Below, one piece after another: positions 1 to 64,000 of a stretch of 64,000 bases of DNA. The DNA comes from Ostrinia nubilalis. Taxonomy: Eukaryota > Arthropoda > Insecta > Lepidoptera > Crambidae. A program made the translations under genes and the position numbers. Each line of letters begins with the position of its first letter. The first letter of the stretch is position 1. The notes beneath the pieces are model-generated. The model ran no database searches and was not told the DNA's origin. It saw only the letters and a program-made list of their open reading frames with translations. The stretch is taken from positions 6,178,001 to 6,242,000 of the forward strand of contig NC_087119.1 of the NCBI RefSeq assembly GCF_963855985.1, written 5' to 3'.

Positions 1-540
1 GAGTAATTCAGGTTCTGGTAGGAATTTAAAATTTAGATGAAAAAAAAAACATATTGTTTATATTATATCTTTAGATATTCCCCATAAAATGTCAGGTTTA
101 AAACTTACTTCAGCTTTTATTAGGCAATTTTCTTTCCGTAGTAACCTAGCCAGGTTCCCCTGTTATTCAAACACATTCATGTACACTACACGCATACAGC
201 CGTCAACTTTTGCATCGATCATTTTTGCAATGAATTCATTTCATGAATCTATCATCTTTTGACTCATGCTGCCCTGGTAGGCGATGGATAAGAATAGATA
301 TGAATTTGCGTTGTTGCATCTCAAATTACCTGAATCACCTCAAAGTCTGATTATGACGGTGTTGTAGCCACAACATAGCCGATTCCACAATATTTTTACA
401 TGTAGTCAACAAGATTGTGGAATCGGGTTTATGTAAATTGTGTTATCATCTAGCTAGATCTAGAATACAATGCATAAAGATAAAATATAATCATAATTTA
501 AAAAATTACAAAAAGCTTTGAAAATTTGACTTGACATTAA
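1..540. other. AT-rich intergenic DNA with a short hairpin
   Basis: No gene is visible. A 13-bp perfect inverted repeat (379-391 with 414-426, arm CCGATTCCACAAT) forms a hairpin. Positions 261-276 resemble the E block of the array described below (GACTCATGCTGCCCTGGT), but blocks A to C are not recognisable, so this is at most a decayed unit. Confidence 0.5.
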
Positions 541-745
541 TAAGAATAAGACTACTAGCGCCATGCCGTGGTTCTTACTTAAATTACCTAACCTCTCGAA
601 AGATCACTGTGCTTATTGTAATTCGTAGGTGAGGAAGTTACAACGATCACCACTAGATGGCAGTAGGGTAGAAGCTGCATCGCGGTGTTAGTTTTTTTCC
701 ATTAATGACCCGCCCCCCCGTCGATAAGTTGTACTAAAGTACTTT
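540..745 (+). repeat. Dispersed repeat R, copy 1 (CTCF-like motif inside)
   Basis: This stretch of about 200 bp is shared with 5905-6125. Both start near ACTAGCGCCA, share GATCACTGTG and CACTAGATGGCAGTA, then a C-rich stretch and GATAA. The two copies differ by several small indels, so they are old. Family unknown; no terminal repeats or target duplications were recognised. Confidence 0.6.
650..663 (+). promoter_or_regulatory. CTCF-like motif
   Basis: CCACTAGATGGCAG fits the published CTCF core (CCASYAGRKGGCRG) at every position. It lies inside repeat R, so it was carried by the repeat. Motif match only; occupancy is unknown. Confidence 0.4.
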
Positions 746-1337
746 GGGGCTACATGTGTTGTATGAAATTGTCCAAAGGTATTTATTTATTATAACGACC
801 AGGGGCAATATGAACCCAGACACCGCGACCGCCGCGACTTAGTGGTACCGCTAAAGGAGCATAGATGGCGCGCTCTGTACACTAGCTCGCGGTATCATTT
901 GAACGTTTCCATTTCTATAAGACCTATTGACCGTAATATTCATTTATAAATAAAACACCATCACAATTTTTGAAGTCGCACTAGTACTTTACCGGTACTA
1001 CGTGCGTTAAAAATGTCTATGATACTATGCGTGCTCTATGAGCATGTATGAAGCGATATAATATTATCATTGGTGGCTTAATGCTGTAGCATGCGGTCTT
1101 GCAAACACACAGCAAACGCACGGCAAACGTCCGGCCCAAAACGTCTAAATTGAAAGCGCCCTTAGTGTATTGTTTAGTTCAAAGTCTTTGAACTTATAAA
1201 GCAAATAATTTCAATGAAAATCCCGTTAGCAGTGATAGTTTTTTTTTTTTTTTTTTTTACCGTGTGACTAGTGATAGTGACCTACAAGAAACTTTGTATT
1301 ATTGCAATCTATTTCAAACAAACAACACATGAATGTT
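746..1337. other. Intergenic DNA, no gene seen
   Basis: Unique-looking sequence with a poly(T) tract at about 1241-1258. No ORF with coding character and no recognised element. Confidence 0.5.
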
Positions 1338-1412
1338 CAGTGTTCACACGACAGTCCAGTTTTGCGGGGTCCGGCATTACTGGATCTGGACTGGATTGCC
1401 GCGGGAACGGGC
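1338..1412 (+). repeat. Dispersed repeat P, copy 1
   Basis: Shares GTTCACACGACAGTCCAG and the following CCGGCATTACTGGAT region with minus-strand copies at 29036-29095 and 38475-38575. Probably a short non-autonomous element; ends are not defined. Confidence 0.45.
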
Positions 1413-1587
1413 CCTTAGTAGTTCAACGGTCAATTCTGTTGTCGTCTGATTTCCCAATGTTTTCCCAGTTGTGTGACGTCACATCCTGCGTGCGCAGACC
1501 GACAGGTAATGCTGTGGGGGTAGTTTTCGCACACATACAAGTTCTTGAACACTATGTACTATATTAGCGTTTATCTTTTATTGACGT

Positions 1588-1845
1588 AACTTCCATTCCT
1601 TTCAGTCGCAGTAGATATTGTGTTTCATCTCGTTCACATACAGTGCTACCCCGCACCCCGCACCTCGCACCCTGCACTTGCATTTCATAGGTTTCCTGAT
1701 GTTATATTGATAGTCTGTTTATGTGTATCATGCCAGCTTTGGTGTACCTCTTCGCAACTCCTGCGGCCCTGGTACCGTTGCATCAAGAGTTGCAACTTTG
1801 CAACGGTTGCAAGCAAATTGCTACTTGCAACGGCTGCAGTTGAAG
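1588..1845 (+). repeat. Array unit, 1.6 kb copy
   Basis: The first clear array unit. Block A is at 1590-1610 (CATTCCTTTCAGTCGCA), B at 1622-1632 (GTTTCATCTCG), C at 1646-1675 (repeated CCCCGCAC), and E at 1747-1776 ending CCCTGGTACC. The tail is TTGCA-rich and holds a perfect 9-bp hairpin (ACCGTTGCA 1774-1782 with 1799-1807). A CRE palindrome TGACGTCA lies upstream at 1474-1481. The small ORFs crossing it are not kept in other units, so I do not call a gene. Confidence 0.65.
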
Positions 1846-2560
1846 CCATTGCGTACTAGGCTGGATTCTTGGTCGGGACAATTTTTGTAATTATATTTTA
1901 TTTTTATTTCATTATTACAAATTGAACCGTTACATCTTTGGTTAAATAGTATCTTTTATATATTATTAGAAATTCGGCCAGATAAAAAAATCTGTTTTTT
2001 TATAACTACTTATACAATGTCGCATATCCGCCCGAAATATTCTATGAGTAAATTAAGTATATTCATGAAAAATATATCGAGAAAATCCTTTCCTGTATTA
2101 TTTTTCAAGTTATTCACTTTTCATGTTTGTATGAAAAAAGGTACCTATTCAGTCATTTTTTTCCAAAAAACGTGTTCCAAATAACTTGATAAATAACATA
2201 GTTTGACTCCTGTTGTACCTACATTTTTTGGCCAATTTTTCATGAATGCTTAGAATATTTGGGCGATCACTTACTTAATAATTGCACCTGAGCGACCTAT
2301 TATTGCTTGCAATGAATTTACGGGCAGTAAAACAATATAAAAAAAACCAAATAGTGATTTTAAAATGATCAAACAAATTAAAAATCCTTAAGGTACATAT
2401 TACGAATTTTGTGATTTGTATGCAGTTGTTATGCAGCTATATCAACGTAGAAGAAAATTATAAAAAGTAAAATTTTGTACTTTTCGGTCATTACAGGACT
2501 GACAGTATTTTTTGCAGATTTTTTTCTTTAAACTAAAATATCACATCACAATTAGGTAGG
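1846..2560. other. AT-rich intergenic DNA with a short foldback
   Basis: Very AT-rich. Inverted ends CGCCCGAAATATTCTA (2029-2044) and its near complement (2251-2265) delimit a small foldback of about 240 bp. No gene. Confidence 0.45.
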
Positions 2561-3030
2561 ATGTTTTTAAATAGTTTCATGTATTATTTTTATACGCAGT
2601 TAACAAGTGATAAAAACAATTATTATGTTATTGTCCATCGAACATTTTCCCACACAATTTTAACCATCGCTCCTATTATTTTTACCAGGCTATATACCAC
2701 AGGTGTGGGAAAGTATTATGATAAAAAAATTATAAAAGGTAAATACAATAAAAAGTATTTATTTGCCAACAAATGGTTTACTTACAGTCTGTTCTTCAAG
2801 CGGGTAAGCATTAAATAACAATAAATTAATATCTTTGGACAATTTCACACAGATTTTAGACAATAAATTTTTAATAGACAAATCTTTACGGTCTACTACT
2901 AAAACCCGGTTAAATCTTTATTTTTGTGTGCCGTTTTGTCGGACTCGGCGCACTATCTAGCGATACTCATAATGCCGCGCGCATAACGCGAAGTACCCAC
3001 TTATTTAGTTAAAATATTATCTTACTAATC
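2561..3030. other. AT-rich intergenic DNA, no gene seen
   Basis: An 85-codon open frame (2561-2818) is lysine-, tyrosine- and phenylalanine-rich, as expected from AT-rich non-coding DNA, and shows no domain. Confidence 0.5.
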
Positions 3031-3034
3031 CTAC

Positions 3035-3222
3035 TAATATTATTAATGCAAAAGTGTGGATTTATGTTTGTTACTCTTTAACGCAAAACGCAAAAACAAC
3101 TTAACGGATTTTGATGAAACTTTACAGAATTATTGTTTACACATCAGATAACATAAATAGGCTCTAATTTATAACGATCTGTGCTAAGCGGGCGGAGCCG
3201 TGGGCAAAAGCTAACTCTGTTA
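3035..3222 (+). mobile_element. Non-LTR retrotransposon 3' end fragment
   Basis: Contains the GGATTTTGATGAAACTTTAC segment and ends GCGGAGCCGTGGGCAAAAGC, the 3' terminus typical of lepidopteran RTE-like elements. It shares these segments with 13708-13925, 15652-15848 and 39295-39775. 5' truncated; no coding sequence remains. Confidence 0.6.
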
Positions 3223-3239
3223 TAAAGTTGTTGTTATTT

Positions 3240-3900
3240 TAGTTTAATTATCATGTAGGCACCAAAACGATTGTTAATGCTAATAAAAATATTGTAATTC
3301 CCTCACGTAAGTGAATTGTTGTAATTCTTGAGAGTAATAAAGCCTATTCCTAAACCATAATAAGGTGACCTCGTTAAGGACTCGAAGCTTTAACTTCAAG
3401 CGACCAAATTATTCCGGACGAGTTGTCCCGGCGAATTTCGTTCCGCCAATAAAAAGTTGTCTTAGGTATCTTATAAAATAGCAATAATAACTTTTGAACG
3501 CATCCTCTTTGACACCTAATAATATTTCACAATAGCTGGCTCGGCTAACTTCGGTAAATTAATGTGACCTAACTTATTTATTAACAGTCAATTTTTGAAG
3601 TCTTTTGACTAACTTTTATGAAAATATTTTAAAGCCTATGTTCAGCAAAATTTTTTTTGGAGTCTAATGGTGAGAGAATTTTTCAAATCGGTCCAGTAGT
3701 TTTTCGAAGCTCCAAACAAACAAACAAACGATAAATCTTCTCTTTCCTCTTTATAATTAGTATTGATGGAGATGTGTAGGTACGTGTGACCGAAAGTAGC
3801 GAAACGATGCTACTGACTGAGGAATGGTGTGGGTGAATCCAAATGCCTCTGTGTGAGTTGCAGTTGTTTATGTATTGAAATCGTTGACGTCACAGTGTTA
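3240..3900. mobile_element. Intergenic DNA with an old non-LTR 3' end
   Basis: The part at about 3640-3765 (TCGGTCCAGTAG, then a CAAA-repeat and CTTTATAATTAGTAT) resembles the 3' end of a lepidopteran non-LTR element. The rest is AT-rich without a gene. A CRE palindrome TGACGTCA is at 3885-3892. Confidence 0.4.
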
Positions 3901-3904
3901 TATT

Positions 3905-3990
3905 ACTACGTTAACGTAGCCCATGACGTGTTGATATGATTTCAATTTTCCATCCCTCTCAAGCCTGATAGTGATTGATTACAACTGTCT
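3905..3990 (+). repeat. Array unit, partial (block A only)
   Basis: TACGTTAACGTAGC followed by CCATCCCTCTCAAG (block A, about 3949-3963) matches the start of the better preserved unit at 24035-24300. B, C and E are not found downstream. Confidence 0.45.
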
Positions 3991-4570
3991 ACAGCATTTT
4001 TGCGCACGGGTTATGCATAGCTTATTTTTATTGCTTTGTAATCTAGAAATAATAATAACAACAAAAAAATGTTCTGAATTTGCTTTTATGTGTAAAAAAT
4101 AGAAAAATTCATATCAATGAATGTATGAAACATGAACATAGAGATGATTCAATTTGTTGCCAAATATTTTTTTTTCTTTCTTTCTTTCATTCTTTCTATT
4201 TATTAAAACATACCAAACATCCATTTAAGATTCATTCTCACAAGAGAAAATTTAAAATAGAGTCCAAATATTTATTAAAAATGAAAAGTTCTAATTTCCT
4301 GTCATGTTCCATAGAAGATTTTTCTCATAAAAATCTAACCCTATCATGCTTTCAGTATACTGGCCTTGGTAACGTCGTTTTTCAAATCCCACTATATTTC
4401 GATGAAAGCGTGCCCCTTGTTCTTGCGAATAAGCCCCCATAATTATCTATAAATATATCCCAATGAGAATGGGACGTGCATCTTTAGAGACATTCTACTA
4501 TGAAGATGGAAAATTCAAATCGTTATAACTTCTTAAAAAGCAAATATTTTCGATTTGTAATCGCACTTTT
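3991..4570. other. AT-rich intergenic DNA, no gene seen
   Basis: Contains a TTTC/TTTCA-rich simple repeat (about 4168-4200). The 120-codon open frame 4080-4442 has low-complexity composition and no recognisable domain; I treat it as chance. Confidence 0.5.
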
Positions 4571-5338
4571 TTATATAAAGAAGAACGGTCACGCCCCATA
4601 CAAAAAAAACCCAGACCCGACAGAAACTAGACATACCTCAGTTTTTTTGTCATGTCTTAATTAGTTAAATTATATATTTTTTATATTCGAAATCTATGTA
4701 TAACACCAAAATATTACCCTTTGTTTTTGTTTAGGCGTTATACAAAAACTAATACAAAATGCTTATTTATCACCAAAATTGGTAAATGTATGTACCTAAA
4801 TGTCTATTACAGCTGCTCTGGAATGTATCTAGGTGACCTGGAGATACAACCGGATTATACAGGGTGATTATACATATGGAACGATAAGTGATCTCACTCG
4901 ATTATTTCTAAACTATACAAGATATCGGAAAACTAGTTACTGATTCTGAAAGTGCTTCACAAGCTCTTTCAAATGGTACCAATAATAGGGTACCGATTAT
5001 GGAAGCTGGTAACATTGAATTTTTGGATTTTGTAACTTATTATTTTTTCCACCCTGTATAATCCGGCTGTATCTCCAGGTCACCTAGATACATTCCATAG
5101 CAGCTGTTATAGACATTTAGTTACATACATTTACCAATTTTGGTGATAAATAAGCATTTTGTATTAGTTTTTGTATAACGCCTAAACAAAAACAAAGGGT
5201 AATATTTTGGTGTTATACATAGATTTCGAATATAAAAAATATATAATTTAACTAATTAAGACATGACAAAAAAACTGAGGTATGTCTCGTTTCTGTCGGG
5301 CCTGGGTCACAGATGACCGTTCTTCTTTGCTTATATAA
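4571..5338. mobile_element. Foldback element, about 295-bp arms
   Basis: Arms 4571-4867 and 5049-5338 are near-perfect reverse complements. They begin TTATATAA with AAGAACGGTC nearby and end at ATTATACAGGGTG. A spacer of about 180 bp separates them. No transposase is encoded, so this is a non-autonomous foldback or MITE. Superfamily is not determined because clear target duplications are lacking. Confidence 0.8.
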
Positions 5339-5904
5339 TCAGAATATAATAAGTAAAATCCATGCGCAAAAAAAAAATTTTTTTTTGTCGACCGGTGTTA
5401 TGTTTCATCTCTTACTAGCACAGCACTTCTTGTAACGCTTTCCCCGCCCGCGCTTTTCACGTTTATATGTTACGTGCACCTGTAATAGTATAGAAGCATT
5501 CTCGTCAGCATAGTGGCATAACCATCGCTTACCAGTTCTGGTCTCCTAGTACAATAGTTTCAAAACTGCACTATTTGAACCGAAGTTTAAAGCTGCACAT
5601 GCAATTGATTGAACCATGTACCTTATTCTTACCATGAGTTGTTTGAATCCGAAGCGTTATCATCATTGAATGAACACCTCCTCAATAGTTAAACTATAGT
5701 AGCGACAAAGTTGTATTATCTCGATTTATTTTCATTGTGCAAAAAATGTACTAAGGCAATATTTTTGAGATTTTATCTGAGAGTAGAAGATTTTGTGGTA
5801 GAAGACACACGACTATGTTTACACGTCACGCGATTTACCGGTTAATCTTAAATAAAATTAAAAGCTAATAAAGTAAATAAGTGGTGTAACAACACCACAT
5901 AATA
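5339..5904. other. Intergenic DNA, no gene seen
   Basis: No ORF of note and no element recognised. Confidence 0.45.
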
Positions 5905-6125
5905 CACCAATATTACTAGCGCCACACCTTGGTATTCGCCTGCACTACCAAACCTCCCAAGATCACTGTGTTTATTATAAGATTGTATTTTAATAATCGT
6001 AGTTTAGGAAATAGTTATAACGCTTACCACTAGATGGCAGTAAAATCGAAACTGTTAAAATCTGCACCGCGATGTTGAAGTTTTTTTTCATTAAATTCCC
6101 CCCGATAACTTGGTCGAAAGTAGTA
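5905..6125 (+). repeat. Dispersed repeat R, copy 2
   Basis: Second copy of the repeat at 540-745, with the same order of landmarks. It has an insertion of about 20 bp between TTATTA and the TAGTTATAAC region. Confidence 0.6.
6027..6040 (+). promoter_or_regulatory. CTCF-like motif
   Basis: CCACTAGATGGCAG, identical to the site at 650-663 although the surrounding repeat has diverged. Motif match only. Confidence 0.4.
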
Positions 6126-6450
6126 GTCCGAGACTCGGCATGAGCCAGTCCGAGCCTACCGTTGCGCCCTCAGGCTGCGTCCGTCCGTAGTCCCTTCGAT
6201 CGGGCCCACCGTAGGCTGGACCTTGGTCCAATATCGCGCACGGTGGGGCAATCTAGTTGGGTTCGCCCCTGATCGGGCGTATTAAGCCCTCGATACGGCA
6301 TACTTAACTTTCCCCCGGGACAAACTTCCCTTCCTGGTTGACCTTCCCTGGTTGGGTTTTGGCAGTCAAGCTGTAGATCCTGGTTACATAGGAGTTGCAG
6401 CGATGGGAATAGTCCTTAGACAGCTAAACCTTAGTAATAGGGTTCCGTTT
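6126..6450. other. GC-rich unassigned block
   Basis: Noticeably richer in G and C than its surroundings (for example GATCGGGCCCACCGTAGG and CCCCTGATCGGGCG). It could be the 5' part of a decayed retrotransposon, but no frame is convincing. Confidence 0.3.
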
Positions 6451-7431
6451 TTACTAGGGATTGCAACCCGGTATGTTTCTCAACCCGGCCGGGCCCGGTT
6501 GCATTCGTCGCCAACCCGGCCGGGTCCGCCGGGCCCGGCCGGGTTGGCGGGTTGTGTGTTAGCAGTGAAATCTTTACGCTACAAACATTACTATGAGGTC
6601 TCACAGTGCGCGTGGACGCACAGGGTGACACGAACCAATCACAGACCTTTATTCAACGCTGTGCGTTCGATTTGCTGCTTCACTTAAGCAAGCATCGTTT
6701 GTGAATATGGGCGTTAAAGTATTTTATGAAAGTTTCTATACGTGTTCCTTTTAATTTCCCGTAACTTTAAGGCTATCCTATGAATAAAAATAGTTAAAAT
6801 GTCTTAAGAACATTTGTGTTCCTACACGCATATTTTCAAAGATATCATCCATCTTACTAGAGTTTGTACCAAATTACACCCAGTTCTTTCACACAGTCTT
6901 TGTACATAATTTGTTGATAAGTTATGTAAATATTTTTTTAACTATGGCGAATTATTTTATGCGTTCAAGATAGAATCAAATGGACGGCGCATGATTGGAA
7001 AAGTCGACCCCGTGTAACGGGATAAGGCGAGGCAGAAGAGAGAGAGAGAGAGAATTGAATTAACAAAAAATATAATGGCATTCGTCGATTCTTTGAAGTG
7101 GTCTTACTTAATACCCGAGAGTTACAGGATATTGTCAGGAACACGTTGTAATATGAATGGAATGACAATGATTCAATATTCAATAGTAAAAAAATCACAC
7201 ATAATACAGAATTGATTACCTACTTTACTTATGGACGGAAAAGTAACATTGGTATTAGTAATTATTCATTTTTATAAGTTTTAAACAAATAACGTAGCTT
7301 AAAGTACTAAACGTGTCATAACAACTTTGATAGATAGATAAACTTTGGTAGAATTGGTAAAACAACACAAATTAATTCACCTACCGGGTCCGGTGAGAAT
7401 GGCCGGACCCGGTTTGCAATCCCTAGTTTTT
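6451..7431. mobile_element. GC-terminal foldback element, with a nested MITE
   Basis: The ends mirror each other: ACTAGGGATTGCAACCCGG at the left and CCGGACCCGGTTTGCAATCC at the right. The left end continues into a CCGGCCGGG-rich palindrome (6484-6550). Inside are a truncated copy of the MITE seen whole at 49939-50066 (about 6578-6712) and a retrotransposon tail around 6965-7160. Confidence 0.55.
6965..7160 (+). mobile_element. Non-LTR retrotransposon 3' fragment with (GA)n
   Basis: AAATGGACGGCGCATGATTG followed by AGTCGACCCCGTGTAACGGG can be read as the last residues of a reverse-transcriptase ORF (a DRIKW-like motif). An (AG)n microsatellite follows at about 7036-7055. The sequence TTTGAAGTGGTCTTACTTAA after it recurs inverted at about 17730-17790. 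Confidence 0.4.
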
Positions 7432-7532
7432 ACCCTTTGGGTACGAAACCCTAAAAAAGTACTGGAACCGTACTAAATATCGATGTTTTCACTCGATACA
7501 TCGAAAGACATCGATGTAAAGTTTTGATTTGA

Positions 7533-7803
7533 CGGCCGTTTGGTGTAGTGGTTTGTTAACGGACTACTATGCCGAGAGTACACAGGTTCGATTCCCGCAC
7601 AGTACCTACAAACATTTTGTGTGCATGAACATATTTGTTTTTGTATTGGTCTAGGTGTTTTCTATTTATTATTATATTATGTATTTACAAAAAAAAAATA
7701 TTTATAAGTACTATCTTTACCTATATCCGTTGTCTAGTACCCATAGTTACAATCTTTGCTTAGTTTGCAGTGTAAAATGTCCAAGGATTTTTAAAAAAAA
7801 TTT
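7533..7803 (+). mobile_element. tRNA-headed SINE
   Basis: The head has a Pol III A-box-like TGGTGTAGTGG (7551-7561) and B-box GGTTCGATTCC (about 7585-7595). The tail carries CCGTTGTCTAGTACCCATAG and TTTGCTTAGTTTG, then TGTAAAATGTCCAAGGAT, the tail of a SINE common in Lepidoptera. It looks full length or nearly so. Confidence 0.75.
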
Positions 7804-8083
7804 ATGTAAGACAATCAATGCAGGTATTTGACCGCAATCGCACCTGGTGTTAAGTGTTAAGCACATTATTACATCGGCCTTCTTATTTGGACTCCTGGAC
7901 TCACGCTTGTCAGCCGAAAAACCTCACCCCTTTCATAGTGGGCTTTTATTATCGAGTAATATTTTACCAATATTTTTTTAACAAATATTGTACTGAAATA
8001 GTCAAACCGTTTTTTTTTGCCAATTTAAAAACCATCTCGTAGTAGCTCCTGAAGATATAGCTTATGTGCCTGATGACGTCAGT
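7804..8083. other. Intergenic DNA with a short retroelement scrap
   Basis: 7815-7855 (GCAGGTATTTGACCGCAATC) is a repeat fragment also present at 27960-28025 and 31316-31350. A CRE palindrome TGACGTCA occurs at 8074-8081. No gene. Confidence 0.45.
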
Positions 8084-8290
8084 AATTTTACTCATCATAT
8101 CTGTTGAACAAAGGCCTCCCATAATAACTTCCATGTTGACCGGTTGGTAGCGGCCTGCGTCCAGCGCCTTCCTGCTTGCTACCTTTATGATGTTATCGGT
8201 TCACCCTGTGAATTGACTTCCCACGCCGCGCTGCGTTTTCCGGTACGCGACCTCCACTTCAGAATCAGAACCTTGCTGCCCCTTCGTAAT
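8084..8290 (-). pseudogene. Non-LTR reverse transcriptase C-terminus, remnant
   Basis: Read on the minus strand it gives GRRWTQAATNRSTWK and a terminal EAFVQQ, the end of ORF2 of lepidopteran endonuclease/reverse-transcriptase elements. The copy at 22320-22535 is its paralogue. Frame is interrupted and the element is 5' truncated. Confidence 0.6.
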
Positions 8291-8449
8291 TTTACTATTA
8301 AAATTATATTATTTTAAGCTTTATCGGGACTTACTTAATAAAACAATGTTCTTTTTTATATCTAGACATAAAAATTAAAATCATATTATGTGTTTCATAG
8401 GGTAGATTTCAACTTTCACAGTAAAATCCTAATTTCTCGTTTTTCAAGA

Positions 8450-8770
8450 CATGCCCACGTCATACCGACGTGCTTCGTCTACGTCACGTGCAGTGCTATG
8501 TAATACGTTTGCACTTATACGTACGTAGAGAATCGATTGACGCGATTTGCATCCCTTTCAAACGTACAGAGAATTTAATGTTCTATCTACCTAGTACTTG
8601 CTGCAATGCCCCCGCGCCCCGCACTCCTAGAATAGCTGTTACAGGTGTGTCTGTGAGAGTGTGTCTGACGTCACGTCAACGAGGAAAACGACCTCTTCGC
8701 GAGTTATAGCTCCCTGGTGCTTTTGGCACCGAACTAGGCTTTTGAGTGAAGCTGAAATGCAAGCTGCAAA
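8450..8770 (+). repeat. Array unit, 8.5 kb copy
   Basis: One of the best-preserved units. Block A is at 8550-8560 (CATCCCTTTCA), B at 8581-8590, C at 8606-8625 (GCCCCCGCGCCCCGCACT) and E at 8691-8720 (CTCTTCGCGAGTTATAGC then TCCCTGGTGC). A CRE palindrome lies at 8666-8673. Downstream GGTGC/GCACC can pair as a small hairpin. Confidence 0.65.
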
Positions 8771-8821
8771 TGTAATCACCCCACCCCGCCGCCGCCGGAC
8801 TATTGTGGTTAAACTTGCGCT

Positions 8822-8870
8822 TAGAGGCGCAGTGTAAAATGTCCAAGGATATTTTGTTATTATTACTCGT
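8822..8870 (+). mobile_element. SINE tail fragment
   Basis: GCAGTGTAAAATGTCCAAGG repeats the 3' tail of the SINE at 7533-7803. Only the tail is present. Confidence 0.5.
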
Positions 8871-9720
8871 ACTAGCTGAATAATTATTATTATAGAATTA
8901 TTTAACAAATAAGACACACGCAATACTTTTCTTTTGGCTTATTTAGCTTACTACGAGGGGTCTGCGCCAAAATATGCAACTTATATCTACTTATCCGTGA
9001 ACATTCTTCAGATTGAAAATATTAATTATTATTCTAGGACGAACTAATTTTGATATTAATTTTTACGAATTAAGATTGATATGAAATGATTTTCACTCAG
9101 GGTGTCACAGAATAGGTGAATGAAACTTCTGTGGGAGGTAGCTTGACTTCCGACCTACTCCTAAAAATAAGAAGAAAAAATACAACGCTAATGACCATAA
9201 TTTTTAGTACAGATAAAAATTATTAAATAAAGTGCTTTGTAGGTACTCCAAGTCTAGACATTTATTTTTTAATTTAATTTTTAATAAATTCTGGGTTATA
9301 AACAATAATACTGTAAAGTTACATCAAAATCCGTTCAGTAGTTTTTGCGTGAAAGAGTAACAAATAATAATATATTAACATCCAGACATCAATACAAACT
9401 TTCGCATTTAATATAATATTATTGGATAGTTAGGAGGATTATTATTATTTTATTATTCTAATTAAAAAGTGTTTTGCGGGCAAAAGCTAGTTAGCTAGCT
9501 AATTTACAGATGTTCGATCAATACTTGATTTGTGTCCTTACAAAAACTATTAAAGTTTGTCAAACCTGGATTTGTGATACCTAATATTTCAGTAAATCTT
9601 AAGCTTGAATGTAAAGCGAGAAAGATAGTAGTAGTAGACACGGAAATGACAGTTTATGTGTAACAAGACAGTAAAATCTATAGCACTGAAAACCAGACGG
9701 ATATCCGATACCTTGGCTGT
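8871..9720. other. AT-rich DNA with a decayed non-LTR tail
   Basis: The part at about 9290-9495 has CAAAATCCGTTCAGTAGTTT and ends GGGCAAAAGCTAGTT, an RTE-like 3' end. The rest shows no gene. Confidence 0.4.
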
Positions 9721-9785
9721 GTGAGTGACATTGATTTAGACAGAAGCACTCTAGGATACCTATACTACGTTAGCATACTGAATAA

Positions 9786-12425
9786 AGGCAGACTTCTGTC
9801 CCTCTCAGACCTATATGGACAGCTATATTTTGTCTCTTTGCTGCACTACCCCTGCGTCCCGCACACTTACATAATATTTACGGCTACTGCATTCACACAA
9901 ATCAAACGGGTAACCATGGAAACGTATCCCAGAGCCGTACAGTCTCTTCTAGGTAATGCGGTCCTGGTGCTTTCATAGAGAACCCGCACTGTTGCACCGA
10001 TATTGAAATATCGGCTGGCGTCAAATATTTGTTTACATACAAACAGCGGTAACCAAGGGTTACGTTAAAGTTTTGTATAAAGACATGATTTATCTCACTC
10101 ATACCTAGATGAGAATTTATGTTTTGTCTCTGCTGCACCACTACTGCGCCTCGTCCCCTACATATTTGAGTGTAAAACTACTGCATCCACAAACATTCAA
10201 CAGGTAACCATGGAAACGTACCTGAGAGCCATCCAGCCTCTTTTAGGCAATGCGGCCCTGGTGCCTTCATAGAGGAAGCGCGCTGTTGCACCAACATTCA
10301 GCTGTTGCCGTCGAATGTTGTATAAACATAACGCCGTAACCACGACAACGAGTTCCCAGCGAGCCCAACTCCTTGTATTCCTGTTGACATGACTGCTATC
10401 CTTCTCATATCTAGATGAAAACTCATGTTTTGTCTCTGCTGCACCACCAGTGCGCCTCATCCCCTACATATTTTAGAGTATAACTACTGCATCTACAAGC
10501 ATTAAACAGGTAACCATGGCAACGTGTATAACTATCCAGCCTCCTCTAAGCTATGCAACCCTGGTGCCTTCATAGAGTAAGCGCGCTGTTGCACCGACAT
10601 TTCAGCTTTACTAACGTCGAAAGTCTTATAAATACAACGCCGTAACCATGACAACGTGTCCCAAGCGAGTCCAACTTCTTGTATTACTGTTGACATGACT
10701 TCTATCCCTCTCATATCTAGATAAGAACTTATGTTTTGTCTCTGCTGCACCACCAGTGCGCCTCATCCCCTACATATTTTATAGTATAACTGATGCATTT
10801 CCAAACAACAAACGGGTAACCATGGAAACGCATTCTGGACCGTCCAGCCTCTTTTAGGATATGCGGCCCTGGTGCCTTCATAGAGTAAGCGCGCTGTTGC
10901 ACCGACATTTCAGCTTTACTAACGTCGAAAGTTTTATAAATATAACGCCGTAACCATGACAACGAGTTCCCAGTGAGCTCAACTCCTTGTATTCCTGTTG
11001 ACATGACTTCTATCCCTCTCATATAGATGAAAACTCATGTTTTGTCTCTGCTGCAACACCAGTGCGCCTCATCCCCTACATATTTTAGAGTATAACTGCT
11101 GCATCTACAAGCATTAAACAGGTAACCATGGCAACGTGTATAACTATCCAGCCTCCTCTAAGCTATGCAACCCTGGTGCATTGAAAGAGAGTGCGCGCTG
11201 TTGCACCGACATTTCAGTTTTACTTACGTTGAAAGTTTTATAAACACAACGCTATAACCATGACAACGCGTCCCGAGCAAGTCCAACTCCTTGTATGCCT
11301 GCTGACATGACTTCTATCCCTTTCATATCTAGATGAAAACTTATGTTTTGTCTCTGCTGCACCACCACTGCACCTCACCCCCTACATATTTTAGATTATA
11401 ACTGCTGCATTTGCAAACAACAAACGAGTAACCATGGAAACGCATTCTGGACCGTCCAGCCTCTTTTAGGCTATGCGGCCCTGGTGCCTTCATAGAGTAA
11501 GCGCGCTGTTGCACCGACATTTCAGCTTTACTAACGTCGAAAGTTTTATAAATACAACGCCGTAACCATGACAACGAGTTCCCAGTGAGCCCAACTCCTT
11601 GTATTCCTGTTGACATGATTTCTATCCCTTTCATATCTAGATGAAAACTTATGTTTTGTCTCTGCTGCACCACCACTGCGCCTCGTCCCCTACATATTTT
11701 ATAGTATAACTAATGCATTTCCAAACAACAAACGGGTAACCATGGAAACGTATCCGAGAGCCATCCAGCCTCCTCAAACCTATGCGGTTCTGGTGCTTTC
11801 GAAGAGAAGCACGCTGTTGTATCGAAATTTCAGCGTTTCTTTTGTCAAATGTTGCTTATGTCTTTACAAACACGGTAACCAAGTTCAAACTATGTTAACA
11901 TGCTGTGCAAGCTTATATGACAACTAGTGTTTTGTCTCCTTCACTACCCTTGCGTTGTACTACTGCATTCACAAATATTAAACGGGTAACCATGGAAACA
12001 CATCTGAGAGCCGTTCAGCCTCTTCTAGGTTATGCGCTCCTGATAATTCATATGGAACGTGCGCTGTTGCACCGACATTAATTTCAGCTTAGCTGGAGTC
12101 AAATATTATGTTTACAAACAAACACCTATAACCAAGGGCAACCTACGTTAACATACTGTATATTTCTATCCCTCTCAATCCTATACGACAACTTATGTTT
12201 TGTCTCTTTGCTGCACTACCTCTGCGTCTGCGTATAACGGTTGCATTACAAATATCACACCGGTAACCATGGAAACGCATCCTAGAACCATCCAACCTCT
12301 TTTACGATATGCAGTCCCGGTACTTTATACAGAACGCGCGCTGTTGCACCGATATTTCAGGTTTGTTTGCGTCAAATGCTTAGGTACAATCCAACGCCGG
12401 TAACCAAGGGCAACGTGTCCCGCGT
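9786..12425 (+). repeat. Dense tandem array of X-box-bearing units
   Basis: About nine units in tandem with a main period of about 306 bp. In each, the order is block A (TTCTATCCCTTTCATATC type), B (TTTTGTCTCTGCTGCAC), C (GCGCCTCGTCCCCTAC), X-box alpha (GTAACCATGGAAAC type), E (TATGCGGCCCTGGTGC), the segment GCGCTGTTGCACCGACAT, and X-box beta (GTAACCATGACAAC type). Block E lies near 9961, 10256, 10557, 10866, 11172, 11478 and 11790; the 12038 and 12314 copies are degenerate. Small minus-strand frames open in several units (10532-10753, 10729-11022, 11341-11676) look alike because the repeats are alike. They start and end at different blocks and lack upstream structure, so I do not call them genes. 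Confidence 0.85.
9910..12414 (+). promoter_or_regulatory. 18 phased X-box-like (RFX-type) sites
   Basis: Sites match or nearly match GTNRCC-N(0-3)-RGYAAC. They start at 9910, 10049, 10204, 10336, 10510, 10643, 10816, 10950, 11122, 11254, 11428, 11562, 11736, 11875, 11986, 12128, 12263 and 12400. Those at 10510 and 11122 (GTAACCATGGCAAC) and at 12400 (GTAACCAAGGGCAAC) fit the consensus exactly. Most others differ at one position of the right half-site; 11254 and 12128 also lack the leading G. Spacing alternates near 133 and 173 bp. RFX binding is inferred from motif only. Confidence 0.6.
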
Positions 12426-12539
12426 CACGGGATAGAAAGTAGAACAGCAATATTGATTGTCAACTAGAGAGAAAGAGAGTGCTTACAGTACCTACTGAAG
12501 TGTGAGTAAACTTTGTTTGTTTCCTCTACGTTGCTGTGA

Positions 12540-12735
12540 CATAAGTACTATGTTAACGCAGAGGTTGAATATTGATATGCTCTCCATCCCTTTCAATCAT
12601 ACCCGATATGAATATTGTTCATCCCTTACGCACCCCCGAATTACACCCAAAATTACATAGATAGCTCTGCGTTTCGCTCCTGACTACCTCCTAAGTTATA
12701 GTTTCCTGGTGCAGTTGTAACTAGTGGTAACAATA
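12540..12735 (+). repeat. Array unit, 12.6 kb copy
   Basis: Block A is CATCCCTTTCAATCA (about 12581-12596), B is TTGTTCATCCCTTAC, C is CGCACCCCCG, and E is AAGTTATAGTTTCCTGGTGC (about 12692-12711). No X-box is present. Confidence 0.6.
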
Positions 12736-12796
12736 CCAGTGGAAATACTTAGAAGCGCTCTAGTTGCACGGATTGCCTACATTCTTCACATGTTTA

Positions 12797-12916
12797 AGGC
12801 TGGGTTGCACAATCTTACTTTAATTTTGACAAACGTCAAAAATCTGTCAAACTCCATACAAAATACACTGGTTATCGTTACAGTTACGGTCAAAGTTAGG
12901 TGTTGCAACTCAGCCT
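12797..12916. mobile_element. Small foldback MITE
   Basis: Inverted ends AGGCTGGGTTGCAC and GTTGCAACTCAGCCT enclose a GACAAACGTC-containing core. A half copy is at 40391-40437. Confidence 0.7.
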
Positions 12917-12918
12917 AA

Positions 12919-13034
12919 TGCCCGTTTTCACCATCAATTCCTAATTTTTAAGTGACCCCTATGGTGACAAATAACAGGAATTTTGTTGACATAAGTGTCA
13001 CTTAAAAATTGGGGATTGATGGTGAAAATAGGCA
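12919..13034. mobile_element. Small foldback MITE
   Basis: Inverted ends TGCCCGTTTTCACCATCAAT and ATTGATGGTGAAAATAGGCA, arms about 38 bp. It abuts the previous MITE. Confidence 0.75.
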
Positions 13035-13511
13035 TAAGACTACTACGAGAATACTTATAATTATTAAAAAGATACAATGTAGAGTAACTATTTTCCTTTT
13101 TAGTTCTGAATAACCTTATATAAGGACTTTTTGGAGGGAATATGAAGCGTCATGTAAGCAGTTTTGTTATCTATATATATAAAAATGAAACCTGTTTTCC
13201 GTTGTCACGACATAACATGAAAACGGCTTGACCGATTTGGCTGATTTTTTTTTTGTAGTTTTCTAATACTCTGTACAAGGTTTTTACGGAAAAAAATATA
13301 AAGAAAATCTCTACGCTAAGGCGGTACGAAGTTCGCCGGGTCAGCTAGTATTTTCTAAAATTCTTGTTTGGACGACTATTGATGTGTAATAATGGTGGAT
13401 TAATAAGTAACCATTGAGTGTGGGCAAATGAAACAAAACAGTGCAGCGTGATTCTTCGGATTCTCTCAAGTAGTACATATGAAAATCTATACTTCTATAC
13501 TAATACATATA
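13035..13511. mobile_element. Intergenic DNA with a retroelement 3' end
   Basis: 13170-13353 (ACGGCTTGACCGATTTGGCT through GGTACGAAGTTCGCCGGGTC and AGCTAGTA) is a repeat 3' end widespread in Lepidoptera. Remaining sequence is AT-rich without a gene. Confidence 0.5.
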
Positions 13512-13707
13512 CAGGGTGTTAGGTAAATGGGTATATGAGCCGACACTAGCCCAACTTTCATACAAATCGTATTTTATAAAATTTATTTTGTATGAAAATA
13601 AAAAAAATAAAATGATGATATCGAATTTCTGACTTCACCATACCATTTATATGCCCATGTTAACATGGGCTAGTGTCGGCTCATATACCCATTTACCTAA
13701 CACCCTG
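13512..13707. mobile_element. Mariner-type foldback MITE
   Basis: Inverted ends CAGGGTGTTAGGTAAATGGG (arms about 45 bp, extending through GAGCCGACACTAGCCCA) are flanked by TA on both sides. No transposase. Confidence 0.8.
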
Positions 13708-13925
13708 TATAAATGCGAAAGTAACTCTGTCTGTCTGTCTCGCTTCCACGCCTAAACCACTGAACCGATTTTGATGAAATTTGGCATAGAGATAGTTTGA
13801 GTCCCGATAAAGGACATATGATAGTGTTTATCCCGGTTTTTGAAACAGGGACGCGCGCGATAAAGTTTTTCTGTGACAGAAGAAATTCCACGCGGGCGAA
13901 GCCGCGGGCAAAAGCTAGTTATAAA
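13708..13925 (+). mobile_element. RTE-like retrotransposon 3' end
   Basis: Runs from AAATGCGAAAGT through (CTGT)n, CACTGAACCGATTTTGATGA and TGTGACAGAAGAAATTCCAC, ending GCCGCGGGCAAAAGCTAGTT. Non-coding 3' terminus of a 5'-truncated insertion. Confidence 0.7.
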
Positions 13926-14235
13926 TAACTTGAAAAAATCGAACTGTGAGTTCAATTCCCGCCTTAGGCAGTTAAGCGTTAAGAGTCGCATCTCAAACTA
14001 ATTTGAAAATTATAAATAACTTGAAAAAATCGAACTACTACAAGGGGTTTTTATCTTGCTTTGAAATATTGTAACTGCACCTTCCGTAAATAAAACTTTA
14101 AACACTACATGCATGCAGTGACAAACATGGGAAACAAATTCTGTTTACAAACAAAATTGTGCTTTAAGCAGTAATTAATAAATCATTAAATGCGTCAACC
14201 CGCGTTGGCGTTTATGTCAGCAGTGCACTTTTACA
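13926..14235. other. Intergenic DNA with a short direct repeat
   Basis: TATAAATAACTTGAAAAAAT and the CGAACT after it occur twice (about 13919 and 14010). No gene. Confidence 0.4.
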
Positions 14236-14239
14236 CTTT

Positions 14240-14420
14240 GCTTATGTAGCGGTTTTATTGATGTGATATCCATCCTTGTCTAGCACATAAAGCCTTCCAT
14301 GTCCCATCCTTGTTATCCGCACTCGTACATAGATTGAACATACATACGCAGTGTGAACTCTAAACACACCTGTACTCCTCAGGAGTTATGGCAGCCTGGT
14401 ACCGATGCTTCGAGTGTAGG
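14240..14420 (+). repeat. Array unit, 14.3 kb copy
   Basis: Block A is GATATCCATCCTTGTCTAGC (14266-14285), B is CCATGTCCCATCCTTGTT, and the C region is reduced to CCGCACTCGTACATAG. E is CAGGAGTTATGGCAGCCTGG (14380-14399) followed by TACC. Confidence 0.6.
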
Positions 14421-15184
14421 CCTATTTGCCTGAAATGTGAATGCTTCATTTTTTAACCGACTTAAAAAAGGAGGAGGTTATATGTTCGACTGTATGTATG
14501 TTTTTTCAGCAAAAGATGCGCGCCTGAAGCCTTGACATTAACGACTCGCTGTCACACTATTTTGTCACACCAAAGTGGCACAGAAGATTTTTTATCCTGT
14601 CACACCAGTATGACAAAGAAAGAAGATTTTTTCCTCACAGTCACATTATTATAATTATTTTGAAGACAAAGATAAGTTTATTATTTTACTTCGTTCATAG
14701 AGAAACACGCACACACGTTCACTGCAATACTGCAAAGCATAACAGACAAAAGGTGCACGAAAATTAACATAAATTAAATTTACTAAAAGTAAGCCTGATT
14801 GTTTGTAACATTTTTTGTTCTTGGTGCCTGTTGACAACTTCAATTTCTTGAATGTCACTCGTAGTTAGGCATCCTTGTTGATATGGAAGGTTATTAATTA
14901 TACAACGTGTTCCTGAAAATATCCAGTTACCAGTAATCGAATGGCATTATTTGCGAAGTACTTATGTACTTATTAGTTATTTATATTTATATCCTACTAT
15001 TCCCACTAATATTAGGTGGACCTTAACTATGAAATTGGCGTTTTTTTCTTCAATATTAATTAGCATAATATATTGTATACAAACTTCCTTTCATATTATA
15101 GCTATGTTATTTTATTTGAAATTTTGTTTCAAGGACTTACTTTTACATTTGAAATGTTTAACAAGTTTTTATTTTTTCAATCTA
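14421..15184. other. AT-rich DNA with retroelement scraps
   Basis: 14452-14510 (AACCGACTTAAAAAAGGAGG) is a common lepidopteran repeat end. 14540-14640 holds a short direct repeat around AGAAGATTTTTT and GTCACACCA. No gene; open frames are AT-driven. Confidence 0.4.
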
Positions 15185-15186
15185 TA

Positions 15187-15649
15187 CAGTGTGTGTAAAC
15201 GATCATAGCAAATGTTGTGATAAGGATAGAGACATGCGAATTTTGGTTTTACGAAGGTAATACGATAGAGAATAATATAAAGTAATGAAAACCACCGGTT
15301 ATAGGGGCATTTTTTGGAGAACTTTATCAAATAACCAAAAAAACACGAATTTAAAAGCAGATTTTTTTCAAAAAGTATCATTTTTAATTATTTGTTGGCC
15401 TTTTATGGGAATTTTATGTATTTTTTTAGTATCGCCTGTTATTTAGCATTATTACTGTTTTTATTTTATCAGGATATACCGCTTAGTTTAAAAGTTATTA
15501 TGTTTTATTTACAATAAGTAATTGGAAGAAAAAAAATTCGATAAAAAATTAAAAAAAAATCTCAAAAAATTTTTGACCTCTTTTTTGTCGATAATAATAG
15601 GTCTAGTTTCATCTATTTTCATATGTACACTTTAACGTGACTCACACTG
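15187..15649. mobile_element. AT-rich MITE with TA flanks
   Basis: Inverted ends CAGTGTGTGTAAACG and CGTGACTCACACTG are flanked by TA on each side. The interior is AT-rich and non-coding, consistent with a mariner-type MITE. Confidence 0.55.
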
Positions 15650-15651
15650 TA

Positions 15652-15848
15652 TAAATAAAAATGAATTGATGTTCGTTAGTCTGATTAAAACTCGAGAACG
15701 GCTGGGCCGATTGAGCTGATTTTGCTTTTAAAATGTTTGTCGTAGTCCAGGGTAGGTCTAAATGAGCAAATACGCGCGCGATATTGTTTTTCTGTGACAG
15801 ACAAAATTCCACGCGGGCGAAGACGCGGGCGGAAAGCTAGTTAGAAAT
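15652..15848 (+). mobile_element. RTE-like retrotransposon 3' end
   Basis: ACGGCTGGGCCGATTGAGCT, then TGTGACAGACAAAATTCCAC and GCGGGCGGAAAGCTAGTTAG. Same family end as 13708-13925. Confidence 0.65.
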
Positions 15849-16205
15849 AAATATTCGGAGAGAGCACGTCCTAAGTGGCGTCCGTTTTCGTTACCAAAAT
15901 AAAAATATTTTACACAGTAGTTACCAATTTTCCAAAATTTTCTTAACGTTTAATGTTGTTTTGATCTACCCACAAAAAATATTAAATTTGAATTTGAATA
16001 AAAATGTTAGTATGGAGAAATAAGGTGAAATTCTCCATTCAATGAAGAAACTTTTACATCAGAATATTTTGAGCCTCATCTCATTTGGCATTCTATGTAT
16101 GCCAAAGCCGCAGAAACTACCTTACTGCTCTAACTTTATTCCTTGAAGAAATCACAAAAATATTAATATGGAACAATTAAAAGTTTTTATTTTAACACAC
16201 TTAAC
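15849..16205. other. Intergenic DNA, no gene seen
   Basis: Nothing recognised. Confidence 0.4.
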
Positions 16206-17301
16206 TTAACACGTTTACTGCGGGAGCTTAAAACTAAGGTCTTTAAACTGGTGCGTTACGGGGAATATTGCACCCCTTTAATGTTCTACTTCAACGTGCG
16301 TTACGGGTATTAAAGTGCCCCGTACACCTACAATGTGTTAATCACCTATAACTTTATGAAATTTTACTTTTTTTTAATTTTTATTTTTTTATTAAATAAA
16401 TTATTACATAGGCTATGCTAATCTCGCTTCGCTAGTAGATACGAAGTATAATAAATAAATAAAAAACCAAAGAAAATTCGGGACACGTTGAACCCCGTAT
16501 CGCACTATTCGTATTAAAATACGAGTATTTTGTGCCCCGTAGCGAACAAAAACATTTTTTATCGATGAAAATAGTAGTGATGTGAGTAAATAAAAACGAT
16601 AACTTTTATAAAAAAAAGAAGTTTAATCAGTATCCAACATGGGTCAAGTTGAAAAGCGGTTGAAAAGCCGAGTCTGCTGGTTTTATGACAATATTCTTCA
16701 AAATTGTGAGCATAAAATTTTCTTTATTTGGACTTCTCGGAAAATTGACTTCTGGGACTTATCTATCTTGATAATTTTGTCCGGTACTAATGCTCTTGAT
16801 AATATCATATTGAAAAGGTGTTGGATGAAGCTGGAAAACTTTTCGCAACATTGGTGAAGAAGCTGACTGTCGGTGGGATGACCTTGGTGGAACGGGAGTT
16901 TCGTCATCGTTTTTGTTGCGTGACATTTCTAACATACGTCGTGAGCGCTTCATTATCGATATTTGACGTCAGGTCTGTCACTGCACTAATGCAAATAAAC
17001 CTACAACCCCGTACGGGCGCACGATAGATTCGTACGGGGGTTTTCAGCCCCGTATCGCACTAAAAGGTATTTTTTACTGTCTGATCGGTACGGGGTTCAT
17101 TAGACCCCGTATATTTTTATAATGTCAAAAAGCTTCATAATTCACAAACAACACAAAAATATAGTTATCTCTTTCACACTGCTGTAAACACCAAAGATAC
17201 AACTCCCGCACCAGAGTGAACAAACACTATTTCTAGTCCCGCACTGGGGAAAAGTCGTGCACGGGGCCGAAAGGGCCCCGTAACGCAGTGAACGTGCTTA
17301 A
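16206..17301. mobile_element. TTAA-flanked, piggyBac-like non-autonomous element
   Basis: Ends TTAACACGTTTACTGCGG and, read inward from the right, TTAAGCACGTTCACTGCG are inverted and begin with TTAA, the piggyBac target. The element is studded with copies of a GTACGGGG/CCCCGTA module (for example 16259, 16304, 16492, 17015, 17052, 17088, 17272). Overlapping minus-strand frames at 16698-16953 may be a transposase remnant but show no catalytic motif that I can recognise. Superfamily assignment is inferred from the TTAA ends only. Confidence 0.5.
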
Positions 17302-17330
17302 AAAACACATTAACATAATTGGTTAAAAAA

Positions 17331-17366
17331 ACAAAAAGGAGGCGTAACAATTACTATTACGCCTCC
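17331..17366 (-). ncRNA. Hairpin and T-run downstream of tRNA-like, copy 1
   Basis: On the minus strand AGGAGGCGTAA and TTACGCCTCCT form an 11-bp perfect stem with a 9-nt loop. TTTTTGT follows immediately, like a Pol III terminator. It begins 4 nt after the tRNA-like 3' end. The paralogue at 23094-23124 has a different stem sequence that still pairs, which argues for a real RNA structure. Confidence 0.55.
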
Positions 17367-17370
17367 TAGG

Positions 17371-17444
17371 GGGCCCGTGGAGGACTCGAACCTCCAGTCT
17401 TCAACAAATACATGCTGACGCTTTATCCCTTAAGCCAACGGGCC
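17371..17444 (-). tRNA. tRNA-like sequence with 8-nt anticodon loop, copy 1
   Basis: Minus-strand reading gives a cloverleaf. The acceptor GGCCCGT pairs perfectly with ACGGGCC, the D stem is GCTT/AAGC, the anticodon stem is TCAGC/GTTGA, and the T arm is GGAGG-TTCGAGT-CCTCC (B box GGTTCGAGTCC). The anticodon loop ATGTATTT has 8 nt instead of 7, so decoding is doubtful. About 44 bp upstream (GTTATGGGAAGTTTCATCGC) are shared with copy 2. It may be a tRNA pseudogene, a SINE head, or a Pol III transcript with a non-translational role. Confidence 0.6.
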
Positions 17445-17700
17445 CCACTGGAAAGCGATGAAACTTCCCATAACTTACAGGACGAGTTATGTAACATGGG
17501 ACTTTCAGGCAAAGCAATTTCCATCTTGTTACTATTCAATTAAAATATCGAATTGATAACAGTTAACGCCAGAAACTGATATCTGAATTACGTATATGAT
17601 AAACAAGTGTGTGTGCGAGAGAAAGCAGAAAACAGATCCTGATTGACAATAAGTGAAAACGAGAAAGGAAGAGATGGTACTTTCATGTGCGAGTGACCGG
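17445..17700. other. Intergenic DNA, no gene seen
   Basis: Upstream flank of the minus-strand tRNA-like module. The first 45 bp match the flank of copy 2; beyond that nothing is recognised. Confidence 0.4.
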
Positions 17701-18290
17701 TATACAACGTCCCACTTTTGATTTCCTGGAACTCTGGGGTGTTAATAAGACCACTTCAAAGAATTGAATGGCATTAAATGTATTTTTTCAATTCACAATT
17801 TTTTTTTGACTTATTTTTTGTACAAAATAATTCGCCATAGTTAAATAACCACGAAAAACACCTTTATGTAAAAAATATCAATATCATATTCGTTCGATTC
17901 GGCCAAATGACGTCCACTGCTGAACAAAGACCTCCCCCAAGGATTTCTACAATGCACGGTCCTAATATCATATTATTTTTACATATAGGTAAATAATGAA
18001 TTATTTTACAAAACTTATCAATGAAAAATATGTACATAAAGACAAATAAATGTACGAAACGAGAGAAAACGAGAGTTAAGTACTGAAAAACCAGATGGTA
18101 ATGTGCATTGCTCCAGCAAAATGTTGTCAGTGAATGACCTTTTCTCACGTTAGTTTTATACACATAACTATGGATAGGTACTACGAGTAATGGTGTAGGT
18201 GTGTGCTATTATAACACTACAGTCTATCTATGTGATTACGTGCCAAAATTGGCCTATTTGACCGAAGTTGCGGAAAAAGGATGGTCTGCG
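17701..18290. mobile_element. Decayed non-LTR retrotransposon fragments
   Basis: 17730-17790 repeats 7069-7120 in inverse orientation. 17908-17965 (GACGTCCACTGCTGAACAAA, then GACCTCCCCCAAGGA) is the familiar 3' segment of lepidopteran endonuclease-reverse transcriptase elements, also at 22320 and 49340. No intact frame. Confidence 0.45.
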
Positions 18291-18294
18291 TTAT

Positions 18295-18445
18295 CGCGTA
18301 ATATCTATTTTCAGGTGTACCCTATCCTTTTCAGTTACCCGTGAAATTTGATATTGCATCCCCTTTACCTGCAGCGATGCCCACCCCCTATATTGTATTA
18401 GTACTTCCTGTATTTTATGAGACCCTGGTACCGTTCGCGGGAACA
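18295..18445 (+). repeat. Array unit, 18.4 kb copy
   Basis: Block A is TATCCTTTTCAGTTACC (about 18321-18337), B is decayed, C is GATGCCCACCCCCTATATTG, and E is TTTTATGAGACCCTGGTACC (18412-18431). Confidence 0.5.
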
Positions 18446-18890
18446 AAAAAAAAGTTTTTGCATCGGCTGCAAATGGCACACATTTTTTTATTTTTTGTAG
18501 GGTTGTAGCTATTCAAATAATGATATTAAAAAAAATTGGTACAAAGAAGACAGTCGTGTCATTTACGATAGCTATTGTTATTTAAGCTATATTTAAATGT
18601 CTTGGGGCTGTAATTTTTTAGACTTTTTTTGATTAAAGACACGTATTACATCAGTCACTTTAAATAATTTTAGATTTTTTATTTATTCCAATGAACCTTG
18701 AGATGCGGCTTCAGCGGTTTATTAGTTCTAAAACATGAGTTTTGTTGAAGTAAATAGTAAATAAATAAACTTTCGGCCATGGACTATCAGTTACTTTTAT
18801 TACGACTCACCCCTAAACTTTACCCGTGTGAGGCCCATGCCCATTTGTGCTTATATGCGTGATATCGTTTCGGAAGTCTATGCAGCTTGT
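18446..18890. other. AT-rich intergenic DNA, no gene seen
   Basis: Nothing recognised. Confidence 0.4.
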
Positions 18891-18894
18891 TTAG

Positions 18895-19235
18895 GGACTT
18901 CATTGATGTAATATCCATCTCTTTCCACCCTGTAGAGGTTCAAATAATTTACTATTTCAGCAATACCTCCCGTCCCTCGCACACCTGTAGTTTGAATATC
19001 ATATTTACATAGCTCAAATCAAAACAAACAACGATATCTCTTTGTGATTTATGGGAGCCTGGTAGCTTCGAATATTTGACCACGTGGCTGTTATGTAAAA
19101 TACATAAGGCTTATGTATCTAGTCCATTGATTGGTTTCCTGCATCCCTTTCAATCATGTAGAAACTAATTTCCATCCCTTTTATTACGCACCGATGCCTC
19201 TAAGGTCCATATTTGTAGAATACTTTTGACTGTCC
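18895..19235 (+). repeat. Array units, 18.9-19.2 kb (one full, one partial)
   Basis: First unit: A is ATATCCATCTCTTTCCACC (about 18919-18937), C is CTCCCGTCCCTCGCACACC, and E is TTGTGATTTATGGGAGCCTG (19041-19060), followed by GGTAGC and CACGTG at 19081-19086. Second unit: A is TGCATCCCTTTCAATCATG (19140-19158) and C region is GCACCGATGCC. No E is recognisable in the second. Confidence 0.6.
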
Positions 19236-19537
19236 TGCAAACAGTATTTCTTCAATCACTTGCCGAAATCTATAAAAGCTCTAGAAGGTATAGAAAAGGA
19301 AAACCCTTGGTTTTTATGTACTCCTACAGGGGTCCCTTCGTTTTTATGTAAGATATCAATACTGTTCTACAGTTGGTCGAGTACAATGGCACTTGAGGAC
19401 CTCAGATCCTTTGTATTTCTTAGAGACTGCATATCTGCGTTCATTATGTGCCTCACGCAGGACCTCCCTGAGGTTCAGGAGGGTTCTTAAGTGTTATAGG
19501 AATAATTGGATTACTTTTTGGAGGGCTCGTTAAGTGT
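19236..19537. other. Intergenic DNA, no gene seen
   Basis: A 76-codon frame at 19260-19490 shows no domain. Nothing else recognised. Confidence 0.4.
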
Positions 19538-19721
19538 GAGAGTAGGCGCACACCGTTGATTTTTCGTCGGCCGATAGTTTAGTCGGGCAGTTGATCAGTA
19601 TGGGCATGTACGAGTATGGGAGTGCGCACACTACGCCGATTCGATTTGGCCGATTCTTCATACAAATTAAAATCGGGCACAACTATCGGCCAACTAAAAA
19701 TCAACGGTGTGCGCTTACTCT
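19538..19721. mobile_element. Foldback MITE
   Basis: Inverted ends GAGTAGGCGCACACCGTTGA and TCAACGGTGTGCGCTTACTC, continuing into GGCCGATAGTT. About 184 bp, non-coding. Confidence 0.75.
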
Positions 19722-19769
19722 TATAGGAATAATTATTGGATTACTTTTTAGCAATAAAACACAGCGGCG

Positions 19770-22140
19770 CACAGTGGTCCCGATTTAATAAAACATGGAC
19801 ATTGATGCTAGAGGCACGAAAATTTTTTTGATGGTTACTGCTATGATAACTAATAAGGCAAAAAAATATTACAATCCTACGACGTCTATTTCGTAGTAAA
19901 AAAAATATATACATATTTTTTGTATGGAAGAAATTACGTTTCTGTCAATTTTTCGAAATTCTTTAACGATGTCAAGATGCCGATCACACATGTTATAAAA
20001 CAAGTGATTCTGAGTATTTCATGCGAAGATACTTGTCACTTATCTCTGCGTACTTTTGAGTTATCGAGGGTTGAAAAATCGATTTTTTTATATTAAATAT
20101 TTCCACGAAAAATTGCCAGAATTACAACATTGTGTATAAGGGACACCTTTGATGACACATAACAACGACTCGCACTCGCGCGCGCTCGTATGCATCAACT
20201 TTTACTATAATAAAAAAAATTAAGGGAAATATTTAATACAACGTTGTATGTATAGGTCCGCTGGCCGTCAAAAAGTAGCTTATACGAGAGGTTGCCCAAT
20301 TTACAATATGTCCATCATTGATAACTCACACACATATCATCTCTCTCTGAAGGATAACAAGTTTTTTTTTGTTTCCAGAAGCTTTTGATAGGATGGAAGC
20401 CCATAAATACTCTCTGAAGCGAGAATGAATCTCAAATTGCGATATTACCATTTTGACAAATTACATGATGTAACTAGCGCCAACGTTTATCTTCAGGTAG
20501 ACACAGTTTTATGTTAAAAGATTGTCTACTATTTCACACAGTTCTTCGTTTTGGAACAGTTCTTTGATTATAGGTAGTCGCTAATTTCGTTTTGTTAGAC
20601 TCTTTCAGTTTAGCACATAAAGCGTAAACTAATTCCTCCTCAGAATGATCTAAAAGTGTTAGAGAGCGCCTCTTCTTCTGCAGAAGAAGAATTTTGCTTA
20701 AATCTTCAAAAGGTTTTTTTATTTATACTAAAAGTCGATGGTTGCACATCTACTTCCGCAATCTCATCAACTGGAGCGTCTTCCTCAGTATTAACGTTGT
20801 CTATGCGTTGTGTTAACTCGGTAAAAAACATTGTTTAAATCTATATTTTTACAATTCGGCCAGACAATTTCAGGGTCTAGCCAATGCGAATTCTGGTGCA
20901 AAAATGTCTTTTGGGCTCTGCTGGAAGCAGACCATATCTTCTTTGATATATTTCTTGTAAAATTACGACTTAATGATTTGATAATTACTCAAATCTTCGG
21001 AAGACAATTCAATGCCAATACGTTCGTCATTTTAGTCTGAAATGGTCTGGCCGAAATGTAAAAATATAGATTTAAAAAATGTTTTTTACCGAGTTAACAC
21101 AACGCATAGACAACGTTAACACCGAGGAAGACGCTCCAGTTGATGAGACTGCGGAAGTAGATGTGCAACCATCGACTTCTGGTATAAATAAAAAACCTTT
21201 TGAAGATTTATGCAAAATTCTTCTTCTGCAGAAGAAGAGGCGCTCTCTAACACTTTTAGATTATTCTGAGGAGAAATTAGTTTACGCTTTATGTGCTAAA
21301 CTGAAAGAGTCTAACAAAACGAAATTAGCGACTACCTATAATCAAAGAACTGTTCCAAAACGAAAAACAGTGTGAAATAGTAGACAATCTTTTAACTTAA
21401 AACTGTGTCTACCTGAAGATAAACGTTAGCGCTAGTTACATCATGTAATTTGTCAATATGGCAATATCGCAATTTGAGATTCATTCTCCCTTCAGAGAGT
21501 ATTTATGAGCTTCCATCCTATCAAAAGCTTCTGGAAACAAAAAAAACTTGTTATCCTTCAGACAGAGATGATATTTGTGTGAGTTATCAATGATGGACAT
21601 ATTGTAAATTGGGCAACCTCTCGTATAAGCTACTTTTTGACGGCCAGCGGACCTATACATACAACGTTGTATTAAGTATTTCCCTTAATTTTTTTTTATT
21701 TTAGTAAAAGTTGATGCATACGAGCGCGCGCGAGTGCGAGTCGTTGTTATGTGTCATCAAAGGTGTCCCTTATACACCATATTGTAATTCTGGCAATTTT
21801 TCGTGGAAATATTTAATATAAAAAAATCGATTTTTCAACCCTCGATAACTCAAAAGTACGCAGAGATAAGTGACAAGTATCTTCGCATGAAATACTCAGA
21901 ATCACTTGTTTTATAAGATGTGTGATCGGCATCTTGACATCGTTAAAGAATTTCGAAAAATTGACAGAAACGTAATTTCTTCCATACAAAAAATATGTAT
22001 ATATTTTTTTTTACTACGAAATAGACGTCGTAGGATTGTAATATTTTTTTGCCTTATTAGTTATCATAGCAGTAATCATCAAAAAAAATTTCGTGCTTCT
22101 AGCATCAATGTCCATGTTTTATTAAATCGGGACCACCGTG
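19770..22140. mobile_element. Transib-type foldback transposon
   Basis: Two arms of about 1095 bp (19770-20864 and 21046-22140) are nearly perfect reverse complements around a 181-bp spacer. The element starts CACAGTGGTCCCGATTTAAT and ends with the inverse of CACGGTGGTCCCGATTTAAT. It is flanked by CGGCG on both sides (19765-19769 and 22141-22145). A CACARTG-like terminal heptamer with a 5-bp CG-rich target duplication of CGGCG type is characteristic of Transib elements, relatives of RAG1. It is non-autonomous: only a short N-terminal-like ORF is left. Confidence 0.8.
21079..21375 (+). pseudogene. Transposase-like remnant ORF, 98 residues
   Basis: The frame opens MFFTELTQRIDN, passes an acidic linker and STSGINKKPFEDLCK, then basic KKRRSLTLL and SEEKLVYALCAKLK. 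The PFEDL...KKRR...EEKL pattern resembles the N-terminal region of DDE transposases. With the Transib termini, I infer a truncated Transib transposase. The mirror copy on the minus strand of the left arm has one extra A in an A-run and is frameshifted there. No catalytic residues are present. Not a host gene as far as I can judge. Confidence 0.4.
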
Positions 22141-22147
22141 CGGCGCG

Positions 22148-22310
22148 TCAACGTTAAAAATATAATCAAAGACATAGAAAAAAACAAATTGAAAACAGTA
22201 AAATAATAAAAATACCGGCCAAGTGTAAGTTGGACTCGCGCACCCAGGGTTCCGTACAAACCTGTAGGTATATAGCTTTGATTTTGTTACAGTTTAAAGG
22301 TATTATCATC
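22148..22310. mobile_element. Retroelement fragment
   Basis: CCGGCCAAGTGTAAGTTGGA followed by CTCGCGCACCCAGGGTTCCG is a segment very widespread in lepidopteran genomes. An (ATC)n microsatellite follows at about 22305-22322. Confidence 0.5.
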
Positions 22311-22319
22311 ATCATCATC

Positions 22320-22535
22320 ATCTCAGCCATAGGACATCCACTGCTGAATATAGGCCGAACCCAATGCTTTCCATGTTGCCCGGTTGATAGCGGCCTGCGT
22401 CCAGCGCCTTCCTGCTACCTTTATGATGTCGTCGGTCCACCTTGTGGGTCGACATCTCACGCTGGGTTTTCCGGTACGCTTATTTACTGTGTTGAAATGA
22501 TATGAAGTTACTTTTACTTGTAAAACTAAAGCCAA
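22320..22535 (-). pseudogene. Non-LTR reverse transcriptase C-terminus, remnant
   Basis: The minus strand encodes RWTDDIIKVAGRRWTQAAIN, then RATWKALGSAYIQQW, the conserved C-terminal tail of ORF2 of lepidopteran endonuclease/reverse-transcriptase elements. It is 5' truncated; only this tail and 3' sequence remain. Confidence 0.7.
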
Positions 22536-22639
22536 ATTAATGCAAAATCAGTCGTAGCTTTTGGGATACTAATGGCTGTACCCGTGTCCACGTGGGACAG
22601 TTTCTACTATTGATTACTTTTAAAGAGGTCATTAATAAT

Positions 22640-22775
22640 ATCGGAAAACCCAACTACGCAACTCGTGTGGATGTCAAGGTTCTATGTACGAGTGCGAGCA
22701 AAAAGGGATGAAACATATCAATCTCTATTTACTTGAAGGGGATAGAAATAACATCGATGGATCTGATACATAGAG
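22640..22775 (-). repeat. Array unit, inverted partial copy
   Basis: Read on the minus strand: GATGTTATTTCTATCCCCTT with CAAG (block A), GTTTCATCCC (B), CTCGCACTCGTACATAG (C) and CACGAGTTGCGTAGTTGGG (decayed E). It is the only clearly inverted unit found. Confidence 0.5.
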
Positions 22776-23012
22776 AACGATAACTACCTATATACTGCTA
22801 GGTGCGCTTCCTCCTTTCCACTTGTTGCTATCCATATGTTTTATCTCACATACCAGGAGTATGTTATGTTATGTGTGTTATTCATATACATCCCTTTTGG
22901 TAACTATTTCACTATAGTAAATTTTAAATACATAGGGTTAAGGGCTAAATTTAATCACCAGAATTCCGTAATTTTCCTGAAAGTTATGGGGAATTTCATC
23001 GCTTTGCAGTGG
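22776..23012. other. Intergenic DNA and upstream flank of tRNA-like copy 2
   Basis: The last 45 bp (GAAAGTTATGGGGAATTTCA and TCGCTTTGCAGTGG) match the flank of tRNA-like copy 1 at about 17445-17490. Confidence 0.4.
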
Positions 23013-23085
23013 GGCCCGTTGGTTTAAGGGATAGAGCGCCAGCATGTACTTGCTGGAGTTAGAGGTTCGAGTCCTCTACGGGACC
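23013..23085 (+). tRNA. tRNA-like sequence with 8-nt anticodon loop, copy 2
   Basis: Acceptor GGCCCGT pairs with ACGGGAC (one mismatch). D stem GTTT/GAGC is weak. The anticodon stem CCAGC/GCTGG is perfect, and the T arm AGAGG-TTCGAGT-CCTCT is perfect with a B box. The anticodon loop ATGTACTT again has 8 nt. Stem substitutions relative to copy 1 (TCAGC/GTTGA versus CCAGC/GCTGG, and the last T-stem pairs) mostly keep pairing. It is followed by a hairpin and a T-run. Confidence 0.6.
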
Positions 23086-23093
23086 CCCCAGGC

Positions 23094-23124
23094 AGGAGTA
23101 TGGTGGTTTGATACTCCTCCTTTT
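23094..23124 (+). ncRNA. Hairpin and T-run downstream of tRNA-like, copy 2
   Basis: AGGAGTAT and ATACTCCT form an 8-bp stem with a 9-nt loop, then CCTTTT. It has the same loop size and position as copy 1 (17331-17366) with different but paired bases, which is covariation evidence from two copies. Confidence 0.55.
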
Positions 23125-24030
23125 GGCGTATTTTGTTAATTAAAAAATATGATAATATAAGAAAATCTTTATTTGACAAAACATAACAATACAATGGACA
23201 AAAATAATAAAATAAAACTACAAATATAGTTTTTTTATGCCAGAAAGGCGCCCGCCCGCTCAGTATTCATCGAGACACGCGTGACATTTTTTTTTACGTT
23301 GACTTTACACGTTACGTTTGCTCATCAAATTATGCATAATATTGTTCAGTCGTTTAGTGTTCCAAATAAATAAATAGAGCTTTTTATTACTGTGCTTGTT
23401 TTTCAAAGAAATAAATTTAACCATTTCAATTTAATTCAAATGATCAACAATGTAATTGAGAAAGTAAATACATTTTTCCACGCTTAACGTATGCTAATAA
23501 TGGTTTAAAATTAACTCAAGGGGATTAACAAAACATAGCATGTAAGCTATGTGTTGGATCTCTCTCATTTCACGTTTGGTAGCAGACTGTACCTATCCAT
23601 TAGCAGACTGCAATCAAACGCCCTTTGAGTTCAGAATTTTCGAAGTTCAATCTGTGAGCACATTATTAGGTACTTTAACCAAAATAGCAAAAGTGCCGAA
23701 GACTAAAAAAAATTGGTTTAAAATTTAAATTCTACCTGGTTAGCCTATTCTAAGTCCATAAGAGAATAATGCTATAAATAGTGTACCTTGCTGAAAGCTA
23801 ATCTTTACTTATTTTTCAAGACATTTTCCTATGTTAAAAACCCGATGTTTAACAACATTCCTCATACCTAAAATGTATATTCGTATTTCAAGTTCATCAA
23901 TATTAGTCACATAAAAGTTTAACAGAGCCGGAGCCTATTGAATAAAAAAAAAACATTACAAGTATGAATTGTAGCTTATCCCTTAAACTACTTTCCGGAA
24001 TATTTATCATTGTAGTCTATCCCTGTGACT
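23125..24030. other. AT-rich intergenic DNA, no gene seen
   Basis: No element or coding frame recognised. Confidence 0.45.
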
Positions 24031-24034
24031 ACTT

Positions 24035-24300
24035 TCCAGAATATACTACGTTAACGTAACGTACGTATCTATTGACCTGATTTCTATCCCTCTCGGACCT
24101 AACAAAGATACTATGTTCCATCTCTTTTTACATGCTGCACTCACCCCACTGCCAGTTTTCACTTGTAAATCTACAAATTACATAGGTAGGTAGTTGCAGT
24201 TTCCAAAACCTCTACGTGACTCATGGTATCCTGGTATATTTGATGCAGAACTGCATTATGCATAATGCAATGCAATTGCATTTGCATGTCGTGCATTTTA
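24035..24300 (+). repeat. Array unit, 24.1 kb copy
   Basis: TACTACGTTAACGTAACGTA leads into block A TTTCTATCCCTCTCGGACC (24081-24099), B TATGTTCCATCTC, C GCACTCACCCCACTGCC and E GACTCATGGTATCCTGGTAT (24219-24238). The tail 24243-24295 is a run of TGCA palindromes (GCATAATGCAATGCAATTGC and ATTTGCATG). Confidence 0.65.
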
Positions 24301-24430
24301 AAATAAAACTTAACGAAAAAGAAAATAACGCTAAGATTATTTTTCTTAATAAATACAATTTTATTTTGAATTGAAGCAAAAGTAAAGCTATTACTATGCA
24401 AAAATCCCAAATGCTATTAGACTGATGTAT

Positions 24431-24623
24431 ATGACTTTGTTGCTTTGTTGAATGAACCTTTATGTTTTTTAATATTGAAATTTCCTGTACGTAATAATGT
24501 GGCTAATTAATGTTCTATTACTTATATTCCTTTTGATCCCTCTCAATTACTTTTATTCGCTCCTTTTTAAATTCTTATTTTTATTTTTTTAAATAGTTTC
24601 ATTCAACAAAGCAACTAAGTCAT
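24431..24623. repeat. Short inverted repeat
   Basis: ATGACTTTGTTGCTTTGTTG plus AATGA at the left mirrors TCATTCAACAAAGCAACTAA plus GTCAT at the right, with one mismatch over about 24 bp. Probably a small MITE. Confidence 0.6.
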
Positions 24624-24629
24624 TTACAT

Positions 24630-25155
24630 CGCTCATCGTAAAAAAAGTCCACGCTCCATTTTTGTTGCGGGAATTACCGCCGCTTGCCGCGCTTACAGTA
24701 AACACACACAATAAATGCCAATGCCTCATGAAAATGTAATAAATGCCTCTTTTAAAACCGTGTATGTAGTTCATTTCAAGATCGGAATCATCAGAATTTA
24801 TGATTTATTTTTAAAGTGGATGTGTCATGTCGCAATTTTAATTTGCTGAGTGGGCGCATGTTCAGCATATTTTTAAGATAATTAATTATGTCTACTTTTG
24901 TTTTGTCCGTCACATTGATAAGCTGAATAAACGTTTTCATATTCCTATTCTAGTTGCTATCTAGAGAAGTATCATGAAACTGAAAGGCACTGTGCAAACA
25001 ACTACATTCTCTAATAAAATGTAATGCTAGGAAAATTAAAATAATTCTCATGGATAAAATAAACAAAAGCCTCGCGATATTATTGTGGTGCATAGCCTAC
25101 TCGATTCCTATCACCTGTCAGCTTTCCTTCTTTTGTTTTTTGTTTTTTTTTCTGG
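24630..25155. other. AT-rich intergenic DNA, no gene seen
   Basis: Nothing recognised. Confidence 0.4.
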
Positions 25156-25400
25156 GCTGGCAGTGCCGGCAGACAGTGGTCACTGAGTTTGTTGCGGCGC
25201 TTCTTCTCAGCACTTGCCAATTAATGTTGGTCTCGAAGCGCTGATAGAGCAAATGAGACATGTGAGGGCTCCTTAAGAGCTAAGCTTTAAAGTTCTTTTT
25301 TATTAGTATTTATTTTTTTATTTATTTTATTATATGACGATTTGTAAGCACAATTTTTAATAGTCCATGCAAATAAAGGAATTTTGACTTTGATGACATA
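25156..25400 (+). mobile_element. Non-LTR retrotransposon 3' end with TTGACT tail
   Basis: CACTGAGTTTGTTGCGGCGC, then TTCTTCTCAGCACTTGCCA, GGCTCCTTAAGAGC, GACGATTTGTAAG and a terminal TTTGACTTTGA. Further copies are at 35465-35572 and 62628-62812, and a reverse scrap at about 49200-49240. Non-coding 3' end of a lepidopteran LINE. Confidence 0.65.
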
Positions 25401-25589
25401 CACAGATTATTATTTTTATTTTACCCTCTCAGTTGTAGTTAGCAACATTTACTTGACTACTGGTTTAATTTAAGCTGTACATAATAATATTGTCCGCCCC
25501 TATAGTTTAACATAGGCCGTGGTATCACGATAACATTTATAGTAAGTTCAGAAACTTTATCGCCAACCCCTCAATAGTTTTTGCATTGA

Positions 25590-25930
25590 AGTCTACGATT
25601 TTGCCTTCCCTCTCAACCATGTTTCACCCCGTTCACAACTTTCAGTATAGGTACTACGTTTCCATAACGTTTGTGTGTACTGACTGACCTGATTTCGGTC
25701 TCTCTTACACCTATCAAAAACGCTATGTTTCGTCTCTTTTAAATGCAGCTCTCACTCCACTACCCCTTCCATAGGTTTCCTACATGTAGAAGTACACAGG
25801 TAGTTTCAGATCCCCGCCAGTCTCTTCATGAGTCCTGGTAGCCTGGTGCATCGGATGCAGAAGTGCATTTTTGCATCCAATCCCCGAAGTGCACTGCAAT
25901 TGCACTTGCACTTGCATCAAGATCAAATTC
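25590..25930 (+). repeat. Array unit, 25.7 kb copy
   Basis: A partial A at 25605-25620 (TGCCTTCCCTCTCAACC) precedes a full unit. A is GACCTGATTTCGGTCTCTCT (about 25686-25705), B is TATGTTTCGTCTCTT, C is CACTCCACTACCCCTTCC, and E is TCATGAGTCCTGGTAGCCTG then GTGC (about 25826-25849). The tail is TGCA-rich: GGATGCA pairs with TGCATCC, and AAGTGCA with TGCACTT. Confidence 0.65.
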
Positions 25931-26535
25931 TTTTGATTCCTTTCAAATTAAAAAAAAATGTTACACTAGCGATTGGTATTTCAGTTTAAAAAAAATATGT
26001 AATGTGTAATTCAGATTTTTTATCATGATAAATTTTGTACAGTAAAAGGCATGTTAAAATAAGAAAGATTGATGCTTGATTACAAATAAAATAGAATAGA
26101 TCTTGAATTTTTACCCACAAAATTAAAAGGAAATGTAAATAACGTTGCCAGGAATAATAATATTAGGTAATAATACCTGTATTAGAATACTAATATAGTA
26201 TTAACTTCAAGACCTTATAACAATAAAATGGTCAAACTTTTAAAATCCGTAAAACTAGTAGCAATTGTAGGGGTGAATTTTCCTGAAAAATTATTTGAAA
26301 ATGTTACCATGTCATACTTATTTCTGTATTAAAAAATAAGTAATAAAAAATAATTTGGTTTAAATTACGTCTTAGGTCTAGCTTTAAAATTATGATGAAC
26401 AAACTACAAGTACCAAGAGTCTCAAATTTTGCATGGAGGTTCCTTTTAGAATATAGGTGCTCACTAAGATGGGCCCGTACAACGACGTGTTTTGTCCAAG
26501 TGTCCGCGTGTGTCGGCACAGTATACTTTTTAGCT
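25931..26535. other. AT-rich intergenic DNA, no gene seen
   Basis: No gene or recognised element. Confidence 0.4.
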
Positions 26536-26539
26536 TATA

Positions 26540-26745
26540 CAGCGTTCCATTGACCTGGTTTCCATCCCTTTCAGTTGCATAGCGATTTCAATGTTACGTT
26601 GCATTAGGGGGTGAGGGGGGCACCCCACACCTCGGACTCTCATAGCTAGAATGACTACATAGCTAGGTTAGTGCTTCGCGTCGGCTAATACCCGCTCACG
26701 TTTATGCCAGCCTGGTACCACGGGTTCAAGGCGGCAGATATTTAT
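26540..26745 (+). repeat. Array unit, 26.6 kb copy
   Basis: A is TGACCTGGTTTCCATCCCTT plus TCAG (26550-26573), C is GGCACCCCACACCTCGG, and E is CACGTTTATGCCAGCCTGGT then ACC (26697-26719). Confidence 0.65.
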
Positions 26746-27324
26746 ACAGCATTTACGTCTTTTGACCAAGGAACTGGACCTTTGATTAAATGGAACTAAA
26801 AACTTAAACAAACGTGAAATCTCTGTTTATTGCTTAGTTCTCTGATAATTTTATTTTTGGATACGAAAAATCAGAGATCAAATATCATTAATTTAATATA
26901 ATAATAATTCTTAATAGCTATGAAATAGAAGACTTTCCTCATTGTTAATTACATTTTAATCCGAAATATTTGTACGAATTCAAGAAATCATAAAAGTTTT
27001 TATCATCTTCTAATATAGGTATGTAGTTTTAAATTACATCCGTTTTTGTAAATCTTCAATTTGTTTATAATTTACCTACACATAAAAATATTCATGATAT
27101 TCGTAAAATTTTCCTTTATTCATGAAAGAAAGAAATTGTCGTTCATTTAAAAGGCAACTTCTTAGTACGAGGGAAACCTCAGAACTTATTTTTTAGTCAT
27201 GAGTTTTTCTTGCAGTAACAGGTTTTTAATTGCGTTTGTATCTTTGAAATCGTAGATTCTCATGTTTTATGAAGTGTGCTGCGACCACGTGACATTGTTT
27301 TGTAAAAACTGACCTGATGTAGGG
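26746..27324. other. AT-rich intergenic DNA, no gene seen
   Basis: Only a CACGTG E-box (about 27286) stands out, close to the next unit. Confidence 0.4.
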
Positions 27325-27545
27325 ACTTTGCTGACCTGATATCCATCCCTTTCAGTCGCATAAAGATTTCAGTAGTGCGTTGCACCAATGTCCCTGTACC
27401 CCGCGCGATCACACATACTTGTAACTAGAATTACATAGGTGTAGTGTTCCACATCGGGGCAGTAACAACTTCTCATGTTTCTGGACGCCTGGTACCTTGG
27501 GTCTAAAGCGGCAGTTATTTATGTGGCAGTCGAGCCTTACACCGT
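27325..27545 (+). repeat. Array unit, 27.4 kb copy
   Basis: A is TGACCTGATATCCATCCCTT plus TCAGTCGCATA (27330-27360), nearly the consensus. C is CCCTGTACCCCGCGCG and E is CATGTTTCTGGACGCCTGGT plus ACC (about 27473-27495). It pairs closely with the 26.6 kb unit, including GGTCTAAAGCGGCAG against GTTCAAGGCGGCAG after E. Confidence 0.65.
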
Positions 27546-27692
27546 TTACTGAGCAAAAAGCAAAACTTATTAGGAAGTTGGAATTAAACATTTAACTTAA
27601 TGAAAAAATATTTAAATGTATGTGTAAAGCGTTGGTTTTATTAACTGTAAAAAAGTACATAGTATAATGAAGATGAACAGTATTTTATATGT

Positions 27693-27890
27693 AGACTAGC
27701 GGCTGCCCCGCGACTTTGTACGCGTGGATCCCGTTTTACCCCTTTAGGGTTGGAGTTTCGTAAAATTCTTTCTTAGCGGATGCCTACGTCATAACTGCAT
27801 GCCAAATTTCAGCCCGATCCGTCCAGTGGTTTGGGCTGGGCGTTGATAGATCACTATGTCAGTCACCTCTGAGTTTTATTTAGATAGGTA
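27693..27890 (-). mobile_element. Non-LTR retrotransposon 3' end (reverse)
   Basis: Reverse complement of the element at 49733-49932. It shares GACTAGCGGC, CGTGGATCCCGTTTTACCCC, AGCCCGATCCGTCCAGTGGT and AGATCACTATGTCAGTCA. 3' end only. Confidence 0.7.
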
Positions 27891-28404
27891 TTCATACTAA
27901 TTTGGACATAATATGTATATCAAAACTTAAACCCCACTTATTTTTTTTTATTTTAATGTAGAATAAGGCAGGTATTTACCACAATAGCACCTGATGTTAA
28001 GTGCTGTCTAGGATGGTACAAATCTATTAACAAACAGTAGAACCATTTACGTTATATTTATTGGACGTGTAGTATGGAACTGTAGAATCAATAACTCTTC
28101 TCTTGATAGGTATCTCCTGTCCAAATCCTTAAAAACTTCATACTGACCTGAACTTATAAACATTGTTATCGATAACTTTCATAGCAATGACTGAAGATCA
28201 AATGAAGTATGGTTTAGAAATAGCACACTACTCAGACGCCCACATGTTGAGAGTTACCTATGTCTGTAAATTGTTTTGTTTACTTACTTTAATAAATTAA
28301 GGATCAATAAGGCTTCTAACCCACTACCTTGACCGAGTTATACTAGGTTGTTTCGATGCTTGACCTCGTGGCAGTGTTATTATGTAGCTCCATAAAGCAT
28401 GTAG
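27891..28404. other. Intergenic DNA with a repeat scrap
   Basis: 27960-28025 (GGCAGGTATTTACCACAATA then GCACCTGATGTTAAGTGC) is the repeat fragment also seen at 7815 and 31316. Nothing else is recognised. Confidence 0.4.
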
Positions 28405-28830
28405 CAAGTTCAATGACGTAACCTGCATCCCTCTCAACCATGAATAGAGTTCTACGTTCTATCCTTGTTATATGCGCCAATACCCCTCCGCACCCCTCCC
28501 TAGACCCGGATTTCTACTTCATAGCGAACAAGACACCTCTTCACAATTTATAGTTCCCTGGTGTGGTTACCTCGGATCTTGACCACGTGCCAACTTTCTG
28601 TATTACATAACGCTTATGTAGCTAGTTTGTTGACGTAGCCTCCATCCCTTTCAAGCACGTGAAGGCTTCAACGTTCTATCTCTGTAACCCCTGAAAAGGG
28701 GTCGCGGGGGTATTGCAACAACTATCCCCGCGCACTTCCCTGTTTCACACTACTGTAATACGATGTTTTGATCAACTCCTCACGTGTTATTGGATCCTGG
28801 TGTTGTTCCATTCGAGCTAGGCCTATAAAA
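28405..28830 (+). repeat. Array units, 28.4-28.8 kb (two in tandem)
   Basis: Unit 1: A is CTGCATCCCTCTCAACCATG (about 28424-28443), B is TTCTATCCTTGTT, C is ACCCCTCCGCACCCCTCC, E is CACAATTTATAGTTCCCTGG (about 28543-28562), with CACGTG at 28584. Unit 2 follows about 220 bp later: A is CTCCATCCCTTTCAAGCACG, B is TTCTATCTCTGTA, C is TATCCCCGCGCACTTCCC, E is CACGTGTTATTGGATCCTGG. Confidence 0.7.
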
Positions 28831-29035
28831 CGGAAATGCAGCTAGCTGAATGAAGACATTCGCCAGCAAGTAAACAGAAAACTATTTATTTATTTTGGGC
28901 TGTAATTTAATAACTATTTCTTTAATTGAAGTTTACAGGTCAACCGCTATGGACAAACGTACTAATAGTCTATTAAATTTTAATGGGCTATTTATATTTA
29001 TTTCGGGGTGACAACAAAAAACACCCTAAGGGCTC

Positions 29036-29095
29036 GTTCCCTCGGGAGATCCTGCATTATCCCGCAAAACTTGACTGTCGTGTGTTTGAAATTCG
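29036..29095 (-). repeat. Dispersed repeat P, copy 2
   Basis: Minus-strand match to 1338-1412 (CACACGACAGTCAAGTTTTG, then CGGGATAATGCAGGATC). Confidence 0.4.
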
Positions 29096-29298
29096 AATTA
29101 AAAATTTTAACGGATCGGTTCTTTGTGGGGGATACTGCAAATTAGATGATCATATTTAAACAAGTGCACTATTAAACGTGATCCTGCAAAAAACGGGAAC
29201 CTAATTGCATTTAAGTAATCTTGTATTTTAAATTTTAAAAATAATTAAACAGATCTGTCACAGTCTGTTTTCAGTTTATTCATACTTAACTCTGCTCT

Positions 29299-29468
29299 AA
29301 AGCCTGGTCCGTGAGCACGTAGAATCCCGTCCAATGACCCCAAGCTGCCCATCCTTGTCGCTCGCACGTAATTATATTGCTGTCGCGACTGTGCGACGCG
29401 CGCCCGCAGTGAGTGTGCGAGCGCGACAGCAACATGTTGGATTCTACGTGCTCACGGACCAGGTTTTA
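29299..29468. mobile_element. Foldback MITE
   Basis: Inverted ends GCCTGGTCCGTGAGCACGTA and TACGTGCTCACGGACCAGG. The interior also pairs (TCGCTCGCAC with GTGCGAGCG). About 170 bp. Confidence 0.8.
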
Positions 29469-29569
29469 GCACTTATATCTCTACCCACCTACCTGTTTGT
29501 ATAAACGTAGCGTATGACTTCACATAGCTGTAAATTGTACTACGCATGACATGTCTATGTAACGGCACT

Positions 29570-29755
29570 TTCTCTCGCTATCCATCCCTTTTAGTTCCTG
29601 TACAAACTAGGGTTCGCCCATCTCTCTCAGTTTCAGCGCATTTCGTGCAACGGTTTGGTCTAGACTAATTGTCGCAAGTCATAGTGCCCTGGTACTCTGT
29701 TCAGTTTCAGTACACTTCGGTGCAGCTGCACTGAAGTGGAGGTTCATTTGCACAG
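29570..29755 (+). repeat. Array unit, 29.6 kb copy, with strong hairpin
   Basis: A is GCTATCCATCCCTTTTAGTT (about 29577-29596), B is CCATCTCTCTCAG, and E is CGCAAGTCATAGTGCCCTGG then TAC (about 29674-29696). The tail holds CACTTCGGTG and CACTGAAGTG (29713-29738), which pair over 10 bp with one G-T pair. The 61.3 kb unit has a matching hairpin with a compensated change. Confidence 0.7.
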
Positions 29756-29887
29756 AAACGGAGGTCTCATCAATGTGATACAAAATAATTAATTATTGTA
29801 ACATTTCCTTTAATTACATACATTAGTATTGATCTGTCAACGCCGACGATCAGCGAGAGTCAGCGCGATTCTAAATCCAACCTTACT

Positions 29888-30067
29888 GTGTGCTTACCAT
29901 GAGTTTACGTTAGGTGTGCTCGCTAGCGAATACGTCAAAAAATCTATGAAGATTTTATTTCTTGAAAGTAGCCGCTAGGGGCGCTGCACAATATGTCATA
30001 CATTTAATGTCATTTTTTTACATAGTCGCTAGCGAGCACACCTAACGTAAACTCATGGTAAGCACAC
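29888..30067. mobile_element. Foldback MITE
   Basis: Inverted ends GTGTGCTTACCATGAGTTTA, arms about 42 bp reaching GTGCTCGCTAGCGA. The interior has GCCGCTAGGGGCGCTGC (29971-29987), a weak CTCF-like match. Confidence 0.8.
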
Positions 30068-30069
30068 TG

Positions 30070-30470
30070 ATTGGTAAAATTTCGCATCGACAAAAATAAA
30101 CATAAAAAAAGATTCCATACAATATTGCAAACAGGGTCACAAGTAAAACTAACGACTACGAAATTTTGCGTACGTTTAAAGAAAATACAGGGATAAAAGG
30201 CGTTTGGAGAAATTTATACACGATAATTAACATAACCAGAAAATTTTTCTACAGTGAAAAATGTCGATCGGAATTTTTTATGCAAGAAAATAAAAAATAT
30301 CGGAAAATGCGTCTAACAAATCAGTTTAACAATAGCAGTCACTTCTTATTTCTATTATTTTATTAAAGTGCAACAGATGACACGGTTGGAACTTGGCCCC
30401 GTGCCTGAAGAAAAAAAACTATCTAGATCGTCCCGTACACACACACGCGCACCCAACCATGCGCGCTGAA
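30070..30470. other. AT-rich intergenic DNA, no gene seen
   Basis: A 66-codon frame at 30166-30366 is lysine- and phenylalanine-rich without a domain; treated as chance. Confidence 0.45.
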
Positions 30471-30474
30471 ACGG

Positions 30475-30640
30475 GCACTGCCCCATCTCTCTCATTTTAA
30501 AGGGAAAATGCATTTCGTCCTCTCGTTCAGTTTGCTGTACTTACACAGGCTTTCCTTCGCGTCGATGTATCTGTGTGCAACCTGCAGTTCGAAGCTCTTG
30601 TGACTCATGGGAGCCTGGTACTTCGCTCTAACCGTTAGAC
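30475..30640 (+). repeat. Array unit, 30.5 kb copy
   Basis: A is CCCCATCTCTCTCATTTTA (30481-30499), B is TTCGTCCTCTCG, and E is GACTCATGGGAGCCTGGTAC (30602-30621). The C block is replaced by CTTTCCTTCGCGTCG. Confidence 0.55.
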
Positions 30641-31079
30641 AAATAGTTCCGGATAGGAGAGGGTTACCTTAACTATTTTCGTGTAAAGGGCACTTAAGGC
30701 TCTGTTAGAAAAGCTACAAGTGAAATTCAATGCTTTGAAAATGTTTATTTTTTCTATAAATAGGTACAGATTGCTTCGTTGCATTTTAAGTAGATAAGCT
30801 AAAATTGAACTAGCAAAACCGTATTTTGACATTAATTAGTGATTAAAAATGATAATTTTTACAGGAACCAGACCAGCCAGAGCCAGACTTGACTTTTTTT
30901 CGACTAAGTATATTGACTGGTAATATGAATAATACTAAAAGCAAAAATATATTATTGACTAGTAAGTAATAATAGTTTTAGGTGAATAGAGCTAACTATG
31001 TATGCCTGTGAACGTGTGTGAGTGTATCTTTGTCGCATAAACACAGGTGATAGCTGTGTTTCGTTAGTAGTCTGGATCA

Positions 31080-31305
31080 ACATGAATGACGTCATCCCTT
31101 TCCCGATCAGTAAAGTATGGATGGTATTATCTCTCTTACTAGCACGTAGCTGCAATGTTAGCGGGACGCGGGGATGCATAAACTGGATACTTCCTATATG
31201 TAGTTGTTTTCCGTCGACTGGCTTTCTCCTCACTAGTCCTGGTGCCCTGGTAGAAATAGTTACAGAACACTTGTTGCAACCCAAGTGCAATTGCAAGTTT
31301 TTTTT
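31080..31305 (+). repeat. Array unit, 31.1 kb copy
   Basis: A CRE palindrome (31087-31094) fuses with block A (CATCCCTTTCCCGATC). B is TTATCTCTCTTAC, C is decayed, and E is CTCACTAGTCCTGGTGCCCT then GGTAG (about 31230-31255). The tail AACACTTGTTGCA can pair with TGCAATTGCAAGT around a short bulge. Open frames on both strands (30952-31315) have no domain. Confidence 0.55.
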
Positions 31306-31315
31306 TTACGCATAA

Positions 31316-31905
31316 CAAGGCAGGTATTTGACCACAAAGTACACGACTGGCACTTGCAGTAGAAGTCAGTTATTGTGTATACGTTTATCTTTTAAATAAA
31401 AATGAACCGCAAAATACGAGTATGTTGGTAAGCGCATAACTCAACAACGCCTGGACCTATTTTACCAATTTTTTTATGTTTTTTTAGGTTTTTACGGCGA
31501 CAAAAATTCGAATAATTTCCGGGAAAACCCCGGGAGAACATTAGGATACAGCCTAAGTTCATTGGAAATGATGTAGGATTCTAATGGTGAAATTGAACAT
31601 TGTATCTGATAATTTAAGAGCTAAATACCTACTGTTAGCGGCCGGTAGATCTATTCTCATAAAAGATCGGATACTACACTTAGCACAATAGCGCGGGGAT
31701 TCGTCACCGCGTCCCTTTATTCTAACGTTTGATTCTAATGCGACATTGACGAGCTCATTAGCTATAACAATACCGCTATTTTAACGTTTTAAATTTTTCA
31801 CAAGTAACAATACAAAGATAATAATCATACTTCGTAGTGCAGGTATAAAATATTCCACGTGGTAGCGCGTAGTACCAGACACCAGTACATACAAACTTTT
31901 ACAAA
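31316..31905. other. Intergenic DNA with a repeat scrap
   Basis: 31316-31350 is the GGCAGGTATTTGACCACAA fragment family. Nothing else recognised. Confidence 0.4.
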
Positions 31906-31909
31906 GGCT

Positions 31910-32215
31910 TTATTGAGATGATTTCTATCTCTTTCAATCACGAGTAAAATTCTCGTTTCATCACTACTTTCGATAATAATGCGTTAATGTGTACGTAATA
32001 CTTTATTGAAATTGTCACCATCTCTCTCAAACATACCAAAAGTCGTTATATTTCATCTCGTTTAGGTGGGGCACTCATTCCACCACCACCCTGTAGTCGT
32101 ATATCTAGAATTCGTTTACTTGTGTAGCTTTAGTTTCGCGGGTAAATGCGATCTCTTTATATTTCATGATGCCCTGGTACATTTAGTTTAAAACAGTTTT
32201 GTTTACCCCAAATTG
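31910..32215 (+). repeat. Array units, 31.9-32.2 kb (partial plus full)
   Basis: First A is TTTCTATCTCTTTCAATCAC (31922-31941) with B CGTTTCATCAC. Second unit: A is CACCATCTCTCTCAAACATA (about 32010-32029), B is TATTTCATCTCG, C is CATTCCACCACCACCCTG, and E is TTTCATGATGCCCTGGTACA (32162-32181). Confidence 0.6.
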
Positions 32216-32543
32216 TAAATTTAAACAAAAAATTCGCTTGCAATTTTGAACATAATAGGTATGATTAACCAGACACTTTAACTAGACCCCTTAACAGGCA
32301 TTGTATGTTTTTTTTTATTCGGACTTTATTACAAGGGGAATAAGATTCAAAATGTGATAATACTTTAGTTAGTAGTGGAGTAAAACTGTAATATTATGTA
32401 TTAGATAGAATTTACAGTGGAAGTATTTGGATTAAAAAATCCGGCATATAAAGATTGTCAAGAAATGTTTACAGCGTTAAGTAATGTTATGAGTGCACAT
32501 ATGAGTCTTGTAGGGCTTTCAATAGTTTATGAAGATAGGTACG

Positions 32544-32683
32544 TACAGTCAGCGTCAAATAGCTCGTGACACCGACACAGTGGCAAAAAAGTTGACAACA
32601 CAACCTTATTCCAATTGTAACAAAGACGTGTTGCGATCTTTTTGGCTACTTTGGATGTCACGAACTATTTGACGCTGACTGTA
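32544..32683. mobile_element. Foldback MITE
   Basis: Inverted ends TACAGTCAGCGTCAAATAGC and AACTATTTGACGCTGACTGT, with TCGTGACA/TGTCACGA adjoining. 140 bp. Confidence 0.8.
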
Positions 32684-32804
32684 TTTCGTTACGCGTAGTT
32701 AATTTAATTTTTATTATGATGGAAAATAAGGTTCATAATGCATTGTAATTTGATTTCATGCCAAAGGCAGTTGTTTGTACACAGTGTAAGTGAGTGTAGC
32801 CATT

Positions 32805-33215
32805 TAATTGCTGTGATTTCTATCCCTTTTCACCACATGGCATTCCAATATTTCGCTCGCTCGTGTATGTATTTCTAGGATTACATTGATAGTATTTAGA
32901 TGTGTGTGTGCCTGCAATCAATGGTACCTCTTTAAAAGTTCTGGTTTCCTGGTTGAGTTATGTTTTGAATGACTGGACAACGGGGTAGTCTAAATACATA
33001 AGTTTATGTACTAGTTTATTGAATGAACTGCATCTGTGTTAGTGGAATGGCATCTCTATCAATCGTATAGAGATCTCGACGTTCCATCTCAGTTGTTTGA
33101 TGCGATACCCCCTCGTCCCTCATCCCACAGCGCTAGAATTCTTTTTAAAATATTATGAACGAATACCTCTTCACGATTTATAGTTGCCTGGTACCTTGCC
33201 TCGGATGTTTGCCCA
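32805..33215 (+). repeat. Array units, 32.8-33.2 kb (two in tandem)
   Basis: Unit 1: A is TGATTTCTATCCCTTTTCAC (32813-32832) and E is AAAAGTTCTGGTTTCCTGGT (32935-32954). Unit 2: A is TGGCATCTCTATCAATCGTA, B is GTTCCATCTCAGTTG, C is TACCCCCTCGTCCCTCATCC, and E is CACGATTTATAGTTGCCTGG then TACC (about 33172-33195). Confidence 0.65.
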
Positions 33216-33534
33216 CGCTATATTTTTCATTCGAAGCTGTAGCGAATTATTTATGTAATCTGCGTTCAGCGAATGTATGAACTAGTAGTATTACGATTAG
33301 CTTGTCTAATATTGAACTGTAATCTAAAATTTTAAATCTATCCAGAAAGTATAAAATGTAATAAATAAAAGTAACAGATAGTTGAAATAAACAATATTTA
33401 AAAAAATAACTATCCCAATACAATTAAAAGTACCTACTTACTTAAATATTAAAATTATACAGAGTTTCTTTCCCACAACAGTAATGCAACCTTATTAACT
33501 AACGTAGAGATGCACTTTTACCAAAGATAGCACA
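33216..33534. other. AT-rich intergenic DNA, no gene seen
   Basis: Nothing recognised. Confidence 0.4.
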
Positions 33535-33650
33535 CTCGTAGCTTTGCTACGAAAAGCTACGAAAACAGTCTCGGACGGTTCATACTACGAGATTCTGTTT
33601 CGTCGCTACGAAGCTTCCCCTTCATAGTACGAACGTATCTCGCGAATTAT
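33535..33650. repeat. TACGA-type palindromic repeat, copy 1
   Basis: Repeated GCTACGAA and its complement (GCTACGAAAAGCTACGAAAA, then TTCGTCGCTACGAAGC). Related copies occur at about 37160-37240, 42520-42595, 45350-45430 and 58470-58535. Confidence 0.5.
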
Positions 33651-33919
33651 GAGTAAAATAAATTATCAGATACTATATACATTATTTTTATCCATGTGAT
33701 GTGACATAGGCGAACATGTCGTAGGTACTCATGTTTCTGGAGGACTTTTATTTTCTTGACTGCCCGAATCGGTACACATTTTGAATTGACTTTTTGAGTT
33801 AAGTCCTTGTGTTCTTAAGCTGTAGGTACTTTCCAACTTCCGACAGCATGACTACTACTCGCACGGATTGCACGAACTTGTGATGTACATAATGAGTAGT
33901 GACAGAAAATACTTTCATT

Positions 33920-34330
33920 GTGTGCTTGTCACAACACATACGAGCAGATTTTGAACAGATTGCAACACCACCATGGATTCCTGAGACCCTGGTGCATTAA
34001 ACCTCGTGCGAAGTCCCCGGATGGATTTACAGTCATGGACACGAAAAACAGCATCTTTTGGAACCCTATCTCAAGGGACTAGGAGCTGGAATCAACCTTG
34101 TTTTGTCGGATACTGTATTCAGATACAATGGACCAATCCGAAACATCCCATGTAAACTCAATACGTGCTTTGGATCAGTCTACAACATGTGTGTGTTTTT
34201 CTGTGCAAAACTTACGCACACTAACAAAAAATGCACATGAAGCTATTTGGTTGCCATGGAAACCGCGTCATTGGCCAGGCACGGGCTTTGACGCCATCCC
34301 TTACATTTATGTGCAAACTTGACATTCTAT
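33920..34330 (+). repeat. Array unit, long subtype, 34.0 kb copy
   Basis: The long subtype carries extra blocks after E. TTTGAACAGATTGCAACACC precedes E (GAGACCCTGGTGC, about 33981-33993). Then come CCCCGGATGGATTTACAGTC, AACCCTATCTCAAGGGACTA, GAGCTGGAATCAACCTTG, a CCAAT box (34133) and an X-box-like GTTGCCATGGAAAC (34250-34263). Two overlapping short frames are not conserved between copies. Confidence 0.65.
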
Positions 34331-34399
34331 CTCTGTTGTTTTCGGTAGTGCATATGTGACAGTGTTATGTAGATAGAAACTTAATAAAGCTCACCTAGC

Positions 34400-34800
34400 G
34401 AAATGACAGACTTATCCTTATCCCTTTCAGGCAAAGGCACCGTTTGACTTCCTATCTCAGTCCTTTATTCCCAAATTCTCGCGTTTAGATTTCCTATTAT
34501 TATAGACTTAAGTTTGTGTGCATGTGTTTCACACATACGAACTTGTCTGGAACAATTTGCAACGCACCACCATCGGTTTCTGCGAGCCTGGTGCGTCAAA
34601 GCTCTGTGGCCCCCGGATGGATTTACAGTCGTGAACTCGATAAATAGCTCCCTTTTAAACCCTATTTCAAAGGACTATGAGCTGGATTCAACCTTCATTT
34701 GCTGTGCACTGTATGTGTCCTAGACGAAATTTACCATGAACGCGTCCCGTCTGTTTACGCGGGCTTGGCCAGTGCGATCTTGATACCCTAACAGGACGCA
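34400..34800 (+). repeat. Array unit, long subtype, 34.5 kb copy
   Basis: A is TTATCCCTTTCAGGCAAAGG, B is CCTATCTCAGTCC, then TTTCACACATACGAACTTGT and CTGGAACAATTTGCAACGC lead to E GCGAGCCTGGTGCG (34581-34594), followed by CCCCGGATGGATTTACAGTC and the GAGCTGGATTCAACC block. Confidence 0.65.
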
Positions 34801-34899
34801 CCGCTTTTATGCTCCCGAAATACTACCTCCTAGCGCTCGTATGAGCAGAGTATAACATATTATGTATACTACGTTTGTACTAAATCCGTGCTTCAACTT

Positions 34900-35165
34900 G
34901 AATGAGTAGTTCATCCCGCTCAAACCTAGTGAACGTTATAACCATTCATCTCTTTTGCTCGTTGCAGCAATGCCCCCGCGCCCCGCACTTGTACACATAT
35001 ATCCTAGTAATGCAACTATTGCACTGGCAGATGTATGCTTCCTAATAGCAATAAGCGCCGATCTCCTCAAGAGTTGTGTTGTCCTGGTAGAATGGATGCA
35101 AAAATGCATTCCTTGCACCGTTGTGCAACAGTCTGGTGGTGGTGCGGAAGCGCTTGCATTATGAC
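34900..35165 (+). repeat. Array unit, TL subtype, 34.9 kb copy
   Basis: One of four closely alike units (others at 42.9, 48.8 and 59.5 kb). A is TTCATCCCGCTCAAACCTAG (34910-34929), B is TTCATCTCTTTTGC, C is GCCCCCGCGCCCCGCACTTG (34972-34991), and E is CTCAAGAGTTGTGTTGTCCT then GGTAG (about 35066-35090). The tail TTGCACCGTTGTGCAA is a 6-bp hairpin. Frames on both strands stay open in all four units, which weighs against reading either as a gene. Confidence 0.7.
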
Positions 35166-35219
35166 ATCATAATATCCAAAATTTTTATAGGTATCTTGAG
35201 TAAATTTTTCCGAGTTTTG

Positions 35220-35464
35220 AAAAAAAAAAACAAATATACTAATTATTTTTACCTATTTGTGCTACATTTTAATTCGTCCTACCTATTTATCCAAAAATGC
35301 CTTGTCTCCGGCGTCGTAGTGCAGCAAACTGCAATAAATTGCACTCAGATATTCTAGATTTAATTTGTTTATTTAATTTTAATATCAGAAAAAAGAAATC
35401 TCTCTCTATTCCTAGGCGGGAGATAATATGGAATATTTTATTGATGTTTTTTGTACAATGAGGG
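35220..35464. other. AT-rich part of the higher-order duplication
   Basis: 35290-35350 (AAATGCCTTGTCTCCGGC, GTGCAGCAAACTGCAATAAA) corresponds to 37520-37590 in the second copy of the 34.9-39.2 kb duplication. No gene. Confidence 0.45.
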
Positions 35465-35572
35465 TTTTCATTTCAGAGGCTCCTTAAGAGCATATGACGA
35501 TTTGTAAGAACTATTTATTAGTCTAAACAAATAAAGAAATTTTGACTTTGACTTTGACTTTGACTTTGACTA
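35465..35572 (+). mobile_element. Non-LTR 3' end with (TTGACT)n tail
   Basis: GGCTCCTTAAGAGC, GACGATTTGTAAGAACTATT, then four TTTGAC repeats. Same family as 25156-25400 and 62628-62812. Confidence 0.65.
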
Positions 35573-35790
35573 CAGTACCTACAGGGTTGTTACTTGCTTT
35601 CAATGAGGGGTTAGTTAATAGTCAGTACTTAAGTTCGGGTCTAGATGTCAGGTAATAAGCGTTTCAAACTAGAATAAAAATTAAATCTTGATGATGAAAC
35701 GTTATTTTCCGAGCAGGTTTTTAGCAAAAACTGTACAAAAACTTTCAGAAGTTCTTTATTTAAATAAGTTTACATCTAGTATTAGGTAAA
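35573..35790 (+). repeat. Recently duplicated segment D, copy 1
   Basis: About 190 bp nearly identical to 38150-38345, including GAGGGGTTAGTTAATAGTCA, TCGGGTCTAGATGTCAGGTA and CTTGATGATGAAAC. More diverged relatives are at 37855-37930 and 43500-43620. Confidence 0.65.
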
Positions 35791-36019
35791 TACTCGTGCA
35801 TTTTGCTTATGCTTCGATTTCACGGACGTGAAGATTAATTAATTTCATGGGTAGATTTTACATACTGTCTCTCTAGTTTGCGGTAGTTCATTTCTGAAAC
35901 GCATTCAATTCCTATCGTGAAAACCTAAATACCTCTTTCAAATTATTACTATAACCTCGAATTTCTGCCTACGTGGCAGTGTTGTGTACATAATGCTCAT
36001 ATTGTAGTTAATTTACAAA

Positions 36020-36700
36020 CTTTATCTGTATCCCGTTCAAGCATAGGCACAGTCTGACGTCCTATCTCTGTCCTTCATTCCCAAATTCGCCCGTTTGGAT
36101 TTCCTATTATAGATTTAACTTTGTATGCATGGATTTCACACATACGAGCTTGTCTGGAACAGTTTGCAACGTACCTCCATCGTTTTCTGCGACCCTGGCG
36201 CGTCAAAGCTCTAGCGTGGCCCCCGGATGGATTTACAGTCAAAAACACGAAAACTAGCTCTTTTAAACTCTATTTTAATGGGCTACGAGCTGGATTCAAT
36301 CTTCATTTGCTGCGCAATGTATGTGTCCTAGATGAAATTCACCATAACCCATGGCAAAGAGTCCTTGCCAGTGCGTATTTCCTATTATAGACTTAATTTT
36401 GTGTGCAGGTGTTTCACACATACAAACTTATTTGGAACTGTTTGCAATTTACCACCATCGGTTTCTGCGACCCTAGTGCGTCAAATATCTGTAGCCCCCG
36501 GATGGATTTACAATCGTGAACTCAAAAAAGAGCTCCCTTTTTAACCCTATTTCAAGGGGCTATGAGCTGGATTCAACCTTTATGTGCTGTATACTGTATG
36601 TACCACAAACAAATATCACCATGGCCATAGTCCTTGCCAGTGCGATCTTGGTACCCTAACAGGACGCACGGCTTTTATGCTCCGTAATTTCCATCTCCTA
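36020..36700 (+). repeat. Array units, long subtype, two in tandem (36.0-36.7 kb)
   Basis: Unit 1: A is TATCCCGTTCAAGCATAGGC, B is CCTATCTCTGTCC, then TTCACACATACGAGCTTGTC, E GCGACCCTGGCGCG (about 36189), CCCCGGATGGATTTACAGTC and GAGCTGGATTCAATCTTC. Unit 2 starts at about 36395 with the TTTCACACATAC block, E GCGACCCTAGTGCG (about 36468), then CCCCGGATGGATTTACAATC. CCAAT and X-box are lost here. Confidence 0.65.
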
Positions 36701-36925
36701 GTGCTTATGGGTTCGTGGATATACCTTTCTCATTCCATCACCATCTGTCTGTCTCTATTAGCACCAATACACTCACAGAGAGTTATCGATACAGAGACTG
36801 CGTGTGTGTGTGACACAACTGTTTGTTGCAGCGCGGGCTTCGCCAGTGCATTTTTGAAAGCCTAACATGATGCACGTTTTTGCTCTGTAATGCCACCCCT
36901 TAGTGTCTATGGGTCCCTGGTCTAG
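36700..36925 (+). repeat. Array unit, third subtype, 36.8 kb copy
   Basis: ATATACCTTTCTCATTCCAT, CATCTGTCTGTCTCTATTAG, GACACAACTGTTTGTTGCAG, CGCGGGCTTCGCCAGTGCAT, then E-like ATGGGTCCCTGGTC (36899-36912). Nearly the same sequence is at 38995-39195; diverged copies lie at 41.8, 44.9 and 58.0 kb. Confidence 0.6.
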
Positions 36926-37019
36926 AACCTTTGCCAAGATTGTGGTATATATTATTTTGTTTTTAAACAACCTTTGATGTTTCAATTCATAATGTAAAAG
37001 AATCTCACGAATATATAAT

Positions 37020-37785
37020 AATGCCTGCGCTGCCTTACTCTGGCTTTCATTCTAGCCTCCGCTACTGGTTACATATTATACTGGTTCTTATAGCCTATTG
37101 AATCTGATATTTGACTTTGTAAATAAGTCTTACGCATTTAAATTTTAACCTGCGGTTAGCTACGACGTTTTATGTATCTGCGATTAGCTACGACGCGTAG
37201 ACAGATCTGCTACGAAATGCTACGAAGGAGTTTGCTGTCTACTAAATGCAATGCAATGCAATGCAATTAAATGGATGAAAAGAAAAACAATATATCCACC
37301 CATGTTGACCCATGTCCACCAAGTAGAATGGATGCAAAAAACGCAACTTGCATCTAGTGAAGCAAGCTCTTGCATCTTGACATCATATTATTCTAGTAGT
37401 TTAAAGGTATCCGAGTTAATTTTCAGTTTTAAAAAGTCAAATAACAATTATTCAAAAAATATAGGAAACATTTAGTTATTGGGTGTGTAACTATTTATGT
37501 TTGAGTTATATACTCCTATTATTATTCCAGAAATGCCTTGTGTGCATTGTGGTGCAGCTAGCTGCAAATAGGCTGAATGCAATTAATAAAGGTTTAATTG
37601 ATTAACTTAATTAATGTTTAAAAAAATTATTATTCTTACGCTCTTTTTCCGCCTAGGAGGAGATGTAAGGTACTTAATTACATTAATGTCTGTATAATTA
37701 ACCGATATAGCTGTAGATGCAACTACTAGATCTAACCGGTGACCTACATACGAAGCTTTCTGGTGATATTTAGTCATTAGTATCA
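37020..37785. other. Start of the second copy of a higher-order duplication
   Basis: 37160-37240 is a TACGA-type palindrome. From about 37290 the order of landmarks (GAATGGATGCAAAAA, AAATGCCTTGTG, TGCAGCTAGCTGCAAAT) follows 35090-35350. No gene. Confidence 0.45.
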
Positions 37786-37789
37786 GTTA

Positions 37790-37805
37790 CTGCCACCTAG
37801 TGTCC
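37790..37805 (-). promoter_or_regulatory. CTCF-like motif
   Basis: The minus strand reads GGACACTAGGTGGCAG, a close match to the CTCF core. Related sites at 38106-38121 and 43449-43464 sit in the same repeated context (GTTACTGCCACC, then ACGGTGCCTCA or ACGGTGGCTCA downstream). Confidence 0.4.
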
Positions 37806-38105
37806 TGAAACGGTGCCTCATTGTACCACACTACAGAGTGGTTTACATGCTGTTAATGTGGGGTTGGTTAGTAGTCAGTACGTAGGTTCAGGTCTAGATG
37901 GCAGTTAATTAGTGTTTCCTGAATTTAGAGGTTTCTAAAAATATTTTTTCTCGTTCATTTCTTGGGCAAAAGATATATTATTGTTGGAGATGTTCGTTTT
38001 GTACGACTGACCAATATAGCTGAAGTTTTGACTAAATAAGAAGTCCGAACTTTGACCTACGATTACGAAGGTTTTTGTGATTTACCGTATCATATTTACC
38101 AGTTA

Positions 38106-38121
38106 CTGCCACCTTGTGTCC
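38106..38121 (-). promoter_or_regulatory. CTCF-like motif
   Basis: The minus strand reads GGACACAAGGTGGCAG; one base differs from the 37790 site. Confidence 0.35.
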
Positions 38122-38149
38122 TGAAACGGTGGCTCAATGTACTATTAGT

Positions 38150-38345
38150 ACAGGGTTGTTACTTGCTGTCAATGAGGGGTTAGTTAATAGTCAGTACTTA
38201 AGTTCGGGTCTAGATGTCAGGTAATAAGCGTTTCAAAGTAGAATAAAAAATAAATCTTGATGATGAAACATAATTTTCCGAGCAGCTTTTTAGCAAAAAT
38301 TGCACAAAAACTTTCAGAAGGGTTGGTTATTAAATAAATTTATTA
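38150..38345 (+). repeat. Recently duplicated segment D, copy 2
   Basis: Near-identical to 35573-35790, with a handful of differences (for example GAAACATAATTTTCC versus GAAACGTTATTTTCC). The identity is much higher than between array units, so the duplication is younger than the array. Confidence 0.65.
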
Positions 38346-38474
38346 TTAATTAAACAAAAGTTATATTATGCAACTCAACGTAAGTAAATAAGTTTGTACA
38401 TATATCAACATATTACGTCTAGTAATCGGTAAATACATGATGTTCAAATGCTTATTTAGCTGGTTCATTGACAT

Positions 38475-38575
38475 TGACGTACGCTCGTTCCACGTAAATC
38501 CAGGTTTGCGAGCTCCAGTAATGCAGGATCCTGCATAACTGGATTGTTGTGTGAACGGAACAATAAACGGGATAT
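38475..38575 (-). repeat. Dispersed repeat P, copy 3
   Basis: Minus-strand match to 1338-1412 and 29036-29095 (GTTCACACAACAATCCAG, GGATCCTGCATTACTGGAG). Confidence 0.4.
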
Positions 38576-38659
38576 TTGTAACAATCACTCACATTCATGA
38601 GTAGACTTGACATTCTATGTATCTCTGTTGTTTTCAGTGGTGCATCTGTGTAGCGAATT

Positions 38660-39200
38660 TACTGACGTTATATCCCGTTCAAGCATAGGCACAGTTTGGC
38701 GTCCTATCTCTGTGCTTCAATCCCAAATTCTCGCGTTTGGATTTCCTATAGATTTAACTTTGTATGCATGGGTTTCACACATACGAGCTTGTCTGGAACA
38801 GTTTGCAACGTACCACCATCGTTTTCTGCGACCCTAGTACATCAAAGCTCTAGCAAGGTCCCCGGATGGATTTACAATAGTGAACTCAAAAAAGAGCTCC
38901 CTTTTAAACCCTATTTCAAAGGGCTATGAGCTGGATTCAACCTTCATTTGCTGTACACTGTATGTATCACAAATATCACTATAGCCATAGTCCTTGCCAG
39001 GAGCTCGTGGATATACCTTTCTCATTCCATCACCATCTGTCTGTCTCTATTAGCACGAATACATTTACAAAGAGCTATAGATACAGAGACGTGTATGTGT
39101 GACACAACTGTTTGTTGCAGCGCGGGCTTTGCCAGTGCATTTTTGAAAGCCTAATCAATAATGCCACCCCTTGGTATCTATGGGTCCCTGGTCTACTAAT
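38660..39200 (+). repeat. Array units, long plus third subtype (38.7-39.2 kb)
   Basis: Near copy of 36020-36365 followed by a near copy of 36700-36920. Landmarks: TATCCCGTTCAAGCATAGGC, GTCCTATCTCTGTGC, TTCACACATACGAGCTTGTC, E GCGACCCTAGTAC (about 38827), CCCCGGATGGATTTACAATA, GAGCTGGATTCAACC, GACACAACTGTTTGTTGCAG, and final E ATGGGTCCCTGGTC (39179-39192). Confidence 0.65.
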
Positions 39201-39294
39201 GTATAAGAATCTTCATAATGTAAATGCGCAATTATAAGTATTTCGGGATAATTTTATACTCAAGGCTTAAGATACCGAGATTAGTAGTCCTACT

Positions 39295-39775
39295 TTATAA
39301 ATGCGAAAGTTTGTATGGATGTTAACATTGTGATGTCTCCGCCTTGGAGACGTAAATAAAAGTTGTTTCTATTTGAAGATACTGTCTTTTATTTTCGATT
39401 AAACACAGAGCTTACAAGATTGCCTATCGCCATTTTGCCTTGCGAATCAAGAAGAAGGAATCTCGGATACACATCCTGAATAATGCTTTTAAACTAGCTA
39501 CGTTTGGATACGCGCTTATAATAACAAATTAAATACCGATATAAAATAACGATACATAACAAACATATTTGTTATTCTTTCACGCAGAAACTACTGAACG
39601 GATTTTGATGAAACTTATAACCCAAAATAACCACCTGCGGCCATATCATCACTCACCATCAGCTGAGGTTCAGGCCAAGAGCTTCCTCGTTGTGTATAAA
39701 TAAAAACATATAGGCTATATTTATGATGCTCTGTGACAAACTAAATTTCACACGGGTGAAGCCGCGTGCTGATAA
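39295..39775 (+). mobile_element. RTE-like 3' end split by another insertion
   Basis: The element starts AAATGCGAAAGTTTGTATGG (39299), is interrupted after GGATGT by about 230 bp, and resumes at TTTGTTATTCTTTCACGC (39569) through CTGAACGGATTTTGATGAAA to ACACGGGTGAAGCCGCGTGC. The insert (about 39336-39567) begins TGTTAACATTGTGATGTCTC and may be a small LTR or MITE; ends unclear. Confidence 0.5.
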
Positions 39776-39827
39776 TAAAAATTTAAAAAAATCTATACAT
39801 TACACAATGTGTCATATATAGATTACC

Positions 39828-39900
39828 AGGACCCGGTTGGTTTCGATCCAGCTACCTCTCGCATGCCAGGCAAGCGCTCTCCCAACTGAGCTACGAGTCC
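39828..39900 (-). tRNA. tRNA-Ala(GGC)-like
   Basis: On the minus strand: acceptor GGACTCG/CGGGTCC (one G-T pair), D arm with TAGCTCAGTTGGGAGAGC, anticodon arm CTTGC-CTGGCAT-GCGAG with anticodon GGC, T arm GCTGG-ATCGAAA-CCAAC (one mismatch). Box A and box B sequences are canonical. No T-run follows within the first 30 nt. Eukaryotic alanine decoding normally uses AGC rather than GGC, so this is more likely a tRNA-derived repeat or pseudogene than a working tRNA. Confidence 0.55.
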
Positions 39901-39904
39901 AGTT

Positions 39905-40525
39905 TACTAGCGACGAAATTCATCATATCTTTCAGGATTTTCACGTTTTCAATTTGATGAAAATGCACTAATATAAGATTAGAATAATAACTGTACTCCG
40001 AGTACGAATAAATATCGTTCTCGTTATGGTTTAGAAGTTTATTTTTATGAATACCATGGTTTAGAAAAGTTTTTTTTTTTTCATAAAAACCAGAACAGCG
40101 CTACTATTTACGATCTTTATTTATTTTAATTTATTGATTTAGAAAATTAAGTTTTGTTTAAAATTAACAAGTTACAAAAGGATCTACATAATATTATAAT
40201 TAGCCAAATAAATAAAAGTAGCGGAAAAAATAAGGGTAATTTAACTGTAATTTTTATATTACAGCTAATATAAAGGATGATTTTGTAATCAGTCTCAATA
40301 CTTTTAAATAAGCTCTATAGAACAAAGTAACAGTATAACTTTTCTTAATTATTTTAATCGTGGTATTTTTAGCGAAAAAAATTACTGAATTTTTGACGTT
40401 TGTCAAAGTTAAAGTAAGATGGTGCAACCCAGCCTTAGGTGTACTAATCAGTGTAGTAGCCAGGATTTTCTCCCAACAACTTACTAATAATCTTTTAATT
40501 AAAAAACTAAAAAAAATATTGCTAT
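39905..40525. other. AT-rich intergenic DNA with half a MITE
   Basis: 40391-40437 is the right half of the MITE seen at 12797-12916 (GACGTTTGTCAAAGTTAAAG, GATGGTGCAACCCAGCCTTA). The 108-codon minus-strand frame here runs through that MITE, so it is not a gene. Confidence 0.5.
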
Positions 40526-40526
40526 A

Positions 40527-41321
40527 GTCTATCCAATATAGCTTGATTAGAATGACAGCTGTCATCAAAAGTAACGACATAACTTTGTAGTAGCGATCAA
40601 TGAGAGCAAAATATTGGCGGACAAGAAATAATTCACGTCTGACCTACAAACAATATTTTCGACGACAGTGCTTCCAATAAAAATGTTAATTTCGTGTAAA
40701 TGCAGCGTTAAATTACACCAATAAGTAGTAATTCGAAATTATAAAAATCAAGCTAGAGTATTAACAACGTCTCTACAAGGTTATCTCGAGTTACAAAAAT
40801 GTTAGTGTTGAGACATATCGACAAATGTCATATTAAATTAAAACTATTTTTTCAACATATTTAACAAATTTTTTTTCAAACTCATTTTTTAACATATTTA
40901 AGTCAAGTTATGCGTTTTTCTAAATGTTCACTATTAAAAACCAAAAAACATTTCATTCTTAAATAATCAAACATCGGAAATCAATCACCGGTATTTTTTT
41001 GGGTATTCATAGCACCGTTGCTCTAGAAGAGATGCCCACCGCCCTCTAGCGAGAGGAAAAAACCACTGAAGAACACTGATGATAATGACTACGACTTAGG
41101 TTGTACACCCTTGACATGAATTTTAAATTTTACTGTCTTTAAATTTAAATCATAATTGTCATTTTTATGAATAAAGATATATGAAGAAAAATTGGGTGCA
41201 TTTTTTCATATCATTTTTTCGAAAACTTATCGATACATCTATGTGAACCGTACGAAACATACCCATCACTAGTCACATTCGTTTGACAGCCGTCATTCTA
41301 ATCAAGCTATATTGGATAGAC
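40527..41321. mobile_element. Non-autonomous element with 30-bp inverted ends
   Basis: GTCTATCCAATATAGCTTGA plus TTAGAATGAC at the left is mirrored exactly at 41292-41321. The interior (about 730 bp) is AT-rich and non-coding. Confidence 0.65.
41035..41051 (-). promoter_or_regulatory. CTCF-like motif
   Basis: The minus strand reads CGCTAGAGGGCGGTGGG, close to the CTCF core with GGGCGGT. It lies inside the 40527-41321 element. Motif match only. Confidence 0.3.
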
Positions 41322-41499
41322 GACAATCAGCTCAATTCAGGCAATTTTTGGGTGTTATTTTTTGTTTTCACTGGCATTTTGGAAAAAGTAAAAGTACTGG
41401 TTAAAAAATACTTCCGTAAAGCGATGTGAAAGTGACTTTCCTCCATTATGCCGGGCTGAACGGGTTTCACGATATTCACACACGGGTTTCATCTGGGGA

Positions 41500-42060
41500 T
41501 GACAACACTGACCTTGTGTGCGTGCACTTCACACATACTAGCTCGTTTGGAATTGTTTGCAACCTACCACCATCGGTTCCTATTACCCTGGTACTTCAAA
41601 GCTCGTGCGAGGACCCCGGATGGATTTACAATGGTGAACACGAAAAATAGCTCCCTTTTCAACTCTATTTCAATTGACTAGGAGCTGGATTAAACCCTCT
41701 TTTGCTGTACACTGTATTTAGCTACGTGTACCAAATGAACCAATCAAAACGTCGCAAGGACCGTTCAACGAGGAGTTGCGTGTATTTGTCCAACAACTGT
41801 TTGCTAGCCCGGGCTTTTCCAGTGCCTCCTTGAACGCCTAACAGGATGCAACGTTTTTGGGTTCCGGGAAGCCGCTTTCTTGCGTTTATGAGTTCATAGC
41901 AATACCTTTCTCCCTCTATTACACGCATCTGTCTCCACTCAAGCACCAATACCAATACATGTATAAAATGATGACACATGACATTGAACATGTTCAAGTG
42001 TGAATCAAGGATTCGCTGCCACGCTACGCGAGCTGTGCCAGTTATACTAGAGATAATTAA
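41500..42060 (+). repeat. Array units, long plus third subtype (41.5-42.0 kb)
   Basis: TTCACACATACTAGCTCGTT, E TATTACCCTGGTACTTC (about 41581), CCCCGGATGGATTTACAATG, GAGCTGGATTAAACCCTC, a CCAAT box (41740), then CAACTGTTTGCTAGCCCGGG and an end resembling the third subtype. Frames on both strands have no domain. Confidence 0.6.
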
Positions 42061-42164
42061 CAACAAATTAAGTTCAGTGCAATATTAAAACAAAACTTAT
42101 AGCAAATTAAAAATACTGTTAAAACAGTAAGACATGGGTCTTAACGCGACGTTTATTAATGAGT

Positions 42165-42235
42165 TACGTTATGTACTCACGGCTTGACGTTTCGGCTGCG
42201 ATGCTGCAGCCGTGGTCACAAGCAGAAATTTTAAT
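42165..42235. repeat. Retroelement scrap
   Basis: GTACTCACGGCTTGACGTTT followed by GCGATGCTGCAGCCGTGGTC resembles a repeat fragment common in insect genomes. Unassigned. Confidence 0.3.
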
Positions 42236-42519
42236 TGAAATGGAACGCGAAAGTTTAAAATGTTATATAAAAAATATTGTTGCTAAAGACCTTTTAATTC
42301 TGAGCTTTCAAAAAAGTATCAATTCCATTTTTAAAGTAGAGTTGTTTGTCTTCAATTTTTAAAAATCTAAGTACCCCCACAACTTGGTAACAATCCAATT
42401 TTGACCCCCAGTTTACGGACTTAATTGGTTACTAATGTTGTCGAGTATCCCTGTCACCCTGTATATTTTTAAGTATTTTTTATTTCGTGCTGACCGGAAA
42501 AGATATGACATTACCATTT

Positions 42520-42595
42520 TTATACGTTTTGCTACGACTCGTAGACAAGTCAGCTACGAAATGCTACGAAGTAGCTGTCTGTCTACGATAAAAAT
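42520..42595. repeat. TACGA-type palindromic repeat, copy 3
   Basis: GCTACGACTCGTAGACAAGT, CAGCTACGAAATGCTACGAA, then GTCTACGAT. Its two halves are near inverse copies. Confidence 0.5.
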
Positions 42596-42614
42596 GTATG
42601 GAGTTTCAACAGCT

Positions 42615-42785
42615 TGAAAGTCATTTCTTCTTCTTCCTCGGTCCCTCACTGATGAGGATCGCGACCACATTATAGTGTTCCTCCACCGACTGCGGTCATA
42701 AGCTGTGTGGACCGCACGATGCAAACTTCCCCCCACCGTCTTCCTCACCGCGTCTGACCATCTCGTCGGTGCCCTGCCCTATACA
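42615..42785 (-). pseudogene. Non-LTR reverse transcriptase C-terminus, remnant
   Basis: The minus strand encodes KTVGGSLHRAVHTAYDRSRW, the same tail as in the 63239-63739 fragment. Only the last residues and 3' end remain. Confidence 0.65.
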
Positions 42786-42899
42786 CTTTTAAATAAATAT
42801 TTACTACTTGATAGAACTGATTTAATACATAAATAAAAATTTAATTATTTAAAGTGGTTATGCGTACAACCCCTCATATGAATTTGAATACGTTGGTAC

Positions 42900-43175
42900 T
42901 TCAATCTGTTATCACTTGAATGGGATTTTCATCCTCCTCAAACCTAGGAAACATCATGTCTATTCGTCTCGTTTACTCGTTGCAGCACTGCCCCCGCGTC
43001 CCGCACTTGTACCTAGATATTCTAGTAATGCAGATATTGCACAGGCAGATGTGTGCTTCCTGGTAGCAAACCACCTCTTCAAGAGTGCTTTTATCCTGGT
43101 AGTGTAGTTGCAAAAATGCATTACTTGCATGCACCGTAGTGCAGCAAACTGCACATGCAATTGCAATATGACCTT
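42900..43175 (+). repeat. Array unit, TL subtype, 42.9 kb copy
   Basis: A is TTCATCCTCCTCAAACCTAG (42928-42947), B is TTCGTCTCGTTTACTC, C is TGCCCCCGCGTCCCGCACTT (42989-43008), and E is CTTCAAGAGTGCTTTTATCC then TGGTAG (about 43076-43101). The tail is TGCA-rich (TGCACCGTAGTGCA). Confidence 0.7.
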
Positions 43176-43640
43176 AATGTCCTTCTGTTATCTTTCTTTT
43201 TCTAAGAGTCAAAAATAACATTTATTATTTTTCTTAATTAAAAATAATGCACATTGCACCTATTCATCAATACGGGGTTTGGTTTTTGGGTGTGCATGTG
43301 CAACAGTATGCATTTATCCTACATTTGTATGAACATTAAATTACTTGTTATTAAAAAATATATATTTGCATCAAAGTGTCCTATAAGGTTTTGTAACTTA
43401 GGTACCGTGTTATATTCGTATTATATGGCTAACCATTAGTGCCGGTTACCGCCACCTAGTGTCCATCCACGATGGCTCCTCGTCCTGCCCTGTGGTTTAA
43501 ACAGGGTTGTTACTTGTACGTGAGATTTGGTACTAACTGGTCTGAAATTCATTAAACCTTTTATTGTTCTAATCCATTTCCAGATGTCAGTTAGTAAACG
43601 TTTCAGAGCCAGACAAATGTCTATTAAGAACTTATCAGGA
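43176..43640. other. AT-rich DNA with a diverged copy of segment D
   Basis: 43430-43620 repeats landmarks of segment D (ACAGGGTTGTTACTTG, GATGTCAGTTAGTAAACGTT). Confidence 0.45.
43449..43464 (-). promoter_or_regulatory. CTCF-like motif
   Basis: The minus strand reads GGACACTAGGTGGCGG, the third site of the same repeated context (37790, 38106). Confidence 0.4.
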
Positions 43641-44140
43641 AATTCATTTGAGCAACAGATTACTACTATTAAAATTTATCTTTCTGTCTCATTGAGTAGT
43701 TTAATTTCATACGTAAAAAGTCGATACAAACAGGTTTAGTTCATTGGGACCAGTAAAAGTGCTTTTTAAAACCCTGTTTGCAAAAACAAATGAATTTTAT
43801 GAGTTTTTTTTATGAAGCAAGTGATCTCAGGTTTCTGTATGAATAATGCGAAATACAAACTTGTACTTGCCTATGTCTGTATTATACATAGCTTAACAGG
43901 CAAGCGGTCGGTTCGTTTCCTTTTAGAGACCATTTTTGTCCAAATATTCGTCTACTAGGTACTTTCCTGATTTTATTAATAGGGTCGCCACGACGCGACA
44001 ACGCTATATCGTTGAGTAGATATACATACACTATGCTGTTATAGATATAGATATTATTTTGCTTTATACCTATAATACCTGCAATAGGTGCTAGATGAGA
44101 AGACGCATGTGCAGATATTTCCAGGATATGAGGATAATAT
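43641..44140. other. Intergenic DNA, no gene seen
   Basis: Nothing recognised. Confidence 0.4.
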
Positions 44141-45115
44141 GACTGTGTGCGAGTGACGAGTATTTCGAAAAAATACACGATCTACGTAATATCATTGGTT
44201 GTGCCATCCCAGTACTTAATAGCACGTTCGTGCCAGAACCCATGGATTACAGTCGTAAACACGACAAAGTGGTCACTTTTGCGACCCTATCTCAACGGGA
44301 TTCAAGCTAGATTCATCTTTCTCTTGCTGAGCATTGTATTTTAATTCGTGCACCCAGTGGACCAATCAAAAACATGATGTATCAACTATATAGGAATGTA
44401 TTGGTGTGTATAAGTTATACATGCACATGAATCTGATAGTAGCCATGGAAACCGCGTCCTTAGTTGGTGACAGGTTAATTTGATGCCACCTCTTGGTGCT
44501 TCATGTTTTCCCTGTTCTCTTGTTACTAAATGTACCTGTCGTGGCTTGTTATATAGAAAGTTAGATATACTGGAAACAACTATTACTTCAACGGTTGCTA
44601 AGGGTAACGCGTCCTATATGTTTATGTGAGATGTTTGCTCCTGGTATTTATGAGCTCTTTCCTTCCTCCCTGTAAGTGCATCTATCTGTCCTTCTCCTTT
44701 TACTTCCTAGTGTTCAGTTCTCTCAACCCTTTCTCCTTCCATCTTACACATCTGATCCTACTAGCACCAATACATTTACAAAGACATATTGATATAGATA
44801 CATGCACAATTGCACATGTGTGTGAAACAAGGCTTTACAGCTACGCGGACTTTGGCATTACGTTCATGAAAGCCTAACGGGATGCACCACTTTTGTGCTC
44901 CATAAATGCCACCGCCTAGTATTTATGACGTCACAGGTACAGCCATCTCATTTTATCACCGGTATCTGTCTCTATACTACAATGACCTATCGATACAGAG
45001 TAATGTTTATGTGTGAATCTCAGGATTTGCCAGTGTATTCGGAATTCGGTGTAACGGGATGCATTACTGTTATGCTGCGTAAAGAGACCTCTTAGAACTT
45101 ATGGGATCCTGGTTC
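44141..45115 (+). repeat. Array units, long and third subtypes (44.1-45.1 kb)
   Basis: CCCATGGATTACAGTCGTAA, ACCCTATCTCAACGGGATTC, a CCAAT box (44362), X-box-like GTAGCCATGGAAAC (44439-44452), a second X-box-like GTTGCTAAGGGTAAC (44594-44608), then third-subtype sequence with TGACGTCA (44926) and E-like TATGGGATCCTGGTTC (about 45098-45113). Confidence 0.55.
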
Positions 45116-45349
45116 ACTAAATACATGGTTGATTTATGTACTTCTGTAAATGATTTATATTTTATTATGTAAGAAGTGGTCATTGACCTATCAACGCCTA
45201 ACCCGAACTATTGGATCTAGAAAGCGAATTTTTTCTCACGTGTTTATAGACGATGAATTAGAAAGGAATATTCGAAATTCAGCCCTCAAATACAAATAAG
45301 TTTATTAGCTCAATATTTATAAAAGTAAAAAATATATTTTACGTCTTTA

Positions 45350-45430
45350 CGACTCGCAAACCTGCTACGAAACTACGAAATGCCGTAGCATTTCGTAGTT
45401 TACAATACGTCGTAGACAGATGGTTACTTC
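45350..45430. repeat. TACGA-type palindromic repeat, copy 4
   Basis: CTACGAAATGCCGTAGCATT plus TCGTAG is almost a perfect palindrome. GTCGTAGACAGATGG closes the copy. Confidence 0.55.
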
Positions 45431-46190
45431 GTAAAGTAACACTGCTGAAAATTCAATAGTACAAGTCTTAAGGCCGGGTAGCAGAGAAAATGGCGAAAAT
45501 GAGGTTTTCATTTTTCATTTTTGAGGTACTAAACAGTAAAATTAAAGGCTAAGATTTTTATTGGGCATAGTTGAGGATATTTTCGAGGGCTATTAACGGA
45601 TGGAAACACGATTTGATGAAGTTGACTCGATAGAATAAATTCCCAAAGTTACCTCTATTCGTTTTCTATTTATGGTTTTATTTTTAAAATAAGCGATTTG
45701 AGATTCTAAATCTTTTACTAAACTAAAGTTCAGAAATAACTTGAGGGCTTTTAACGGATGAAATTTTTATATTGCGTCTTATTTAGTTACAATGTTAAAA
45801 AATGTGGAAAAAATCGTCCATGACGGCTTGAACAATCTCAATCAGTCGCGCGGTGGCGCTTACGGAGGACGGACGCGTGTCAGTTTTTTGGCCGTGACAG
45901 TTCGCGATTTGTCAATATTTTTGACAATGATGACTTTGATGAGTCACAGTATAATAATATCAGTGTTACTGGAGAAAGCTTAAATTTTTGATAATTAAGA
46001 ATTATCAATTTTGTCTACCTATTGAAATTTAAATCGTTCGCATCCTTTTAAACGAAGACTCTACTCATGATACATAGTACTCAAATATGAGACAAAACCA
46101 ATGAGATAAAATTTCATTTTAATAGTACCTACATACAATCGTCTTACACTCTTTAGAAGAGCACACTGACACAAATAAATAATAAAAAAT
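45431..46190. other. Intergenic DNA, no gene seen
   Basis: AGGGCTATTAACGGATGGAA at about 45587 recurs as AGGGCTTTTAACGGATGAAA at about 45744. No gene. Confidence 0.4.
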
Positions 46191-46191
46191 A

Positions 46192-46840
46192 ATGTCTAAG
46201 GTCTGTAGCTAAAGGTCTAAGCTGTAAGATAGAAGAATTTTCTAGCCAAAAAGATGCCAGATGCAGCAGATGTCAACGGATTTAAAACTGGAGTTCATAT
46301 GACTCCTTGTAGACTTGAGTCTCTAGAGCGTCCCTTCCTCCACCATGCGTAAGAATGTTTCAAAAATACTGTCTAAGGTCTGTAGCTAAAGGTCTAAGCT
46401 GCAAGATAGAAGAATCTTCTAGCCAAAAATATGGCAGATGCAGCAGATGTCAACGGATTTAAAACTGGAGTTCATGTGACTCCTTGTAGACTTGAGTCTC
46501 TAGAGCGTCCCTTCCTCCACCATGCGTAAGAATTTTCACAAAAATACTGTCTAAGGTCTGTAGCTAAAGGTCTACGCTGCAAGATGGAAGAATCTTCTAA
46601 CCAAAAAGATGGCAGATGCAGCAGATGTCAACGGATTTAAAACTGGAGTTGATGTGACTCCTTGTAGACTTGAGTGTCTAGAGCGTCCTTTCCTCCACCA
46701 TCCGTAAGAATTTTCACAAAAATACTGTCTAAGGTCTGTAGCTAAAGGTCTACGCTGCAAGATGGAAGAATATTCTAACCAAAAAGATGGCAGATGCAGC
46801 AGATGTCAACGGATTTAAAACTGGAGTTGATGTATGGAAC
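46192..46840 (+). repeat. Satellite-like tandem repeat, about 178 bp x 3.7
   Basis: TGTCTAAGGTCTGTAGCTAA starts units at 46193, 46370, 46548 and 46726. Units are about 95% alike; the last is cut after ACTGGAGTTGATGT. A minus-strand frame of 62 codons lies within the repeat and is not evidence of a gene. Confidence 0.85.
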
Positions 46841-47340
46841 GGTCGCTTTTTTGTAACCTTTATAATTTGGTCGGCTTATAGAAGAATTCCTGATATTTTT
46901 TTGCAGTTCGATAACTTTCTTATAAGTCGTATGCTTATAAGTAATAAGCTGAAATTAACAGGATAGCTTATTCAAGGAACATTTTAATTTGTCCATTGTA
47001 TGCCATGTTCCCTTGTTATAAGGGAATCGCGTATTCGGCCACGAAAGTAAGACTGTTAAAATAAATTAGATTTCTTGAAATCTCTCTTTTGCGCAAAGCC
47101 ACATCATTTATATTTACTGTGGTTATAAAGGTGTACCAAGGGTACATGCTACACCTTTTTATTCGATTGTAAGAGTACTGGTTTACTCACAAATCCGTTT
47201 TATCTGAATTTCGAAATCTTTTAATTACACTGGTGTTTATCATTCAAATCAATGACTAATGTTTGAACTAATTTGGACATATCAAGGTCTATCATTGGTA
47301 TTTTTTTCAAACTTCTGCGTTGAGCCATTTACGAGATCTG
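46841..47340. other. Intergenic DNA, no gene seen
   Basis: Nothing recognised. Confidence 0.4.
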
Positions 47341-47620
47341 GGACATCACAAAACATTACCCCAGCAAAATTTTCAATAACTTGAGAACCGGAACACGAAC
47401 AAATTTTGCTATTCGTGGACAAATTACTACGCAACAAGAGCTATCTATCCATGTATTTGGTTCTGGGATAGAAAGACTTAAAAAAAAAAAAAAATTCCAG
47501 GGTAATGTTTGAAACGTTACCCCAGCAAAATCTGTTTTTTCCTAATAACTTTAAAACTATAATTTGAACGAATTTTGCTATTAGTGGACAAATTTCTGCT
47601 CACGGTGGACTAATTATCTG
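47341..47620 (+). repeat. Two-copy direct repeat
   Basis: TTACCCCAGCAAAATTTTC, then AATTTTGCTATTCGTGGACA, occur at 47357-47423 and again at 47517-47595 with variation, separated by an A-run. Origin unknown. Confidence 0.5.
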
Positions 47621-48423
47621 CTATACTCTCGACTCTATAAAGCACAACATTTATAAAAAAAATGCTGCGGTAATGCACTCCAGGTAACCGTGTGTGATGC
47701 TCATTGCTCATAGTGATTTTCGATACAGAGCCCCGCACATACGTTATACATAAATTATGGAAAGAAAACACCCAGACCAATACAAACAAATATGTATGCA
47801 ATTTTGGTATGATATTTTTATTTATTAATAAACAAAAAGACTGAACAAAATTGATGCGTGTACTGATTAATGTAATTAACCTCATGCAAAGTTTCGTGAA
47901 TTGCAACAACTATAATTTATTATCCAAGCTCTAAATAACCGCTACTACGAGTAACTGATCATAAAATGTTTTTCCAATCGCTCAAGCTCCCGAGGATCTA
48001 CCGATAGGTCGGGTGACGTAATCTTGAAATTCTTTTAGACGGCGCGGAACTCCCGGAAGGTCGGGTGACGCCACGCCTCTTTGAACCGTGTTTACTTTGG
48101 CAGTTATATTCTAAATTTATTCGATTCTAAAATATATTCCCAAAAATTTTGAAAGTTGTTTTAATTTGTATCACTTGGATATGATTTGTATTAGAAAGTG
48201 CTGTGAGTGTGACGCTTGAACGGAAGGAAGTCAACCTAACCTAACCAACTGCGTATTTCTAAACTGCGTATTTCTATACTGTGTAGCCGCGAGAGCTCTT
48301 TGGCGCGCTGTCTTCGGCGAAGTATTGCGCGCGCAGATTTTGACAGCGCGAAATACCTACTTTAGCAGAAATACCAAGCCTTAAGCTAACGTTTAACATA
48401 AACCCCCTTATTAATAAAAAGTT
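47621..48423. other. Intergenic DNA, no gene seen
   Basis: GGTCGGGTGACG occurs twice (48007 and 48059). A GC-rich stretch lies at about 48285-48350. A minus-strand 99-codon frame (47610-47909) has no domain. Confidence 0.4.
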
Positions 48424-48518
48424 ACACCCTAGTTGAACACTGTTTTAAAGTGAGTGAATACTGTTTTGTGACTTTTCCATATTAAAAGTCACTTTGAAAA
48501 AATATTAAACTAGGGTGT
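48424..48518. mobile_element. Small foldback MITE
   Basis: Inverted ends ACACCCTAGTTGAACACTGT and AAACTAGGGTGT, with AAAGTGA/TCACTTT inside. Confidence 0.55.
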
Positions 48519-48769
48519 ATCTTTGTATTTTCCGATTTCCACCATACCCTTTTGGGAAATCGGGAGACAGGTCGGGAATTTATGATGAAGACTATTCAAT
48601 GTCTTTGCAAGTAATTTTAAGAAACATTGCGATGACAACAATAAGTGAAAAGAGGAATGGGTGAAGGAAATATACAAAGTTTTCCTTAGTACCGCTATTG
48701 TGCGAGTGTACAGTACTCCTGGTAGCAACATATACATATACAAATACAACCTAGGCACCAAATCTGATA

Positions 48770-49040
48770 CGTTTCAACTTGAATGAAATTTCCATCCCAC
48801 TCAAACCTAGTAGACGTTATGACTGTTCATCTCTTTTGCTCGTTGCAGCACTGCCCCCGCGCCCCGCACTTGTACATAGACATCCTAGTAATGCAGATAT
48901 TGCACAGGCAGATGTGTGCTTCCCGGTAGCAATGAAGACCACCTCCTCACGAGTTCTGTAATCCTGGTACAGTGGTTGCAAAAACGCATTACTTGCATTG
49001 CACTGCAGCTGCCGAAGAGGCTGCAGCACCATGACCTCAC
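48770..49040 (+). repeat. Array unit, TL subtype, 48.8 kb copy
   Basis: A is TCCATCCCACTCAAACCTAG (48791-48810), B is TTCATCTCTTTTGCTC, C is TGCCCCCGCGCCCCGCACTT (48852-48871), E is CTCCTCACGAGTTCTGTAAT then CCTGGTAC (48943-48970), and the tail is GGTTGCAAAAACGCATTACT with TGCATTGCACTGCAG. Very close to the 59.5 kb unit. Confidence 0.7.
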
Positions 49041-49732
49041 AATGTTGTAATTTTATTGGTCGGATTTGTTTCCGAGATTTAATAACAAATATTGACAAAA
49101 ATAACCTCATAAAAGTCATTTATTTTTGCAAATAGGCTTATTAAAAGCACTTTTACACGTCCCAGTATTAACCCTACCACTGCTTCGGGACAATAAATGG
49201 GCCAGTGCTGGGAAGAAGCAACGCAAGAAACTCAGTCACTATTATCAGCCTCCTTTTCAATTTATTGTTCAAGAAAACAATTAATACTTACATAATTATT
49301 GTACATATTTATAAAATAAGCATCTAAAATAAGCTTGATGATGATTTCAGCCGTAGGACGTCTACTGCTGATCAAAGGCAATGACTTCCATATTGATGTC
49401 ACAGATGCGTTATTTAAAATGCGAGCGTTTTAAACATACCTAAAATTATATTCAGGGACCATTTTCCGAATATCTATCTACATATTTTACTCTTATATTA
49501 TGTTGACGAACCGACATAGCTCTAGGTGCGACCCGTTTACGTAGCCAACTTTAGGTTACCAAGAGCTATCTCTTTACTTGCAAATACGAGTAGATATCGT
49601 TTTGCTTAAATCTAGAAGCTTTAGTGCTTAATTTATGATTACTCGTATTTTGGGATATGAGTATGTTTTTGTTACAGATTGTTCCTATTTCGCCCATTGA
49701 CGATCTCATCTGTATACATAAAACTCAAAGGT
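49041..49732. other. Intergenic DNA with LINE scraps
   Basis: 49200-49240 is a reverse scrap of the TTGACT-tailed LINE; 49336-49400 is a scrap with GCCGTAGGACGTCTACTGCT. No gene. Confidence 0.4.
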
Positions 49733-49932
49733 GACTGACTGACTGACTGACTGACTGACATAGTGATCTATCAACGCACAGCCCAAACCACTGGACGGAT
49801 CGGGCTGAAATTTGGCATGCAGGTAGATGTTATGACGTAGGCATCCGCTAAGAAAGGATTTTACGAAACTCCACCCCTAAGGGGGTAAAACGGGATCCAC
49901 GCGTACGAAGTCGCGGGCGGCCGCTAGTGAGA
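49733..49932 (+). mobile_element. Non-LTR retrotransposon 3' end
   Basis: (GACT)n, then AGTGATCTATCAACGCACAG, CCACTGGACGGATCGGGCTG, AAACGGGATCCACGCGTACG and GCGGGCGGCCGCTAGTGA. Forward counterpart of 27693-27890. Confidence 0.7.
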
Positions 49933-49938
49933 TATAAA

Positions 49939-50066
49939 GCCCGTATTCACAAACACTACTATGAGTTCTCACAGTGCGCGTGAACGCACAGGGTGACACA
50001 CGAACCAATCCCAGAACTCTATTTAACGCTTACTGCTTCACTTAAGCATCGTTTGTGAATACGGAC
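49939..50066. mobile_element. Foldback MITE
   Basis: Ends GCCCGTATTCACAAACAC and CGTTTGTGAATACGG are inverted. TCTCACAGTGCGCGTG and AACGCACAGGGTGACAC form the core. A truncated copy lies at about 6578-6712. Confidence 0.7.
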
Positions 50067-50433
50067 GATAGTGTCCTAATAAAGTATCGTCAGAACTGCA
50101 CTGTTGCAAGTGGACTGCCAATTTGCATTTGCATTAACGTTGAGTCTATTTTAGACTAAAAATTGAATTCTATTTCCATAATAAACTGATAAACACAACG
50201 TAGGTACCTGTCGTTCGGCATTAGCTTTTCTCTTATCACCATCCCTTCCTGCACTTGATTACCTTTAATTTTGACCAATAATTTAGCCTTTTACAAGCAA
50301 TAACATTCCAAAAACAAATAGTAATAAAAAGAGTGGTTCAACGATGTTATTTCTAATAATACGTGAGATGTTATTATGATAGTCGTTCGTGGATGTGTGT
50401 AACTCATACATGGGTAGTTTTGTATTGTGTCCT

Positions 50434-50542
50434 GTAGGCCTAAGATGCGCGCCGTGATAACTTTTATCGACGTCAAAATGTATGGGCAAAATCAATAAAA
50501 TGGCGTGATAACCGCTTACCGCGGCGCGCATCTTAGGCCTAC
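50434..50542. mobile_element. Foldback MITE
   Basis: Inverted ends GTAGGCCTAAGATGCGCGCC and GGCGCGCATCTTAGGCCTAC (with one extra base). About 109 bp. Confidence 0.75.
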
Positions 50543-50789
50543 TGGTGTCGATACATTTAAATTTGGCCACGTGACATTGTATGTAAATACTGAATATAAT
50601 AATATATACAAAGCTTCATAAACTATAGCTAACCTCGTCGGCACGCGCACTGACGATCGCCAAACGGCTAGAGTACCTTCTGTACTCGCCACTCTGCCCG
50701 GTGAAGCTGGAAAAGCTCTTCAAGCTACCAACGCGCATCCCTTCAAATAAAAAATAAACTAAACATATAAAGCTCATGTACCGAGTTCA

Positions 50790-51600
50790 CTGACGCAACG
50801 TCCCTTTCTACCACGTGCGGACTTCAGCATTCTATCTCTGTTGGTTGCGGAATGGCATCTGTGTGCGTGCGGCATCACACTTCTGTAAAACTATTTTTCA
50901 CAGTTGAACAAATTATTTCTTCACAATTTATAGTCTCCTGGTACCCTGGCTCGAATCTCGGCCCACGTGCAGCGTTTTGTTAAAAATACGTAGTCAGTAT
51001 GACGTCATCCGTTTTCCTTTCTGTTGGTTGCGGAATAACATTTGTGTGCGTGCGGCATCACACTGCTGTAGAAATATTTTTCACAGTAGAACATATTAAA
51101 TATTTCTTCACAATTTATAGTCTCCTGGTACCCTGGCTCGAATCTCAGCCCACGTGCAGCGTTTTGTTAAAAATACGTAGTCAGTTTATGACGTCATCCA
51201 TTTTCCTTTCTGTTGGTTGCGGAATAACATCTGTGTGCGTGCAGCATCACACTTCTGTAGAACTATTTTTCACAGTAGAACAATTTAAATATTTCTTTAC
51301 AATTTATAGTCCCCTGGTATCGTAGCTCGAATCTCAGCCCACGTTCAGTGTTTTGTTCAAAATACGTAGCGAGTTGATGACGTCATCCGTTTTCCTTTCT
51401 GTTGGTTGCGGAATGTCATCTGTGTGCGTGCGGCTTCACACTTCTGTAAAACTATTTTTCACAGTAGAACAAATTAAATATTCCTTCACAATTTATATTC
51501 TCCTGGTACCGTAGCCCGAATCTCAGCCCACGTGCAGCTTTTTGTTAAAAATACGTAGTAGCGAGTTTATGACGTCATCTGTTTACAGACAATTAAGTTT
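50790..51600 (+). repeat. Array: four tandem units of about 190 bp
   Basis: TTGGTTGCGGAAT recurs at about 50840, 51023, 51214 and 51402. Each unit has B (TTCTATCTCTG or TTTTCCTTTCTG), GCATCACACTTCTGTA, TTTTCACAGTAGAAC, E (CTTCACAATTTATAGTCTCC then TGGTACC), CTCGAATCTCAGCCCACGTG and a TACGTAG stretch. The last three are each preceded by a perfect CRE fused to block A (TGACGTCATCCG or similar, at 51000, 51189 and 51378); another CRE is at 51570. CACGTG is at 50964, 51151 and 51529; the third copy has CACGTT. A 108-codon frame through two units simply follows the repeat. Confidence 0.8.
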
Positions 51601-51812
51601 TATCCTTTTCCTTCAATCTTTGTGTGGGTTTCCTATAAATCGATAGTAACTTAGTAGGCGTAATTTTCTCCAAATAGACAACGTTTTGTATTCTGATTTA
51701 GATGTTTCTGAAATTGGCGTCTGAAACTGAAATGTAGTGCTATAAAAGTTGTCAATCTTTTAACTTGGTTTCAAAAACCCGTAGGCACATTTCTTGAGTA
51801 TGTAAAAAAATA
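51601..51812. other. Intergenic DNA, no gene seen
   Basis: Nothing recognised. Confidence 0.4.
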
Positions 51813-52343
51813 CGAGGGGTGTTCTATAAGTAATGAGAATAAATTCTTCACACAAATAATTCTTCACTAAAACTGGTAAAAAATTAATTTATGTTCACCA
51901 TTGCGTTTAAGGATTATATTCATCTGAACGCGACCAGTCGGAAAAACCTTGTTTTCTGTGGCCAAGCGCACCCGTTCACAGAACTGAAGTTGCGGTGGCA
52001 GCCAAAAAAAAATTACGTTCCTAAATGCTCAAAAACCCATCATATTCTCTAGATCTGACTCTCAGCTACGTTAATAGCTCCTTCTCCGATTTAAAAAGTA
52101 GTTCAGGGACCTGATATTTGAGAAATTGTCGAGGCAGTGTCCTTTTTAGGCTTTTTTGGAGAGTCTGGAAAATCATCCGACTGGTCGGAGTCAGGTGAAT
52201 GTAATTCTTAAACGCAATGGTGAATTTAAATTAATTTTTTACTAGTTTCCAGTGAAGAATTAAGCTACCTGCCTAATTTTTTCTTCAGATTTTTGTGATG
52301 GCTCAAAAATATCCCATTCTCATTACTTTCTGAACACCCCTCG
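51813..52343. mobile_element. Decayed mariner-type element
   Basis: Ends CGAGGGGTGTTCTATAAGTA and the inverse of CGAGGGGTGTTCAGAAAGTA, flanked by TA. Sub-terminal segments (AACGCAATGG, GACTGGTCGGA) are mirrored too. The interior around 52035-52200 may be a shattered mariner transposase end, but no frame survives. Confidence 0.7.
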
Positions 52344-52589
52344 TATATTTTGGGATGTAAGAAAAACGATTATAATAACCCTTGTTTAAAGTAATGATAA
52401 AATTAACTATCTATTAACTTTTTTTTACAAGCATGAAAAATCTATTGTTTTTAAGTATTTGCGGCTGGACGGACTTGCATGATTACATTGAAGAAACTAG
52501 AAGATTAAAGCGGTCGTATTTGTTAATTGCTTTCATGCAGTGACCTTCCTCTGGCACCTCCCGTCGAGCACTGCACGAAATTCACGATA

Positions 52590-52905
52590 TTCGCAAAACG
52601 CATTGAGAGATGCATGTGGTGGTGCCCCACACTTATAGAAAATATGTGCGTCACATGTTTTCTCACACACGAGCTTGTTCCGAATATTTTGCAAACCTAC
52701 CACCATCGTTTCCTGCGACCCTAGTGCATGAAACCTCGTACGAGAACCCCGGATGGATTTACAGTCGTAAACACGAAAAACGGCTACATTTTCGACCCTA
52801 TTTCAATGGTCTACGAGCTGGATTCAACCTTCTTTTGCTGTGTACTGTATTTAGCTACATGCACAAATGGACCAATCAAAACATCCCAGACGAAATTCGT
52901 AACGA
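52590..52905 (+). repeat. Array unit, long subtype, 52.7 kb copy
   Basis: TTTCTCACACACGAGCTTGT, CCACCATCGTTTCCTGCGAC with E CCCTAGTGC (about 52719), CCCCGGATGGATTTACAGTC, GAGCTGGATTCAACCTTC and a CCAAT box (52872). A 145-codon frame (52610-53047) runs through it and into the copia LTR; other copies of the unit do not keep this frame. Confidence 0.65.
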
Positions 52906-53018
52906 GTTAAAATCGCATCCCTACTCCCTTTTTAAAGTTGTTAAAATTTTTTTTCATACTTTTATTGTTTCATGCCTCATGTTTCATGGTCCAGTGGTTT
53001 ATTGCGTTGGCTTGCTTT

Positions 53019-53158
53019 TGTTAGAATATGCATTATCTGTGATGTAAAGTTGGCAACACTGCCTATCTGTCAGTTGTGTGCAGAAAATAAAAGTGAGCTA
53101 TGGCGTCTTGAAAGTCTTCGTTTTATTTTATAAAGAAAGTTCATCATTAATACTAAAA
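53019..53158 (+). repeat. Copia 5' LTR
   Basis: 140 bp. Starts TGTTAGAATATGCATTATCT and ends CATCATTAATACTAAAA. Identical to the 3' LTR. AATAAAA at about 53087 could serve as polyadenylation signal. Confidence 0.9.
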
Positions 53159-53162
53159 GGTT

Positions 53163-56100
53163 ATGGGCACCTCAAATATATCGCTTCCGCAATTGTCTGC
53201 GGACAATTTCGGTCATTGGAAATTCCGAATTAGATGTTTGCTAGAAGAAAGGCAATTGATCGACACCTTGGACGATGACGAGGTAGATAAAAAGAGTGAT
53301 TCGCGAGCCAAATCCATTATCGTACAGTGCATCACCGACAAACACTTAGATCTGGTGAAAGATGCAAAAACAACAAAAGAAATGTTTGCCATTTTGTGTT
53401 CTATTTTCGAGAGAAAATCCATCGTAAGCCGAATTCATATAAGGAAAAAGTTGCTAACCTTAAAACTGCAAAACAACGAGAAATTGGAGGAATATTTCCT
53501 GAAATTCGAGTCAATAATCAGAGAATTAGAGAATGCAGACAAGAAACTTGATGAAGAGGAGAAAATTACCTATCTTTTGTTGGGACTTACTGAAAAATAC
53601 AACACTCTGGTAACGGCACTGGAAACAATGAATGAAAAGCTGACATTAGATTTTGTGAAAGGAAGATTACTGGATGAGGAACTGAGGAGTGCAGGACAGG
53701 ATGAACAGAACCAGCAACCCCACCAGATGGCATTCAAAACCAATGCAATAATATGCTACAAATGTAAAAAGGAAGGCCACAAGAGCTTTGAATGTCGATC
53801 CAATGCAGCGAGAACAACAAGTGGTAATTATAGAGGAAGAGGTTATAGAGGTCGTAGCCGAGGCAGAGGGTATCATCAGAGTCAAAGTCATGCTGCAACT
53901 ACAGAGGAAGATCAACGAGAATTTACATTCTTATCTGGAACCGAGAACCAATGCAACATATTTGAAGAAAAAGAAAACATAGAATGGATCATCGACTCAG
54001 GATGCACGGAACATCTCATTCAACAAAAGTATATGAAGTATATGAGCGACATTACTGAAATTGAACCAGAAATGAAGATATATATTGCAAATGGAGACTA
54101 CGTGATTGCCAAGAAAAAAGGGACAATAACATTAAAGTGTAGCGGTCATAAATTAACTTTGAATGCTCTTATAGTTGATAACTTATCATTTAACCTAATT
54201 TCAGTCAAAAAGATAGTGCAAAAAGATTGTAATGTTCAGTTTACTAAAAATGAAGTAAAGATTCGTAAAAACTATTCAAATGATTGTATTACAGGGTATT
54301 GTAAAGGAAAACTATTTGTTCTAAAAGCATCTTTATTTTCAGAAAACAATTTTTGTGGTATCAGCAAAGGATTTTTATGGCACAACAGATTAGGTCATGT
54401 TAACAGGCACAGTTTGAATATCATGCAGCTTCCTGTCTCCAACAAGCCATGTGGACCATGTATGATGGGTAAGTCGACTCGTCAGCCATTTCCACACACT
54501 CCGAAGCCGAGGTCATCACACATTGGTGAACTTCTTCATACTGATGTAGCTGGACCTGTAAACATAAAAGGGATTAATGAAGAACTATACTATCAGGTAA
54601 TTGTTGATGATTTTTCACATTTTGTAGTAGTTTACCTATTAAAAAGTAAAGATGAAGCGACTAATAACTTAATTAAATATATTAAAAACATTGAAAATCA
54701 GCAAGACACTAGAGTAAAAAGAATACGTTGCGACAATGGAGGTGAATTTAATAATAAAGTCATAGAATCTTTTTGTATAGAGAAAGGAATAAATATTGAA
54801 TATACTCGCCCCTACTCACCCCAACAAAATGGAGTTTCTGAAAGGATGAACAGGACTCTCTACAACAAAGCGAGAACTCAAATTTTAGAGACAAATCTTC
54901 CAAAACATTTATGGGGAGAGGCCATACTTGCTTCAGCTTACCAACTTAACAGATGTCCCTCATCAGCTATTAATTTTCAGATACCAGCAGAAGTCATGTT
55001 TGGATCTCTAGACCTGAGTAGACTGCGTGTTTTTGGAAGCAAAGCTTGGGCTATTCAACTACCCAAAGGAAATAAATTTGAAGAAAGAGCTCACGAAATG
55101 AGATTAGTGGGTTATGCCCCTAATGGTTATCGACTGTGGAATCCAAAAGAAAACAAGATAGTAATATCAAGAGATGTGAGATTTGATGAGGAAGACATTA
55201 AGTACAAACCAATAAATGAAGAGACAAAAAAGGAACACAGATATACTTATGGTGAAGAAAATGAAAATGACATGAATACAGGATGTGACAACAATGAAGA
55301 CGACTCAAATACAGGATGTGACACAATTGGACTAAAAGATAGATCGGATAAAAATGAACAAAGGCAGAATACTGAAAGAAACCCACAGGTAAGACCGCAA
55401 AGAACAATTAGAAGACCTAACTACCTAAAAGACTATGAGACATATGATAATAATAATGAAAGTGATTATGAAAGTAGTGAATCTAACATAGCATATTGTT
55501 TGAACACCTTTGTTGACACAGAACCAATTACCTACAAAGAAGCTATTAAAAATCCAGAATGGACAGAAGCAATAAAGAAAGAACTAGATGCTCACAAAAA
55601 ACTACAAACCTGGGAATCTTCTATTCTACCGGATGGACATAAAGCTATTGACACTAGATGGATCTTCAAGCAAAAGTCAGATGGAACAAAGAAAGCTAGA
55701 TTAGTAGCTAAAGGCTATCAAGAAAATAATACCTATGATGTTTATGCACCAGTTGCTAGAATGTCTACTGTGAGATTATTGTTAAGTATATCACTACAAG
55801 AGAATAAACCAATAAGACAGATGGACATACCTACAGCTTTTTTAAATGGAAATCTGGAAAAAGAAATATTTATAAAATACCCAGAAGGAATAAAAGAAGA
55901 AAAAGGAAAAGTATTGAAACTGAGAAAAGCACTTTACGGATTGAAAGAAGCGCCGAGATGCTGGAATGAGAGAGTTCACAACTTCTTTATTGAAAATAAC
56001 TTTGAGCAATCTAAATATGATGTTTGTCTATACTTTAAACCTGGAACTTGGGCACTAATTTTTGTTGATGATTTCTTATTAATGGGGAATTTTGAAGAGA

Positions 56101-56981
56101 TAAAAGAAAAACTACAGACAGAATTCAAAGCAAAAGATTTGGGAGATATAAAAGAATATTTAGGAATGGAAATACACAGAAGTAATGATACTATATGTAT
56201 AAAACAAGAAAAACTGATAAGGAAAATACTGAAGAAATTTGGAATGGAGGACAGCAAAGCAGTAAAAACACCTATGGAGAAAAAACCTATAACTACAGAA
56301 GAGGAGGAGATAGTAAATGTACCTTATAGAGAACTAATTGGAAGCCTTACTTACCTTTCGGTGACAAGTAGACCCGATATCACCTACGCAACTTCTTTCT
56401 TGAGTAGATACCTGGATAAACCTACATCACAGCACTGGAAAGCAGCGAAAAGAATTTTAAGATACCTAAAAAACACTATTAATAAAGGACTTACATATTT
56501 CAGGACTGACAAACCAATACAGCTAATAACATACACAGATGCAGACTGGGGAAGTGACAAAACTGACCGCAAAAGTGTGAGTGGATCTGCAACTTATTTT
56601 GGTAAGAATTTAATATCTTGGTCATCAAAAAAACAATGTACCGTCTCACTATCATCTGCAGAGGCCGAGTACATAGCAGCAGCTTCAGCCACAACAGAGC
56701 TCATCTATCTAAAAGGTATTTTGAATAACTTCTACAGTCATAATTTTGAATCCTTACTTTTGATTGATAATCAGAGTGCTATAAAAATAATAACTAATAG
56801 GGAAAATGGTAAAAGAACAAAACACATTGACATTAAATATCATTATATTAAAGATGCAGTTAGAAATCATAAAATTAACATTACATATGTACCAACTGAA
56901 CATAATGTATCAGATATATTTACAAAACCACTATGTGAGATTAAACATAACTATTTTACATCTAAGTTGAATATTGTGTAA
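53163..56981 (+). CDS. Copia Gag-Pol polyprotein
   Basis: A single 1272-residue frame encodes the full Ty1/copia order, so Gag and Pol share one ORF. Gag has the N-terminal WKFRIRCLL motif and a CCHC zinc knuckle (C198, C201, H206, C211) followed by an RG-rich stretch. The protease has DSGCT at D278. A GAG-pre-integrase HH-CC-like region (HNRLGH...CGPCMMGK) precedes the integrase catalytic D461, D524 and E560 (D,D35E) and NGVSERMNR. The reverse transcriptase spans TRWIFKQKSDGTKKARLVAK to FVDDFLLMG (D969, D970). RNase H carries D1126 (TDADW), E1167/E1169 (SSAEAEY) and D1202. All key residues are present without stop or frameshift, so the protein is probably functional. It makes virus-like particles, cDNA and integration complexes of the element. 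The ATG lies inside the primer-binding-like site; the N-terminus aligns with the usual start of copia Gag, so I keep this start. Other explanations are very unlikely. Confidence 0.95.
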   Translation: MGTSNISLPQLSADNFGHWKFRIRCLLEERQLIDTLDDDEVDKKSDSRAKSIIVQCITDKHLDLVKDAKTTKEMFAILCSIFERKSIVSRIHIRKKLLTLKLQNNEKLEEYFLKFESIIRELENADKKLDEEEKITYLLLGLTEKYNTLVTALETMNEKLTLDFVKGRLLDEELRSAGQDEQNQQPHQMAFKTNAIICYKCKKEGHKSFECRSNAARTTSGNYRGRGYRGRSRGRGYHQSQSHAATTEEDQREFTFLSGTENQCNIFEEKENIEWIIDSGCTEHLIQQKYMKYMSDITEIEPEMKIYIANGDYVIAKKKGTITLKCSGHKLTLNALIVDNLSFNLISVKKIVQKDCNVQFTKNEVKIRKNYSNDCITGYCKGKLFVLKASLFSENNFCGISKGFLWHNRLGHVNRHSLNIMQLPVSNKPCGPCMMGKSTRQPFPHTPKPRSSHIGELLHTDVAGPVNIKGINEELYYQVIVDDFSHFVVVYLLKSKDEATNNLIKYIKNIENQQDTRVKRIRCDNGGEFNNKVIESFCIEKGINIEYTRPYSPQQNGVSERMNRTLYNKARTQILETNLPKHLWGEAILASAYQLNRCPSSAINFQIPAEVMFGSLDLSRLRVFGSKAWAIQLPKGNKFEERAHEMRLVGYAPNGYRLWNPKENKIVISRDVRFDEEDIKYKPINEETKKEHRYTYGEENENDMNTGCDNNEDDSNTGCDTIGLKDRSDKNEQRQNTERNPQVRPQRTIRRPNYLKDYETYDNNNESDYESSESNIAYCLNTFVDTEPITYKEAIKNPEWTEAIKKELDAHKKLQTWESSILPDGHKAIDTRWIFKQKSDGTKKARLVAKGYQENNTYDVYAPVARMSTVRLLLSISLQENKPIRQMDIPTAFLNGNLEKEIFIKYPEGIKEEKGKVLKLRKALYGLKEAPRCWNERVHNFFIENNFEQSKYDVCLYFKPGTWALIFVDDFLLMGNFEEIKEKLQTEFKAKDLGDIKEYLGMEIHRSNDTICIKQEKLIRKILKKFGMEDSKAVKTPMEKKPITTEEEEIVNVPYRELIGSLTYLSVTSRPDITYATSFLSRYLDKPTSQHWKAAKRILRYLKNTINKGLTYFRTDKPIQLITYTDADWGSDKTDRKSVSGSATYFGKNLISWSSKKQCTVSLSSAEAEYIAAASATTELIYLKGILNNFYSHNFESLLLIDNQSAIKIITNRENGKRTKHIDIKYHYIKDAVRNHKINITYVPTEHNVSDIFTKPLCEIKHNYFTSKLNIV

Positions 56982-57261
56982 CCAAGTAAATAAGTAAAAT
57001 AATGTATAAACAGTAAATAAGTAAAAATTATGTAATAATGTAAACAGCAAATAAGTAAAAATAAAATGTAAAATTCATTGAAAGTTCATCTAAACTGAAT
57101 AGTATTGTATAAGTTAAATAAAATCTAAAGTTCATTTAATATTGTATAATGTTTAAAAGGTAAAAAGAAAGCATTTAAAATTGTATGACTTATTAAAGTA
57201 GTCTATTATAAATACCCATTGCAATGTTACAAATGCTTATGATTTTAACATTGAAGGGGGG

Positions 57262-57401
57262 TGTTAGAATATGCATTATCTGTGATGTAAAGTTGGCAAC
57301 ACTGCCTATCTGTCAGTTGTGTGCAGAAAATAAAAGTGAGCTATGGCGTCTTGAAAGTCTTCGTTTTATTTTATAAAGAAAGTTCATCATTAATACTAAA
57401 A
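57262..57401 (+). repeat. Copia 3' LTR
   Basis: Identical to 53019-53158. Directly preceded by the polypurine tract and followed by GCTTT. Confidence 0.9.
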
Positions 57402-57599
57402 GCTTTTTCTTGGTGGTGTGAGTTATTTTCGCATTTAGGTCAAAAAAAGTTTAACTACTTGATTGTTTAGAAAGAAATCACTGTGTTTTTGAGGATTATT
57501 TATGAACATTGTAACATACGAGTATATTGTAGTAGTAACATACCTACTTAATATAAGAAGTCTAATGATGGCATGTGAAAATACATTCATTACGTGTTT

Positions 57600-58205
57600 T
57601 AGTTCGGTTTTCAGTTAACTACATGTTACGGATTGGTGTGCGTACGTCTATACATGAATTAGCTGGTAGCCATGGAAATGCATTGTTAGCGTCCTGTCCT
57701 GTCATCCATGTAGGAAGTGCGCAGTTGAAACAACCAACGCTAAGACCGTTGCCAAGGGTAACGCGTCCCAATTGTTTGCGTGGCATTGCTGCTACCTCTT
57801 CATTCGTGCTGCACTCCTGGTACAGTTGGAACATGTTAAGACAGGTGATTTCTTGATCTTTGCCAACCTCTTCTTGAAAAGAGTACGATGAGAGCATCCT
57901 TAAGATGCTAATAAAAGTTTATTTTTTATTTTTTTATTTTGCAAGATTTTTTGTGTCACGCATCTGTCTGAAACCACTAGCTGTGGCGCGAGTTCTACCA
58001 GTGTATTCTTGAAAGCCTAACAGGGTGCTCCAAAAAGCCACCAACCTATACCTTTCTCCCATTATCTCCCGCATCTGTCTCTATTAGCATCAATCCTACA
58101 TTTACAAAAGCCTGTCGTAACGAAAGTGTGCCTATGTATGCGTGAAACACGCGGGCTTTGCCAGTGCGGTCTTGAGAGCGCAACGGGATGCATCGTTTTT
58201 TTCCT
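57600..58205 (+). repeat. Array units, X-box and third subtype (57.6-58.2 kb)
   Basis: First part: GTAGCCATGGAAAT (57666-57679), a perfect X-box GTTGCCAAGGGTAAC (57748-57762), ACCTCTTCATTCGTGCTGC and E-like ACTCCTGGTACAG (57815-57827). Second part (57970-58205): GTGTATTCTTGAAAGCCTAA, CATCTGTCTCTATTAGCA, GCGGGCTTTGCCAGTGCG, as in the third subtype. Confidence 0.55.
57748..57762 (+). promoter_or_regulatory. X-box (RFX-type) motif, exact consensus
   Basis: GTTGCCAAGGGTAAC fits GTNRCC-N3-RGYAAC at every position. It is followed by GCGTCCCA, as are the X-boxes at 44594 (GCGTCC) and 12400 (GTGTCC), showing common origin. Binding is not demonstrated. Confidence 0.5.
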
Positions 58206-58469
58206 ACAAAATAACATATCAGGATCTATGTATTGTGGTAGATTAGGTTAGGTTATGTATACAAACACGGACTTTCATCGGTGACTCATGCCATTTACAA
58301 TGACAATGACAGTCAAAAAAAGAGAAAATTGTATGAATTAATTTTATGATGAATGTCCTTTTTTACCGAAATACTAATTTATTTCAAAACTTATCCTCTT
58401 TGCGCTTTCTCTTTTATTTCATAAGCAAACATTCTAAACAAAAATGGTTTTTACAATGTTTCATGTTTC
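58206..58469. other. Intergenic DNA, no gene seen
   Basis: Nothing recognised beyond the short TTAGGTTAGG at 58243. Confidence 0.4.
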
Positions 58470-58535
58470 ATGCTACGACTCGTAGAGAGTTTGCTATGCA
58501 ATGCTACGAGGTTGCTACTGTCTACGACGTTTTGT
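58470..58535. repeat. TACGA-type palindromic repeat, copy 5
   Basis: GCTACGACTCGTAGAGAGTT, TGCTATGCAATGCTACGAGG and TGTCTACGACG, matching 42520-42595. Confidence 0.5.
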
Positions 58536-59465
58536 AACACTGTGTACAGAGTAAAAGTCTGTTGTGATAAACTTTTTGACAAAAGCTCTATATCGCAAAT
58601 GGTAAACTTTCAAAATAGTCTTACCCACAGATCACAGAAACTAAAGGGAGATGTGACAAGGGGGCGGGGCCGGTGTCGCAGCAATATGCCCAAAAACAGA
58701 ACACATTGCTCGTGAAAGCAATAATGACAGTTTACATTGCTTGCGTAGTACTAAAGATTTTTCGAACCTTGAGTACTGATACCGCAATGGATAATGAGCG
58801 CATATTTTGATTACTTTGAGTGTGTGAATTTCTAATGCGACACTGAGTTTCGAACTCAGTGCATTAGTTGGCACCTCTCTATATCTCTATGGTCTTACCA
58901 CACCAATATTATCACTATGTGAATAGTTCTGTAGTATTTTTTATTCACCAGGAGCGCAAAAAGTGTAAAGAAGTCGTTTAAAACTATCAGTAAAATTTTA
59001 CCACTGCCTGAGATGCATTTCTAGATCTTATGCAGTGATTTTAGTAGTTTTACTTAGAAAATTCAGATAGGTCTGTTGTTGTGTCGGTTTGTTTTTCCTG
59101 GTTGATCTTTTAGAGTATGCATATACGATGTACAAGTTTTTATTCAGCTACCATAACATTGTCTAATACTAACTTGAGTTTTTTATTTGTTTCAGGTAAG
59201 GGTGCCCGAATTATATTTCTTACGTATGTTCTTCGGAAAGTAAGTTAGCCATTTTACTTTGTAGGTTGTTTGTGAGTAAGATTACCTAATTTTTACCTAA
59301 TTGACACCTCATGGAACTGCTTATGTGAAAGGTAAAGAGCGATAAAATAATTAGTGATATTTATTGAAATGCTTCATGGAAATGTCCCTTTTAATGTTGG
59401 AGCGAAGTGGTTATGCATACAACCTGTCTCCTGGTAGGAAAGTATACATATAATACGTTAGTACT
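58536..59465. other. Intergenic DNA, no gene seen
   Basis: No coding frame or element recognised. Confidence 0.4.
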
Positions 59466-59469
59466 GAAC

Positions 59470-59745
59470 AATGTTCGACTTGAATGTGATGTCCATCCCG
59501 CTCAAACCTAGAGGCCATTACGACTATTCATCCCTTTTACTCGTTGCAGCACTGCCCCCGCGTCCCGCGCTTGAACATAGATATCCTAGTAATGCAGATA
59601 TTGCATTTGTCACTGTGTGCTTCCCGATAGCAATGGACGACGACCTCCTCACGAGTTCTGATGTCCTAGTACAGTAGTTGCAAAAATGCATTACTTGCAC
59701 CGTAGTTGCAGGCTGAAAATTAACTTGCAATTATCCTGCAATACT
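59470..59745 (+). repeat. Array unit, TL subtype, 59.5 kb copy
   Basis: A is TCCATCCCGCTCAAACCTAG (59491-59510), B is TTCATCCCTTTTACTC, C is TGCCCCCGCGTCCCGCGCTT (59552-59571), E is CTCCTCACGAGTTCTGATGT then CCTAGTAC (59645-59672), and the tail is TGCAAAAATGCATTACTTGC. Confidence 0.7.
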
Positions 59746-60395
59746 TCTTAGTTACCTTACCTTTAGCCCGAAACTTTCAAAATAACAAATAATAAATTTT
59801 GAGATATACTAAATTTAAATTATTATGTTCAAAATTAATTTCAATAATAAGTTTTTTATGATAATAATTAGAATAAGTGTACAAGCTCACTTATTATAAT
59901 TATTATCATAAAAAACTTATTCTTATTATTGGGTACGTAATTTATTTTATAGATAGCAAATTTTTTCTTGCATTATGCTAGGATGGAAGAGGTTTTTGAT
60001 ATTTTGTATGTTACTACGACTAATATATTTAGCTGAAAAAAATAAAATAGAAGTCGGTGGAGGCAAACTTCACACGTTTCATAATCTTAGCACCGACTAA
60101 TCATGATATACATTTATGAATTCGTCCTAATAAATAAGTAATTAGTAAATTATTTTTCTACTTTTTAGAGCATGTTTTTTTGGAGTTGGTTTTATTATTT
60201 TTTATTAAAATTATATCGCTATTAAATGCAATACTGCCTTACTCCTTGCTGCATTTATCTGGGAAAAATAGATGTGTGTTTTAATAGTAATAACATTATG
60301 TTATTAAAGAAGCAGCCAAGTATAGAGTGGTTTCAACTTATAGATGAAAATTATGTAGACAATATTATACGTTGAGGCTACCTTTTTGTACTCGT
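59746..60395. other. AT-rich DNA with a strong palindrome
   Basis: 59844-59930 folds back: AATAATAAGTTTTTTATGAT and ATCATAAAAAACTTATTCTT. The rest shows no gene. Confidence 0.5.
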
Positions 60396-60399
60396 ACAC

Positions 60400-60945
60400 G
60401 TGTGAAAGTTCTTCACATTTGTAGTTGTGTCGAGTGCAATATGCAATACCATGCAATAAATATTACTCTTCAAAACTGTGATTTCCTGGTGTCGATATGT
60501 ACTCATATAAATTGGACCACGTGACTGAGTTATGTAATACCACGGTAATACACAAAGCTCATGTACGAAGTTTATTGACGTGACATGCATCCCTTACAAT
60601 CATTTGTGTAGATCTGAACATTCTGTCTCTGTTGTATTTGTGTGCGGCGCGGCGGTGCGTCTGTGTGCCGCATCCCATTCCAGTTTTGTTTTTCACAGAG
60701 AAAAATTTATCTCTTCACAATTTATAGTTCCCTGGTACTTTGGTTCGCAACTCAGCCCACGTGGAAAATTTTTCTTACATTAAATGTATCCCTTTCAGGC
60801 TTAGAGAGTTTTGAACGTTCGTTCTATCTCTGTTTTATGTTTTTGCCAGTATGGTTTATAACTAAAAGTGGTTGTCGTGATTTTCTCCTAAAAACTTAAT
60901 GCATCCAGGTGTAGTTGCTTCTGAACTAGGCCTATGAAACTCTAT
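60400..60945 (+). repeat. Array units, 60.4-60.9 kb (two full, one partial)
   Basis: Unit 1: E is AAAACTGTGATTTCCTGGTG (60472-60491) with CACGTG at 60518. Unit 2: A is ATGCATCCCTTACAATCATT, B is ATTCTGTCTCTGTTG, C-like GCCGCATCCCATTCCAG, E is CACAATTTATAGTTCCCTGG (60716-60735), CACGTG at 60758. Unit 3: A is TGTATCCCTTTCAGGCTTAG (60785-60804), B is TTCTATCTCTGTT, then lost. Units 2-3 match the 50.8-51.6 kb array. Confidence 0.65.
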
Positions 60946-61199
60946 GTTGTGCCGTTAAGCAAGATGTTTTAAAAACATTAAATAAATATTTTATCCTCAA
61001 CCAAATATGAATAACATTTCTGTTTGAATTACACTTTTTTCGTTCTTGTCGTTTTGAAAGTAAAAAAGTCCAAAACTATTGAAGTTTCAGATATTGGCAT
61101 CAAAATATACGATAATCCCTTTCCTACTTCAATTTTCGTCATAATTTGTTTATTAATCTACAACAGAACTAGCTAAGTACCTTTACGTAAGTGTTACGT

Positions 61200-61440
61200 T
61201 AAAAGTGTGGGTGTTTTGATACGTGACCTTGGTACGTACTGCGCACGCTATGTTGTCTCGCTTATCATCCCTTAGTTTCTGTGTAACATTGGGTATGTCC
61301 ATCTCTCTTTATTTCAGTGCATGGAATGCATTGGTATATTTCAGACTCTTCGCAGTTCATAGTGCTCTGGTAGTCTAGGTTCGCTAATTTCGGTGCGACT
61401 GCACTTACCATGCCACTGAAATGGGAGGTTATTTCGAGGA
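61200..61440 (+). repeat. Array unit, 61.3 kb copy, with covarying hairpin
   Basis: A is TTATCATCCCTTAGTTTCTG (61261-61280), B is TCCATCTCTCTTTATTTCAG, and E is CTTCGCAGTTCATAGTGCTC then TGGTAG (about 61347-61372). The tail holds ATTTCGGTG (61387-61395) and CACTGAAAT (61414-61422), pairing over 9 bp with the same internal G-T pair as the 29.6 kb unit. Confidence 0.65.
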
Positions 61441-61477
61441 CATTAGAGATTTCATTATCTGTCATTGTTTATTTATA

Positions 61478-62616
61478 CAGGGTGGCCAAAACAGTGAGGT
61501 CTAAAAGAAAAATTTAGATTCCTTACATCAAGGTGTACCTAAATCACCCCCATGTATGTAATACGATTGTGCTTAGTTTAGGAGATAGAGTTAATTTTGT
61601 GATATTTTAAAATTTTATGACCTAGTAGGCTTTAAACATTTTTTTTTTTTTTAAGTTGACTTTTTTTAGATTTCTTTTTTTCTACAGAGTTGTTATTAAT
61701 TGCAGATGTTTGAAAAAAATAATCACCTTCCTATCTTTGATTCAAGATACAAAAGTTTTGCTAGAAACATTAAAATTATGCTTTTATCAGAACACTATCA
61801 AATTTTCAACTTAAAAGTTTAAGTAAAAAAAAGAACTTCCATAGGTCCAAAACCATTTTAAAAACTGCGCCGTTTCCTGAACATTCATAATAATACAAAA
61901 AAAACATGTACTTAATGGGCCACTATTTCTTGTAATCGGCCAACTAAAGTGGTAAGTCGGTGATTCCGTTACATGTTTTTGACTTTCTTAGAGTGAATTA
62001 ATATTGGGAATCCTCTAAGTTTACATTACGTAGAACAGATTTAGAGCAGTAACTGGACAGAACATGTTTTTATTTTCAACGAGGAAGCTCTTTCCCTTCA
62101 TCACACCTGGCGGAAACTGATGATTAGGCTGAAGGTGGAAGGGAACTTCAACTACTAAGGAACTATTATGGCTTCCTACCTCCTAATGTTTTTTTGTATT
62201 ATTATGAATGTTCAGGAAACGGCACAGTTTTTAAAATGGTTTTGGACCTATGGAAGTTCTTTTTTTTACTTAAACTTTTAAGTTGAAAATTTGATAGTGT
62301 TCTGATAAAAGCATAATTTTAATGTTTCTAGCAAAACTTTTGTATCTTGAATCAAAGATAGGAAGGTGATTATTTTTTTCAAACATCTGCAATTAATAAC
62401 AAATCTGTCGAAAAAAAGAAATCTGAAAAAAGTCAACCCAAAAAAATGATAAAAATGTTTAAAGCCTACTAGGTCACAAAATATGAAAATATCACAAAAT
62501 TAACTCTATCTCCTAAACGATGCACAATCGTATTACATACATGGGGGTGATTTAGGTACACCTCGATGTAAGGAATCTAAATTTTTCTTTTAGACCTCAC
62601 TGTTTTGGCCACCCTG
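61478..62616. mobile_element. Mariner-type foldback, about 430-bp arms
   Basis: Ends CAGGGTGGCCAAAACAGTGA are inverted and flanked by TA. Arms (61478-61908 and 62187-62616) are about 95% alike. The spacer of about 280 bp is non-coding. No transposase frame. Confidence 0.85.
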
Positions 62617-62627
62617 TATTAACCGGC

Positions 62628-62812
62628 AGACAGTGGTGACTGAGTTTGTTGCGGCGCTTCTTCTCAGCACTTGCCAAATGTTGGTCTCGAAGCGCTGGTA
62701 GGGTAAAAAGATTATGAGACATGTAGAGGCTCCTTAAGAGCAAAATGACGATTTGTAAGAACTATTTATTAGTCTAAACAAATAAAGAAATTTTGACTTT
62801 TGACTTTGACTG
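62628..62812 (+). mobile_element. Non-LTR 3' end with TTGACT tail
   Basis: GACTGAGTTTGTTGCGGCGC, TTCTTCTCAGCACTTGCCA, GGCTCCTTAAGAGC, GACGATTTGTAAG and a final TTTTGACTTTGAC. Same family as 25156-25400. Confidence 0.7.
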
Positions 62813-63215
62813 TCATATCTAATAGTCTCTCTCTGTCAATAAAAGGCAATTAATTAAATTGAGAATCTTTTTAAGATAGAATAAATTCATTAACACCAGT
62901 TAAACTATTTCCTATAAATTATTTACTTACTTGTTTACCTTCTAAAATGTCCATGACTACTTTCATTGTTTACAAATTAACACATAACAAAGACATTTTG
63001 ATGTCTATCTATTGTCCTATTAAATAAATAAATGACTACAATAGACTTTTATTTATTTATTAGGACAATCAACAAGACGTTACATATACTAAAACAATCT
63101 TCACAGCGTTTTTTGAACCTAATCTAAGTGCTACCTTCTACCTTATTTGCCAATGGTGGATTTTTAAACAGTGTCAGCACAAAAAAATAGTTTCATAAGT
63201 GAGTATTATGTTGGT
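62813..63215. other. AT-rich intergenic DNA, no gene seen
   Basis: Nothing recognised. Confidence 0.4.
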
Positions 63216-63217
63216 GT

Positions 63218-63739
63218 AATAGCATAGACAAAAGTGCTATGACGAACCTGGATAAGATCTGGAAGAACAGAGGTATTCGTCGTACAACTAAGATACTATT
63301 ACTACTATTAGTCCGAGCCCTGGTGTTCTCCATATTTATATACGGTGCCGAAACTTGGAGCCTGAGAAGCCGCGATAGCAGTAAGATCGATGCGTTTGAG
63401 ATGTGGTATTGGCGGAAATTACTCCGCATACCCTGGACTGCCATGCGAACCAACGAGTCCATATTAAAAGAGCTCAACATCACCACGCGGCTCTCCACTA
63501 TATGCCTAAAGCGTACCCTCTGTTTCTTTGGACACATTATGCGGTCTCCAAGGCATTGTCTGGAGAAACAAATTATCTTGGGGCAAATGGAAGGCAGACG
63601 CGCTCGGGGCAGGGCACCGACGAGATGGTCAGACGCGGTGAGGAGGACGGTGGGCGGGAGTTTGCATCGTGCGGTCCACACAGCTTATGACCGCAGTCTG
63701 TGGAGGAACACTGTCTGTGGTCGCGATCCTCATCAGTGA
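63218..63739 (+). pseudogene. Non-LTR reverse transcriptase, C-terminal fragment
   Basis: The open frame continues 5' of the first ATG (63239) without an obvious gene start, so this is a 5'-truncated ORF2. It reads FIYGAETWSLRSRDSSKIDA, FEMWYWRKLLRIPW, FFGHIMRSPRHCLEKQI, GRRARGRAPTRWSDAVRRTV and ends in a GSLHRAVHTAYDRSLWRN tail. That is the conserved region after the polymerase domain in lepidopteran endonuclease/reverse-transcriptase elements. The polymerase YADD and endonuclease parts are missing. The minus-strand tail at 42615-42785 comes from the same family. GA-rich repeats follow the stop. Confidence 0.8.
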
Positions 63740-64000
63740 GGGAACGAGGAAGAAGAAGAAGAATAGCATTTCGCCAGCGGCCCGATGCGAAGCTACTTAG
63801 GACTCTAATGTGGATTAAGATGACTCTAGGCACATTTAAATCTAGTACTTGAATCGATGAAAAGGAGAGAGTTCTGGGTTCATTGTCCCATATACACACA
63901 CTCTCAACTTTTTCAGGCCATTTCAATAGGCATTATCTTACTCTCTCTGCTGTGGACGAAAATGTATTTCTCTCTCTTTCAAGGGACAGGGAGGGGGGGA
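63740..64000. other. Intergenic DNA, no gene seen
   Basis: GAA-rich and GAGAG-rich low complexity at both ends of this stretch; nothing else. Confidence 0.4.

What the first reader, a model, noticed from the sequence alone, without database searches (positions are those of the whole stretch)
1588..61440. An oriented array of about 50 diverged modules spans the whole window
The same ordered blocks (A CATCCCTTTCAA, B TTCTATCTCTGTT, C CCCCGCGCCCCGCAC, E TTATAGTTCCCTGGTAC) recur from 1.6 to 61.4 kb, nearly always on the + strand. Between blocks the sequence is poorly conserved while the blocks stay recognisable, as expected if the blocks are under selection. Dispersed transposons would be in both orientations with defined ends; these units have neither feature. 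I know no family that matches. It may be a locally amplified regulatory locus or a repetitive non-coding RNA gene.
Basis: seen in the sequence. Interest (0 to 1): 0.88.

Follow-up and report, generated by a model that had tools for sequence, protein, structure and literature searches.

The report
Nested, oriented array of noncoding repeats
A 60-kilobase stretch of what looks like a moth or butterfly genome holds dozens of old, diverged copies of one short noncoding module, nearly all pointing the same way and partly in a fixed repeating order, so it grew by local tandem duplication; what it does is not yet known.

Summary
A 188-column profile of the unit finds 42 + strand matches at E<1e-3 between 1.6 and 60.8 kb, against one independent - strand match; the reversed window gives almost nothing. 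18 of 20 steps follow it and 0 of 20000 permutations reach that. Orientation and order are therefore explained by nested tandem duplication; transposition fits poorly.

Block columns defined without a subfamily differ less within it (five of five sets), but the effect is modest and not uniform, so selection is likely, not proven. No RNA structure was found, and 20 ORFs give no domain above its cut-off. Modules carry E-box-, bZIP- and X-box-like motifs, some at fixed offsets, which favours a DNA-level regulatory array, though shared descent alone could explain that.

Interest is moderate; the function is inferred.

The parts
247..279 (+). weak match, E end of a decayed module
   Evidence: profile E 0.024
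1589..1789 (+). module; TGCA-rich tail to 1866
   Evidence: profile E 7e-20; tail
5395..5570 (+). module; TGCA-rich tail to 5607
   Evidence: profile E 1e-12; tail
8545..8738 (+). module, blocks A, B, C, E; E-box 66 bp upstream of A
   Evidence: profile E 4e-30
9766..12422 (+). S3 tandem array, about 306-bp period, nine module matches from 9793 to 12340, each with an X-box-like GTAACCATGG(A/C)AAC
12583..12718 (+). module
   Evidence: profile E 1.5e-12
14266..14420 (+). module
   Evidence: profile E 7e-15
18322..18443 (+). module
   Evidence: profile E 1.5e-10
18911..19248 (+). two adjacent modules (18911-19071 and 19140-19248), each the other's best match, E-box and TTATGTA motifs between them
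22617..22749 (-). the one independent firm module copy in opposite orientation
   Evidence: profile E 2e-8
24080..24254 (+). module, TGCA-rich tail to 24290; best match is 25699
25699..25866 (+). module, TGCA-rich tail to 25916; best match is 24080
26559..26732 (+). module; best match is 27339
27339..27511 (+). module; best match is 26559; E-box 59 bp upstream of A
28423..28821 (+). two adjacent modules (28423-28577 and 28641-28821), each the other's best match; E-box 60 bp upstream of the second A
29580..29697 (+). decayed module, A and E recognisable only; not among the 49
   Evidence: very weak profile matches, E 6.3 and 0.05; read
30483..30624 (+). module
   Evidence: profile E 2e-9
31213..31254 (+). 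weak match, E end of a decayed module
   Evidence: profile E 0.013
31921..31964 (+). weak match, A end of a decayed module
   Evidence: profile E 0.026
32018..32193 (+). module
   Evidence: profile E 1e-17
32818..33205 (+). two modules (32818-32953 and 33051-33205)
   Evidence: profile E 1e-7 and 6e-24
33967..34133 (+). S2 module 3' part (weak, E 0.0012) plus S2 tail
34294..34341 (+). weak match, A-B end of a module
   Evidence: profile E 0.025
34419..34728 (+). S2 module plus S2 tail
34755..34854 (+). S5 3' part
34911..35159 (+). S1 module plus TGCA-rich tail
35556..35668 (+). C repeat, 3' part
36025..36606 (+). S2 module and tail, then a second partial S2 module and tail
36630..36924 (+). 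S5 3' part, then S5 module
37741..38238 (+). two C repeats; CTCF-like site (one mismatch) at 37790 on the - strand
38671..38970 (+). S2 module plus tail
39013..39196 (+). S5 module
41515..41725 (+). S2 module 3' part plus tail
41771..42042 (+). S5 3' part, then S5 5' part
42925..43166 (+). S1 module plus TGCA-rich tail
43423..43608 (+). C repeat; CTCF-like site (one mismatch) at 43449 on the - strand
44242..44346 (+). S2 tail; X-box-like site follows at 44439
44728..45117 (+). two S5 modules; the second overlaps a weak match to the first profile (45087-45113, E 0.02)
48788..49025 (+). S1 module plus TGCA-rich tail
50801..51584 (+). S4 tandem array, 189-bp period, four modules with E-box and TGACGTCA motifs
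52627..52869 (+). S2 module 3' part plus tail
57953..58232 (+). S5 3' part, then S5 module
59489..59730 (+). S1 module plus TGCA-rich tail
60583..60755 (+). S4-like module, last full one in the window
   Evidence: profile E 5e-20
60785..60834 (+). weak match, A-B end of a module
   Evidence: profile E 0.023

Best explanation
Shown: a locus-scale, decayed, nested tandem array of related copies of one noncoding module (core about 190 bp, period about 190-310 bp where intact), arranged at two levels: single modules, and a multi-module unit S1 > (C or S4) > S2 > S5. Transposons interrupt it. Inferred: the modules act at DNA level as a clustered cis-regulatory array, each a platform for several sequence-specific factors (E-box-like, bZIP-like and X-box-like sites plus pyrimidine-rich blocks A, B, C and E), setting expression or domain structure at this locus, with copy number turning over by duplication while the block order is kept. 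I put the array part at about 0.9 and the regulatory part at about 0.4, the figure given below.
For: Orientation 42:1 against a near-empty control. Cyclic order 18 of 20 steps, 0 of 20000 permutations, and 0 of 3000 when the best order is re-chosen for each permutation. Companion repeats are all +: S2 tail 8/0, S5 10/0, C 4/0. Neighbouring modules are each other's best match in four pairs. Held-out block columns differ less in five of five sets; by rank with circular shifts, S3 (42 of 2000), S4 (11) and adjacent pairs (0) stand out. TTGACGTGA-like (<=2 mismatches) just 5' of A in 13 of 25 modules (random anchors mean 0.54, max 3; shifted anchors mean 0.54, max 2); CACGTG at -80..-45 in 5 of 25 (random 0.20, max 2; shifted 0.32, max 3). 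X-box-like GTNRCCNNRGNAAC: 11 found, all +, 0.12 expected per strand, nine of them in one array. No RNA fold signal; no Pfam domain above its cut-off in 20 ORFs.
Against: Motifs shared by descent are not independent sites, so motif enrichment could be inheritance alone. The strict (C/T)TTATGTA motif 5' of A (4 of 25) does not beat its shifted control (max 5). S2 shows no slower block evolution (894 of 2000 shifts reach it) and S1 is borderline (108). Aligned 30-bp flanks are as slow as blocks in S1, S3 and S4. Identity between higher-order copies is mosaic, as gene conversion would give. No flanking gene was identified, and no expression, chromatin or second-genome evidence could be had.
Confidence: 0.4

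Rival explanations
1. A functionless, decayed satellite-like array: tandem duplication, gene conversion and transposon insertion explain copy number, orientation, order and patchy similarity; blocks are just slowly mutating or recently converted stretches.
For: Nested duplication alone gives orientation and order. Mosaic identity between higher-order copies. Flanks as slow as blocks in three sets, and S2 fails the rank test.
Against: The 24080/25699 pair stays alignable at 67% over about 290 bp around the module, and no longer match between them is among the listed ones (top 60 listed). Block columns from other subfamilies predict the slow columns in S3, S4 and adjacent pairs.
Confidence: 0.33
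2. A long noncoding RNA gene whose repeated exons or RNA domains are the modules, acting as RNA (for example by binding proteins at linear motifs).
For: Strict strandedness; the + strand of modules is pyrimidine-rich (58.2% against 50.2% outside); local repeats are reported as highly enriched in lncRNAs (PMC4820808, passages read).
Against: No fold signal: mean z -0.09 on + and 0.15 on - over 38 of 42 modules. Alignment z lies between -1.33 and 0.47 in nine of ten tests; the tenth, S2 on +, is -2.54; the two mixed-set tests among the nine gave no fold at all and say little. No conserved splice-site pair was seen by eye in the alignments; GTAAGT occurs once on + in module regions against 3.7 expected.
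Confidence: 0.18
3. A short nonautonomous transposon family with insertion preference for itself or for one strand.
For: A diverged interspersed repeat is most often a transposon (general knowledge); one firm copy is inverted.
Against: 42:1 orientation, fixed multi-repeat order, similarity fades at the edges of S1 copies rather than stopping sharply (by eye). Pattern scans of two contig collections gave no convincing relative, which is weak evidence since these collections are viral and prokaryotic.
Confidence: 0.06

Closest known systems
Local repeats of the mammalian Firre locus (R0, RRD; PMC4820808, abstract and passages read)
   Same: Several diverged repeats with many instances inside one noncoding locus; one (R0) is reported as an enhancer-like element bound by CTCF and other factors
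   Different: Firre is a transcribed, named gene with repeats tied to exons and introns; here no transcript is known, module sub-types are related to one another and follow a cyclic order, and confinement to the locus is untested
DXZ4-type macrosatellites (titles and abstract starts in a search listing only)
   Same: Tandem repeat locus with regulatory-type sites; two CTCF-like sites with one mismatch each occur in the C repeats here
   Different: DXZ4 is recalled to have far longer, more uniform units; the CTCF-like sites here are few
Lepidopteran satellite DNAs (PMC8042265, abstract read)
   Same: Tandem noncoding repeats, in one species at a single autosomal locus
   Different: Here the copies are strongly diverged, low in number, interrupted by transposons, and keep ordered blocks
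Silkworm Fem piRNA precursor (PMC8360546 abstract start in a listing; PMC7926724 two passages; tandem copies on W are recalled)
   Same: A repeated noncoding locus of a lepidopteran (recalled)
   Different: Stated in the listing to be missing in a close relative of B. mori; no resemblance to this module was or could be tested

Membership tests
Dispersed transposon family | copies in both orientations | tested here: not met
   42 + and one independent - at E<1e-3, in this window only
Dispersed transposon family | many copies genome-wide | not testable with these tools
Dispersed transposon family | sharp ends and target duplications | tested here: inconclusive
   S1 edges fade gradually by eye; target duplications were not searched for
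Tandem (satellite-like) array | head-to-tail copies with neighbours most alike or a higher-order unit | tested here: met
   similarity does not fall with plain distance (Mantel rho -0.03, 499 of 2000, 31 of 42 modules), which fits like modules sitting one higher-order unit apart
Satellite DNA sensu stricto | high copy number with near-identical units | tested here: not met
   about 50 copies; of 42 modules compared, 4 match no other by BLAST at E<=1e-3 and many others only at 32-77 bits; TRF reports only the two short-period sub-arrays. Copies outside the window could not be counted
Structured noncoding RNA | conserved or unusually stable fold | tested here: not met
   (S2 on + alone at z -2.54); no Rfam match over the modules above gathering score; one chance-level match over an S1 tail, 24 bits against 176
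Cis-regulatory array | slower change at motif positions than between them | tested here: inconclusive
   mostly met, S2 not by rank; flanks not faster in S1, S3, S4
Cis-regulatory array | factor binding, open chromatin or enhancer activity | not testable with these tools
   no functional data held
Firre-like local repeats | repeat confined to one locus | not testable with these tools
   own genome could not be searched
Protein-coding gene cluster | recognisable coding domain or protein relatives | tested here: not met
   20 ORFs of 95-178 aa without a Pfam match above its cut-off, one match below it (Chorismate_bind, 16.6 bits, cut-off 27); one module ORF without a protein relative at E<=1. 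20 of 56 ORFs of 85 aa or more were tested, the Copia frame apart

The most novel reading that the evidence does not exclude
A single-locus organiser in an insect genome: an array of some fifty multi-site modules, kept in one orientation and partly in a cyclic higher-order arrangement, that works as a long-range regulatory or chromosome-structuring element (Firre- or DXZ4-like in action, of independent origin).
Probability: 0.1. Interest if true: 0.8.

Novelty: new variant of a known kind. Interest (0 to 1): 0.45.

Why it matters
If the blocks are under selection, this is a natural series of some fifty diverged copies of one regulatory module in one place, from which the essential positions can be read within a single genome. 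It would also give insects a counterpart to the repeat loci that shape mammalian chromosomes. If not, it is a clear example of how nested tandem duplication alone can mimic an ordered functional array, a useful caution for genome annotation.

Tried and rejected
Rejected or without result: structured RNA; coding exons; a splice-site reading of blocks A and E (by eye: A mostly ends CAA, and the GT after CCTG is not followed by AAGT); relatives in other collections by pattern: viral contigs 1 and 3 stretches, of which only L004 has a match to the profile at E<=1 (E 0.015, over the A-B stretch that the pattern itself asked for); 0 in two further viral scans; 0 in genome contigs. Block letters in papers: 56 papers hold at least one of six strings, 20 listed, none of those about this by title (listing only). 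Other paper searches, listings only: (0 papers). A distance-decay test was negative. The comparison of three higher-order copies was meant as a selection test but shows mosaic identity, so it decides nothing. The strict (C/T)TTATGTA motif did not beat its shifted control; the looser CTTATGTAG with <=2 mismatches did (12 of 25 against at most 6).

Rows dropped and choices made: the alignment behind holds 43 rows, the 42 firm matches plus 33967 (E 0.0012 in the two-strand search). Its distance test left out 11 of 42 modules of the two short-period arrays. One search counted the S3 array once (25 of 32 anchors). One search folded 38 of 42 modules (those over about 120 bp). One search compared 42 of 49 matches. 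I read 1-44900 of the window letter by letter, not 44901-64000.
Full report
OBSERVATION. The blocks are present and nearly all on the + strand. An iterative profile built from 11 seed units settles at 42 + strand matches at E<1e-3 from 1589 to 60755. On the - strand there is one independent firm match at 22617-22749, a short one inside a + module (28675-28724) and a weak one at 58946-59026 (E 0.005). The reversed window gave at most one match at E<1 in any of six rounds. The profile is 188 columns long and 32 of the 42 matches are near full length. Seven weaker + matches bring the number to 49 at E<0.03.

ANATOMY. In order on the + strand: a TTATTGACGTGA-like stretch; A, ATCCCTTTCA; B, TTYYATCTCTTT; C, GCTGCACTRCCCC-GCGCCCCGCAC; a middle block (ACATAGGTA, or in S3 GGTAACCATGGAAACG); and E, ACCTCTTCA-GAGTTATGG--CCTGGTAC. 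In closely spaced pairs a CACGTG and a TTATGTA motif lie between E of one module and A of the next. Five CACGTG sites lie 59-71 bp 5' of an A block. After E, several modules have a TGCA-rich tail: 8 + matches and one - at E<1e-3, the latter over a palindromic stretch inside a + match.

SUBFAMILIES AND HIGHER ORDER. S3 is a 306-bp array and S4 a 189-bp array. S1 has four copies (34.9, 42.9, 48.8 and 59.5 kb; local pairs 75-85% alike; alignment). S2 carries its own 126-bp tail, with 8 + and 0 - matches; S5 has 10 + and 0 -; the C repeat 4 + and 0 -. Right of 33.9 kb these follow S1 > (C or S4) > S2 > S5 > S1: 18 of 20 class steps fit; permutations average 6.6 with a maximum of 15, and 0 of 20000 reach 18; 0 of 3000 reach it when the best order is chosen for each permutation. 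The classes were labelled after inspection and only right of 33.9 kb. Left of this the S2 tail, S5 and C repeats have no match, and the array shows neighbour pairs and S3 instead. Neighbouring modules are mutual best matches at 18.9/19.1, 24.1/25.7, 26.6/27.3 and 28.4/28.6 kb. Similarity does not fall with plain distance. Nested tandem duplication explains orientation and order without selection.

IS ANYTHING SELECTED? With block columns defined without the subfamily in question, the most informative third of columns differs less than the least informative third in all five sets under direct pairwise alignment: S1 0.138/0.231, S2 0.090/0.117, S3 0.143/0.240, S4 0.126/0.157, adjacent pairs 0.196/0.287. 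By rank with circular shifts as control, adjacent pairs (0 of 2000), S4 (11) and S3 (42) stand out, S1 is borderline (108) and S2 is not (894). Against this, aligned 30-bp flanks are about as slow as block columns in S1, S3 and S4 (0.148, 0.149, 0.135; S2 0.150; adjacent 0.261), and the adjacent pairs lose nearly half their columns to gaps. Higher-order copies are mosaic, with stretches of 90-100% beside stretches of 50-60% in one pair, which also fits gene conversion. My reading: selection likely, not shown.

DNA OR RNA? Single modules fold no better than dinucleotide shuffles: mean z -0.09 (+) and 0.15 (-), 38 of 42 modules. Of ten alignment tests nine lie between -1.33 and 0.47, two of them without any fold, and S2 on + gives -2.54. 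Rfam gives only three tRNAs above gathering scores, none over a module. Palindromic, factor-like motifs are enriched in modules with 90/40-bp flanks (21% of the window): CACGTG 13 inside against 3.7 expected, four of them in the S4 array, and 4 outside against 5.4; TGACGTCA 6 against 0.2 inside, four of them in the S4 array, and 5 against 0.5 outside, so not only there; TTAYRTAA 5 against 1.8 inside. The names of factors are recalled, and because copies share ancestry the counts are not independent. Nine of eleven strict X-box-like sites belong to S3, the others (34250, 44439) to the S2/S5 part. No domain above its Pfam cut-off in 20 ORFs tested, of 56 ORFs of 85 aa or more; a six-frame scan was not accepted.

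HOST. The Copia element inside the array has its closest named protein in Plutella xylostella (53%), with an unnamed one at 87% (best 120 listed), which fits Lepidoptera but does not prove it.

COMPARISON. The nearest kind in print that I read is the local repeats of Firre (PMC4820808: abstract and passages), where one repeat is reported to act as an enhancer bound by CTCF and another as an RNA nuclear-retention signal. That this array works like such local repeats is a hypothesis; confinement to one locus, their defining feature, could not be tested. Lepidopteran satellites (PMC8042265, abstract) are the other near kind; low copy number in the window and high divergence set this array apart. 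The listings seen showed no title that describes this module; papers outside the listed rows and outside this library were not seen.

VERDICT. A real, nested, oriented, diverged array; origin by tandem duplication well supported; function inferred. The decisive genome-wide count remains undone.

Noticed in passing
53019-57405: Copia LTR retrotransposon with one open frame of 1274 aa and 144-bp terminal repeats 99.3% alike, so probably a young insertion into the array.
   Followed up: partly
19764-22146: Large inverted repeat with 1.1-kb arms 96.9% alike and a short spacer; a second one at 61472-62622 with 434-bp arms 96.3% alike. Probably foldback DNA transposons.
   Followed up: no
46185-46833: 178-bp tandem repeat, 3.7 copies, 96% matches, with no match to the module profile.
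   Followed up: no
535-719 and 5881-6103: Two copies of a roughly 230-bp repeat, each with a perfect CTCF-like CCACTAGATGGCAG (650 and 6027; none in 30 shuffles).
   Followed up: partly
17371-17444, 23013-23085, 39828-39900: Three tRNA-like matches; the first two lie in a pair of inverted repeats of about 150 bp, 83.6% alike, the third reads as tRNA-Ala(GGC).
   Followed up: no
29888-30069: Stretch matching the Rfam miRNA family MIR7996 on both strands but far below its gathering score (42 and 29.9 against 119 bits); looks like a small inverted-repeat transposon.
   Followed up: no
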